Source: Gemmatimonadaceae bacterium (GTDB taxonomy: Bacteria; Gemmatimonadota; Gemmatimonadetes; Gemmatimonadales; Gemmatimonadaceae). From it: a DNA stretch of 39,144 bases. The stretch is from NCBI GenBank assembly GCA_014379205.1, contig JACMME010000166.1, positions 1 through 39,144 on the forward strand. Reading direction: 5' to 3'. This document shows positions 1 through 39,144 of the stretch, piece after piece. The position numbers and the translations under genes are program-made. Each line of letters opens with the position of its first letter. Position 1 is the stretch's first letter. Under the pieces are notes generated by a model that made no database searches, had not been told where the DNA came from, and saw nothing but the letters and a program-made list of their open reading frames with translations.

Positions 1-270
1 GCGCTCGGCTGGGAGACTGCCCGCGGCGCGAGCTCGGCGGGACGTCTGATGTCGCGTGCGGCGTTTGGGCACACCGGCTTCACCGGAACTTCACTGTGGA
101 TCGACCCGAGCCGGGATCTTTTCGTCATTCTGCTTACCAATCGCGTGAACCCGACGCGTGAGAACCGGCGCATTGGCGGCGTGCGCTCGGCACTCGCCGA
201 TGCCGTGGTTGCGGCAATCGATGCCGCGGCCCTCACCGTGTCAAACACATCATCCGAAACATTTCCATGA
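1..270 (+). CDS. Serine hydrolase, beta-lactamase/DD-peptidase-like family, C-terminal end only
   Basis: The reading frame is open from the first base, so the gene starts upstream of the window; 89 residues are visible. The stretch GHTGFTGTSLWIDP is the conserved C-terminal region of class C beta-lactamase-like serine hydrolases, with HTG in the position of the KTG/HTG active-site motif. The catalytic SxxK and YxN motifs would be outside the window. The TGA stop overlaps the ATG of the next gene (ATGA), so the two are translationally coupled. Members of this family next to amino-sugar transporters and kinases are often cell-envelope hydrolases acting on peptidoglycan fragments; that role is inferred from the neighbours. 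The exact substrate cannot be told. Confidence 0.8.
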   Translation, partial: ALGWETARGASSAGRLMSRAAFGHTGFTGTSLWIDPSRDLFVILLTNRVNPTRENRRIGGVRSALADAVVAAIDAAALTVSNTSSETFP

Positions 271-2075
271 ACCTGACAGCAATTGACTGGGCCATTGTCG
301 TAGCCTACTTCGTGCTCTCCGCTGGCGTCGGATTCTACTTCACGAAGAAAGGAGGAGAGAGCTTAAGCGAGTACTTCCTCTCCGGGCGCAACGTGCCGTG
401 GTGGCTGGCGGGGGTTTCCATGGTCGCGACGACGTTCGCTGCGGATACGCCTCTCGTGGTAACGGGACTGGTAGTCGCCAACGGAGTCGCGGGTAACTGG
501 CTCTGGTGGAACTTCGTGATGAGCGGAATGCTCACTGTCTTCTTCTTTGCGCGGCTCTGGCGGCGCGCTCATGTGATGACCGACATCGAGTTCACCGAGA
601 TCCGTTATAGCGGAAGACCAGCCGCATTGCTCCGCGGCTTTCGCTCGATTTACCTCGGCATCTTCATTAACCTGATCATTCTCGGCTGGGTGACGCGTGC
701 GATGATCAAGATTCTGACGATCTCGCTCGGAGTGTCGCCGTATCTGGCGGTAGGCATCTGCTTCGTCATCACGGTGGCTTATTCGGTCGCGGCCGGCATG
801 TGGGCCGTGCTGTGGACGGACCTGCTGCAGTTCGTCATCAAGATGACGGCTGTGATTGTTCTCGCTGTCTTCGCGGTCAAGGCAGTAGGCGGCATGGACA
901 GTTTCAAAACGAAGCTGGCCGCGCACTTTGGTAGCGAGGACGCGGCGCTTTCAGTCCTGCCGATTCAGATGGGTTCCGAGGGAATCAGCGCTTATGCGTG
1001 GATGCCGCTAACGGCGCTCTCCGTGTTCCTCTTCGTGCAATGGTGGGCAGCCTGGTATCCGGGCGCCGAGCCCGGCGGCGGCGGTTACGTGGCGCAGCGC
1101 ATCTTTTCGGCAAAGACGGAACGAGACGGCGTTCTCGCCACACTCTTTTTCCAAGTCGCGCACTACGCCATCAGACCGTGGCCCTGGATCGTCACTGGAC
1201 TCGCAACGGTAATTCTCTACCCAACGCTTGTGGACAAGGAAGCTGGCTACGTGCATGCGTTTGTCGATCTGCTTCCGACGCCCTGGAGGGGCTTCATGAT
1301 GGCAGGCTTTGCCGCCGCATACATGTCGACCGTGGCGACGCAGCTGAACTGGGGAGCATCGTACCTCGTCAACGATTTCTACAAGCGCTTTCTGAGACGC
1401 GACGAGAGCGAACGGCATTATGTAGCAGTTTCACGTGCGGCTACCGTGCTGCTCTTCCTGCTTTCGATTGTCGTGACATGGCAGCTCTCCTCGGTCGAGC
1501 AGGCGTGGCGCTTCCTTCTTGCACTGGGAGCCGGAACCGGCCTTGTCTACATCCTTCGATGGTATTGGTGGCGCATTAACGCCTGGTCAGAGATCAGCGC
1601 GATGGCGGTTTCCTTCGTCGTGTCGATCATTGCGCTACGTGTGGTTCCGGGCTGGTTCCCGCCCAAGAATCCCAATGCGGACGCAGTCGTCATGCTGATA
1701 ACGGTGGGATGTACGACAATCGCATGGATAGCCGCGACTTTCCTTACCAAACCCGAGCCCGACGCCATCCTGGATTCGTTTTATACTCGCGTTCGCCCTG
1801 GCGGTCCGGGATGGGAACACGTTTCACGCCGGCTAGGTTTCGGACGCGAGAAGATTCCGGGAGGTTCTCTCGCCTGGGTGAACTGGATAGCCGGCGTCAT
1901 CGCGGTGTATGCAAGCCTCTTTGGAATCGGAAAAGTAGTTTTCGGCGACACCGCGCTGGGTCTCGGTCTACTGGCGGTTGCGGCGCTGGCATTCCTCTGG
2001 ATTGCGCGTTCCTTCCGTGAGGAGACACCGACTCCGCAACCCGCTGCGGCAATGGCGCCAGTTGGCGGAGACTAA
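267..2075 (+). CDS. Sodium:solute symporter (SSS family), long form
   Basis: A 602-residue polytopic membrane protein of the SSS family (SLC5/PutP/SGLT type), which couples inward sodium flow to uptake of a sugar, amino acid or similar solute. The N-terminus (WAIVVAYFVLSAGVGFYF, then SEYFLSGRNVPWW) is the typical first helix plus the family's FLSGR-type loop. The length allows about 13 or 14 helices plus a C-terminal extension that ends in an Ala/Pro-rich cytoplasmic tail. The start overlaps the stop of the upstream serine hydrolase. Co-occurrence with a NagB-PIG-L fusion, a second SSS transporter and an amino-sugar kinase suggests import of an amino sugar or anhydro-muropeptide sugar. Substrate is inferred, not seen. 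Confidence 0.85.
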   Translation: MNLTAIDWAIVVAYFVLSAGVGFYFTKKGGESLSEYFLSGRNVPWWLAGVSMVATTFAADTPLVVTGLVVANGVAGNWLWWNFVMSGMLTVFFFARLWRRAHVMTDIEFTEIRYSGRPAALLRGFRSIYLGIFINLIILGWVTRAMIKILTISLGVSPYLAVGICFVITVAYSVAAGMWAVLWTDLLQFVIKMTAVIVLAVFAVKAVGGMDSFKTKLAAHFGSEDAALSVLPIQMGSEGISAYAWMPLTALSVFLFVQWWAAWYPGAEPGGGGYVAQRIFSAKTERDGVLATLFFQVAHYAIRPWPWIVTGLATVILYPTLVDKEAGYVHAFVDLLPTPWRGFMMAGFAAAYMSTVATQLNWGASYLVNDFYKRFLRRDESERHYVAVSRAATVLLFLLSIVVTWQLSSVEQAWRFLLALGAGTGLVYILRWYWWRINAWSEISAMAVSFVVSIIALRVVPGWFPPKNPNADAVVMLITVGCTTIAWIAATFLTKPEPDAILDSFYTRVRPGGPGWEHVSRRLGFGREKIPGGSLAWVNWIAGVIAVYASLFGIGKVVFGDTALGLGLLAVAALAFLWIARSFREETPTPQPAAAMAPVGGD

Positions 2076-2295
2076 AAAGTGCTGGTCGGGCAGAACAGAG
2101 TTTGCAGAATTGGCCAGAATGAAGCGCACGGTTCCGCCTGTAATGCTGTTTATCCTGTCATGCGGCTATCAAGGATTACGACCCCATTGACTGGATCGTG
2201 CTTGTATCAATCGTGTAGTAAGTTCATATTTGAGTGCGTAGGCACACTATTGGACCGCAGCACAGAACCGAAATTCCTATCAGTGAGGTATTTAC

Positions 2296-2652
2296 ATGGC
2301 TTCCACCCAGCAACCTCTTCTCATGATCAACATCACGCCGACGGCGGCGGTCGAGGTGAAGAAGTTCATGGCCACGGAGGGCGTGTCCGAAGCGGAAGGC
2401 GGTCTGCGCGTTAGCGTGCAGCCAGGGGGTTGCAGCGGCTTCAAATACGGCCTCCTCATCGAGGAAAAGGCAGCCGAGGACGATCTCGTGCTCGAGCAGG
2501 AAGGGGTTCGGGTGTTTTGCGACCCGTTCTCGGCGCAGTATCTGAACGGGATCAATATCGATTACGTCACATCCATGCAGGGGTCCGGCTTCACATTCAA
2601 GAATCCCAACGCCACCGGCGGTTGCGGCTGCGGCAGCTCTTTTAACGCCTAA
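2296..2652 (+). CDS. erpA: A-type iron-sulfur cluster carrier (ErpA/IscA/HesB family)
   Basis: A 118-residue protein with the A-type carrier fold. It passes Fe-S clusters from the assembly scaffold to apo-enzymes in the cytoplasm. The three conserved cysteines are present: C46 in GGCSGFKYG, and C110 and C112 in the C-terminal GGCGCGSS. An extra cysteine, C75, lies between them. ErpA is the most likely member because the protein stands alone, away from an isc or suf operon; IscA or SufA cannot be excluded. A 220-bp gap precedes it, so it probably has its own promoter. The next gene starts 5 bp after its stop. Its place inside an amino-sugar cluster has no obvious reason, although the alternative complex III further along needs Fe-S clusters. 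Confidence 0.9.
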   Translation: MASTQQPLLMINITPTAAVEVKKFMATEGVSEAEGGLRVSVQPGGCSGFKYGLLIEEKAAEDDLVLEQEGVRVFCDPFSAQYLNGINIDYVTSMQGSGFTFKNPNATGGCGCGSSFNA

Positions 2653-2657
2653 GCAGC

Positions 2658-4709
2658 ATGAGTGAGACGGAGTCCGGTGTCCGGCGGGACGCTGGTTCCG
2701 TATACGAGGCTCGCGACCACCGAGTGGTTCGCGGGCCTTCTCGCATCAACCCTCCGCCGTCGACGCTGGAGCGGATTCGTACCCTGGTCGTGGACGAGCA
2801 CGATGATATCGCCCGCCTCGTAGCCGCGAGAATCGCCGCTCTCATTCGCGAAAAAGAGGCGGCTGGCGACCGCGCCGTCCTCGGTCTGGCTACGGGTTCC
2901 ACGCCCGTGGGCGTGTATAGGGAGCTGATCCGTATGCATCGCACGGAAGGTCTCAGCTTCCAGGATGTGGTGACGTTCAATCTGGATGAGTACCACCCGA
3001 TGTCACCCGAGAGCATCCACTCGTATCACCGCTTCATGTGGGAGAATCTATTCTCGCACGTGAACATCGATCCCGACAACGTGCACATCCCTCGCGGCGA
3101 CGCCGATAGGGACACGATCGACCTGGTGACCCTCCGGTACGAGGAGGCGATCCGTCAGGCGGGCGGAATAGATCTCCAGATCCTCGGCATCGGAAAGACG
3201 GGTCACATTGGATTCAATGAGCCCGGATCCGGGGCGGATAGCAGGACGAGGCTGGTGCATCTCGATGTTGTTACAAGGCGAGACGCCGCGGCCGATTTCT
3301 TCGGCGAGGACAATGTGCCGCGCGAGGCAGTAACCATGGGAGTGGCGACCATCCTCGAAGCGCGAGAGATCGTGATTCTCGCCACGGGCGAGCACAAGGC
3401 GAGAATCGTGAAGCGCGCCGTTGAGGGAGAGATCGACCTGGAAGCCGCGGCGACATTCCTCCAGCGCCACCCCAATACGACCTTCTATGTCGACCGTCCC
3501 GCCGCAGCGGAGCTTACGCGCATTGCAACACCGTGGCTTCTGGACGAAGTGGAATGGACGCCGGATCTCGTAACGCGCGCGGTGGTGTGGCTCGCAGGGC
3601 GGACGGACAAGGCTATCCTCAAACTCACCCCCCGCGACTACGCCGAAAACCAGCTCTCGTCTCTCGTGGCGCGATTCGGCGCGGCCGGAGACGTCAATGG
3701 GACTGTCTTCAACGTTTTGGGGAGCAAGATTCGTGGCAAGTCGAAGCTTCCACATAACAGGAAGATCATCTGCTTCTCTCCCCATCCTGATGATGACGTC
3801 ATCTCAATGGGAGGGATTCTTCATAAGCTGGTTGGCAATAAAAACGATATCACCGTTGCGTACATGACAAGCGGCAACATCGCCGTTTTTGACCACGAGG
3901 TACGGCGGTACGCGGACTTCATGGAGCGCATGGCACGCGATCAGCACATCGGCGAAGGGGAGACACCGCACTTCGCACGTTCGGTAAACGAGTTCCTCGA
4001 CCGCAAGCAACCGGGCGACGTGGACATTCCAGAAGTGCAGGACATAAAGCGAATCATCCGCGAAGCGGAAGCGGTGAGTGGAATAGCGACTCTCGGTCTT
4101 GGACCGGAGCGCGCGCGATTTCTGAATCTTCCGTTCTACCAGACTGGAAAGGTGCGCAAGGATCCTGTTAGTGCCGCTGACGTAGCGATAGTCCGGAATC
4201 TGCTGAAAGAGATCATGCCCGACCTGATCTTTGTAGCGGGAGATTTGTCCGACCCTCATGGCACGCACAGGATGTGCAAGGAAGCGATCGACAGAGCGCT
4301 GGGGAACCGGGAATCGGGAATCGGCAATCGGGAATCGAGGATCTTAAGCGTCGAGGATCAGAATCAAGACATTGTGGAGACCGATTCCCGATTCCCGGTT
4401 CCCGATTCGCGTCATCCCACTGCCCATCCCCTACCGCCTACTCCCGAGGTCTGGCTATACCGCGGCGCCTGGCAGGAGTGGCCCGTTACAGAAGCGACTT
4501 ATCTCGTGCCTCTCTCGCAGGAGGAACTGCGTCTCAAGATCCAGGCGATATTCAAGCATCAATCGCAAAAGGATTCTGCGCCCTTTCCGGGGCAGGACGA
4601 TCGTGAGTTCTGGCAGCGGGTGGAAGAGCGAAACAAGGGTACGGCGGCACAGCTCGACCGGCTCGGCCTGGCTGAGTACTTCGCCATGGAGGCGTACGTC
4701 GTTGAGTGA
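2658..4709 (+). CDS. Bifunctional-looking NagB (glucosamine-6-phosphate deaminase) and PIG-L/LmbE deacetylase fusion, with an in-frame heptamer-repeat insertion
   Basis: 683 residues in two domains. Residues about 35-310 are NagB-like: FNLDEYHP at 107-114 carries the catalytic aspartate region, and GIGKTGHIGFNEPGSG at 177-192 is the sugar-phosphate loop. Residues about 365-640 are PIG-L/LmbE zinc deacetylase-like: PHPDDD at 376-380 and DPHGTHR at 532-538 are the metal and active-site motifs. Fusions of this kind are known in Bacteroidota and relatives. NagB makes fructose-6-phosphate and ammonia from glucosamine-6-phosphate; the PIG-L part may deacetylate the N-acetyl precursor (inference). 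Residues about 549-596 are encoded by 7-bp tandem repeats and break the PIG-L domain between DRAL and VWLYRGAWQEW. No clear ribosome site precedes the ATG, so coupling to the Fe-S carrier 5 bp upstream is likely. Confidence 0.85.
   Translation: MSETESGVRRDAGSVYEARDHRVVRGPSRINPPPSTLERIRTLVVDEHDDIARLVAARIAALIREKEAAGDRAVLGLATGSTPVGVYRELIRMHRTEGLSFQDVVTFNLDEYHPMSPESIHSYHRFMWENLFSHVNIDPDNVHIPRGDADRDTIDLVTLRYEEAIRQAGGIDLQILGIGKTGHIGFNEPGSGADSRTRLVHLDVVTRRDAAADFFGEDNVPREAVTMGVATILEAREIVILATGEHKARIVKRAVEGEIDLEAAATFLQRHPNTTFYVDRPAAAELTRIATPWLLDEVEWTPDLVTRAVVWLAGRTDKAILKLTPRDYAENQLSSLVARFGAAGDVNGTVFNVLGSKIRGKSKLPHNRKIICFSPHPDDDVISMGGILHKLVGNKNDITVAYMTSGNIAVFDHEVRRYADFMERMARDQHIGEGETPHFARSVNEFLDRKQPGDVDIPEVQDIKRIIREAEAVSGIATLGLGPERARFLNLPFYQTGKVRKDPVSAADVAIVRNLLKEIMPDLIFVAGDLSDPHGTHRMCKEAIDRALGNRESGIGNRESRILSVEDQNQDIVETDSRFPVPDSRHPTAHPLPPTPEVWLYRGAWQEWPVTEATYLVPLSQEELRLKIQAIFKHQSQKDSAPFPGQDDREFWQRVEERNKGTAAQLDRLGLAEYFAMEAYVVE
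4302..4445. repeat. Heptamer repeat array pair inside a coding region (word GGGAATC)
   Basis: Left arm 4302-4343 is six tandem 7-mers: GGGAACC, GGGAATC twice, GGCAATC, GGGAATC, then a degenerate copy. Right arm about 4383-4411 has the reverse complement (GATTCCC twice, GGTTCCC, a degenerate copy), followed to about 4445 by a weaker C-rich 7-bp series. The arms can pair into a long hairpin. The left arm begins exactly at the codon for residue 549 of the NagB-PIG-L protein, and three 7-mers equal seven codons, so the frame is kept. The same word occurs in arrays at 7271 and 32278. Confidence 0.9.
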
Positions 4710-4762
4710 GTCATATGTCAGCTAGCACGTCACCACTCCGCCGCCCGTAGCTCGCATCCCGG

Positions 4763-6289
4763 ATGAACCAGAACTTCTCCCTCCTCGACGCCTTGGTCCT
4801 CGTCGCCTATCTCGGTGGAACGACCGCGTTGGGGATGTACATCGGCCGGAATCAAGCCAACGCCAAGGATTACTTCGTCGCCAACCGCGCTATTCCATGG
4901 TGGGCGGTCCTCTTTTCCGTCGTCGCGAGCGAGACGAGCGCGCTGACGTTCATAAGTATTCCGGGACTCGCATATCTCGGTAACCTCGGATTTCTTCAGG
5001 TTGTCGCCGGGTACATCATTGGGCGCATTGTCATCGCCTACACCCTCCTGCCTCGATACTACGAGGGGGAGCTCGTCACAGCGTATGCGCTCCTCGAGCA
5101 GCGCTTCGGCCTCGCTACACGCCGCTTCACGTCCATCGTGTTCATGGTCACCCGCGCCATGGCTGACGCGGTTCGCGTCTTCGCGACCGCCATTCCGGTA
5201 GCGTTGATTCTCGGATCGGCTGTGCCTCGCGAGTATGCGATGCCGGCCGCAATAATCATCCTCGGCCTTCTGACTGTCGTTTACACCTACCGCGGCGGCA
5301 TGAAGGCCGTGGTATGGACCGAGCTTGTCCAGGCAGGTGTTTACCTGCTTGGTGGTACCTCGGCTTTGATTCTATTAGGCAGGTCGGTGGATGGTGGCTG
5401 GAATGCGATCCTCTCCGCGGCGTCAAATGCGGACAAGCTTATGGCGATCGACTGGTACACGGGACTCGACCGCCCTCATACCGTTTTCGCCGGACTGATC
5501 GGCGGCGCTTTTCTATCAATGGCGTCGCACGGCGCCGACCAGCTGATTGTGCAGCGGCTACTGTCTTCCCGCAGCCTGCGTGATGCGCAACGCGCCCTGA
5601 TCGGAAGCGGATTCGTCGTTTTCGCACAGTTCACACTATTCCTCATGATCGGTGTAGGGCTGTGGGTGTTCTACGGCGGACGTACTTTCGCTACACCTGA
5701 CTCGATATTCCCAACGTTCATCGTTGAGAGAATGCCGCCCGGCCTTCTCGGACTTATTCTCGCCGCGATAGTTGCGGCGACCATGAGTACGCATTCGGGA
5801 GCCATCAATTCGCTGGCCGCCGCAACGACTCACGATATCTATCTCCCCCTGACGAAGCGAAGTGCGAATGATCCGGAGACGCTGCGGGTCGGCAAGTTGT
5901 TCGCGCTTATCTGGGGCGTGGGACTCACCGCCGGCGCGCTCTTGTTTCGCGAGCAGGGAACGCCGGTGGTCGTGGTCGCCCTCGGCATAGCCTCGTTCAC
6001 GTACGGAGCGCTTCTCGGCGGATTCTTTCTCGGCATTTTCTGGCCGCGAGCGGTGCAGCGGGACGCGATTACGGGAATGTCGGTTGGTATTTTCGCCATG
6101 GCATTTGTCGTCTTTGCACGGCAGCTCTCAGCGGCGTATCCCGGGCTCGCTGATACACTCGGCCCACTCGCGCGAATCGCATGGCCGTGGTATGTGCTGA
6201 TCGGCACCACGGTAACACTGATCACCGGCGTAGTCTCGTCTTACACGCACGGCAACCCTCGCACGGGCACGGAAAGAGGTGCGGCTTGA
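4763..6289 (+). CDS. Sodium:solute symporter (SSS family), second copy
   Basis: 508 residues, the usual length for a 13-helix SSS symporter of the PutP/SGLT type in the inner membrane. The N-terminal DALVLVAYLGGTTALGMYIG helix and the KDYFVANRAIPWW loop are family hallmarks, and ASETSALTFIS in helix 2 resembles the sodium-site region. It is only distantly related to the 602-residue SSS protein at 267, so the two are unlikely to be recent duplicates and may carry different compounds. The kinase gene downstream starts inside its stop codon (TTGA overlap), which points to a transported sugar that is phosphorylated on entry. The substrate, possibly GlcNAc or MurNAc, is inferred from context. Confidence 0.85.
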   Translation: MNQNFSLLDALVLVAYLGGTTALGMYIGRNQANAKDYFVANRAIPWWAVLFSVVASETSALTFISIPGLAYLGNLGFLQVVAGYIIGRIVIAYTLLPRYYEGELVTAYALLEQRFGLATRRFTSIVFMVTRAMADAVRVFATAIPVALILGSAVPREYAMPAAIIILGLLTVVYTYRGGMKAVVWTELVQAGVYLLGGTSALILLGRSVDGGWNAILSAASNADKLMAIDWYTGLDRPHTVFAGLIGGAFLSMASHGADQLIVQRLLSSRSLRDAQRALIGSGFVVFAQFTLFLMIGVGLWVFYGGRTFATPDSIFPTFIVERMPPGLLGLILAAIVAATMSTHSGAINSLAAATTHDIYLPLTKRSANDPETLRVGKLFALIWGVGLTAGALLFREQGTPVVVVALGIASFTYGALLGGFFLGIFWPRAVQRDAITGMSVGIFAMAFVVFARQLSAAYPGLADTLGPLARIAWPWYVLIGTTVTLITGVVSSYTHGNPRTGTERGAA

Positions 6290-7218
6290 GTCTCGTCGTC
6301 GCGGGAGTTGACGGTGGCGGCTCAAAGACGAAAGTCTGGATCTCGGGTGTTCAGGGTGCGCACCTCGCGGAAGCGGAGGGACCGGGAAGCGCCGTGAAGC
6401 CTGGCGAGGCGGATCGTTCCGCGGATGTTGTCGCGAACACGTTGCGAGAGGCACTCTCCGCTTGCGGAATGCAGAGCGTGATACCACGAGTCCTGTGCAT
6501 TGGTGTCGCCGGCGTCGGTCGCGACGACCAACGTCATGCGCTCTGGCAGGCGCTAACCAATCGCGACATCGCCGACGAGGTAATCGTGCGAACCGACGCG
6601 GAGATCGCGCTGGAAGACGCATTCGGCGACGGCGCCGGCATACTTCTCATCAGTGGAACAGGATCGATAGCGTTAGCGCGGGGACCCGCAGGAGGGAGCG
6701 CACGATGCGGCGGATGGGGCCCAGTATGCGGTGACGAAGGAGGTGGTGCGTGGATCGGTCGGCGCGCACTTTCGGTGGTGACGGCCGCCTCGGACGGGCG
6801 TGAGCCGGAAACGGCCCTGGTCGGAATGATTCTGCAAGCGACAGGCGTCAATCGGATTGAAGAGCTGGTTTCTTGGGCTTCGTCGGCAACTCCCGCGCTG
6901 CTGGCGTCGCTCGTTCCCGCTGTGATAGCAGCCGCGGAAGACGGTGACCAGCGAGCAAACGCATTGCTAGGCATGGCCGCGGAGGAGTTGGTTCTGCATG
7001 TGCGTACGCTTGCTCGCAAGCTCTTCGGAGAGGAACGCGCAGCGTGTCCAGTAGCCTTGACTGGCGGGCTACTCAGTCCGGGTGCCCTGCTCAGAAAGCG
7101 AGTGGAGCATCGGATGAAGGCAGCGGTACCTGGAGCGCAGGTGCGAAGCGAAGAGGTGGTTCCTGTGCGCGGTGCCATTGCGGCAGCGCTCGGGGCGTTG
7201 AAGGCGGGGGTGAATTGA
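6286..7218 (+). CDS. N-acetylglucosamine kinase-like ATPase (BadF/BadG/BcrA/BcrD family)
   Basis: 310 residues with the sugar-kinase/actin-like ATPase fold. The phosphate-1 motif is GVDGGGSKTK at about 7-16, and phosphate-2 is LISGTGSIAL, followed by GGWGPVCGDEGGG, a signature of the NagK/MurK-like branch. It would phosphorylate an imported amino sugar with ATP in the cytoplasm. I chose the TTG start at 6286, which overlaps the symporter stop and has AAAGAGGT just upstream; a longer frame reaching back to 6181 would run inside the symporter gene and is unlikely. GlcNAc is the most likely substrate given the NagB domain in the same cluster. MurNAc or plain glucosamine are alternatives. Confidence 0.85.
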   Translation: MSLVVAGVDGGGSKTKVWISGVQGAHLAEAEGPGSAVKPGEADRSADVVANTLREALSACGMQSVIPRVLCIGVAGVGRDDQRHALWQALTNRDIADEVIVRTDAEIALEDAFGDGAGILLISGTGSIALARGPAGGSARCGGWGPVCGDEGGGAWIGRRALSVVTAASDGREPETALVGMILQATGVNRIEELVSWASSATPALLASLVPAVIAAAEDGDQRANALLGMAAEELVLHVRTLARKLFGEERAACPVALTGGLLSPGALLRKRVEHRMKAAVPGAQVRSEEVVPVRGAIAAALGALKAGVN

Positions 7219-7220
7219 TC

Positions 7221-7344
7221 AGGAACCAGGAACCAGGAACCAGGAACCAGGAACCAGGAACCAGAGAACAGCGAATCGGGAATCGGGAATGGGGAATCGA
7301 AGTAAATAGTGCACCCTAGTTCCTGGTTCCAGGTTCCAGGTGCC
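7221..7344. repeat. Inverted heptamer arrays between convergent genes (words AGGAACC and GGGAATC)
   Basis: The array starts two bases after the kinase stop. Six perfect copies of AGGAACC fill 7221-7262. A second word, GGGAATC with variants, fills 7271-7298. The right arm at 7317-7344 is four copies of the complementary word (TGGTTCC and variants). The first and last arms can pair over about 28 bp, which would make a bidirectional transcription terminator or mRNA 3'-end hairpin for the convergent kinase and symporter genes. No ordinary GC-rich hairpin with a U-tract is present in this gap. Confidence 0.9.
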
Positions 7345-7381
7345 TCTTCCTACCAACTCGTTCGTTTCGCCGTGACCCCAA

Positions 7382-8653
7382 CTAGGCCATAATTATTGGT
7401 GACGTCACCGGCATCTCGTTTCCGATCATCCCTGGCGCCGAGTCGTCGAACTCACCCTCCCATCTGGCCATTACAACGGTCGCCAGACAATTGCCGACCA
7501 GGTTGACCGTCGTTCGCGCCATGTCCATCAGTTCGTCAACCCCGAGGATTACAGCCACGGCTTCAAGAGGTAGACCGAACGAAGCCAGGGTGCCGGACAG
7601 GATGACCAGCGATGCCCGCGGCACGGCCGCCACGCCTTTACTGGTGAGCATGAGCGTCAGCATCATGACCAGCTGCTGGCTCAACGTCAGATGTACTCCC
7701 GCCGCCTGCGCCGCGAATATCGACGCCACCGCTAGGTACAGCGTCGTCCCATCGAGGTTGAACGAATAGCCCGTCGGCATGACGAACGCGACGATGCGCT
7801 TGGGAACGCCGATAGCCTCCATCTCCTGCATCGCACGCGGAAGCGCGGCCTCGGAAGAAGTCGTCGAGAAGGCGATGAGCGCAGGTTCTTTTACAGCGCG
7901 GAAAAACTTCTTCAGGGGCACGCGGAACATGAGTGCCGCCGGGAACAGAACGAACAGCACGAGCACCACCAGCGCGCCGTACAGCGTCAGAATCAGCTTA
8001 CCAAGATTGATGAGTACACCGAGTCCACTGTGACCAACAGTGACCGCGATGGCCGCGCCAATGCCAATCGGCGCGTACCTCATGACCAGGCCCGTGAACT
8101 TGAACATGACCTCGGTGAGGGCTTCCAGTCCCTTGAGCATGATGCGCTTTGGCTCGCCGCGCACCTGGGACAAACCGACGGCGAAAAGAATCGACCAGAA
8201 CACGATCTGCAAAACTTCGTTCTTCGTCGCCGCCTCAAAAAAGCTGGCCGGAACGATATGCTCTAGCACGCCGGCGAAGGTGGTGGTGTTGGCTGCGAGC
8301 GCCTGACCCGCTTCCGGCGAAGCTTCCAGCCGAACTCCGATACCGGGTTTCGTGATATTCACTGCCGCGAGGCCTATGAAGAGCGCCAGCGTCGTAACTA
8401 TCTCGAAATAGATGATGGACTTGAGCGCCAGTCTCCCCACGCGCTTCATGTCGTCGCCGTGTCCCGCAATCCCCACAACCAGCGTGCCAAAAATGAGCGG
8501 CACGATCAGTGACTTGATCATCCGCAGGAAAATTGTCGAGAGCGGCTTGAGATGCTGTGCCGCGTCAGGGAACAGCCACCCTACCAGCGTCCCGATCGCC
8601 ATGGCGATCAGAATCCATTGAGTGAGAGATATGCGGCGGAGTGGATTTGCCAT
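7382..8653 (-). CDS. Dicarboxylate/amino acid:cation symporter (DAACS family, GltP/GltT/DctA-like)
   Basis: 423 residues, the normal length for this eight-helix, two-reentrant-loop family that takes up glutamate, aspartate or C4-dicarboxylates with protons or sodium. The serine-rich loop of hairpin 1 is visible as FSTTSSEAALP, and the helix-7 substrate and sodium site as MPTGYSFNLDGTTLY. Glutamate/aspartate versus C4-dicarboxylate specificity cannot be decided from what I can see. It lies last in a minus-strand run with an APC permease and a pyrophosphatase. Its 5' leader contains a heptamer array (8663-8725). Confidence 0.9.
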   Translation of the reverse strand: MANPLRRISLTQWILIAMAIGTLVGWLFPDAAQHLKPLSTIFLRMIKSLIVPLIFGTLVVGIAGHGDDMKRVGRLALKSIIYFEIVTTLALFIGLAAVNITKPGIGVRLEASPEAGQALAANTTTFAGVLEHIVPASFFEAATKNEVLQIVFWSILFAVGLSQVRGEPKRIMLKGLEALTEVMFKFTGLVMRYAPIGIGAAIAVTVGHSGLGVLINLGKLILTLYGALVVLVLFVLFPAALMFRVPLKKFFRAVKEPALIAFSTTSSEAALPRAMQEMEAIGVPKRIVAFVMPTGYSFNLDGTTLYLAVASIFAAQAAGVHLTLSQQLVMMLTLMLTSKGVAAVPRASLVILSGTLASFGLPLEAVAVILGVDELMDMARTTVNLVGNCLATVVMARWEGEFDDSAPGMIGNEMPVTSPIIMA

Positions 8654-8662
8654 CGGTGACTG

Positions 8663-8725
8663 GATTGCGGATTGCGGACTAACTACGAACTACATACTAC
8701 AAACTGCGAACCACGAACTGCGAAC
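8663..8725. repeat. Heptamer array, single arm, upstream of the DAACS symporter
   Basis: Nine consecutive 7-bp words: GATTGCG twice, GACTAAC, TACGAAC, TACATAC, TACAAAC, TGCGAAC, CACGAAC, TGCGAAC. The words drift from one to the next while the 7-bp phase holds. The first 23 bases are identical to those at 24611-24633, about 16 kb away on the same strand. I see no complementary arm in this gap. It lies between the stop of an APC permease (46 bp away) and the ATG of the symporter, so it would be in the symporter's mRNA leader if they are cotranscribed. Confidence 0.85.
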
Positions 8726-8770
8726 AGTGGATAGAGCGGCAAGCTGGGCTCTGCTAACGAAGCGAATGCG

Positions 8771-10282
8771 CTAGGTATGGTCCGTCGGCACAGGAGGAGT
8801 CCCCCTACGCAATGTCGAGTGGCGGAATCCGTACACGAAGTAAAGCGCCAAGCCTATCAGAAGCCAGATTCCGAAACGTTCCCAGGCCCGCGCAGGCAGC
8901 CCAGCCATAATGTAGATGCAAGCTCCAGCGCCGATGAGACAGACCGGCCAGACAAACGGCACGCGGAAAGGCCGGGGCCGATCCGGATCCTTGTACCGAA
9001 GCACGAGTACGCCGATGCAAACGATAGCGAAGGCCGAAAGCGTACCGATGTTGGTGAGGTCGTAGATTTCATTCTCATCGGCGAAAAGCGCTCCGACAGC
9101 CACCGCAATACCGGTCACCAACGTAGTGATATATGGCGTACGGTATTTCCCATGCACCTTTGCTGCCCATGGGGGGAGCAGTCCGTCGCGGGCCATTGCG
9201 AAGAAAATTCGCGGTTGTCCATATTGAAATACGAGTAGTACCGCCGAGAGCGATACCACAGCACCAAACGCTACTATCCAGCTTGCAGTTTGAAGACCCG
9301 CCACCTGCAGCGCTTTTGCAAGCGGATCGGCCGCCTTCAATTCCTGATATGGTACCAATCCCGTCGCGACAGCGCCCACGATCACATAGATAACCGTGCA
9401 GATAGCCAGCCCACCCAGAATTCCGATGGGCATGTTGCGCTGCGGATTCTTGGTTTCCTCGGCGGCCGTGGAAATTGCGTCGAAGCCTATGTACGCAAAG
9501 AACACGATGGCGGCGCCCTGGTGAATGCCTCGCCATCCATTCGGCGCGAATGGGACGTAGTTCGCTGTGTCGATGTTCATTCCGCCTACGATGACAAACA
9601 TTCCCAACACAAGAAGTTTTACTATTACCATAATGTTGTTCGCACGCGCACTCTCTCGCACACCGCGCATTAGAAGCCAGGTGATCAGCATCACGATGGC
9701 GAAGGCCGGAACGTTGATGAGTATCGGGATTCCCGCTATGCGAGGCGCGGTTTCCATCAGCGCACTCACGGCCGGGTCCGAGCTGAGCAGCACTGACCGA
9801 TAGCCGTGTGTGATCCAGTCCGGCAGGTTGACGCCGAACCCGGTGAGCAGTGAGTTGAAGTAGCCACTCCATGCTACGGCGACTGCCACGTTACCGACGG
9901 CGTACTCTAAAATAAGATCCCATCCGATGATCCAGGCGATGAGCTCCCCCAAGGTCGCGTAGGAATAGGCATACGCGCTGCCTGCCTGGGGAATCATCGA
10001 CGCCAGCTCCGCGTAGCAGAGAGCCGCCAGCCCGCAGACGAGTCCGAGCAGAATGAACGAGACTACGAGCGCAGGACCAGCCCCGTAGCGCACCACCACG
10101 CCGTCCGGCAGAATCTCCCCCGCCGCCGCAGTGCCGATGGAAGAGAAGATGCCGGCTCCAATGACGGCACCGATCGCCAGCATGATGAGATCACCAGCCC
10201 CCAACTCGCGTTTCAGCGCGTTGGGGCGATCGCCCTCGTGAAGCAGCTCGGAGATGGGCTTCCTTGAGAAGAGCGTGCTCAT
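8771..10282 (-). CDS. APC-superfamily amino acid permease, cationic amino acid transporter (CAT)-like
   Basis: 503 residues with the 12 to 14 helix APC pattern. Near the N-terminus, LKRELGAGDLIMLAIGAVIG is the family's first helix with its GAVIGAGIF substrate loop. ASMIPQAGSAYAYSYATLGE and FFAYIGFDAISTAAEETKNPQ are hallmarks of the CAT/YfnA branch, which carries arginine, lysine or broader amino acids. A 39-bp gap separates it from the pyrophosphatase gene upstream, so the two may share a transcript. Substrate is uncertain. Confidence 0.88.
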   Translation of the reverse strand: MSTLFSRKPISELLHEGDRPNALKRELGAGDLIMLAIGAVIGAGIFSSIGTAAAGEILPDGVVVRYGAGPALVVSFILLGLVCGLAALCYAELASMIPQAGSAYAYSYATLGELIAWIIGWDLILEYAVGNVAVAVAWSGYFNSLLTGFGVNLPDWITHGYRSVLLSSDPAVSALMETAPRIAGIPILINVPAFAIVMLITWLLMRGVRESARANNIMVIVKLLVLGMFVIVGGMNIDTANYVPFAPNGWRGIHQGAAIVFFAYIGFDAISTAAEETKNPQRNMPIGILGGLAICTVIYVIVGAVATGLVPYQELKAADPLAKALQVAGLQTASWIVAFGAVVSLSAVLLVFQYGQPRIFFAMARDGLLPPWAAKVHGKYRTPYITTLVTGIAVAVGALFADENEIYDLTNIGTLSAFAIVCIGVLVLRYKDPDRPRPFRVPFVWPVCLIGAGACIYIMAGLPARAWERFGIWLLIGLALYFVYGFRHSTLRRGTPPVPTDHT

Positions 10283-10321
10283 CTGGCAGAAGCCCTATTC
10301 ACGTTCCTCCCCATTACGTCC

Positions 10322-12838
10322 TCAAGCCACACGAGCGTTGGCTCGCTTGGGCGTCGCGAGCGCAGGCTCAGGCGCCGCGGCCTGGATGCGCATTCCGTAA
10401 AACGACCGCCACACAAAGAACATTGATATGGCGAGGAAGACTGCCGCCAGAATGTGACTCAAAGCAGCTCCTCGCTCGGCTGTGAGTGAAACGGCTAGCT
10501 CTACGGCCAACAAGCCGAACAGCGTGGTGAACTTGATAACTGGGTTGAGTGCTACGGAAGATGTGTCCTTGAAGGGATCGCCGACGGTGTCGCCAACGAC
10601 CGTGGCAGAGTGAAGCGCGGTACCTTTCTGTTGAAGCTCGACCTCGACGATTTTCTTGGCATTGTCCCACGCCCCGCCTGCGTTCGCCATGAAGATCGCC
10701 TGATACAGACCGAACAACGCGATCGAGATCAGGTAACCGACGAAGAAGTACGGCTCGACAAAGGCGAATGCCAGCGTCGAGAAAAATACGGTCAGGAAGA
10801 TGTTGAACATTCCTTTCTGAGCGTACTGCGTGCAGATCTCAACGACTTTCTTGCTATCCGCGACAGAAGCCTTTGTCGACCCCTCCAGCTTGATGTTCGC
10901 CTTGATGAACTCGACCGCTCGATATGCTCCGGTCGTCACGGCCTGCATGGAAGCGCCGGTGAACCAGTAGATGACCGCTCCACCTGTTATCAGGCCCAGC
11001 AGAAACGGAGGATGCAGCAGTGACAGCTTCTCGAGGTTCTGGGTGAGCTTGTCCGTGAGCACCACGATGATGGAGAAGATCATCGTGGTGGCGCCTACGA
11101 CCGCGGTTCCGATCAGCACCGGTTTGGCCGTCGCCTTGAACGTGTTGCCTGCTCCGTCATTTTCCTCGAGCAAGTGCTTGGCGCGCTCGAAGTCGACGTC
11201 GAACCCATAGTCCTTCTTGATCTGCGCCGCGGCGCCCGGAATCTGCTCAATGGTGGAAAGCTCGTACACCGATTGCGCGTTGTCCGTGACCGGCCCGTAG
11301 GAATCCACCGCGATCGTCACAGGTCCCATGCCCAGAAAGCCGAATGCCACGAGTCCGAATGCGAACACCGCGGGGGCCAGCATTAGGGTACCAAGACCCA
11401 TTGAGCTGAAACCGTAGGCGACGGCCATGAGACCCATGATGGCGATGCCGAGCCAGTAGGCGCTGAAGTTTCCAGCTACAAGACCCGACAGGATGTTGAG
11501 TGACGCACCGCCCTCGCGCGATGAGGTCACGACTTCCCTGACATGCTTGCTCTCCACGGACGTGAATATCTTCACCAGCTCCGGAATGATTGCGCCCGCC
11601 AGCGTACCGCACGTGATGACGCTCGAAAGCTTCCACCAGAGAGATCCATCGCCGAGATCGGGGATGAGCAAGTAAGACACGACGTATGTCAGCGCAACTG
11701 ACACGAGAGAAGTAAGCCAAACGAGCGACGTCAGCGGGGCTTCGAAGTTCATCTTTGGTGCGTCGGCATAGCGCGCCTTGGCCATCGCTTCGTTGATGAC
11801 GTAGGACAACCAGCTCGCAATGACCATCATGACTCGCATCATGAAGATCCACACGAGCAGCTGCACCTGAACCTGCTCGGTTGGCACCGCCAGCAGAATG
11901 AACGAGATAAGCGCAACGCCCGTTACGCCATACGTCTCGAAGCCGTCCGCGCTGGGTCCAACCGAGTCTCCCGCATTGTCGCCCGTGCAGTCGGCGATGA
12001 CCCCGGGGTTTCGAGCGTCGTCCTCCTTGATGTTGAATACGATCTTCATCAGATCGGAACCGATGTCAGCGATCTTGGTGAAGATGCCGCCCGCAATTCG
12101 GAGAGCTGCCGCGCCAAGGGATTCACCGATGGCGAAGCCTATGAAGCATGGCCCCGCGTAATCGCCAGGAATGAAGAGGAGAATGCTCAGCATCATCAGG
12201 AGCTCCACACTGATGAGCAGCATCCCGATGCTCATGCCAGCCTTGAGAGGAATAGCGTAACACGGGTACGGCTTGCCACGAAGGCTAGCGAACGCCGTCC
12301 GGGAGTTGGCGAAGGTGTTGATTCGAATTCCGAACCAGGCAACGCCGTAGCTTCCCGCAATCCCGATCAGGCTGAAGAGCAGAATTGTCGCGACCTTGAT
12401 CGCCTCGAAGTCGAGCAGCACGCCAAAGTACAGCAGAATCACAAACCCGATAAAAAGCTCGAGTATCAGGATGAATTTCCCCTGCGTGATCAGATAAGTC
12501 TTGCATGTTTCGTAGATAAGCTCTGAGATCTCCAGCATGGAGGCGTGCACAGGTAGCCGTTTCACGCTGCCATATGTGACGAGCCCGAACAGAAGGCCAA
12601 AGGCGCACACCACCAGGCCCGTCATCAGCAGGCTGCGGCCGGACATCCCGAGAAACTCGACCTGGGAAAGGTCCGGAATCACCAGATTCGCTTCACCGCC
12701 CGGACGATGAGCGGGTGCCGTGGCAGCGGGCTCCTGCGAGCCCGCCAACGGCGCCACCATGGTGCCTACCATGGTCGCAAGCATGATCGCGGCAGCCATC
12801 GAAAACATTCTACGGACTTTTGGAACCAACCGACTCAT
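10322..12838 (-). CDS. hppA: Membrane-bound ion-translocating pyrophosphatase (divergent subfamily)
   Basis: 838 residues and about 16 or 17 helices. It hydrolyses cytoplasmic pyrophosphate and pumps H+ (or Na+) out. Catalytic segments are clear: EDDARNPGVIADCTGDNAGD at about 272-291, NAGGAWDNAKK and GDTVGDPFKDTSS near the C-terminus. Several are shifted from the common form: the usual GDNVGDxAGM is GDNAGDSVGPSADGF, and the GKVE segment is one residue shorter. GNTFKATAK (about 565-572) has lysine where K+-dependent enzymes have alanine, so K+-independence is likely. An N-terminal segment of about 65 residues, signal-like and then Pro/Ala-rich, precedes the first usual helix. AGGAGA lies just before the ATG. 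The pumped ion cannot be settled by eye. Confidence 0.93.
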   Translation of the reverse strand: MSRLVPKVRRMFSMAAAIMLATMVGTMVAPLAGSQEPAATAPAHRPGGEANLVIPDLSQVEFLGMSGRSLLMTGLVVCAFGLLFGLVTYGSVKRLPVHASMLEISELIYETCKTYLITQGKFILILELFIGFVILLYFGVLLDFEAIKVATILLFSLIGIAGSYGVAWFGIRINTFANSRTAFASLRGKPYPCYAIPLKAGMSIGMLLISVELLMMLSILLFIPGDYAGPCFIGFAIGESLGAAALRIAGGIFTKIADIGSDLMKIVFNIKEDDARNPGVIADCTGDNAGDSVGPSADGFETYGVTGVALISFILLAVPTEQVQVQLLVWIFMMRVMMVIASWLSYVINEAMAKARYADAPKMNFEAPLTSLVWLTSLVSVALTYVVSYLLIPDLGDGSLWWKLSSVITCGTLAGAIIPELVKIFTSVESKHVREVVTSSREGGASLNILSGLVAGNFSAYWLGIAIMGLMAVAYGFSSMGLGTLMLAPAVFAFGLVAFGFLGMGPVTIAVDSYGPVTDNAQSVYELSTIEQIPGAAAQIKKDYGFDVDFERAKHLLEENDGAGNTFKATAKPVLIGTAVVGATTMIFSIIVVLTDKLTQNLEKLSLLHPPFLLGLITGGAVIYWFTGASMQAVTTGAYRAVEFIKANIKLEGSTKASVADSKKVVEICTQYAQKGMFNIFLTVFFSTLAFAFVEPYFFVGYLISIALFGLYQAIFMANAGGAWDNAKKIVEVELQQKGTALHSATVVGDTVGDPFKDTSSVALNPVIKFTTLFGLLAVELAVSLTAERGAALSHILAAVFLAISMFFVWRSFYGMRIQAAAPEPALATPKRANARVA

Positions 12839-12870
12839 CTGGAGATCTCCTGAGAAAAGAAAAGGCTTTG

Positions 12871-12986
12871 GCTGATAGCAAATAGCTGATGGCTGACAGC
12901 AGATCCTTACCGATCAGCGGTGCTGCTAGTCGGAAGCAGAGATGTTAGTGGCACGTGAGATATCAGCCATCTGCCACCTGCTATCC
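12871..12986. repeat. Inverted heptamer arrays (word GCTGATG) between APC permease and hppA
   Basis: Left arm 12871-12905: GCTGATA, GCAAATA, GCTGATG, GCTGACA, GCAGATC. Right arm 12959-12986: four words that are the reverse complement of the same family (GATATCA, GCCATCT, GCCACCT, GCTATCC). Over 25 aligned positions about 20 can pair. The right arm covers the stop codon (12981-12983) of the APC permease, so the array overlaps the last codons of that gene. This is likely the 3' end of the permease transcript. Confidence 0.85.
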
Positions 12987-14465
12987 GGCAACAGCTACAC
13001 GACGCCAGAGATAATAGACCGGGATTCCGATCAATACGAGTGCAAGACCCGACAGCGCCTGGGCCTGCGTAGTTTTCGAAAGAAGGAGGATGATCGCGAC
13101 GGCGGACGCGAGGAAAATGTAGAGAGCCGGCAGGAGCGGGTATCCGATCGCACGGTATGGGCGTTCCGCATCGGGACGCGTGCGCCGAAGAATGAACAGC
13201 CCTATGGTGGTCAGTACATAGAAAATGAGCGCGGCAAAGATTACGTAATCTAGTAATTGTCCGTACGTGCCCGTCAAACACAGAAGTGACGCCCACACCG
13301 ACTGTAGAATCAGCCCCGCCGCCGGAACGCGCCGAGCATTCAATTGCCCTACCTTGCGGAAGAAAAGCCCATCGCGCGCCATGGCGTAGTAGACACGGGC
13401 CCCCGCGAGGATCAATCCGTTGTTGCAGCCAAATGTCGAAACGAGTATCGCGACCGCCATGAGAACGCTTCCCGCCGATCCGAAAATCACCTCCGCCGAC
13501 GCGGTGCCGACGCGGTCCTGAGTCGCGTGGGTGATGCCGCGCTCGAACACCGAAGCACCATTCTCGACGCCGGCGAATGGCAAGGTGTTCAGGTACGCGA
13601 CGTTTGCCATGATATACAGGAGCGTTACGAGACCGGTGCCGATCGCGAGAGCCAGCGGAAGATTGCGTTTCGGGTTGTGAACTTCCGCGGCAGCGAACGT
13701 GACGTTGTTCCACGCGTCGCTCGAGAAGAGCGAGCCTACCATCGCGGCACCAAACGCAATGACGAAGGCGCCTGTTACGTCCACCTGTCCCGCGAACTGT
13801 CCTGACGAGAAATTCGCGGCGAGCGCTTCGGAGCTACGACCAATGGTGAGACCAAGAAGGATCAGAAGTGCAAGCGCTCCGGTCTTCGCGAGCGTGAGCG
13901 AAGTCTGAACTATCTTGCCTTCCTTTACGCCACGGAGATTGATCCACGTCAGTATCCAGATGGAGACCAGCGCAATCAGACGTTGCGGCGAGAGCCCAAG
14001 CTCCACCAGACCACCGGGCGTACTGATATCTGTCTGGGGAAACCAGCCAAACCTGTCTGGTGTGATGCCCGGCACGAGAACACCCAGAAAACGCCCGAAC
14101 GCCACCGCCACGGCGGCGATCGTGCCGGTTTGAATCACAACGAAAAGGGTCCACCCGTACAGAAACCCCAGAAGTGGACCCATTGACTCGCGAAGGAATA
14201 CGTACTGGCCGCCCGCTTTGGGAAACATTGCGGCCAGCTCACCATACGCCAGCGCCCCGAGCAGAGTAATGACGCCAGTAAGCACCCAGGCCATCAGCAA
14301 CCAAAATGGCGAACCGACACTTCGACCAATGGACGCCGATACTATAAAGATGCCTGAGCCGATCATTGAGCCGGCCACCAGCATCGTGGCATCCGTCAGC
14401 GTTAGCGCTTTGACGAATTCAGTCTGCGGCTGGCTGGCCTCACGCTGCTCGGCGGAAGTGGCCAT
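12981..14465 (-). CDS. APC-superfamily amino acid permease, LAT/SteT-like
   Basis: 494 residues, a 12-helix amino acid permease. LTDATMLVAGSMIGSGIFIV carries the GSGIF substrate loop, and AAMFPKAGGQYVFLRES and WNNVTFAAAEVHNPKRNLP are typical of the LAT-type (SteT/YkfD) branch, which exchanges neutral amino acids. It differs strongly from the CAT-like permease at 8771, so the window has two unrelated uptake or exchange systems. A hairpin terminator of the upstream Ton operon lies in front of it, so it probably has its own promoter in the 131-bp gap. Confidence 0.87.
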   Translation of the reverse strand: MATSAEQREASQPQTEFVKALTLTDATMLVAGSMIGSGIFIVSASIGRSVGSPFWLLMAWVLTGVITLLGALAYGELAAMFPKAGGQYVFLRESMGPLLGFLYGWTLFVVIQTGTIAAVAVAFGRFLGVLVPGITPDRFGWFPQTDISTPGGLVELGLSPQRLIALVSIWILTWINLRGVKEGKIVQTSLTLAKTGALALLILLGLTIGRSSEALAANFSSGQFAGQVDVTGAFVIAFGAAMVGSLFSSDAWNNVTFAAAEVHNPKRNLPLALAIGTGLVTLLYIMANVAYLNTLPFAGVENGASVFERGITHATQDRVGTASAEVIFGSAGSVLMAVAILVSTFGCNNGLILAGARVYYAMARDGLFFRKVGQLNARRVPAAGLILQSVWASLLCLTGTYGQLLDYVIFAALIFYVLTTIGLFILRRTRPDAERPYRAIGYPLLPALYIFLASAVAIILLLSKTTQAQALSGLALVLIGIPVYYLWRRVAVAG

Positions 14466-14536
14466 TCACGATCCTCGAGTAATTTGGCTGGCCGGCAACG
14501 GAAGGGTTCCGCGGGAATTGTTGGAATCGCGGGCGC

Positions 14537-14566
14537 AAAAAAAGCCGCGTCAACCTAACTAGCGGC
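14537..14566 (-). terminator. Intrinsic terminator after the TonB/ExbD operon
   Basis: Read on the minus strand, a stem GCCGC with a 13-nt loop and its match GCGGC is followed directly by seven T. It lies about 30 bp beyond the stop of the TonB gene. The stem is short, but the T-run is clean. Confidence 0.65.
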
Positions 14567-14596
14567 GGGAACGGAAGCTAGGGGCGTTGAGCCAGG

Positions 14597-15478
14597 CTAA
14601 TACAGCGCGACCTGCATCGGGAAGATGGCTGCCACAGCGGTACCATCCCATTTGGTTGCAGGACGGAAGGTCGCATTGAGATACTGCTCTACCAGGCGGC
14701 GATCATATTTTCCGTCACCGGTTCCGGGCGACAGCTCAATTTTCTTGACGACGCCGTTCTCATCGATAGTGAAGAGAACGGTGACTGTCCGTCCTTTCAC
14801 TTTCTGTGGCACCGGAAATGGAGGAATCAGGGTAAACTCGGGGGAGGGAGGATAGATCGTACCCTCCCCGCCGCCCGTTCCAGGACCCGTTCCCGATCCT
14901 CTGCCCGTTCCAACTCCCGAGCCGACACCGCCTCCACTCCCGGGTCCGGATCCCTTGGTGCCGTCATTTCCGGTTCCGCCTCCGATACCAGCCGTCAGAG
15001 CCAAATCCATCGACTCCTTTGGCTGTTCTATCTCGATGTCGACGTTCGGCTCCTCCGGCTTTTTCTCCTCAATGGGAGGAGTGACGGGAGGCACTGGAGG
15101 TACCTCGGCAGGGGGGGCGACAGGTGGCGGAAGAGGAGGCGTCGGGTGCATGTACTGAAGCCGCTCCACGACCAGCGGCCTTCCTCCCGTTCCACGCGTT
15201 CCTCCTCCACCACCGCCGGCAGGTCCAGGTCCGCCTGCTCCCTCCGTAACCAGTGGCAGCGTGACCGCGACAAGCGCGGGCGCGGCGATAATCAGAACCA
15301 GCAATGCGTGAAGGACGAATGCCACGGAAATCGGCCAGCGGCGCGCCGGTTGCAGCGGCATGCCGACTGGTGGCCGATATCGCGGACGTAACGCCGGAGC
15401 GGACCGGGCATCAGCCTCGTCGCCGGCATTCTTCCAGCTCTCAGCCGGGTCGTAATCGTTGGATGGTTGCCAGGTCAT
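14597..15478 (-). CDS. TonB-family energy transducer, AgmX/PglI-like, Pro/Gly-rich
   Basis: 293 residues. A single membrane helix lies at about 49-75 after an N-terminal cytoplasmic segment. Then come a Gly-rich stretch (about 80-98), a Pro-rich spacer (about 105-140, many PP and VPP), a second Gly-repeat (about 165-205), and a C-terminal TonB-like domain (about 215-293) with VKGRTVTVLFTIDENGVVKK. It would carry the ExbB/ExbD proton-driven motion to outer-membrane receptors. It is the last gene of the operon. A hairpin at 15493-15526 stands before it and no ribosome site is clear, so it may be made at a lower level. The low-complexity linkers are unusually long for the family. Confidence 0.85.
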   Translation of the reverse strand: MTWQPSNDYDPAESWKNAGDEADARSAPALRPRYRPPVGMPLQPARRWPISVAFVLHALLVLIIAAPALVAVTLPLVTEGAGGPGPAGGGGGGTRGTGGRPLVVERLQYMHPTPPLPPPVAPPAEVPPVPPVTPPIEEKKPEEPNVDIEIEQPKESMDLALTAGIGGGTGNDGTKGSGPGSGGGVGSGVGTGRGSGTGPGTGGGEGTIYPPSPEFTLIPPFPVPQKVKGRTVTVLFTIDENGVVKKIELSPGTGDGKYDRRLVEQYLNATFRPATKWDGTAVAAIFPMQVALY

Positions 15479-15492
15479 AGTCTGAAATTAAT

Positions 15493-15526
15493 ACGGCGGA
15501 CGGACCCGAAAGGGTTCGTCCGCCGT
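15493..15526. terminator. Strong hairpin between exbD and the distal tonB
   Basis: A 15-bp stem (one mismatch) with a GAAA loop: ACGGCGGACGGACCC and its partner GGGTTCGTCCGCCGT. On the minus strand it is followed by an AT-rich but U-poor run. It lies 14 bp before the ATG of the distal TonB gene and may be an attenuator, or an mRNA-stability hairpin that sets the dose of that gene. Confidence 0.7.
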
Positions 15527-15546
15527 TTACTACACCACTTTTGAGG

Positions 15547-15966
15547 TTACGGATTCGCTTTCGGCGGTACGCCTATGACCTTAACGCCCGCTCCACGCGC
15601 CTCGTCCATTGCAAAAATCACGTCCTGATACCTCACCTTGGGGTCGCCCTTGACGAAAATGATCTTTTCAGGGCGAGGATCGTAAATCTCCTTCAGCCGA
15701 GGACCAAGCCGAACCCGGCTGACAGGTTCGGTGTTGATTGAGAATCTGTCGCCGGGTTTTACCTCCAGCACAATCTGATTGGAGGTAGCATTCACCGGCG
15801 CCACTGACGGCGTTGGATCGGGGAGCTGCAGGTCGATCGCTTTTCGCAACATCGGCTGCATCAGCATGAATATGATCAGGAGGACGAGCAGAATGTCGAT
15901 CATGGGAACGACATTGGGCTCGGCCGACATGTTGGCGACGCCACCGCCACTATTTGGAACGTTCAC
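15547..15966 (-). CDS. exbD: ExbD/TolR-family proton-motor subunit, second copy
   Basis: 139 residues with one N-terminal membrane helix, MIDILLVLLIIFMLMQP, preceded by SAEPNVVPMIDI. The aspartate in MIDI is the protonatable residue of the ExbD/TolR helix. A periplasmic domain follows with the family's KVIGVPP-like end. GTG start at 15966 with TAGGAG nine bases upstream; it follows the first exbD by 12 bp. The two copies share the helix motif but differ in the periplasmic part. Confidence 0.9.
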   Translation of the reverse strand: MNVPNSGGGVANMSAEPNVVPMIDILLVLLIIFMLMQPMLRKAIDLQLPDPTPSVAPVNATSNQIVLEVKPGDRFSINTEPVSRVRLGPRLKEIYDPRPEKIIFVKGDPKVRYQDVIFAMDEARGAGVKVIGVPPKANP

Positions 15967-15978
15967 GTCAGCTCGCTC

Positions 15979-16443
15979 CTACTTTATTGTCGTCTTGATG
16001 ATGTCGCCCTCGACAGTCGACTCCGTTCCGGGCCTCTGATCCGAGATTGCTCCCACCACTCGCACTCCGCTTTTCGCGACAATGTCCATGGCGTCAATGA
16101 CTTTCTCGTACTCAAGCTCCTTGTGCGCCTTGAGATACAGAATCTTGTCGGTAGTGCGCGTGTCATAGATCGACTTGATGATGCTGCCAAGCTCTTCATT
16201 CCGAATTGGGCGCTTGTTCAGGTAGTACTGCCCCTGCGCGTCAATTCCGAGAACCTGGTCTTTCTCATCATCTTCCGGATGCGACTTGAGGTTGACACCC
16301 TCAGGGGCCGTCGCCTGGAAACCAGCTGCGAGCGCCGGCGTCACGATCATGAAGATGATGAGCAGAACCAGCATGATGTCGATCATCGGTACAACGTTTG
16401 GCTCGGCTTTTATGCCTTTGCCACCCCCAACTGACATAGCCAT
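15979..16443 (-). CDS. exbD: ExbD/TolR-family proton-motor subunit, first copy
   Basis: 154 residues. The membrane helix IKAEPNVVPMIDIMLVLLII has the conserved protonatable aspartate. The periplasmic domain contains LYLKAHKELEYEKVIDAMDI, the segment that contacts peptidoglycan or TonB in the family. GAGGAG precedes the ATG. It lies 37 bp after exbB and 12 bp before the second exbD. Duplicated exbD copies in one operon may form a mixed dimer in the ExbB pentamer (inference). Confidence 0.92.
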   Translation of the reverse strand: MAMSVGGGKGIKAEPNVVPMIDIMLVLLIIFMIVTPALAAGFQATAPEGVNLKSHPEDDEKDQVLGIDAQGQYYLNKRPIRNEELGSIIKSIYDTRTTDKILYLKAHKELEYEKVIDAMDIVAKSGVRVVGAISDQRPGTESTVEGDIIKTTIK

Positions 16444-16480
16444 AGCCCTAACTCCTCAAAGAAGTAAGCGATTCCATGGA

Positions 16481-17215
16481 TCAGGTCATGGGGGCCGGAC
16501 CGCCACCCGTCACATCGAACTCACGGGTGAAGCGCGAACGGCCGAACTCGCCCGCAACGCCGCGGATGAGGTAGTCTATGAGCTCCTTGGATGTGTAGGT
16601 CATTTCCACGACCAGGTTTTCGATCTTGGTCGTGAAATAGTTGTACGCCCACACAGCCGGGATGGCGACGAGAAGACCGAAAGCCGTCGTGATCAGCGCC
16701 TCGGAAATTCCCGAAGAAATTGCGGCGAGACCGCCGGAACCCGACTGCGCCATTCCGGTAAAGGCGTTTACCACGCCCATCGTCGTGCCGAGGAGGCCCA
16801 CGAAAGGTGCCGTTGAGCCCACAGTCGCCAGTACAGCGAGACCACGCTTGAGCTCCGACGTTATGATCATCATGTTGCGCTCGACCGCGCGTTCCGCCGA
16901 GTTGATGTCGGAAACGGTCACGGAGCCATCAGCAATCAGGGGCTTGACCTCGCCCAGGGCACCGCCAAGGACGCGAGCAACGTGCGACTTCTTGTAACCC
17001 TCAGCGAGCTTGATTGCCTCGACGAGATTGTCTTCCTCGAGAAATTGGCTGAACTCGGGAGCAAACTTGCGGGTCTCAGCCTGAGCGCGGCGGAGGTTCC
17101 ACCAGTTGCGGATCATGATTGTAAGCGACCAAATCGACATAGCTGCCAGCACGAAAACGATGCCCCGGGCGAACCACTGCATCTGGTCCCAGAGCTCCAC
17201 CATATTCATTCCCAT
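16481..17215 (-). CDS. exbB: MotA/TolQ/ExbB proton-channel family protein
   Basis: 244 residues with three membrane helices: one near the N-terminus (about 14-32) and two near 130-150 and 170-195, with the family loop AVERNMMIITSELKRGLAVLATVGSTAP... leading into the second. The LGTTMGVVNAF and ITTAFGLLVAIPAVWAYNY motifs are those of ExbB/TolQ. It forms the proton channel with the two ExbD proteins encoded next. CAGGAG lies upstream of the ATG. Confidence 0.92.
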   Translation of the reverse strand: MGMNMVELWDQMQWFARGIVFVLAAMSIWSLTIMIRNWWNLRRAQAETRKFAPEFSQFLEEDNLVEAIKLAEGYKKSHVARVLGGALGEVKPLIADGSVTVSDINSAERAVERNMMIITSELKRGLAVLATVGSTAPFVGLLGTTMGVVNAFTGMAQSGSGGLAAISSGISEALITTAFGLLVAIPAVWAYNYFTTKIENLVVEMTYTSKELIDYLIRGVAGEFGRSRFTREFDVTGGGPAPMT

Positions 17216-17265
17216 GAACGCTTTCTCCTGAGGATAAGAGGGTTAACGCACAGACGGTCAGTCAA

Positions 17266-17979
17266 TTACTGCACAGCAAATTTGAACGCCTGCTGGACTA
17301 GCTGCTTCACTTTTCGGCCGCCCACTTCAGCCGGATAGAACCTCATCTGGGGAAGCGCGGTCCTTACGGCCGCCGTGAAGAGATCGTGATCCGACTTGAG
17401 CGATTTGAACGTTTTCATCTCCGCGCGCCCGCTTGTATCGACTACAAACTGAGCGAGCACTTCGCCAGATACGTTTGCGGAGCGGAGGATCTCGGGATAC
17501 CTGGGCGCCACGTTGCCTTCCTTGGCTAGCGCCTGCTTTTCCACCTGAAACTCGAAGTAAGGCTGGTCGCTAACCGGCTGCGGGACGCCTCCGACAACGC
17601 CCTTGGACGTTCCACCAGCGGCACCTGTACCGGAAAAATCAGCCTCATCGGTGACGGCTTTCGATAGATCAACTTCAGGGATCTTGTCCGGGATATCGAT
17701 AGGTGCAGTGAGCACCTGAAATCCCTTTGGTGGAGGAGGCGCTGCGACCATCTCGGGTGGTGGCGGTGGCTTCTCGGCCTCGGGAGGCGGGGGTTCGTTC
17801 TTTGGGGCCTCCACGAACTTGAGGTCTTCCGCCTTGACTGAATCATCCTCCTTCTGCCCGGCGTTTGCCGTGACCGCAACTATCCCGGCGATGAGAGCGA
17901 CATGGAGGACGACGCTCATGATCGACTGCCCGAGACTTTTCGGTCTGTTGGGTTTCGACTCGATCAGGGTGCTGAACAT
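17266..17979 (-). CDS. tonB: TonB-family energy transducer, first gene of the operon
   Basis: 237 residues. I chose the ATG at 17979 (MFSTLIESKP) rather than one 57 bp upstream because the helix IMSVVLHVALIAGIVAV then starts at about residue 20, as in TonB proteins. A Pro/Glu-rich spacer (about 55-85, with APPPPKGF) follows, then a C-terminal TonB domain with YPEILRSANVSGEVLAQFVV. It heads the operon tonB-exbB-exbD-exbD-tonB, which drives active transport through outer-membrane receptors. No receptor is encoded in the window. Confidence 0.87.
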   Translation of the reverse strand: MFSTLIESKPNRPKSLGQSIMSVVLHVALIAGIVAVTANAGQKEDDSVKAEDLKFVEAPKNEPPPPEAEKPPPPPEMVAAPPPPKGFQVLTAPIDIPDKIPEVDLSKAVTDEADFSGTGAAGGTSKGVVGGVPQPVSDQPYFEFQVEKQALAKEGNVAPRYPEILRSANVSGEVLAQFVVDTSGRAEMKTFKSLKSDHDLFTAAVRTALPQMRFYPAEVGGRKVKQLVQQAFKFAVQ

Positions 17980-18153
17980 GTGTAGACCACACCTGGGTGA
18001 GAGTGAACCGAAACGGCGTTTCCTTGCGCCGCACAAACGAAGCTACGGCTGTAAGTTCACGACGGAATAAGCGAAACATTAAGAAATGGTGAACGCGGAG
18101 TTAGGGTTACGTAATATGCACAGGACTCTTTTGGGGGTGATCAGGGGGCGACG
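17980..18153. other. Upstream region of the Ton operon
   Basis: A 174-bp stretch between the Ton operon start and the heptamer array of the kinase downstream end. It contains no convincing reading frame. It should hold the promoter of the Ton operon. I could not pick one convincing -35/-10 pair, and I saw no Fur-like box. Confidence 0.4.
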
Positions 18154-18317
18154 GCGTGCTGCGTGATGGGGTGTCTACTGCGTGCTGCGTACTGCGTAAT
18201 GCTTCTCTGTGCTGTCGCGAGTGTGGGGGCCGAGCGGGCTCGAGCCTCTAGGACCGTTTGGAGAAGCTGTTTGGCAGACCAAGCACGCAGTACGCAGTAC
18301 GCAGCAAGAGTTACGTA
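18154..18317. repeat. Inverted heptamer arrays (word GTACTGC) at the end of the kinase gene
   Basis: Left arm 18154-18202: seven words, GCGTGCT, GCGTGAT, GGGGTGT, CTACTGC, GTGCTGC, GTACTGC, GTAATGC. Right arm 18283-18317: GCACGCA, GTACGCA twice, GCAAGAG, TTACGTA, the reverse-complement family. The right arm ends at the base directly before the stop codon (18318-18320) of the minus-strand kinase gene, so the two arms can fold into a 3'-end hairpin of its mRNA. Confidence 0.85.
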
Positions 18318-19832
18318 CTACTCATTTCGCGATGAAAGCGCGGTTGCGACTGCGGCGTCCGCGCTTTCCGGGGTTTCCGCCAGTGGTAATGTCACTGTGA
18401 AGGTGCTCCCACGTCCGAGTCTGGATCGGACGGTGATCGCCCCACCATGCGCTTCGGCGATCCATTGGCATATCGCGAGGCCAAGCCCGAACCCGCCGCG
18501 CTCGATTTCAAGAGGACCTTCTGATGTGGGTGCCCTGCGGGTACGGGCGCGATCGGCGCGGTAAAAGCGCTCAAAAACGTGCGGCAGGTCGGCGGCGGAA
18601 ATACCGATGCCCGTATCGCGTACCGAAAACGCGACGGTTTTTCCTGTTTTCACTATACTGATTTCAACACTACCCCCTCGCGGTGAATATTTGACGGAGT
18701 TCATCACGAGGTTGAGGAACATCTGCCTGAGCCTGGTATGGTCACCCATGACGGTCGCCGGCTCCAAGCTCGGCATGGAAACAGCAAGTCCCGCGTCCTC
18801 GCCGAGGATTACCGCGGTTTCCAGCACCTCATGGGCGAGAGGTTCGAGATCCACGGGCTCTCGATGCAGATCGAAGCGACCCTCGTCCGCCCGTGCGAGC
18901 GTCAGAAGGCTGTCGACGAGGTCAGCCATTCTGGTTGTCTCGTGAAGCGCCTCCTCCAAGGCGATCAACCGTTCCGCCCGAACAACATTCGGACTCATTG
19001 CTCGTTCCACATCCGCGCGCAGTACCGTCAGTGGCGTCTTGAGCTCATGGCTGGCATCGGCGGTAAAACGCCTAAGCCCGCCAAATGATTTTTCGAGACG
19101 CTCCATCATCTCGTTGAGCGTGATCGCCAGTCTCGCCAGCTCATCGCCTGGCTCGTCCACCGGAAGCCGGCGGTGCAGGCTGCGTCCATCGGTGATAGCC
19201 TGCACTTCGTTGATCATCCTGTTCACAGGCTCGAAAGCCCGTCCGGCTATCGCGTATGCCACTCCTATAGCCGCGAGCAGCAGAAGAGGGGCGATGACGA
19301 CTATCGTGCCAAGCACCTCACTACGCGCCTGGTCACGAGATCTTGTGTCAACGGCCACCGCTACCCGAGACAGTGCGGATTTCACTGACCGTGGCGCGCG
19401 GGCGACGACCAGCCACTCCCGGCTGCCAAATGCGAGCATTTGTGCGTTCCCCGTCGTTGGCGCGTGCAGGGCCGCATCCTGTAGCTGTGTGAGTGTGTCG
19501 AGGCTGAATCGCCGGACGGCGGGGGAGAAGTACAGGAAACGTCCGCCTTCACCGATGATAAGGAAGTATCCCGGTATTTCGTCGAGGACGTCCTGGAGGT
19601 CGGGTGTAAGCACCAGTCCGACCAGCGAATCTTCTACCGCCGCCAGGCGCCCACCCAGCTCGGCTTGTCCGACGATTCCAAGTACGAGCTCCGTTTGAGC
19701 AAGCGCTGCGCGCTGCAACTCGTCGTAGATCCGGGCACGGCGCGTCAGGAACAACGTCACCGCAAACGCCGCCATGGTGGCAAGCAGCGCTGCGGCGAAG
19801 GAGGCTGTGAGACGAGCGCGGATGGAGGACAT
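18318..19832 (-). CDS. Sensor histidine kinase, membrane-bound (HAMP, HisKA, HATPase)
   Basis: 504 residues. The first membrane helix is at about 8-30 and the second at about 172-195, enclosing a periplasmic sensor domain of about 140 residues. HAMP (about 195-248) is followed by HisKA with H262 in ASHELKTPL, the N box LVMNSVKYSP, and the G boxes DTGIGIS and GFGLGLAICQWIAEAHGG. The family phosphorylates its partner response regulator, here the OmpR-type gene 120 bp upstream. I used the ATG at 19832 rather than a GTG 18 bp upstream. The sensed signal is unknown. Confidence 0.9.
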   Translation of the reverse strand: MSSIRARLTASFAAALLATMAAFAVTLFLTRRARIYDELQRAALAQTELVLGIVGQAELGGRLAAVEDSLVGLVLTPDLQDVLDEIPGYFLIIGEGGRFLYFSPAVRRFSLDTLTQLQDAALHAPTTGNAQMLAFGSREWLVVARAPRSVKSALSRVAVAVDTRSRDQARSEVLGTIVVIAPLLLLAAIGVAYAIAGRAFEPVNRMINEVQAITDGRSLHRRLPVDEPGDELARLAITLNEMMERLEKSFGGLRRFTADASHELKTPLTVLRADVERAMSPNVVRAERLIALEEALHETTRMADLVDSLLTLARADEGRFDLHREPVDLEPLAHEVLETAVILGEDAGLAVSMPSLEPATVMGDHTRLRQMFLNLVMNSVKYSPRGGSVEISIVKTGKTVAFSVRDTGIGISAADLPHVFERFYRADRARTRRAPTSEGPLEIERGGFGLGLAICQWIAEAHGGAITVRSRLGRGSTFTVTLPLAETPESADAAVATALSSRNE

Positions 19833-19853
19833 CTGACGTAAGAATACCACCAG

Positions 19854-19877
19854 CCACGGGTATGCGGGATACCGTGG
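19854..19877 (-). promoter_or_regulatory. Hairpin in the leader of the second histidine kinase gene
   Basis: CCACGGGTAT and ATACCGTGG can pair with a bulged G around a 5-nt loop, about 20 bases before the ATG of the kinase gene. It may reduce kinase translation relative to the response regulator. Weak evidence. Confidence 0.35.
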
Positions 19878-19920
19878 GTGGCGCCCGATCGCATGTTCGT
19901 GCGGGATTAGTTGCTTACGG

Positions 19921-19955
19921 CGAACTACGAACGTCGCTGCGGACGGCGAACGCTA
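19921..19955. repeat. Degenerate heptamer array at the end of the response-regulator gene
   Basis: Five loosely related 7-bp words (CGAACTA, CGAACGT, CGCTGCG, GACGGCG, AACGCTA) lie next to and over the stop codon (19953-19955) of the response regulator. The words resemble the TACGAAC words at 8663-8725 but the copies are weak, and I see no complementary arm. Tentative. Confidence 0.4.
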
Positions 19956-20645
19956 CTGGGCCTTGGCCGCTAGCTTCTCTTCCCGCACAACGTAGCCAAC
20001 ACCTCGAACCGTGTGGATCAGTTTATGGGAGTGGCCAGCGTCGATCTTCTTGCGCAGATGATTGATTACGACGTCGACGATGTTGGTGCCGGGATCGAAG
20101 TGATAATCCCACGCGTACTCGGTTATCAACGTCCTGCTCATGACGCGACCAGCGTGACGCATGAGGTACTCGAGAACTGCGTATTCCTTGGGGGTCAGCT
20201 CAATTGGCGTGTCGCCGCGCGACACCACGCGAGTCGCTTTATCAAGCTCGAGATCGCCAACTTTCAGCACACTGGCTGCTATCGCGCGCGGCCGGCGGCT
20301 GAGTGCTTCCACACGCGCCAGAAATTCCTCGAGCGCGAAAGGCTTGGTGACGTAGTCATCCGCACCGGCACGCAACGTCTGGACTTTGGCGTCGACGGCG
20401 TCCTGAGCCGTGAGCACGAGAACGGGCCGCTCGAATCCGCGAGCGCGCAGGTTCTGCAGTACCTGCATTCCTGACCGGCCAGGCAGGCGCATGTCGAGAA
20501 CGATAAGATCGTATGCTTCCGAGGCCGCGCGTCGCTCACCTTCCTCACCATCGGCAACCAGATCGACCCCGTAGCGCTGCTCTTCGAGCCCGCGCTTGAC
20601 GTACTGCCCAACGGTAGGGTCATCCTCGATGACCAGAATCTTCAT
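19953..20645 (-). CDS. OmpR/PhoB-family response regulator
   Basis: 230 residues. The receiver domain has the acidic pair D8-D9, phospho-acceptor D51 in LIVLDMRLPG, T79 and K101. The C-terminal winged helix-turn-helix has LTPKEYAVLEYLMRHAGRVM and ends with INHLRKKI and IHTVRGVGYV, typical of OmpR-type DNA binders. It is translationally coupled (ATGA) to the kinase gene upstream and lies just before another kinase gene. The target genes are not known from the sequence. Confidence 0.93.
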   Translation of the reverse strand: MKILVIEDDPTVGQYVKRGLEEQRYGVDLVADGEEGERRAASEAYDLIVLDMRLPGRSGMQVLQNLRARGFERPVLVLTAQDAVDAKVQTLRAGADDYVTKPFALEEFLARVEALSRRPRAIAASVLKVGDLELDKATRVVSRGDTPIELTPKEYAVLEYLMRHAGRVMSRTLITEYAWDYHFDPGTNIVDVVINHLRKKIDAGHSHKLIHTVRGVGYVVREEKLAAKAQ

Positions 20646-22174
20646 GCTGCGGCAGCCACCCGGGCGCGTGGAAGGATGATCCGGAAGGTACTACCCTGGC
20701 CTACCGCGCTGTCTACCTCGATTCGGCCTCGATGGTCGGAAATGATGCCGTAACAGATCGCAAGGCCAAGTCCCGTACCACGGCCAGGCTCCTTGGTCGT
20801 GTAGAACGGTTCGAAAAGCTTCGGCAAGTCGATTCGGGAAATTCCACATCCATGGTCCACGATCTCGATGCTTGCCTCATTCTCGTCGGCGCGTGTGCGG
20901 ATAACGATGGTCCCTTCACCGTCCATCGCGTCGGTTGCGTTCAGCAGAATCGCCATGAAAGCCTGGACCAGCGACTCCGCGCTTCCTTCCACCCAGGAAC
21001 CGTTACCGCGATCGTAGTCGCGCTCGATCTCCATTTGCCGAAAGCGGGCGTGGTGCTTGAGAAGAAAGAGAGTTGTTTCCATAACGGCGTTAGCGTCGAC
21101 ATGAGTCTTCACAGTCGCAGACGGACGGCTGAAGTCAAGCAACCTGTCTATGATTCTCTTGCACCGGTGAACCTCGCTCTCCACGATGCGCACGTAATCG
21201 TCGATGGCAACGCGGGCAGAGGGGTCCGCCGCGAGCTCGTCAAGCCGCATCGCAATCCCTTCGGCGCAAACGCCGATGGTCGCCATGGGATTATTGATCT
21301 CGTGCATCACGCCAGCTGCGAGCTGGCCCACTGCGGCAAGTTTCTCCGCCTGGCTAATGCGCTCCTGAGCGCGTTTCCACTCGGTGATGTCCTCACCGAT
21401 GGTTATGACGTGCGATACCTCCGCGTCGTCCATGCGCATTGGAATCTTGGTGATCCGATAGCTGCGCACGACTCCGCTTGTGAGGTTATCAATCTCGTGA
21501 ATCTGCACCCGTCCCGTCTGGAACACCTCGTCGAACTCCCGTCTCAGCATGCTTGCGGGCTGGCGATATAGAATCTCGAAGATTGTACGGCCCACGGCTT
21601 CTTCGCGCGACACGCCCTGCATGCCCGTTTCCCGTTTCCTGTTCCATGCCTGAATGCGGTAATCGCGGTCGATCACGTACAACCCCAACGGAAGCGAATC
21701 CACGATCTTCTGAAGAAAACGACTGGCGACTTCCTGAGCGGCCACACGTCCGGCACTCGACTGCTGGCCGCACTCGCATTGCGCAAAGGGAGCGCTGAGG
21801 AGGTCCGCGACCACGGCAACGAGCTCGAACTGTTCCGGAGACACACGGCTGCGGCGAACACACAGAACTGCTACGTCGCCCGCGCCGAATCGAACTGGGA
21901 CGGCGAGCAGGCCCCCCGCGCTGCCGCCCGCTCCGATGGCGGCATCGACATCAGCAGCGGAAGATTCCGACGCGCCAACCCTGGACGAACATTCGAGCCC
22001 GCTGGGAGTTCTGCGCCAGATAGATGCTTCCTCGGCCCGAATCGCACGGCGCAACGCCTGCAAAACATCGCGGACGGCGGCGTCAGCGAGCGGACCTCGC
22101 GCCAGGATTGCTGCGATTTCCGCGATGACTGTGAGAGGCGTATCAACGCGCGGTGTCGTAAGAACGGTGTTCAA
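20642..22174 (-). CDS. Soluble sensor histidine kinase with GAF-like and PAS domains (NtrB-like core)
   Basis: 510 residues, no membrane helix. A GAF-like N-terminal domain (about 1-135) is followed by a PAS domain (about 150-270, LPLGLYVIDRDYRIQAWNRK), HisKA with H291 in GVMHEINNPMATIG, the N box LLNATDAMDG and the G boxes DHGCGIS and GRGTGLGLAICYG. HEINNP is typical of NtrB/AtoS-type kinases rather than of OmpR partners. Its stop overlaps the start of the response-regulator gene. TTG start with no clear ribosome site. Sequence CECGQ at about 133-137 might bind a metal, which is speculative. Confidence 0.88.
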   Translation of the reverse strand: MNTVLTTPRVDTPLTVIAEIAAILARGPLADAAVRDVLQALRRAIRAEEASIWRRTPSGLECSSRVGASESSAADVDAAIGAGGSAGGLLAVPVRFGAGDVAVLCVRRSRVSPEQFELVAVVADLLSAPFAQCECGQQSSAGRVAAQEVASRFLQKIVDSLPLGLYVIDRDYRIQAWNRKRETGMQGVSREEAVGRTIFEILYRQPASMLRREFDEVFQTGRVQIHEIDNLTSGVVRSYRITKIPMRMDDAEVSHVITIGEDITEWKRAQERISQAEKLAAVGQLAAGVMHEINNPMATIGVCAEGIAMRLDELAADPSARVAIDDYVRIVESEVHRCKRIIDRLLDFSRPSATVKTHVDANAVMETTLFLLKHHARFRQMEIERDYDRGNGSWVEGSAESLVQAFMAILLNATDAMDGEGTIVIRTRADENEASIEIVDHGCGISRIDLPKLFEPFYTTKEPGRGTGLGLAICYGIISDHRGRIEVDSAVGQGSTFRIILPRARVAAAA

Positions 22175-22361
22175 CGGAGGTCGGAATAGGGCCTGCGCTC
22201 CGGAAGTACCGGAACTCGAATGGGCGGGAACTTAGTCCGCGCAAGAAGCTGCTACAAGAAGACGGAGACGGGACGACAATAGTCACGCTGCAGCTTTGGC
22301 ACGCCCTGTGTCCGTGTGGCGGTAATTTCTGCTTAGTTGACTGATTTTTTCGGGCATGCCG

Positions 22362-22385
22362 GTTGCAAAAAGCAACGTTGCAAAA
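22362..22385 (+). promoter_or_regulatory. Palindromic element in the Hsp20 leader
   Basis: GTTGCAAAA occurs at 22362-22370 and again at 22377-22385, with GCAAC between them, so GCAAC can pair with either copy of GTTGC and GCAACGTTGC is itself a palindrome. It lies 9 bp before the AGGAG ribosome site. It might be an operator or a switching leader hairpin for a heat-shock gene. It is not a CIRCE element. Confidence 0.4.
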
Positions 22386-22407
22386 CCCTCAACAGGAGCG
22401 AAATCAC

Positions 22408-22977
22408 ATGTCTTACCGTGGCTCTGGGCTAGTCCCATTTGGGCTCAACACCATACCTTTTGGCACCCTGCGGCGGGAGATAGACCGTCTGTTCGACGAT
22501 ACCGCGAGCGGCCGTTCCACCGGTTCTTCCTGGACTCCCGCCGTCAACATCCGTGAAAGCGGACGGGAGGTATCGCTGGATCTGGAACTGCCCGGTATCA
22601 AGCCCGAAAGCGTGGATATCAGCGTGGATGCCGGAACCCTGACAATAAGCGGCGAGAAGCGGGAGGAGAGGCGCGAGGGGCAGGAAGATGGCCGCTACCA
22701 CCTCGTCGAGCGCAGCTATGGCTCTTTCACGCGATCGTTTACCCTGCCCCAGGGTGTCGACGAGGAACAGATACTAGCGAACTTCGACAATGGCATCCTT
22801 ACAATCTCGATCCCGAAGGCTGCATTGCCGCAGCCGCGCAAGATTCAGATTGGCGGAATTCAGCGCGAACGCGAAGTAGAGGCCACAGCAGCGCGAGAGC
22901 CCGCCAAGCCGAAATCGGATGGCGCCAGGAGCGATGAGACTGGCGCGCGACGAACGGGGCATAACATCAAGCAGTAA
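22408..22977 (+). CDS. Hsp20/alpha-crystallin small heat-shock protein
   Basis: 189 residues. The alpha-crystallin domain spans about 50-145: WTPAVNIRESGREVSLDLEL, GTLTISGEKREERREGQEDG, and the closing motif NGILTISIPKA. ATP-independent chaperone that holds unfolding proteins in the cytoplasm. I chose ATG 22408 because AGGAG lies nine bases before it; an upstream ATG at 22363 has no such site. The C-terminal tail is long, charged and probably disordered. It is convergent with the peroxiredoxin gene and ends at a shared terminator. Confidence 0.93.
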   Translation: MSYRGSGLVPFGLNTIPFGTLRREIDRLFDDTASGRSTGSSWTPAVNIRESGREVSLDLELPGIKPESVDISVDAGTLTISGEKREERREGQEDGRYHLVERSYGSFTRSFTLPQGVDEEQILANFDNGILTISIPKAALPQPRKIQIGGIQREREVEATAAREPAKPKSDGARSDETGARRTGHNIKQ

Positions 22978-22986
22978 GCCGTCAGA

Positions 22987-23025
22987 TTCGGGCCAGGTGC
23001 AAGGAGATGATCCGCCTGGCCCGAA
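22987..23025. terminator. Bidirectional hairpin terminator between hsp20 and peroxiredoxin genes
   Basis: A perfect 11-bp stem TTCGGGCCAGG and CCTGGCCCGAA, with a 17-nt loop, sits in the 60-bp gap between these convergent genes. On the plus strand it is followed by GCTTT. No heptamer array occurs here. Confidence 0.75.
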
Positions 23026-23037
23026 GCTTTAGTCGCG

Positions 23038-23514
23038 CTACCCCAGATTGTCGATCGCTGCAAGGAGCTCGCGGTTTTCGCGTTTCAGCCCCGGATTATC
23101 CTCTACATGCGTCCATCGAACGACACCATTTTTGTCGATAAGAAAGTAGGCCCTGTTGGAATAGAAACGGTCTTCAATGAGCACACCGTAGGAGCGTGAT
23201 GCCTCCCGCTTGAAGTCGCTCAGCATCTCGAATGGCATGTTGTATTTCTTCTTGTATTCCTTGAGTGAGTAGGTGGAATCGACGCTCACCGGAAGCAGCT
23301 TGGCGCCGCGACCAACGAACTGGTCGAACTCGGTACCCATATCACACAACTCACTGGTGCACGTGCTGCTGAAGGCGAGCGGAAAGAACGCAACGAGCAC
23401 GCTTGAAATTCCACGAAATGCCGACAAGGTCACGGGCTCACCGGCGGTGGATTGCAGGGTAAAGTCAGGCGCGATTGTTCCGATGGCCGGGGGCCGGGCC
23501 GTGGCTGAAGTCAT
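23038..23514 (-). CDS. Peroxiredoxin, AhpC/TSA superfamily, PrxQ/BCP-like
   Basis: 158 residues with a thioredoxin fold. FFPLAFSSTCTSELCDMG holds the peroxidatic cysteine C52 and a second cysteine C57 in a CxxxxC arrangement, the mark of atypical 2-Cys PrxQ/BCP proteins. It reduces peroxides using thioredoxin; a TrxC-type thioredoxin is encoded at 29598. I used ATG 23514 (MTSATARPPA); a frame open to 23652 would add about 46 residues with no domain. The gap to the divergent gene at 23665 is about 150 bp. Confidence 0.9.
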   Translation of the reverse strand: MTSATARPPAIGTIAPDFTLQSTAGEPVTLSAFRGISSVLVAFFPLAFSSTCTSELCDMGTEFDQFVGRGAKLLPVSVDSTYSLKEYKKKYNMPFEMLSDFKREASRSYGVLIEDRFYSNRAYFLIDKNGVVRWTHVEDNPGLKRENRELLAAIDNLG

Positions 23515-23664
23515 TGAATGCGTGGTTGGGTGTGTTGGTGCGTAGCCAATGAAGCTAAGTAGGAGACTCCGCGAATACAGTTGGGAGGGCGTCTGCGATC
23601 GGTGAAATACCTCCCCAGGGAACGCCGTTTGCGTTGACGCAGCGCAATCCATTACGAGGAAAAC

Positions 23665-24579
23665 ATGCGAGCAATTCGTGGCAGGACTTTGGTTGCATCC
23701 GTCCTTTGGCTCCTCTCCGCTGCATCGGCATCAGGTCAGTCTCCCCGGCTCACCGCATTCGCCGATGAGTTCAAGGGACCGGAAGCCGCGTTTCATGATC
23801 CCGATCAGGACGTGTGGTTCGTAACGAACATCAACGGCCTCTCGGTTGCCAAGGATGGGAATGGCTTCATTAGTCTGTTGTCCGCCGATGGAAAGGTTAC
23901 GAAGCGGCATTTCGTCGCCGGCGGCCGACAAGGCGTTACACTTCACGCGCCCAAGGGAATGGCCGTCACAGGTGACACGTTATGGGTTACGGACATCGAT
24001 GCCGTGAGAGGATTCAATCGCAAGACGGGTGCGCCGGTAGCGACCATCGATTTCACGTCCCGCGCAGCCAGGTTTCTCAACGACATTGCCGTGGGACCGG
24101 ACGGCGCTCTTTACATAACCGACACGGGAATTCGTTATAACTCCCTGGGGCTGGCCGAGCATCCAGGACCGGATAGAGTTTTTCGTGTGGGCAATGGTCG
24201 CGAAATCTCCGTTTCCGCCGAAGGAGATCGCCTTGGCCGCCCAAACGGCATCGCCTGGGATCCGTCAGCTTCTCGATTCATCATCGCTCCATTCGGAAGT
24301 GACACAGTGCTCGCGTGGAAGGCGGGCGATAATTCGCCGACACCGATTGCGACCGGGCTCGGACAATTCGACGGAGTAATTGCACTTGATGATGGCCGCA
24401 TCCTGGTGTCCAGCTGGGCAACCGCAAGCATCCATATTCTGCGGGAAGGCAGAATGACGAAGCTTATCGAGCACGTTCCCTCGCCGGCCGACATGGGACT
24501 GGATCGGAAACGCAACCGGGTGGGCATCCCATTGCTGGGTACGCACCGGGTAGAGTTCTATGACATCGGAGGGAAGTAG
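23665..24579 (+). CDS. Exported SMP-30/NHL-type beta-propeller protein
   Basis: 304 residues. The signal peptide is about 1-25 (RGRTLVASVLWLLSAASASGQ). The rest has repeated propeller blades: FLNDIAVGPDGALYITDTG and GRPNGIAWDPSASRF are typical of SMP-30/gluconolactonase-like proteins. It may bind calcium and hydrolyse a lactone or bind a ligand in the periplasm. The exact activity is not known. Divergent from the peroxiredoxin gene. Confidence 0.75.
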   Translation: MRAIRGRTLVASVLWLLSAASASGQSPRLTAFADEFKGPEAAFHDPDQDVWFVTNINGLSVAKDGNGFISLLSADGKVTKRHFVAGGRQGVTLHAPKGMAVTGDTLWVTDIDAVRGFNRKTGAPVATIDFTSRAARFLNDIAVGPDGALYITDTGIRYNSLGLAEHPGPDRVFRVGNGREISVSAEGDRLGRPNGIAWDPSASRFIIAPFGSDTVLAWKAGDNSPTPIATGLGQFDGVIALDDGRILVSSWATASIHILREGRMTKLIEHVPSPADMGLDRKRNRVGIPLLGTHRVEFYDIGGK

Positions 24580-24603
24580 AGAGGATTCGGACTACAACAA
24601 GAA

Positions 24604-24709
24604 GATTGCGGATTGCGGATTGCGGACTAACTAACCGGGGTGTGAAGTCCGAGGTCGACGAAAAGATCAGTCCGAAATCCGCAATCTGAAATCCGCAGTC
24701 CGCAATCCA
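24604..24709. repeat. Inverted heptamer arrays (word GATTGCG) between convergent genes
   Basis: Left arm 24604-24638: GATTGCG three times, GACTAAC, then a degenerate word. Right arm 24668-24709: CAGTCCG, AAATCCG, CAATCTG, AAATCCG, CAGTCCG, CAATCCA, the reverse-complement family. The arms can pair over about 30 bases. The array fills the gap between two convergent genes; the right arm ends 2 bp before the stop of the dehydrogenase gene. The bases at 24611-24633 match 8663-8685 exactly. Confidence 0.9.
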
Positions 24710-24711
24710 GT

Positions 24712-25908
24712 TTATTTCCCCTCGTACGTCACCCGATAGATCACTCCATTTGCGTCATCCGATACCAGGAGCGCACCGTCTCGGGCGACCGCGATCCCGG
24801 CGATGCGGGCGAAGTATGACTGCCCGCCGGGCAGGAGAAAGCCGGTGACGAAGTCCTCAGCGGCTACTGGTTTGCCGCTGTCAAAGCGAATCCGCATCAC
24901 CTTATAGCCAGACGCCACCTGGCGGTTCCACGAGCCACGAGCGGCGACGAACGCATCCCCACGATACGCTTCAGGAAACTGAGTTCCCGTATAGAAGGCG
25001 ATGCCGATCGGCGAGCTATGAGCGGCCAATGTAAGAGCGGGAGCGGCCGTACCCCTGCAAAAGGCAGCCTTCGAGCTTCCCGTTGGCTCCCCTATGAAGA
25101 GGCTGTCGGGTCGACGGTCGCCGATGCAAAAGGGCCAACCGTAGTGCGTCGCACCCTGAATCCTGTTGAGCTCCTCGGGAGGGAGATTGTCACCCCGCCA
25201 GTCGGCGCCAATGTCCAACCCCCACATTTCCCCTGTTTCAGGATGCCAGGCAAACCCGATGGTATTGCGCAGCCCGCTGGCGAATACGCCACGCTCGGAG
25301 CCGTCCGCCCTGGCGCGAAGAATCGCCGCGGCCTCGCGATTCATTTCAATGCAGACATTGCACGTGCTACCAATCGAAACGTACAGCATACCGTCCGTGC
25401 CAAATCCAATCGTGCGCTTGGGATGCTGGCTCCCATCCGGAAGACCCTCAAGAATCTTTACGGGGTGACCCATTCCGGCGGCGGAGAGAGGAAGGCGATA
25501 GACTTCCTTGACGGTTGCGAGAAACAAAGCATTGTCACGTAGCGCGATGCCGTGGACATGTTCGAGTTGCCCTGCAACCTTTCGCATCACCTCAGCGTTG
25601 CCATCGCCGTCTGCGTCGCGTAATGCGATCACGTCGTTGGAGTCAGGACGCGTCACGTAGACGGTACCGTCGTCGCCAACGGCCAGCATGCGCGGAGCCC
25701 CGAGTTTGGAGGCAAAAACGCCAACGCGAAATCCTGTTGGCGCGCGCAGACTTCGCAACCGCGCGTCGCTGAATTCTGCCTTCGCGAGACGCATCGCTGT
25801 TCCTCGAAGCTGAGCTACCTGCCGAGTTTCCTGTTGCGCCAGCAACAGCGGAGGCCTCGCGAACAACGCGAGACCCCCGATAGCGGCGACAAGTGCGTGC
25901 CTACGCAT
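24712..25908 (-). CDS. Exported PQQ-dependent sugar dehydrogenase/sorbosone dehydrogenase-like beta-propeller
   Basis: 398 residues. The signal peptide is about 1-25 (RRHALVAAIGGLALFARPPLLLAQ). The propeller domain has LRAPTGFRVGVFASKLGAPR, VHGIALRDNALFLAT, GLRNTIGFAWHPETGEMW and YGWPFCIGDRRPD, typical of the GSDH/sorbosone family. Family members oxidise sugars in the periplasm with PQQ as the cofactor, but PQQ use cannot be verified here. I chose ATG 25908 because AAGGAG lies just before it. It lies 13 bp after the esterase gene, so they share a transcript. Confidence 0.8.
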   Translation of the reverse strand: MRRHALVAAIGGLALFARPPLLLAQQETRQVAQLRGTAMRLAKAEFSDARLRSLRAPTGFRVGVFASKLGAPRMLAVGDDGTVYVTRPDSNDVIALRDADGDGNAEVMRKVAGQLEHVHGIALRDNALFLATVKEVYRLPLSAAGMGHPVKILEGLPDGSQHPKRTIGFGTDGMLYVSIGSTCNVCIEMNREAAAILRARADGSERGVFASGLRNTIGFAWHPETGEMWGLDIGADWRGDNLPPEELNRIQGATHYGWPFCIGDRRPDSLFIGEPTGSSKAAFCRGTAAPALTLAAHSSPIGIAFYTGTQFPEAYRGDAFVAARGSWNRQVASGYKVMRIRFDSGKPVAAEDFVTGFLLPGGQSYFARIAGIAVARDGALLVSDDANGVIYRVTYEGK

Positions 25909-25921
25909 TGTTGGTTGCTCC

Positions 25922-27037
25922 TTACTTGTTGAACGCCTTCTTGAGACCATCGGCTGCCTTGCCCTGGGCATCCTTTGCCTTGTCCACTACGGCGGCCATC
26001 CCGAAGAACTCGTGCGCCGCACCCTCGTAGGTGGAATGTTCAGTGTCCACGCCCGCGTCCTTGAGCTTTTGCGCCAGTGTCTCGCCCTCTGTACGCAACG
26101 GATCAATCTCGGCGGCTATTATCGTCGTTGATGGAAGCCCCTTGAGATCGGCGCCAAGCAGGTTGATTCGCGGATCCTGCGCCTCGGCTGGACTCTTGAG
26201 AGTGTGTTCCACGAACCACGACATCATCGCCTTGTTGAGCGGTTTGGCGTTCGCGTTCTCCTGATACGAAGCCGTGTTCATGTCGGAGCCCGCAACGGGA
26301 TAAACGAGCAGCATGTGGACCGGCATCTGGACTTGCTTGTCTCGCGCCATGATTGCGACGTTTGCCGCCAGATTGCCGCCGGCGCTCTCACCGGCCACCG
26401 CGACACGCTTTGGGTCACCCTTGATGGATGCGGCGTTCTTGACGGTCCACTGGTATGCTGCGAATGCGTCCTCGTGCGACGCCGGGAATTTGTGCTCGGG
26501 CGCCTGTCTGTAGTGTGAGGATACCACGACAGCGTTCGCGGCATTCGCCAGAGCTCGCGGCGATGCGTCGTAGGTATCCAGGTCGGCAATGACGAATCCG
26601 CCGCCATGGTAGTATACAATCACTGGAAACGGTCCGGCACCGGCAGGTGTGTAGATGCGAATTGGAATCTGCCCACCGGGACCGGCAATCTTCCTGTCGA
26701 CGACCTTCGCCACGGGCTCAGGTGCGGTGCTCTTGCCCTGTTTCTCCAGCAGCTTCTTGACGGCATCAGCCGGGGTTGGCTGCTTGCGCGCTTCAGCGGG
26801 GGTCAGCGTTTCAATAGGCTTGCCGCCGAGCGACGCCAGCTCATCGAGAACGGCTTTCTGCTGATCATTTGGTGTAGGCATTTCCCGTGGTGCCGCGGCG
26901 GCCGCTGTTGCGCTATCGGTCATTACAGCGCCTTCAGAGCTGGCCTGATCATCCTTTGGCGCGCACGCTGCGAGAAGTGCGGCAGCGATGGCAATACCAG
27001 TCGACGCGCGACTGCCCAGCATTTTGCTTGTTGACAT
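25922..27037 (-). CDS. Lipoprotein alpha/beta-hydrolase, HSL-type (family IV) esterase
   Basis: 371 residues. A lipoprotein signal ends at C25 (LLAAC). A variable segment (about 26-115) precedes the hydrolase domain. HGGGF at 144-148 forms the oxyanion hole, S218 lies in GESAGG, D312 in EIDPL, and H342 in AHEF: a complete catalytic triad of hormone-sensitive-lipase-type esterases. It hydrolyses esters at the cell envelope; the substrate is unknown. It is the first gene of a two-gene unit with the sorbosone dehydrogenase-like protein. Confidence 0.88.
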   Translation of the reverse strand: MSTSKMLGSRASTGIAIAAALLAACAPKDDQASSEGAVMTDSATAAAAAPREMPTPNDQQKAVLDELASLGGKPIETLTPAEARKQPTPADAVKKLLEKQGKSTAPEPVAKVVDRKIAGPGGQIPIRIYTPAGAGPFPVIVYYHGGGFVIADLDTYDASPRALANAANAVVVSSHYRQAPEHKFPASHEDAFAAYQWTVKNAASIKGDPKRVAVAGESAGGNLAANVAIMARDKQVQMPVHMLLVYPVAGSDMNTASYQENANAKPLNKAMMSWFVEHTLKSPAEAQDPRINLLGADLKGLPSTTIIAAEIDPLRTEGETLAQKLKDAGVDTEHSTYEGAAHEFFGMAAVVDKAKDAQGKAADGLKKAFNK

Positions 27038-27585
27038 TGATCTCCTTTTGTTAGGGTGTCCGCCGCCAGTTCAAGAAATGCGCCCTGCATCTCAGTTCGT
27101 GTCAGAGGGACGGCAAGGATACTCGTCGTCTGGGCGTAGTAGTGACGACAATGAATCCGTTAACAGTCCTCATTTCGTATCAACCAGGGAAGCAGCTCTT
27201 ATTCGCTCAAACGTCCGTCTGCACCGAGCGCTAAGGACGACCATGGACGAGCGCGGCTCTAATCTCCGCCCACTAACGGCGGCGGACGGAGCACGCGCCT
27301 TTTGGTGTTTGTATACGCCGGCGACTGCGTACGAGGATTCATTGCGCGGGAACGCGAGCACATCGCATGCTCCGTGCTTTGAGGCACGCAGCGTGCATTA
27401 CCAAGCATAAAATCAAAGGTCTGCCCCGGTGCATTATGGAGTTCCATTCCGGTGTGAGTTTGCAACAGCAGACCTTGTTGATATGGACAGAGTGCGCGCT
27501 CTATCCCGGCATTCATGCCGGAGCTTCGGACGGCTTCCTAGTCGACCATTCGAAGGAGGCAGACTAGGTGATGGAGGAAGGGCCA
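27038..27585. other. Long divergent intergenic region
   Basis: About 550 bp between the divergent esterase and ferritin-like genes. I see no coding frame with a recognisable domain. Besides the palindrome at 27506-27521 there are short hairpins (for example GTGC and GCAC around a 6-nt loop near 27373). It should hold two divergent promoters. Its length is unusual compared with the other gaps here, and a small RNA or unrecognised short gene is possible. Confidence 0.5.
27506..27521. promoter_or_regulatory. Inverted repeat upstream of the ferritin-like gene pair
   Basis: Perfect palindrome CCGGCAT-TC-ATGCCGG, about 65 bp before the start of the first ferritin-like gene. It may be a repressor site or a leader hairpin. 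Confidence 0.4.
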
Positions 27586-28362
27586 ATGGCTGATGGGAAA
27601 AATACGTTCGTAATCGGCGACCCGGCTGCACTGGGTACGGTTGAGACTCGGCGCCAGTTTTTGCGCATGCTGGGGGTGGGAGGATCGATTGTCCTTCTGC
27701 CTACGCTCTTCGCAGCGTGCGATGATGATGATACGGGGATAGTGAATCCGCCGCCGTCCGGTGGGGTGACGATTAACCTCAGCAACGACACCGGCATTCT
27801 TAATTACGCATATGCTCTCGAGCAGCTCGAGGCGGCGTTCTATACAGCCGTTCTGGCGGCGCCGGTATTCGCCACGCTCAGCGCCCCGGAACAAGAGATT
27901 TTCACGGATCTTCAGCGTCACGAAGTAATCCATCGCGAGTTCTTCAAGAACGCGCTGGGCAGCAACGCCATCGGAACCCTGACGCCCACGGCGTCTGCGG
28001 TTACTGGGGCGTTGGCGACCAGAAATTCCTTGTTGCTTGCATCCGAGACATTTGAGGATCTGGGCGTCGCGGCGTACAACGGCGCTGGCAAGTATCTCAC
28101 TGTCGCGGCGAACCTTCTCGCCGCCGGCAAGATCGTATCGGTCGAGGCGCGCCATGCCGCAGTCATCCGTGACATTCGCGACGGAACGAACGGTACCAAG
28201 TTCGCGAATTCGGAAGTGGTGAACGCCCAGGGTCTCGACGTCAAGCTCGAGTTCGTGCCCGTTCTTACCGCTGCCAATCCATTTATCGATACCGAGATCA
28301 CGCTTACGAATGTTCCGGCTGTTCCGGCTGGATCCACGGACCAGGCTCCGCAACACTCATAA
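27586..28362 (+). CDS. Exported ferritin-like diiron protein (Ferritin_2 family), lipoprotein-like
   Basis: 258 residues. Twin arginines (R22-R23, RRQFLRML) precede a hydrophobic stretch ending in LFAAC (C45), so a Tat-exported lipoprotein is likely. The four-helix core has ALEQLEAAFY (E79 or E82), RHEVIHREF (E113 and H116), TFEDLG (E157) and SVEARHAAVI (E187 and H190): the E, ExxH, E, ExxH set of a diiron centre. Relatives include desiccation-related proteins; function is unproven. ATG 27586 has GGAGG just upstream; GTG 27568 with AAGGAGG is an equally good alternative. Cotranscribed with the next gene (34-bp gap). Confidence 0.82.
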   Translation: MADGKNTFVIGDPAALGTVETRRQFLRMLGVGGSIVLLPTLFAACDDDDTGIVNPPPSGGVTINLSNDTGILNYAYALEQLEAAFYTAVLAAPVFATLSAPEQEIFTDLQRHEVIHREFFKNALGSNAIGTLTPTASAVTGALATRNSLLLASETFEDLGVAAYNGAGKYLTVAANLLAAGKIVSVEARHAAVIRDIRDGTNGTKFANSEVVNAQGLDVKLEFVPVLTAANPFIDTEITLTNVPAVPAGSTDQAPQHS

Positions 28363-28396
28363 CATATCGTCAACAGGACAGGAGACTTTAGCATCC

Positions 28397-29347
28397 ATGA
28401 ATAACACCCCAATCCTAGAGACGATCGATCCGGAGATAATGGGCCGACTCGCCTCACGTCGTGAAGCCATCAAGCAGGGCGCAAGCATGAGCACTGCTCT
28501 GGCCACCGCTCTTGCCATTGGTTCCGTGCCGATCGCACTCGCGGGCCTCACCAAAGACGTTTTTGGTCAGGCGCCTCTTACCATCAAGCAGGTACTGGAC
28601 TTCGCTTTCCTCCTTGAGAACCTCGAGGCGGAATTCTACAAGGCCGTGCTCGGCGAAAGTGCTGTCGCCGCGTATAACACCGCCTTCATTCCCGTGCGCG
28701 CGCTTATTCCTGCCAAGGCGCGGGCATCGATAACACTTATTCGCACACATGAAGTGGCGCACGTGGCGTTCCTTCGGGCTGCGCTTGACACCATGGGCGG
28801 TCCAGCGCGGGTGTGGGCAGCCTCCGACTTCGACTTTACTGGCGGTAACGGTTCCGGTACGGGACCGTTCGCACGCGCTACGACCGATTTGCAGTTTCTG
28901 CTAGTCGCTACGCAGGCCTTTGAGGATACCGGCGTGCGGGCCTACAAGGGCCAGGCCGGCAACCTGATTTCCAATGACACACTTCTCGAGGCGGCGCTGC
29001 GCATTCATTCGGTGGAAGCACGTCACGCCGCGCAGATCCGCAAGATTCGCCGGGAGAATGGTGCGCCCGATACCGTGCGCTATAGCGGCACGGTTCGTGG
29101 AGGCGGCGCGGGTGCTGCCGGTGCTGGCAACGTAACTGCTCCGCCAGCAGAAGTTGTGACAGCGCTCGGCCTGATCTATGCGGGCGAGGATACCAACAAC
29201 GTATCAACCCTCAACTTCGGCACTACGTTGCCTGGAGTGAGCGCGGGAGACTTGGCCTTTGCGATCGGCGAAGCGTTCGACGAGCCGCTCACAAGGGAAC
29301 AGGTCGTCGCCATCGTGGAGCCGTTCGTGATCCCGGCAATTACCTGA
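28397..29347 (+). CDS. Exported ferritin-like diiron protein, second copy
   Basis: 316 residues. The N-terminus has SRREAIKQGASMSTALATAL, a possible Tat-type signal, so export is likely. The core repeats the first copy's ligands: LLENLEAEFY, THEVAH (E119 and H122), AFEDTG (E176) and SVEARHAAQI (E207 and H210). A Gly/Ala-rich loop follows at about 225-245, and the C-terminal region has no counterpart in the first copy. The two are paralogues with clear divergence, so an old duplication. ATG 28397 has AGGAG upstream. Ends at a strong terminator. Confidence 0.82.
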   Translation: MNNTPILETIDPEIMGRLASRREAIKQGASMSTALATALAIGSVPIALAGLTKDVFGQAPLTIKQVLDFAFLLENLEAEFYKAVLGESAVAAYNTAFIPVRALIPAKARASITLIRTHEVAHVAFLRAALDTMGGPARVWAASDFDFTGGNGSGTGPFARATTDLQFLLVATQAFEDTGVRAYKGQAGNLISNDTLLEAALRIHSVEARHAAQIRKIRRENGAPDTVRYSGTVRGGGAGAAGAGNVTAPPAEVVTALGLIYAGEDTNNVSTLNFGTTLPGVSAGDLAFAIGEAFDEPLTREQVVAIVEPFVIPAIT

Positions 29348-29362
29348 GCTATTGGCTCAATT

Positions 29363-29405
29363 GCGAAAAAGGGCGGGTGATCTTCGGATCGCCCGCCCTT
29401 TTTGC
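29363..29405 (+). terminator. Strong intrinsic terminator after the ferritin-like pair
   Basis: A stem of about 19 bp with a TTCG tetraloop (GCGAAAAAGGGCGGGTGATC and its complement), ending in an A-run on one side and a T-run (TTTTT) on the other, so it may also act on the opposite strand. It lies 16 bp after the stop. Confidence 0.92.
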
Positions 29406-29413
29406 GTTGTAAG

Positions 29414-29486
29414 TGGAGCGTGCGAGGCTCGAACTCGCGACCCCTAGCTTGCAAAGCTAGTGCTCTCCCAGCTGAGCTAACGCCCC
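29414..29486 (-). tRNA. tRNA-Ala (anticodon TGC)
   Basis: 73 nt, read from the minus strand. The acceptor stem is GGGGCGT against ACGCTCC, with the G3:U70 pair that identifies alanine tRNAs. D arm GCTC and GAGC, anticodon stem CTAGC and GCTAG around TTTGCAA (anticodon TGC), T arm GCGAG and CTCGC with loop TTCGAGC. The 3' CCA is not encoded after the discriminator A. The gene lies between a terminator and the thioredoxin gene. Confidence 0.96.
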
Positions 29487-29597
29487 TCGCAACGAAAGAT
29501 AAACACCACCCGCAAGCGCGAGAAGCACGCCGAAGCGGCAGCCCGTGCTGGAACGACGATTGCGACTAGCTTGCCGACATACCATCCGGAGCGCTGC

Positions 29598-30044
29598 ATG
29601 CCCGATATCAGTACCGCAACGCGCGTTACGATCCGCTGCCAGTTCTGCCAAACGTGGAACCGGGTCGATGCAAGTCGCGCCAGCGACCGCCCGAAGTGCG
29701 GGAAATGCGCGAAGCCGATGCTGCTCGACCGCCCAATTCACCTTGGGGATGACGACTTCGATCGCACGATTCGCGATTCCGAGATCCCGATTCTTGTTGA
29801 TTTCTACGCCGACTGGTGTGGGCCGTGCAAGATGATGGCGCCGGCTATTGACGAGCTGGCTGCGCGCGTACAGGGTCGCGCGTTGGTCGGGAAGCTCGAC
29901 ACCGATCGCGCCTCGAAGGTCGCTGGCTCCTTTGCCATTCGCGGGATCCCGACAGTTATCGTTTTCAGAAACGGAAGGGAGACGAAGCGCCAAAGCGGCG
30001 CGGTGGGACTGGAAGTTCTTATGGGGATGCTTGACGCGAGCTAG
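29598..30044 (+). CDS. trxC: Thioredoxin TrxC-like (thioredoxin 2) with N-terminal zinc ribbon
   Basis: 148 residues. The N-terminal zinc ribbon has two CxxC pairs (C14, C17, C34, C37), as in E. coli TrxC. The thioredoxin domain has the active site WCGPC (W73-C77) and the cis-proline loop GIPTVIVF. It reduces disulfides and may supply the peroxiredoxin encoded at 23038. ATG 29598 has GGAG six bases upstream. Its stop is the first part of a heptamer array. Confidence 0.93.
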   Translation: MPDISTATRVTIRCQFCQTWNRVDASRASDRPKCGKCAKPMLLDRPIHLGDDDFDRTIRDSEIPILVDFYADWCGPCKMMAPAIDELAARVQGRALVGKLDTDRASKVAGSFAIRGIPTVIVFRNGRETKRQSGAVGLEVLMGMLDAS

Positions 30045-30184
30045 GGACCAGGTACCAGGCATCAGGAACTAGGACTGCGGAACGGCGCATCATGTAAGGG
30101 AAGGCGTGGTATTGCGTTCGAATCCGTCCCTCCCGAAATCGACCCCTTGTGCCTGGTTCCTGGTACCTTGTCCCTCCTTCCTAT
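30044..30184. repeat. Inverted heptamer arrays (word GGTACCA) between trxC and actF
   Basis: Left arm 30044-30085: GGGACCA, GGTACCA, GGCATCA, GGAACTA, GGACTGC, GGAACGG. Right arm 30150-30184: TGCCTGG, TTCCTGG, TACCTTG, TCCCTCC, TTCCTAT, the reverse-complement family. The left arm begins at the last base of the trxC stop and the right arm ends at the first base of the actF stop. So the two arms run from stop codon to stop codon, with about 65 bp between them, and can fold as one bidirectional hairpin. Confidence 0.92.
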
Positions 30185-31509
30185 TACTCGTGTGCAGGCA
30201 ACGGCCGCATGGTCTCCGCATCAACCGGCACTTGCACCTCGTCGCGGTATGGCGATGAGAGTAGCGTCGCGCGCATGCGAGGGAAGGCGTTCATGAACGC
30301 GATGTAGCAAAGTCCCCAGAGGCCGATGAAGCCCATACCCACTCCGACTTCCCAAATGCCGAAGGGAAGTCCGTGGGCCTCCGGGTGGATAGACGGATAC
30401 GTTTCGATGAAGCGAAGCAGCCAAATTCCGAAAATGCTGATAGTGGCGAAAAGGATGAACGTGGGGAGGAACACTTTCGCTGCGCGGGACATCAGACCGA
30501 AGAACGGCAGCACGAACACCATGAAGACAACGGCGAGCGTTGCAGGCAGCCATGGCTGGATAAGCCGGAGACGCATCCAGTGTGTCTCCTCCGCAAGGTT
30601 TCCGTACCAGATCACCAGATACTGCCCGAACGTGAGATAGCCCCAGAAAGTGGTGAATGCAAAGCACAACTTGCCGAGATCGTGGATGTGCGTCTCGGTG
30701 ATGAGGTCATAGGTGTCGAGGTGTTTCCGCCACCACATCACCAGAAGACTCCACGTCATGAGAGCGGCGAGCCATCCCCCCATGAAAAACCACCAGGAGT
30801 ACAGTGCGCTCTGAAAGTGCACGTCGAGGGTCATCGACAGATCCCAGGCAAATACAGTGTAGAAGAAGCCGAAGGCCAGACACAACCATACCGCCAGCTT
30901 CCCCTGTAGTGAATGCGTGGAATGGATGGCGCGACGCTCGTCGGCAATGCCCCGGCGCATGCGATCCCGCAGCCCGCGCGCCCATGAGGCACCCGCATCG
31001 GGGACGAAGCCGACATCGAGGCGGACGCTGGTGTAGATGTACCAGATGCTCAACGCCGTAATGATGGCGAAGAGAATGAGATCGCGTGGAATGAGAAAGC
31101 CCGGATCGAGATAGACGCGCTTCTCAGCGACAGTCACTGCTTCGTGAGCCCACGGAAAAATGTGCCCCTTGCCGAGGAAAATCAGAATCAGAAGCACAAA
31201 CGCGACAGGCAGAAAGGCGACATAACCTTCCAGGAAACGCACAATCGGGCGAGACCAGCGCGAAGTAGTGATTCGCTGCACGGCTACGAAAACGACTCCG
31301 GCCTGCGACATGCTGGCGAAAAAGAGCCAGTTGAAATGCAGCGCCTGCCAGGCCCGTGGCTCTCCGGTTATCGCGCCGATTACGAAGACGATGGCTCCGA
31401 TGACCGCAAGGGCGCCGCTCGCGAGCGTAAACACGCGCGGTATCGGCCTGCTGGTCGCCGCGACGATCTCGTCGCGCGACATGACGTGGGTGGCGTCGTG
31501 CTGCGTCAT
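30184..31509 (-). CDS. actF: Alternative complex III subunit ActF (quinol:cytochrome c oxidoreductase)
   Basis: 441 residues and about 10 membrane helices. ActF resembles ActC of the same complex and is thought to be a menaquinol-binding or proton-path subunit. TM helices are visible from residue about 25 on, and the loop WARGLRDRMRRGIADERRAI lies near the middle. It is the last gene of the operon actABCDEF. The 5-bp gap to actE shows cotranscription. Assignment rests mainly on its position and length. Confidence 0.9.
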   Translation of the reverse strand: MTQHDATHVMSRDEIVAATSRPIPRVFTLASGALAVIGAIVFVIGAITGEPRAWQALHFNWLFFASMSQAGVVFVAVQRITTSRWSRPIVRFLEGYVAFLPVAFVLLILIFLGKGHIFPWAHEAVTVAEKRVYLDPGFLIPRDLILFAIITALSIWYIYTSVRLDVGFVPDAGASWARGLRDRMRRGIADERRAIHSTHSLQGKLAVWLCLAFGFFYTVFAWDLSMTLDVHFQSALYSWWFFMGGWLAALMTWSLLVMWWRKHLDTYDLITETHIHDLGKLCFAFTTFWGYLTFGQYLVIWYGNLAEETHWMRLRLIQPWLPATLAVVFMVFVLPFFGLMSRAAKVFLPTFILFATISIFGIWLLRFIETYPSIHPEAHGLPFGIWEVGVGMGFIGLWGLCYIAFMNAFPRMRATLLSSPYRDEVQVPVDAETMRPLPAHE

Positions 31510-31514
31510 CGAGC

Positions 31515-32261
31515 TCAGTAGTGGGCGGTAGGGGGTGGTGAGTTCGGGGGTTGCTGTGGCGGCGGGGTTGCGGTGGAGTCAGTGCCGGACCTGCCATGCG
31601 ACAGCGAATCAGCGGCCACGCTGTCAGCTGTCGTGCCGGCACCTGGCTTGTGAAACGGGGCGGGACGCGTGGGCGCAGTTCGGCTTACACCCGGCACCTT
31701 GCTACCGGTTTCGCCAGGTACGCCCATTTCCGTCGAGACTGCCTTTCCAACGCCCTGGAGTCCGCGGATATAGTTGACCACGTCCCAACGATCCAGCTCC
31801 TCGATACGGTTGTAGTTCGGCATGGAGCCGCGCCCGTTTCGGATGATGCCGAAGTAATAGCCGTCGGAAAGTCCCTTTGCGCGATCGGTGACGAGGCTCG
31901 GCGCTGCGATTCCGTAATTCAGGGCAGGGCCGTTCCCCGCCCCGCTTGCGCCATGGCACACTGTGCAGTTGATCTGGTAATACTTTCGACCGTTCTCTAT
32001 CGAGCTGTCGGTCGCCGCGGCTGGATTCTCGAGACTTGCCATCGAATCGATTACAGCCGGCATCACGGTCAGGAAAGCGCCGCGCGATACAATGAACCCT
32101 GGCACCGCACTGCCATATACCGGCACCGAAAATTGCGGATTGCCACGAAAGGGAGTTGTGTCATTCCCCGCCATCTCCGCCTCCCATGGCTCGATACGAG
32201 GCTGATCCTTGAAGTCGGTGAACCAGGAGCAGGAGAGGAGAAATGGCATGACGACCAACAT
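31515..32261 (-). CDS. actE: Alternative complex III subunit ActE, monoheme cytochrome c lipoprotein
   Basis: 248 residues with the start I prefer, ATG 32261 (MLVVMPFLLSC). The lipobox places the mature N-terminal cysteine at C11. The heme site is CTVCHG (C99, C102, H103), with a distal methionine likely in GSMPNY. The C-terminal 60 residues are Pro/Thr-rich and probably disordered, ending PPQQPPNSPPPTAHY. A longer frame starting at 32399 would begin with residues encoded by a heptamer array and is rejected. The cytochrome accepts electrons from ActB/ActA and passes them to a soluble or oxidase cytochrome c. Confidence 0.92.
   Translation of the reverse strand: MLVVMPFLLSCSWFTDFKDQPRIEPWEAEMAGNDTTPFRGNPQFSVPVYGSAVPGFIVSRGAFLTVMPAVIDSMASLENPAAATDSSIENGRKYYQINCTVCHGASGAGNGPALNYGIAAPSLVTDRAKGLSDGYYFGIIRNGRGSMPNYNRIEELDRWDVVNYIRGLQGVGKAVSTEMGVPGETGSKVPGVSRTAPTRPAPFHKPGAGTTADSVAADSLSHGRSGTDSTATPPPQQPPNSPPPTAHY
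31517..31560. repeat. Degenerate heptamer-like G-rich series at the 3' end of actE
   Basis: Starting at the actE stop codon, the plus strand reads as 7-bp words such as GTGGGCG, GTAGGGG, GTGGTGA, GTTCGGG. The similar series GTAGGCG, GTAGGGG appears on the complement of the array at 4302-4445. It encodes the Pro-rich tail of ActE. Copies are weak, so this is tentative. Confidence 0.35.
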
Positions 32262-32277
32262 GATGCTCCCACCCCTC

Positions 32278-32388
32278 GGGAATCGGGAATCGGGAATCGG
32301 GACTCTGCCCTTCCGATACCGAGATCCCCGCAAGCGGCGGAATTCCGGGGGGTGTCCCACTACCCATCCCCCATCCCCCACTCCCCAA
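32278..32388. repeat. Heptamer arrays (words GGGAATC and CATCCCC) between actD and actE
   Basis: Left series 32278-32305: GGGAATC three times and GGGACTC. Right series 32358-32385: CACTACC, CATCCCC twice, CACTCCC, up to the actD stop at 32389-32391. The two words are not each other's complement. The right series is the reverse complement of the array at 39109-39133: 25 bp are identical (32363-32387). These lie in the 127-bp gap that precedes the actE start. Confidence 0.85.
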
Positions 32389-32889
32389 TCAGCGCTCACT
32401 TCTCACCTCCACCGCGCCATTTCGCTCAAGTGTCGCAGCGACCGCGCGCTCCTTGTCAGGCGGACAGGCAACCCATACACCGAAAGCACCGTCGCTGAAG
32501 CGGGGATCGTAGCCAACGGTCATGGTAAGCCGGGGCACGCGAGCGTTGATGAACAATCCAGCAACTGTTGCGAGCGATCCAATCAACACCATCATCTCGA
32601 ACCCGAAGATTGTGTATGGCACCCAGGCTGCTATTGGTTTACCGCCCACCACCAGCGGCCAGTAATCCGATGCCCAGATGGCGATCCAGTATCCGAACGT
32701 CGCTCCAAGTAGTCCGCCAATCAGGGTAAAGCGTCGCACAACACTCGGGCCGTGCGCCATCACGTGTTCGATCTCGTGGCGGGGTGTGGCGGAATAAACG
32801 GTTATGTCGCCGGAGCGCTCCTTCTTGAGCGCCGCGACCGCGTCAACCAGAGAATCGAGCTCGTGGAATACTCCCAGCACCCCGCGCAT
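32389..32889 (-). CDS. actD: Alternative complex III subunit ActD (DUF3341)
   Basis: 166 residues. Two membrane helices are at about 58-77 and 92-115, flanked by soluble segments: HELDSLVDAVAALKKE near the N-terminus and VACPPDKERAVAATLERNGA near the C-terminus, with EIEHVMAHGPSVVRRF between. This is the DUF3341 family, ActD of ACIII, a membrane-bound subunit of unclear role. Its start overlaps the actC stop by one base, so the genes are coupled. Confidence 0.92.
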   Translation of the reverse strand: MRGVLGVFHELDSLVDAVAALKKERSGDITVYSATPRHEIEHVMAHGPSVVRRFTLIGGLLGATFGYWIAIWASDYWPLVVGGKPIAAWVPYTIFGFEMMVLIGSLATVAGLFINARVPRLTMTVGYDPRFSDGAFGVWVACPPDKERAVAATLERNGAVEVRSER

Positions 32890-34346
32890 CAGTCGTGTTC
32901 TCCGGGAGTTTCGGTCTCGAAAGCCAAATGACGCGCGCTCGTGTCAATGGCGTCTTCATGCGGATGCGGCCGTCGCACCGGGGGCGGTATTATCTCCTTC
33001 ACCTCCGCTATGGCTATCACGGGGAACTGCTTGATGAAAAGAAGGAACCACATCGAGAACCAGCCGAAGCTTCCGAGCAGAATGGCCCAGTCAACCCATG
33101 AAGGTGCGTATTGCGTCCACTGCCACGGCTCGAACTCGTGCGATAGCGACGGTACCACGATGACGAACCGCTCGAACCACATGCCCAGGTTTATGAAGAG
33201 CGAGAGGATGAAGAGCCACGTTGTATTCCGCCGCAGTCGCTGCGAGAAGAGCGACAAGGGGAGCACCATGTTGCAGAGCAGCATGATCCAGGCAGCCCAC
33301 CACCACTGGCCGAAGACGCGGTTAATAAAGTAGTCCTGCTCGACTTTATTGCCGCTATACCATGCAACCCAGAACTCCGTCACGTACGCCAGGCCGACGA
33401 TGAGAGATGTCGTGAGGCACAGTTTGGCAGCCGCGTCCAGATGGTTGATCGTGACATAGTGCTTGAGATTGAACCAGCGGCGGATGGGGATGATGATTGT
33501 GAACACCATGCCGATGCCGGAAAAGATCGCGCCCGCCACGAAGTAGGGAGGGAAGATCGTCGCGTGCCAACCTGGAGTTAGCGCCATGGCAAAGTCGAAC
33601 GACACGACGGAGTGCACGGACAGAACGAGTGGAGTCGAAAAGGCTGCGAGGAAAAGGTAGGCGCGCGCGAAGTGGCGCCACTCGCGGTCAGAATTTCGCC
33701 AGCCCATCGACAACAGCGAAAAAATCTGCTTCCTGACTGGGTGCGTCTCGCGATCTCGCAGCGCTGCGAGATCAGGAAGCAGCCCGATGTACAGGAAAGT
33801 GGTCGACACTGTGAGGTATGTGAGGATCGCGAATACGTCCCACACCAGCGGGCTCTTGAACTGTGGCCAGAGGAGGCGCCAGTTCGGATACGGAATGAGC
33901 CAGAAGAACTTCCACGGACGACCCAGGTGGAGGATTGGAAAAAGCCCCGCGGTCATCACGGCGAAGACCGTCATTGCTTCCGCGCACCGGTAGATCGTGG
34001 TGCGAAATCCCGCACGGAAGAGATACAGGATCGCGGAGATCAGCGTACCCGCGTGCCCGATACCTACCCAGAAGACGAAGGTGATGATGTAAACACCCCA
34101 CATCACTGGTGGCGCATACCCGGCGACGCCGAGACCAAAGTAGATCTGGTACATCCACGCTGCGATGCCAATGGCGAGCGCTGTTATCGCAAGGCCGAGT
34201 CCGACGAACCAGGCCTTGGTCCCCCGCAGCGTGGCGATTATTTCATCATTTACCTGCGTGTAGCTCTGGACCGCCGGCAGCTGAACGTTCGCTGACGGAA
34301 TGTTGCTCCGGCGCGGGGCGCGCACGGGCTCAGTTACCGCCGCCAT
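32889..34346 (-). CDS. actC: Alternative complex III subunit ActC (NrfD/PsrC-like quinol-binding membrane protein)
   Basis: 485 residues, about 10 helices, NrfD family. Conserved segments include YAPPVMWGVYIITFVFWVGI, ISAILYLFRAGFRTTIYRCAEAMT, and WRHFARAYLFLAAFSTPLVLSVHSVVSFDFA. It is the main menaquinol oxidation site of ACIII. It overlaps actB by 17 bp and actD by one base. Confidence 0.95.
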   Translation of the reverse strand: MAAVTEPVRAPRRSNIPSANVQLPAVQSYTQVNDEIIATLRGTKAWFVGLGLAITALAIGIAAWMYQIYFGLGVAGYAPPVMWGVYIITFVFWVGIGHAGTLISAILYLFRAGFRTTIYRCAEAMTVFAVMTAGLFPILHLGRPWKFFWLIPYPNWRLLWPQFKSPLVWDVFAILTYLTVSTTFLYIGLLPDLAALRDRETHPVRKQIFSLLSMGWRNSDREWRHFARAYLFLAAFSTPLVLSVHSVVSFDFAMALTPGWHATIFPPYFVAGAIFSGIGMVFTIIIPIRRWFNLKHYVTINHLDAAAKLCLTTSLIVGLAYVTEFWVAWYSGNKVEQDYFINRVFGQWWWAAWIMLLCNMVLPLSLFSQRLRRNTTWLFILSLFINLGMWFERFVIVVPSLSHEFEPWQWTQYAPSWVDWAILLGSFGWFSMWFLLFIKQFPVIAIAEVKEIIPPPVRRPHPHEDAIDTSARHLAFETETPGEHD

Positions 34347-37300
34347 GAGCCCCCTCGGTCGCAGGTGCCGCCGTTGTCTGGCCCGGCGCCAAATGATTGA
34401 CCTTCTTCAAATACACAACCGCTGTGAACGTGTTGAGCTCCTCGAAGACATGGTACGCGCGGCGGTCGTTGACCTGACGCGAAACCGCCCAGTCGGGGCT
34501 GGCCGCGTCACCAAAGGTGATCGCGCGAGAAGGGCACGCTTGCGCGCACGCCACCGTGAACTCATCGGGCTGCACCGCGCGATGCTCGAGCGACGCGCGA
34601 TTCTCCGCTTCGCGAATACGCTGCACGCAGAAGGTGCACTTCTCCATCACGCCCTTGCCACGCACGTTCACGTCCGGATTGAGCTGCCAGTTGAGCGGTT
34701 CGGGCCACGCATACTGGGGACGATTGGGTTCTCCGTATCCGAACCAGTTGAAGTAGCGGACCTTGTATGGGCAGTTGTTGGAGCAGTACCGCGTACCAAC
34801 GCATCGATTATAAACCTGGACGTTCAGGCCGTCGGGTGAGTGGTACGTTGCGTACACGGGACATACCGGCTCGCAAGGCGCATTGCCGCAGTGCTGGCAA
34901 AGCATCGGCACAAAGCGAGTGTCGAACTCGTAGGCGCCGTTTTCCCCACCTTCGTAGTACCGCTCGAGTCGGAGCCATGCCATTTCCCGACCGCGATGAA
35001 TATTTCCTCCAGGCGTCGGCTCGACCACGGCGCGTTTGGTCTGGTACGCCGCGCCTACCGTGGGAATGTTGTTCTCGGCGTAGCACGCAGTAACGCACGC
35101 AGAGCAGCCAGTGCAGCGGGCGAGATCGATTGTCATGGCCCAGCGACGGTTCGCCATTCCGCTGGAATGCTTGGGATCGTACATCCCCTTGTCGTTCGCT
35201 TCGGTATCTGCCAGCCCGCCTTCAGCATCCTGCGCGACGGGAGCTCGAAGACCGGGAAGAAACTCATGCGAGGCGTCGCCGGGAAAGTGATGCACACCAG
35301 CTTCGGCAGCCGCTTCCGCACCATGCGTTGCCGGTGGGTCGCCAGCCGTTACCGGTGGAGTCGCTTCATGCTCGGGAGCATCCGCATCACGCAACCCTGT
35401 TGGAGTCAGGATCAGTGCGCGTCCGATTCCCCTGCCGTGCTGTCGTGCGGAACCCTCGGTCGTGACGAGCTGCTGATAACCGCCTTCCTTGGTGACTCTG
35501 ACCTTGATTGAAGTCCATGCCAGAGCGCCGGACGCTGATTCGAACCCTGCTGGCAGCAAGTCGAGCGGGTTGACGCCCACACCCGCAGCGTAACGTCCGT
35601 ATCCCTCCAGCACCGTGCCTTCGGGGTAGCCGCGATGCGTGAGCGCATCGGTTCCGGCACGGGAGGAGCGGTGTCCCTGCCCGAACATCATTGCTACGGT
35701 GTCCTGACGAATGCCAGGATAGATGTAAGCGGGCGCCGTCAACTTGAGGCCAGTCGCGGATTCCAGTGTCAGAAGCTCACCTGGATCGACGTCGAGCCGG
35801 GCCGCCGTGGTCGGATGAACTTCCACCCAGGATTGCCAGCAGATCTTGCTGACGGGATCGGGAAGCTCCTGAAGCCACGGCTTGTTCGCGCCACGATCTC
35901 CGAGAACCGCCGATGGATACACTGTTAGAAAGAAATCGCCCGCCTGACTCTCCAATGGCGTGGGAGCGGTAACTGTGGCAAGCGTTCGCAGAGGACGAAC
36001 GGCGGGCGCAGCCCTGTCGATAACGGCAGTCTCCAGGGCCTTGGCGAACGCAGAAGCGCCGCCCTCGTATCGGCCGATGAGCCACGAACGGTAGTCAGCA
36101 GCGGGGTACTGCGCAGCCGTTGTCTGATTACCCTTTGCGAGGGTAATGAGCACGTCGGCAGTGGCGCGGGTGCTGAAAACGGGATCCATCGTGGGCTGCT
36201 GCAGAGACATGACACTCGTCGTCGCCTGTGCGTCTCCCCACGACTCGAGCGGATGATGATCAGGCAGCACGAGATCGCATAGCTCGGAAGTTTCGTCAGG
36301 ATAACTCGAGAAACTCACCTTGAAAGCGACCTTTGCGATCGCTTCGGCGAACTTGCCGCTTCGTGGCAGCGTAAAGATCGGGTTTGCGTTTCGAACCATC
36401 AGCAGGGGAACCCGGCCGTCGTTCATGCGCGCAAGCGCCTCCGCAATTTCCGCTGGCGAGGACACGGTGTCGAAGGCGGAGATTCCCTCAGCCGGTCTGA
36501 TGGTGACGCCAACATTTCCGGCGGCATTGTTCAGCGCATTCACCGCAAGGGCCACAGCCATCGCATCGCTGGTAGTGACGCCTGAGAGCATCAGACTCGG
36601 CCGGGTATCGGCCCATTCGCGACCGAGGCGCTCCAGCGTAGCAGCCGGCACACCAGCCGCTTGCGCCGCCTGATCGAGGGATGCGCCGGCTGCGCCACTG
36701 AGCGCATTCACGATGGCAAGCTCGCTCCCGGGCTTGCATGGTATCCACTCATCCGCATTGAGTCCGGTGAGTGACCGCCGGGATCCGATGTACACCAGTC
36801 GTGGAGCGCCCTCGATTTTGGCGCGCGCGTCCGCGAAGTCGAGCTGTTGCGGCACGGTGGCGCCCCAGCCGTCGAGGAAATCCGCGCCAACCGATACAAT
36901 CAGCTTCGCCTCCGAGAAGCGCAGCGCGGGCCAGGACACGCCGAACGACTGGCGGTTGGCCGCAACCACGGAAATGTCTGCCAGCGCGTCATAGCTCAAG
37001 TGCGCGGGCATGCCGAAGCCAGCCAGCCACTGATCCAAAAAGGCGGGGAAGCTTCCAGTCTCGCTGCCATTGATAAAAACCGAATCGCCGGCCCGTCCCG
37101 CGCTGCGCACTTCTCCGAGCTTCTGCGAAAGAGTCTGAAGCGCCTGGTCCCACGTCACTGGCTCGAGCCTGTTATTGCGCCGCAGCATCGGCCCGCGATA
37201 ACGATCCGGGTTGTACAGTCCCTGCAACGCCGCTTGGCCGCGCGCGCACAGCGCACCGCGATTCAGGGGGTGTGCGGGATTGCCCTCGAGCTTGATTGTG

Positions 37301-37548
37301 CGACCGTCACGCGTCTCCGCGATCAAGCCACACGCAACGGCGCACTCTCGACAGGTGGTTGCGTAATAAGTCGAGACACCGGGAACTGTTTCGTCGGGAT
37401 GATTGAGATACGGAATGAGTCTCTCAACTCGATCGGAGCTGCATCCAATGGCGGCCGTCGTCGCGGTGGTAGCGCCGAGAATTTTGAGGAACTCGCGCCT
37501 CGTCCCACCCGAGCGGGTAACTCCGTTCGGCTCCTTGCTAGGACTCAT
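34330..37548 (-). CDS. actB: Alternative complex III subunit ActB (fused molybdopterin-type and Fe-S domains)
   Basis: 1072 residues. A Tat-type N-terminus (RREFLKILGATTATTAAIGC) is followed by a large domain (about 50-690) of the complex iron-sulfur molybdoenzyme family, which in ACIII carries no molybdenum. TTCRECAVACG lies near 50 and may be a degenerate cluster site. The C-terminal ferredoxin-like domain has CTGCSACVTACYAENN, CQHCGNAPCEPVCP, CVGTRYCSNNCPY, CTFCVQRIREAENR and CAQACP: ligands for four Fe-S clusters. A His/Ala-rich linker near 720-770 separates the halves. It receives electrons from menaquinol and feeds them to the cytochrome subunits. Confidence 0.95.
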   Translation of the reverse strand: MSPSKEPNGVTRSGGTRREFLKILGATTATTAAIGCSSDRVERLIPYLNHPDETVPGVSTYYATTCRECAVACGLIAETRDGRTIKLEGNPAHPLNRGALCARGQAALQGLYNPDRYRGPMLRRNNRLEPVTWDQALQTLSQKLGEVRSAGRAGDSVFINGSETGSFPAFLDQWLAGFGMPAHLSYDALADISVVAANRQSFGVSWPALRFSEAKLIVSVGADFLDGWGATVPQQLDFADARAKIEGAPRLVYIGSRRSLTGLNADEWIPCKPGSELAIVNALSGAAGASLDQAAQAAGVPAATLERLGREWADTRPSLMLSGVTTSDAMAVALAVNALNNAAGNVGVTIRPAEGISAFDTVSSPAEIAEALARMNDGRVPLLMVRNANPIFTLPRSGKFAEAIAKVAFKVSFSSYPDETSELCDLVLPDHHPLESWGDAQATTSVMSLQQPTMDPVFSTRATADVLITLAKGNQTTAAQYPAADYRSWLIGRYEGGASAFAKALETAVIDRAAPAVRPLRTLATVTAPTPLESQAGDFFLTVYPSAVLGDRGANKPWLQELPDPVSKICWQSWVEVHPTTAARLDVDPGELLTLESATGLKLTAPAYIYPGIRQDTVAMMFGQGHRSSRAGTDALTHRGYPEGTVLEGYGRYAAGVGVNPLDLLPAGFESASGALAWTSIKVRVTKEGGYQQLVTTEGSARQHGRGIGRALILTPTGLRDADAPEHEATPPVTAGDPPATHGAEAAAEAGVHHFPGDASHEFLPGLRAPVAQDAEGGLADTEANDKGMYDPKHSSGMANRRWAMTIDLARCTGCSACVTACYAENNIPTVGAAYQTKRAVVEPTPGGNIHRGREMAWLRLERYYEGGENGAYEFDTRFVPMLCQHCGNAPCEPVCPVYATYHSPDGLNVQVYNRCVGTRYCSNNCPYKVRYFNWFGYGEPNRPQYAWPEPLNWQLNPDVNVRGKGVMEKCTFCVQRIREAENRASLEHRAVQPDEFTVACAQACPSRAITFGDAASPDWAVSRQVNDRRAYHVFEELNTFTAVVYLKKVNHLAPGQTTAAPATEGAHGGGN

Positions 37549-37554
37549 GTCGTC

Positions 37555-38109
37555 TCAGTAATGGCAGGTACTGCAGTCGTATCTCGCCTTGAACGGCGGA
37601 TTCGATTCGCCAAGGTGGCATTGGACGCACCATCCCATATTCAATGAAGCGACCTGCGTGACGCGCTGCATGTCCTGCACCTGGCCGTGACAGGTTTGAC
37701 AGCTGACGCCGGCGTTCACATGGCGCATGTGCGGGAACTGCACGTAGTCGGGCACCTTGTGAATGCGAACCCACGGAATGGGCTGGCCCTTCTTCCAGAA
37801 CTCCTGAAGGGTCGCGACTCCAGGACGCGCGCTTCCATCAGGCTTCTTCGGCCCCACTGTGATATGGCATCCCATGCATGTGGCAACCGCGGGAAGACCA
37901 GGATCAGGCGACTTGCCGGCGGCGAAATGGCAGTACATGCAGTTCATTGCCAGCGTCTTGACGTGCACCGGATGTGGGAACGGGAGGGGCTGTTCGATGT
38001 CGCGGCCTTCGTCGCTCGAGGCGCCGCTGTAAGCGGAGAGAACAACAGCTGCTGCAGCGAGAGCGAGAAGCCCGGGGATAGCCGCCCACTTCCTCATCGT
38101 CGTCGTCAT
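37555..38109 (-). CDS. actA: Alternative complex III subunit ActA, pentaheme cytochrome c
   Basis: 184 residues. A membrane anchor or signal helix is at about 8-25. Five CxxCH heme sites are visible: CMYCH, CMGCH, CQTCH, CVQCH and, at the C-terminus, CSTCHY. Five is the usual count for ActA. It is the first gene of actABCDEF, and six bases separate it from actB. It sits on the periplasmic side and carries electrons to the downstream cytochromes. The promoter should lie in the 38110-38227 region or beyond. Confidence 0.95.
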   Translation of the reverse strand: MTTTMRKWAAIPGLLALAAAAVVLSAYSGASSDEGRDIEQPLPFPHPVHVKTLAMNCMYCHFAAGKSPDPGLPAVATCMGCHITVGPKKPDGSARPGVATLQEFWKKGQPIPWVRIHKVPDYVQFPHMRHVNAGVSCQTCHGQVQDMQRVTQVASLNMGWCVQCHLGESNPPFKARYDCSTCHY

Positions 38110-38227
38110 TCACACCTGGTTCGTGTCGAGTGCCGGCTTCTGTCGCGGCGAAATGTGACGGGGGATATGGGGGGGACGCAAGGTGGAACTGTGCGCGCCA
38201 AACAATAAATCTTTGCGCAACGAGTGC

Positions 38228-38311
38228 GGTGTTCGGTGTTCGGTTCCCGGTTGGTACTGCGCGGTGCTCGGTGCCCGGTTGGTACAGCGCGGTGGACGGG
38301 GCTCGGCTAAC
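38228..38311. repeat. Heptamer array (word GGTGTTC) with a 28-bp higher-order repeat
   Basis: Twelve 7-bp words from 38228: GGTGTTC twice, GGTTCCC, GGTTGGT, ACTGCGC, GGTGCTC, GGTGCCC, GGTTGGT, ACAGCGC, GGTGGAC, GGGGCTC, GGCTAAC. The four words at 38235-38262 repeat with few changes at 38263-38290. The last word runs over the stop codon of the amidohydrolase gene. I see no inverted partner. The array lies upstream of the actA start. Confidence 0.88.
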
Positions 38312-39140
38312 CACGTTCAACCAGCTTCACGGGAAACCCTGACGGAGCAATGTCTTTGGCGGTCGCGAAGACGCTGTGGGCGAGATCGTCCGGCAGGAGA
38401 TCCAGATTGGCGCGTGGAGTTTGGCTCAGTCTCAGGGGCCAGCCGCTGCCGTATATGAGTCGGTCGGGTCCTATGGTTCGAATCAAATGAGCCAGGTCGT
38501 CATCGGGGGGACCCCATATCCAGGAGATATCCCACCAGAGCCTGGACCGTTCATCCGGCGTGAGACCCCAATGCACTTCTTCTATTGTCCCGCGGCCAGC
38601 GGCTGTGACGAGGATCCGGGTGTGCTTGCTTGCTCGGGCAATCGATCGAATCGCAGCGCCAGTGAGATCGCCCGCTGTGTCCATTTGATGGCGTTGGCGC
38701 AAGTCCTCGAAGCGAACGGTGAGAAGTAGAGCGACGCCGGCTTCGCCGCACGCGATAGCCAGCGAATGCATTGACTGGTCGTGAGGGCCCATTCCCCACT
38801 GCGGCGGGTAAGCGCGCACCGCCGGAACGCCGAGCGCCGCGGCATTGGCCAGCGTTCTTTCCCATTTCGGCCAATCGGGTCGAATGGTCGGCACAGGTTT
38901 TAGAGTGGGCGTATGGGCCTGCGTCGCTTCAAAGAGCTCGAGGTTGCCGTGCGAGGGATCCCGGTAAAAAGCGCTCGGAAGGTGCCCGACCCAGGCGTGC
39001 TGGACGCTGTCGCGCGCAAGAACCTTTACGAGAATGTCCGGATCGGGGTGCGGCACGTACCGAAAGGGATACGCGCCGATGAAGGTGTTGACGTCCGTGA
39101 CTGCCGAATGGGGAGTGGGGGATGGGGGATGGGGAGTCAA
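38307..39140 (-). CDS. Amidohydrolase-like TIM-barrel protein (start uncertain)
   Basis: Up to 277 residues. VNTFIGAYPFRYVPHPDPD near the N-terminus and LIYGSGWPLRLSQTPRANLD near the C-terminus have the look of amidohydrolase_2-like barrels. The first 12 or so residues (TPHPPSPTPHS) are encoded by a heptamer array at 39109-39133 and include a TTG as the only usual start codon; either the array overlaps the true N-terminus or the start is beyond the window edge. The metal ligands are not all obvious: no clear HxH is seen near the N-terminus, so the protein may be inactive or use another set. Convergence with the act operon is not shown; both run on the minus strand. Confidence 0.55.
   Translation of the reverse strand: MTPHPPSPTPHSAVTDVNTFIGAYPFRYVPHPDPDILVKVLARDSVQHAWVGHLPSAFYRDPSHGNLELFEATQAHTPTLKPVPTIRPDWPKWERTLANAAALGVPAVRAYPPQWGMGPHDQSMHSLAIACGEAGVALLLTVRFEDLRQRHQMDTAGDLTGAAIRSIARASKHTRILVTAAGRGTIEEVHWGLTPDERSRLWWDISWIWGPPDDDLAHLIRTIGPDRLIYGSGWPLRLSQTPRANLDLLPDDLAHSVFATAKDIAPSGFPVKLVERG
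39109..39137. repeat. Heptamer array (words GGGGAGT and GGGGGAT) at the window edge
   Basis: Words GGGGAGT, GGGGGAT twice, GGGGAGT. The 25 bases at 39109-39133 are the reverse complement of 32363-32387. It lies over the likely start of the amidohydrolase frame. Confidence 0.8.
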
Positions 39141-39144
39141 GTCA

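Follow-up and report, generated by a model that had tools for sequence, protein, structure and literature searches.

Heptameric tandem arrays as arms of extragenic palindromes in a Gemmatimonadota genome

The window, by which we mean the whole stretch of 39,144 nt analysed here, belongs to a Gemmatimonadota MAG (G000) and contains arrays of tandem 7-bp words, which were detected with TRF and with a lag scan at a cut-off score of at least 12. The lag scan returned ten segments at lag 7 and five at lag 14, compared to zero at all other lags from 2 to 15, and order-2 Markov controls gave 0 lag-7 segments in 20. Since only lags 7 and 14 stand out and the controls are empty, the family of 7-bp-period arrays proposed in a preliminary description of this DNA is borne out. 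The features are as follows.

4302..4337, + strand: 5' arm, GGGAATC array inside the nagB-like/PIG-L fusion ORF (2658-4709); TRF, lag scan; hairpin z -6.8
4381..4408, - strand: 3' arm, GGGAATC on the - strand, same ORF (2658-4709); TRF
7220..7299, + strand: composite 5' arm in a convergent gap, CAGGAAC x7 and then GGGAATC units; TRF, lag scan, fold
7319..7341, - strand: 3' arm, GTTCCTG/GTTCCAG, pairs with CAGGAAC; TRF, fold
8662..8725, + strand: composite array, GGATTGC passing into AACTACG/AACTGCG; TRF, recurrence search
12871..12996, no strand: degenerate GCTGATA/GCTGATG hairpin; TRF, fold z -2.7
18157..18202, + strand: 5' arm, TACTGCG array; TRF, fold
18285..18304, - strand: 3' arm, ACGCAGT array; TRF, fold
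24604..24626, + strand: 5' arm, GATTGCG array in a convergent gap; TRF, fold
24671..24708, - strand: 3' arm, TCCGCAA array; TRF, fold
30044..30185, no strand: degenerate CAGGAAC-type hairpin in the thioredoxin/unknown-gene convergent gap; fold
32276..32390, no strand: TCGGGAA array and then CCCATCC array, unlike words forming a poor hairpin; TRF, fold
38227..38294, + strand: CGGTGNN family, a 28-bp (4x7) direct repeat and not a hairpin; TRF, fold
39109..39134, + strand: GGGGATG array at the window edge; TRF, lag scan

According to TRF and the lag scan the arrays lie at 4302-4337/4381-4408, 7220-7299/7319-7341, 8662-8725, 18176-18202/18285-18304, 24604-24626/24671-24708, 32276-32302/32363-32390, 38227-38294 and 39109-39134. 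This accounts for most of the ten sites originally listed; the array at 12871 is degenerate (TRF score 33), and the one at 30044 falls below both repeat thresholds and is seen by eye and by its fold. The pair inside the nagB-like ORF, together with a C-rich tail reaching to about 4442, constitutes an extra in-frame linker, and the matches of most relatives break at this linker (4302-4442). The CAGGAAC copies of the 7220 arm start 2 bp past the stop codon at 7218. The junction of GGATTGC with AACTACG/AACTGCG in the 8662 array is found again at four further genomic sites, and the CGGTGNN family has a constant dispersed leader, GCAACGAGTG.

Folding was compared with 200 shuffles for each of eight array sites of the window. 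Six sites folded better than all of their shuffles (4300, z -6.8; 18160, -5.4; 24603, -5.3; 7219, -4.1; 30044, -3.5; 12866, -2.7), in agreement with the hairpins initially described at six of the ten sites, while 32276 (z -0.5) and 38226 (z +1.2) did not. Of 57 neighbouring array pairs, 32 carry the same word in inverted orientation, compared to a mean of 8.8 and a maximum of 18 in 2000 shuffles. For the most part, the arrays make up the arms of long extragenic palindromes; one such palindrome (L151:15038-15176) extends into the adjoining GATGAAG/CTTCATC. In a search against known RNA families tRNA alone scored above the gathering threshold, and the long hairpins matched microRNA models weakly.

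The 7-bp period recurs throughout the genome. In 411 kb of own-genome stretches, a sample picked partly by array matches, there are 118 arrays at lag 7 versus 0-5 at lags that are not 7, 14, 21 or 28; in 154 kb of contigs selected without regard to arrays, lag 7 gives 15 versus 7-9 at lags 5, 6, 8-13 and 15, of which 7 at each of these lags are runs of N. About eight words recur throughout G000, as do composite word junctions. Within the window GGGAATC is common to 4302, 7273 and 32276, GATTGCG to 8662 and 24604, and GGGGATG to 32363 and 39109; the same words thus stand at several sites, and the initial impression of a different word at each site has to be abandoned. Related genera use other words, and in most relatives arrays are absent from the stretches surveyed. 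An artefact of MAG assembly or sequencing could account for the contigs that end inside arrays (L008, L127, L148, L260), but hundreds of pattern matches occur across separately assembled MAGs, two congeners have the same sites and other lags show no excess, and we regard such an origin as practically negligible.

With gene calls from a simple hexamer model on MAGs, 112 of the 132 placeable arrays lie in gaps between genes. Arrays are present in 25 of 56 convergent gaps versus 13 of 80 divergent gaps (p=0.0004), and in tandem gaps they are, by distance, no closer to stops than to starts (33:31). The placement at gene ends that had been suggested therefore holds as a bias towards convergent gaps; against a general rule, divergent gaps verified by Pfam also carry arrays, the 4302 pair lies inside an ORF, and at the window edge the 39109 array falls within a predicted ORF or where that ORF starts. 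In unpaired arrays the G-rich strand is directed away from the closest edge of a gene and into the gap (40:15, p=0.001). This orientation, together with the TAACTGA repeats of Beggiatoaceae, proposed to be protein-binding arrays (PMC4679880), and the GGGAATC repeats, proposed to form G-quadruplexes (PMC4692102), would fit binding sites for a DNA- or RNA-binding protein or G-quadruplex formers. We find this very improbable, because words vary within and between genomes, many of them have no G-tracts (AACTGCG, GATTGCG, GACTAGT), and the orientation is alike at starts and stops.

Do the arrays act as terminators, as first supposed? Long hairpins are found in 34% of convergent gaps both in G000 and in array-poor relatives, and those with arrays number 11 of 13 in G000 versus 0 of 10 in the relatives, so that array hairpins seem to replace the ordinary hairpins of convergent gaps. 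Arrays and short hairpins exclude each other in convergent gaps (p=0.028), which weakly supports, genome-wide, the early statement that arrays are missing where an ordinary hairpin stands; in tandem gaps the exclusion is not significant. These observations, the convergent enrichment and the persistence of hairpins at orthologous sites despite changes of word (see below) are what would be expected of selected 3'-end hairpins, i.e. bidirectional terminators or RNA-stabilising ends whose sequence drifts while the arms keep pairing. Several points speak against it. A U-tract (6 or more T in 10 nt) accompanies only 4 of 123 flanks, and in the nagB-like gene the hairpin is translated in frame in three species; therefore the elements are not simply terminators. 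Moreover, the occupied divergent gaps, the poor folding of 32276 and 38226, the relatives surveyed without arrays and the base-pair pattern on the sense strand (12 G-U versus 15 A-C at non-Watson-Crick positions, hence no G-U preference) are at odds with selection for an RNA end. We consider selected 3'-end hairpins possible but rather doubtful, although the convergent bias and the share of arrays among long convergent hairpins lend support to a terminator-like job.

The comparison of two congeners from genus g34, G033 and G145 (the latter also handled as G059, the genome of L043, while L044 belongs to G033), which share 83-88% nucleotide identity where these loci align, indicates how the arms evolve. 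Hairpin presence is conserved between them, being shared in 8 of the 15 gaps that have a hairpin and in 1 of the 22 that have none (p=0.001), and several of the gaps with a conserved hairpin differ in arm sequence. At orthologous sites the hairpin often stays in position and the units differ in both arms, for instance GGAGTCA versus GGGGCCA. The site orthologous to 30044..30185 holds CAGGAGT x4 in G033, and that orthologous to 32276..32390 a GCGGATT hairpin in G145. In g34 the two arms mirror each other's unit order more than shuffled orders do (p=0.003), loops occur in both orientations (TTC versus GAA in stem 2 of the dispersed element E1), and CG/GC swaps are seen without a wobble intermediate. 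From earlier work, template switching that involves inverted repeats is known both to homogenise their arms and turn the spacer round (PMC8604942) and to generate and preserve hairpins (PMC8794818). The mirrored order of units, the loops in either orientation and the missing G-U bias are marks of fold-back template switching at the level of DNA. Homogenisation of both arms by template switching, as envisaged earlier, thus gains support from the congeners; in the window's own genome the mirrored order reaches only p=0.095.

Whole elements (arm, core, arm), which we call E1 and E2, lie at many unrelated loci in G033 and G145, with conserved cores and unrelated flanks; E1 cores match the query core at 92-99% identity. 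Different elements of G000 mostly have unrelated cores, and outside the CGGTGNN family shared cores were not found among the G000 hairpins; whole-element dispersal is therefore shown in genus g34 only. The recurrence of E1 and E2, that of words in G000, the constant leader of the CGGTGNN family and the presence or absence of elements at orthologous sites (where deletion is possible and an empty site need not be the state before gain) would suit non-autonomous mobile palindromes of MITE or REP type that are moved by a dedicated transposase and whose heptads are expanded terminal inverted repeats. Nevertheless, a RAYT/Y1 transposase as driver (PF01797) was not found in array-rich G000, G145, G004 and G005, an absence that is uncertain in MAGs, and a reverse transcriptase of the DRT10/telomerase-like kind (RVT_1; PMC12632851) was not found in array-rich G033, G145, G004 and G005. 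By eye no target-site duplication is evident, the boundaries being blurred by arrays, and words change in place at orthologous sites. Such mobile palindromes are in our judgement unlikely. Loss of SbcCD was also considered and rejected: an SbcD-like gene is present in 47 of 48 genomes, including array-rich G000, G033, G145, G004 and G005, with matches mostly under the family cut-off.

The reading we favour, and hold to be quite plausible, is that extragenic palindromes whose arms consist of repeated 7-bp units arise, and are rewritten again and again, at the level of DNA. The starting point would be a short inverted repeat, in many cases a hairpin lying between gene ends, that folds back during replication; one arm would be lengthened by slippage in 7-nt steps, and fold-back template switching would copy it onto the other. 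Such arm-onto-arm copying would give both arms the same word and allow the loop to flip. Whole elements or words may then be copied elsewhere, yielding the small recurring vocabulary of each genome, and selection would purge them from most coding sequence and promoters, so that elements survive between genes and most of all in convergent gaps, in which they may substitute for ordinary terminator hairpins. The polymerase events, the reason for 7, the movement of copies and possible effects on transcription are parts of the model that we infer; we looked for an explanation of exactly 7 bp and found none, and versions resembling 8- and 9-bp periods also occur. As a distinctly improbable variant, a putative dedicated activity with a 7-nt ruler could write heptad words into gene-end hairpins and spread them, rewriting 3'-end hairpins genome-wide in a lineage-specific vocabulary.

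Cyanobacterial STRR had been named as the precedent, no described system of this kind being known. The STRR, like the TAACTGA repeats of BOGUAY, do consist of tandem 7-bp units scattered through intergenic DNA, and in Calothrix they are reported to comprise several words per genome (cited in PMC4692102), but a closer precedent exists in Xanthomonas, where GGGAATC heptamers are 89-93% intergenic, form 70-75 convergent inverted pairs able to adopt stem-loops, lie close to the 5' neighbouring ORF and vary in length and sequence between related species; Nostoc has GGGGA(T/C)T heptameric repeats (PMC4692102). Our arrays share with those of Xanthomonas the 7-bp tandem units, the very same word, the mostly intergenic location and the inverted pairs. 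Unlike the Xanthomonas and Nostoc heptamers, they comprise about eight words in one genome and other words in related genera, change word in both arms at orthologous sites, can end dispersed elements with conserved cores and occupy most long convergent-gap hairpins. The TAACTGA repeats of BOGUAY are mostly just upstream of start codons, in 169 direct sets and one inverted (PMC4679880), whereas the present arrays are dominated by inverted pairs and favour convergent gaps. In being extragenic, palindromic and dispersed, with E1 and E2 cores shared across unrelated loci, the elements resemble REP/BIME and MITE; they differ in lacking a fixed word and, in several array-rich genomes, a detected RAYT/Y1 gene, and in having arms of tandem heptads that turn over in place. 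Arm homogenisation, spacer inversion and the creation of perfect stems are shared with quasipalindrome template-switch mutation (PMC8604942, PMC8794818, PMC7202029), which is known as a sporadic mutation and would here act at many loci per genome with 7-nt repetition. Our literature searches gave nothing on heptamers in Gemmatimonadota.

In many bacterial genomes the long simple repeats include an excess of heptamers, the cause of which is not settled. Because hairpins stay while the word is swapped in both arms between alignable congeners, the heptamer question becomes testable, and this lineage of soil-dwelling bacteria in the Gemmatimonas group would allow slippage, fold-back copying, mobility and selection for hairpins to be separated. 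It is also a natural setting where a mutational process seems to have replaced the hairpins at gene ends, and apparently a case of how structured RNA ends can arise from errors in DNA copying ahead of any selection.

G000, the MAG to which the window belongs as contig C251, comprises 4.1 Mb in 339 contigs; the window's named relatives are nearly all Gemmatimonadota, chiefly Gemmatimonadaceae, with a top protein identity of 74%. Most of the ten 7-bp arrays listed in the preliminary description were confirmed in place by TRF and a lag scan, the array at 12871 being weak and that at 30044 sub-threshold, yet able to fold. With a score cut-off of 12, the scan of the window gave ten lag-7 segments, a further five with lag 14 and none at the remaining lags from 2 to 15, and no segment reached 12 in 20 order-2 Markov control sequences. 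The anticipated excess elsewhere in the genome was found: 411 kb of G000, a sample picked in part by array matches, hold 118 lag-7 arrays against 0-5 at non-multiples of 7. Six of eight array sites folded into hairpins that beat all shuffles; the folds at 32276 and 38226 were not better than all shuffles. The samples are partial and some were selected via array matches, and p values are nominal, with several tests on the same data. The genomes are MAGs whose contigs frequently end in arrays (L008 and L148 at their ends, L127 and L260 at their starts), so that the arrays are probably longer and more numerous than they appear here.

The arrays in about 565 kb of G000 fall into few words, mainly GGGAATC, CAGGAAC/CAGGGAC, GATTGCG, AACTGCG/TACTGCG, CGGTGCC, GGGGATG and GCTGATG. 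The vocabulary is thus small and words recur, three of them more than once within the window, which contradicts the earlier impression of a different word at each site. The matching of inverted arms, on the other hand, was upheld: 32 of 57 array neighbours at most 300 bp apart are inverted same-word copies (shuffled control: mean 8.8, maximum 18 in 2000). The composite arm junction GGATTGC-GGAC-AACTGCG occurs at five sites in total in G000, its order reversed in some 3' arms. The word at 38228 belongs to a separate family with the leader GCAACGAGTG, direct rather than inverted, and is a repeat class apart from the hairpins:

Window 38227-38294, also L003-L022, L136 and L141: CGGTGNN family, dispersed direct repeats whose higher-order unit is 28 bp long (4x7) and ends in CGGTTGGTACAGCG

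Further dispersed, non-periodic motifs lie in G000 gaps at four sites apiece (GAGATTGCTTCGCCGCT, CGAGCTGGGTTTATGC and GACTCTGACCCCTTGA). Genomes rich in arrays are scattered: a pattern for one word class has matches in 25 of the 179 genomes of the family, and a 40-genome survey (about 20 kb each) found other vocabularies in G005, G055, G038, G043 and G004. Array richness tracks neither the presence of Y1 transposases or reverse transcriptases nor the loss of SbcD.

How do the arrays change between relatives? The congeners G033 and G145 (genus g34) are 83-88% identical in aligned array loci. Downstream (3') of a nagK-like gene both retain CAGGAGT-type arms; those of G033 mirror each other exactly for 33 bp, unit order included. 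At L146:15257/L143:13496 one species has GGAGTCA and the other GGGGCCA, with both arms changed, as the preliminary description had envisaged. Other orthologous sites carry a full element in one congener and nothing, a remnant or an other-word hairpin, even one with an 8-bp-like unit, in the other; these differences are unpolarised and may be gain or loss. Among 37 orthologous gaps, G145 has a long inverted repeat in 8 of 15 where G033 has one versus 1 of 22 where it does not (p=0.001). Palindromic 8-bp-like GGGGTCGA arrays occupy L252:8290-8500 and L253:4193-4279 in G145 where G033 carries 7-bp ones, and long g34 hairpins at L149:2452, L151:10617 and L151:15779 have non-heptad arms (e.g. CCACAGAGGCACAGAGGCACGGAG) with repetition of about 8-9 bp, in convergent gaps too. 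G033 and G145 share 2.2 kb that include an EgtD-like gene (L150:17823-20000 vs L241:81-2251) at 97% identity, against a background of about 80%; this segment starts inside an array element, and the syntenic G145 contig is without the gene. Either recombination at arrays or bin contamination may account for it.

In g34, an array pair and its core also form repeated elements, each present at about a dozen or more sites with unrelated flanks:

E1: [GGAGTCA]n, a core of two GC-rich stem-loops around CTCATCAGATGAG, then [TGACTCC]n
E2: core GGGTGTCAGGGTG..CCCTGACACCC

When the joined cores were searched for across the family, with four candidates scored in each genome, only G033 and G145 gave matches, all to the E1 core (92-99% identity). 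E1 folds (z -9.0) into a single long hairpin that carries side loops. Eleven copies compared show both-sided changes at 10 of 54 pairs, CG to GC swaps among them, and the stem-2 loop reads TTC or its reverse complement GAA, the flip expected from template switching between inverted repeats (PMC8604942).

The suggestion that template switching makes the arrays gained partial support. Unit order is mirrored between arms more than in shuffled controls in g34 (p=0.003), with a suggestive result in G000 (p=0.095). G-U wobble is not favoured in tandem gaps: of the positions that depart from Watson-Crick pairing, read on the sense strand, 12 are G-U and 15 A-C. At L151:15038, the adjoining unique sequence GATGAAG/CTTCATC belongs to the palindrome. 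These three observations, which weigh copying at the DNA level against selection on RNA, all fit fold-back copying.

The alternative, a terminator role for the hairpins, meets one array block in the window:

4302-4442: array block within the ORF of a glucosamine-6-phosphate-deaminase-like/PIG-L fusion

Blast matches of relatives to this nagB-like/PIG-L ORF are interrupted there, and 72 residues separate two conserved anchors against 31-58 in the relatives read. G145 (L043/L144) and G033 (L044) have hairpins in the same linker with other words (GATTGCG and AACTGCG/AGCTGCG). Translated in-frame in mid-gene, such a hairpin is unlikely to be a terminator at that place. Elsewhere in the window, 32889-37548 apparently holds an alternative quinone-oxidoreductase cluster, its genes matching proteins of DsrP-type and QrcB/QrcC-type membrane complexes.

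With genes called by a simple home-made hexamer caller, arrays occur in 25/56 convergent, 63/252 tandem and 13/80 divergent gaps (G000 and g34 pooled; convergent vs divergent, p=0.0004). The array-bearing divergent gaps are real, since Pfam domains in both flanking genes match the called directions (for example kinase/Fapy glycosylase; SBP_bac_5/response regulator; histidine-biosynthesis protein/plastocyanin). In unpaired arrays the G-rich strand points into the gap, away from the closest gene edge (40:15, p=0.001), alike at gene starts and stops.

The arrays are of the same kind as the GGGAATC heptamers of Xanthomonas, which are 89-93% intergenic, lie near the 5' neighbouring gene and form 70-75 convergent inverted pairs; Rehm et al. 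assign them no function (PMC4692102). As cited in that paper and in PMC4679880, Mrazek found that heptamers are the predominant long SSRs of most genomes; a polymerase footprint has been proposed for them. New, as far as our searches show, are a vocabulary of several words, the exchange of a word in place in both arms, elements with a conserved core, and convergent-gap hairpins that are apparently replaced by arrays.

For a terminator function, then, the convergent-gap hairpins made of arrays speak in favour; the divergent gaps, the in-frame hairpin and the lack of a U-tract (4 of 123 flanks) speak against. That arrays are missing where an ordinary hairpin stands held weakly for convergent gaps, with short terminator-like hairpins in 1/25 array-bearing gaps versus 8/29 (p=0.028), and did not hold for tandem ones. 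Most bearing on function is the comparison with array-poor relatives, in which long inverted repeats stand in 10 of 29 convergent gaps, always array-free, against 13 of 38 in G000, 11 of the 13 with heptad arrays. Because hairpins are equally frequent and their material differs, heptad hairpins seem to take the place of the ordinary hairpins of convergent gaps or to develop from them.

Follow-up and report, generated by a model that had tools for sequence, protein, structure and literature searches.

Positions 4302-4445 of the window (the whole 39,144-nt stretch analysed here) probably belong to a class of inverted heptamer-array pairs found throughout the genome, here present in frame in a surface loop that tolerates changes of length; the NagB/PIG-L enzyme around it is otherwise intact. 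On this reading, the arrays would be made at the DNA level and genic copies would mostly be selected out. The initial annotation, which reported the array pair in this gene, picked out a real feature and is broadly correct. The genome carrying the window (G000; 4.1 Mb, 339 contigs) comes from a soil bacterium of the Gemmatimonadaceae. It is a fragmented draft, and its closest named relatives are metagenome assemblies from this family; it is compared below with G033 (OFX_bin.8) and G080 (OF_bin.40), two species of the sister genus (g34), and all three are metagenome assemblies.

The host gene (2658..4709, + strand) is intact and encodes a 683-aa fusion protein of the PRK02122/NF002557 family; a family-model search matches NF002557 to residues 35-681 with 887 bits, and a Pfam search finds both PF01182 and PF02585. 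The motifs HPDDD (residues 376-380) and HGTH (534-537) are invariant in 35 homologues, and the catalytic motifs are intact on either side of the insert. Values of dN/dS are ~0.12 for G000/G033 and ~0.07 for G033/G080, whose NagB/PIG-L proteins have ~92% of residues in common; these low ratios, calculated from sequence comparison, indicate that the gene is conserved and constrained as a coding sequence. The insert had been described as splitting the PIG-L domain. The Pfam PIG-L match stops at residue 547, which puts the insert at the edge of that domain model; it does lie well inside the full-length NF002557 match.

The left array (4302..4337, + strand) is built on the word GGGAATC and reads GGGAACC, GGGAATC, GGGAATC, GGCAATC, GGGAATC and a final G, with one GGGAACC and one GGCAATC variant. 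It is followed by a 43-nt spacer (4338..4380), no second copy of which was found in the G000 genome, and by the right array (4381..4408, - strand), the reverse complement of the left. Positions 4302-4324 and 4381-4403 form a perfect 23-bp inverted repeat in which the variant unit GGGAACC is present in both arms. Direct reading of 4409..4445 reveals a C-rich tail with degenerate 7-nt periodicity, and weak (~80%) tail-like matches occur at other arrays. The arrays of the proposed ~48-codon pair are real, but the 48 codons include spacer and tail, and the last ~35 nt (4409-4445) are this tail rather than GGGAATC. Homologue alignment and an AlphaFold2 model together define an extra, variable loop of 47 codons (549-595; 4302..4442, + strand) that ends at the invariant Pro596.

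The ORF from ATG-2658 reads through the insert, and the first base of the left array is, in line with the initial annotation, also that of codon 549. No frameshift occurs anywhere (translation GNRESGIGNRES...DSRFPVPDSR), seven codons spanning three heptamer words. GGGAATC reads as the cyclic peptide GNRESGI and its complement as DSRFPIP, in agreement with the GNRES-type repeat and complement predicted earlier; as 7 and 3 are coprime, the same cyclic peptide is read from the array in any frame, and the GGGAATC array holds no stop on either strand. Folded as RNA, the pair has a predicted energy of -59.2 kcal/mol (z -6.8), which none of 200 shuffles equalled; z values run from -5.4 to -8.0 for arrays in NagB/PIG-L of three species, Tgt and KdsA. 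The window contains nine period-7 arrays, compared with two in 60 Markov copies of it.

The insert occupies the loop between the post-HGTH helix and the PEVWLYRGAW strand, which is 6-38 aa long in 79 named Gemmatimonadota homologues (commonest 10-12) and carries no array in most of them. In G000 it is 48 aa, a net gain of ~36 residues. Loop residues are unrelated in every homologue and the site is a length-variable loop, so that the precise gap of ~48 residues expected from the initial annotation does not appear in the alignment; nor do any of the 79 homologues have a non-repeat segment of equal length there. In the AlphaFold2 model, which is of moderate quality overall (mean pLDDT 69), residues 550-593 have pLDDT <50 (25-32 within the blocks of the insert) and lie between helix 536-552 and strand 597-601. 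The insert is thus additional loop sequence, predicted to be disordered, in an enzyme under constraint, rather than a clean 48-residue gap, and the proposal of a loop tolerated by the protein fits; the translated peptide is probably a neutral disordered loop.

The array pair belongs to an abundant class. The first 368 kb of G000 contain 109 period-7 arrays and none of periods 5, 6 or 8-11, and the pattern GAAN4GAAN4GAAN4GAA has 311 matches against 1 for a reversed control. The survey covered 736 kb of the 4.1-Mb genome, mostly in stretches chosen for holding arrays; the total of ~770 period-7 arrays was estimated from 17 arrays in a less biased 91-kb sample. More than 10 words are used in G000, including GGGAATC, CTGCGAA, CAGGAAC, GGATTGC, GGTGCCC, ACTGCGT and TGGGGGA. 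Most arrays form inverted pairs 40-150 bp apart, with the purine-rich arm 5' in 64 of 68 pairs from three genomes (43 of 46 in G000 alone). Spacers of G000 pairs that share one word are unrelated to each other, which gives no support to the single mobile element first envisaged. Across Gemmatimonadaceae the trait is patchy and the word vocabulary varies by genus; two family genomes, G126 and G130, have many GAAGNNN-word arrays, which the reversed control pattern matches as well. Long heptamer arrays stand at the ends of several G000 contigs (L080 1-111, L082 9-97, L084 15363-15484); assembly therefore probably breaks at arrays, and the longest of them would be missed.

Arrays are found inside genes, as the initial annotation had suggested, but rarely. 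Of the 188 arrays in the 736 kb surveyed (90% coding), 154 lie between genes, most others overlap gene ends, and seven are truly internal. The genes concerned encode NagB/PIG-L, Tgt, KdsA and a DUF4175 protein, the last with a single array; Tgt and KdsA supply two further clear insertions. In tgt, a GGGAATC pair lies in frame at L082 18354-18461 (contig C142). In a solved queuine tRNA-ribosyltransferase, the residues aligned to Tgt 6-187 and 224-413 run on without a break (14-195 and 196-384), leaving Tgt residues 188-223 as an exact 36-aa insertion absent from the solved homologue. In kdsA, an in-frame GGGAATC pair at L285 3366-3496 (contig C328) accounts for 57 residues in place of six of the solved homologue (~51 extra aa). 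Genic arrays are exclusively short and degenerate. The depletion from genes, together with the in-frame survivors in loops, points to purifying selection.

The same loops are occupied by other words in related genomes. The NagB/PIG-L loop holds an in-frame CTGCGAA inverted pair in G033 and an in-frame GGATTGC inverted pair in G080. Given these sister-genus pairs, the insertion need not be recent; judged from the sequences, the loop may have been occupied for long even though its present sequence is young. The three genomes form a clade in the protein tree (support 95/90), so one old occupancy with later word replacement and separate arrivals both fit. Heptamers occupy the Tgt loop in five genomes of four genera: G000 has a GGGAATC pair, G080 an AGGGGCC pair, G027 a GGGAACC-type pair, and G033 and G004 single arrays of AGGAACG and GATTCCC, respectively. 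With G027 and G004 placed in other parts of the tree, repeated acquisition of Tgt loop arrays is likely there. All array-bearing NagB/PIG-L and Tgt copies seen are in frame.

Array positions are also shared more widely between the two sister-genus genomes. G033 and G080 have six co-occupied array sites, five with different words; the excess of shared sites is moderate and partly affected by the choice of stretches (p ~0.002-0.02, with the two pre-chosen loops left out and an approximate denominator). Array sites of G000 are mostly unoccupied in G033 and G080, with no shared excess for G033 (p 0.77) and a weak one for G080 (p 0.06). The sequences within a site are replaced quickly, and the site itself appears to persist. 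One 6.9-kb contig of G080 (C186) is 99% identical to G033 (L106 9680-16609), compared with ~83% for the rest of G080, indicating mis-binning or recent transfer.

To account for these patterns, we propose that a DNA-level process favouring 7-nt units and hairpins makes and rewrites the arrays. Slippage and copying during replication could be the source, and some elements may be copied whole between sites. Selection would remove nearly all genic copies, and those that remain would be found where genes end or, with the frame kept, in loops such as those of NagB/PIG-L, Tgt and KdsA. This mode of array making, like any benefit of the arrays, is something we infer. Several other mechanisms were tried and set aside. 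Copying from arm to arm received no support: shuffled partners match true pairs in shared rare units and in the longest stretch shared, and among pairs of the same word the two arms of a pair resemble each other no more closely than they resemble arms of other pairs. Mobilisation of the RAYT/REP type was rejected, as G000 has no PF01797; this Y1/RAYT transposase family had no match in G000, G080 or most array-rich genomes, while control genomes matched. Selection of words that are stop-free in all six frames was not convincing (20 of 24 words, vs 70% of shuffled words), and extension of the palindrome into its flanks is seen at a few sites only.

Movement of a MITE- or RPE-like palindromic element into the gene by a transposase, with different words as different element families, is possible but clearly less probable than the DNA-level origin proposed above. 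Whole-element dispersal does explain part of the class: in the sister genus, AGGAGTC elements of G080 and G033 are dispersed palindromes of ~127 bp with homologous spacers at many sites, and they have the conserved terminal repeats and internal sequence of MITEs. Clean filled and empty sites also distinguish G033 from G080 (for example, G033 C112 6107-6439 corresponds to adjacent bases in G080), and Rickettsia palindromic elements (RPEs) are known to insert in frame (PMC10969869). The MITE-type features are, however, absent from the G000 GGGAATC pairs, whose spacers are unrelated even for one word and, in the window, without another copy. No obvious target duplication was seen by eye at the filled/empty G033/G080 junctions examined, and the Y1/RAYT transposase is missing from the genomes listed above. 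A different account keeps the hairpin sites long-lived and lets a trans-acting, word-specific "word rewriter", templated or recombination-driven, replace the word genome-wide in each species; we think this unlikely. If it were true, the in-frame NagB/PIG-L and Tgt loops would be sites at which to follow word replacement at codon resolution.

It is similarly improbable that the hairpin acts in the mRNA, as a translation pause or processing site kept by selection, with the protein loop as a side effect. The predicted hairpins are very stable in all the genic cases folded, pairing is kept while sequence changes, and the site is kept while the word changes; yet any inverted array pair will fold, most homologues have no array in the NagB/PIG-L loop, and Tgt of G033 and G004 has one arm only. 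A phase-variable contingency locus, in which gain or loss of one 7-nt unit would shift the frame and turn the enzyme off, is very unlikely. The array lies within an ORF and its unit is not a multiple of three, as in known phase-variable tracts, but the copies seen in NagB/PIG-L and Tgt are without exception in frame, the hosts are housekeeping enzymes (Tgt, KdsA) and genic arrays are all short and degenerate; Rehm et al. also argue against phase variation in Xanthomonas (PMC4692102). To an artefact of assembly or binning we give hardly any credence. The key array-bearing genomes are of draft quality, arrays terminate several contigs and one G080 contig is nearly identical to G033, but three separate assemblies have different sequences in this one loop, always in frame, and the same word class is reported from finished Xanthomonas genomes (PMC4692102).

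Heptamer arrays are seen in several phyla. The closest known counterparts of those in G000 are the GGGAATC inverted repeats of Xanthomonas and, for behaviour, the RPEs. REP/BIME palindromes with RAYT are short, intergenic and present in many copies; G000 lacks a RAYT-type transposase and its arms are heptamer arrays. On the features tested, the G000 arrays belong neither to REP/RAYT nor to the RPEs. The latter are ~100-150-bp hairpins found in frame in housekeeping genes and tolerated by the protein (PMC10969869). G000 likewise has palindromic inserts in frame inside protein-coding genes, but RPEs are homologous copies with a conserved internal sequence or peptide, whereas the GGGAATC pairs share the heptamer word only, and spacer and length vary by site.

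In Xanthomonas, Rehm et al. (2015, PMC4692102) describe quadruplex-forming GGGAATC repeats of at least two tandem units, mostly intergenic with a minority in ORFs, with 70-75 close convergent inverted pairs per genome and the same gene pairs occupied across species by varying sequence; the literature on this class leaves origin and role open. Like this Xanthomonas/Nostoc GGGNATC class, G000 has at least two tandem GGGAATC-type units and close convergent inverted pairs that are mainly intergenic. It belongs to another phylum and uses a broader set of words, many without G-tracts; as words such as CTGCGAA and GGATTGC have no G-tracts of three, quadruplexes are not the common feature of the arrays here. 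In what was read of that paper, neither in-frame insertions in enzyme families of solved structure nor replacement of the word at a single codon site is described. Two other systems are more distant. The TAACTGA heptamers of Beggiatoaceae occur genome-wide with few in ORFs and, unlike the inverted pairs of G000, are mostly direct, of one word and in one orientation upstream of starts, with one inverted case (PMC4679880). Borg tandem repeats lie in ORFs, encode disordered protein segments and evolve rapidly, but are perfect direct repeats of archaeal extrachromosomal elements rather than inverted heptamer pairs (PMC9879509).

The present case is one from outside Rickettsia in which palindromic repeats have entered housekeeping enzymes in frame time and again; empty homologues are aligned, and structures of the enzyme families are solved. 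The more interesting facts are the like insertions in two more conserved enzymes (Tgt, KdsA) and the different words in the same loops of related species. With the site fixed by the reading frame, arrays in the NagB/PIG-L and Tgt loops can be watched as they are gained, lost and rewritten.

Other elements combine words or enclose further structure. Window positions 7220-7341 form a single element with both CAGGAAC and GGGAATC words, which starts 2 nt beyond the stop codon of a gene for a BadF-type ATPase; in G033 and G080 an AGGGGTC pair fills the orthologous gap. The window interval that separates a cytochrome c gene from actD (32276-32380) has a GGGAATC array and a TGGGGGA-type array, and the matching G080 gap has a GGATTGC pair. 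Some sister-genus arrays flank terminator-like hairpins: in G033, CTGCGAA pairs surround several copies of AAAACCCTCGGGAAGCTAC...GTAGCTTCCCGAGGGTTTT (L102 15041-15177, L104 15306-15422, L105 3778-3911). In the same genome, AGGAGTC pairs surround a 76-bp double hairpin with TCATCTGATGAG at its centre (L095, L099, L105; three copies >90% alike). At L092 7964-8142 (C184), also in G033, the two arms of a further, perfect inverted repeat, gcgtgagctacgt...acgtagctcacgc, exactly flank an AGGGGTC pair, which looks as though it had entered a hairpin at its apex.
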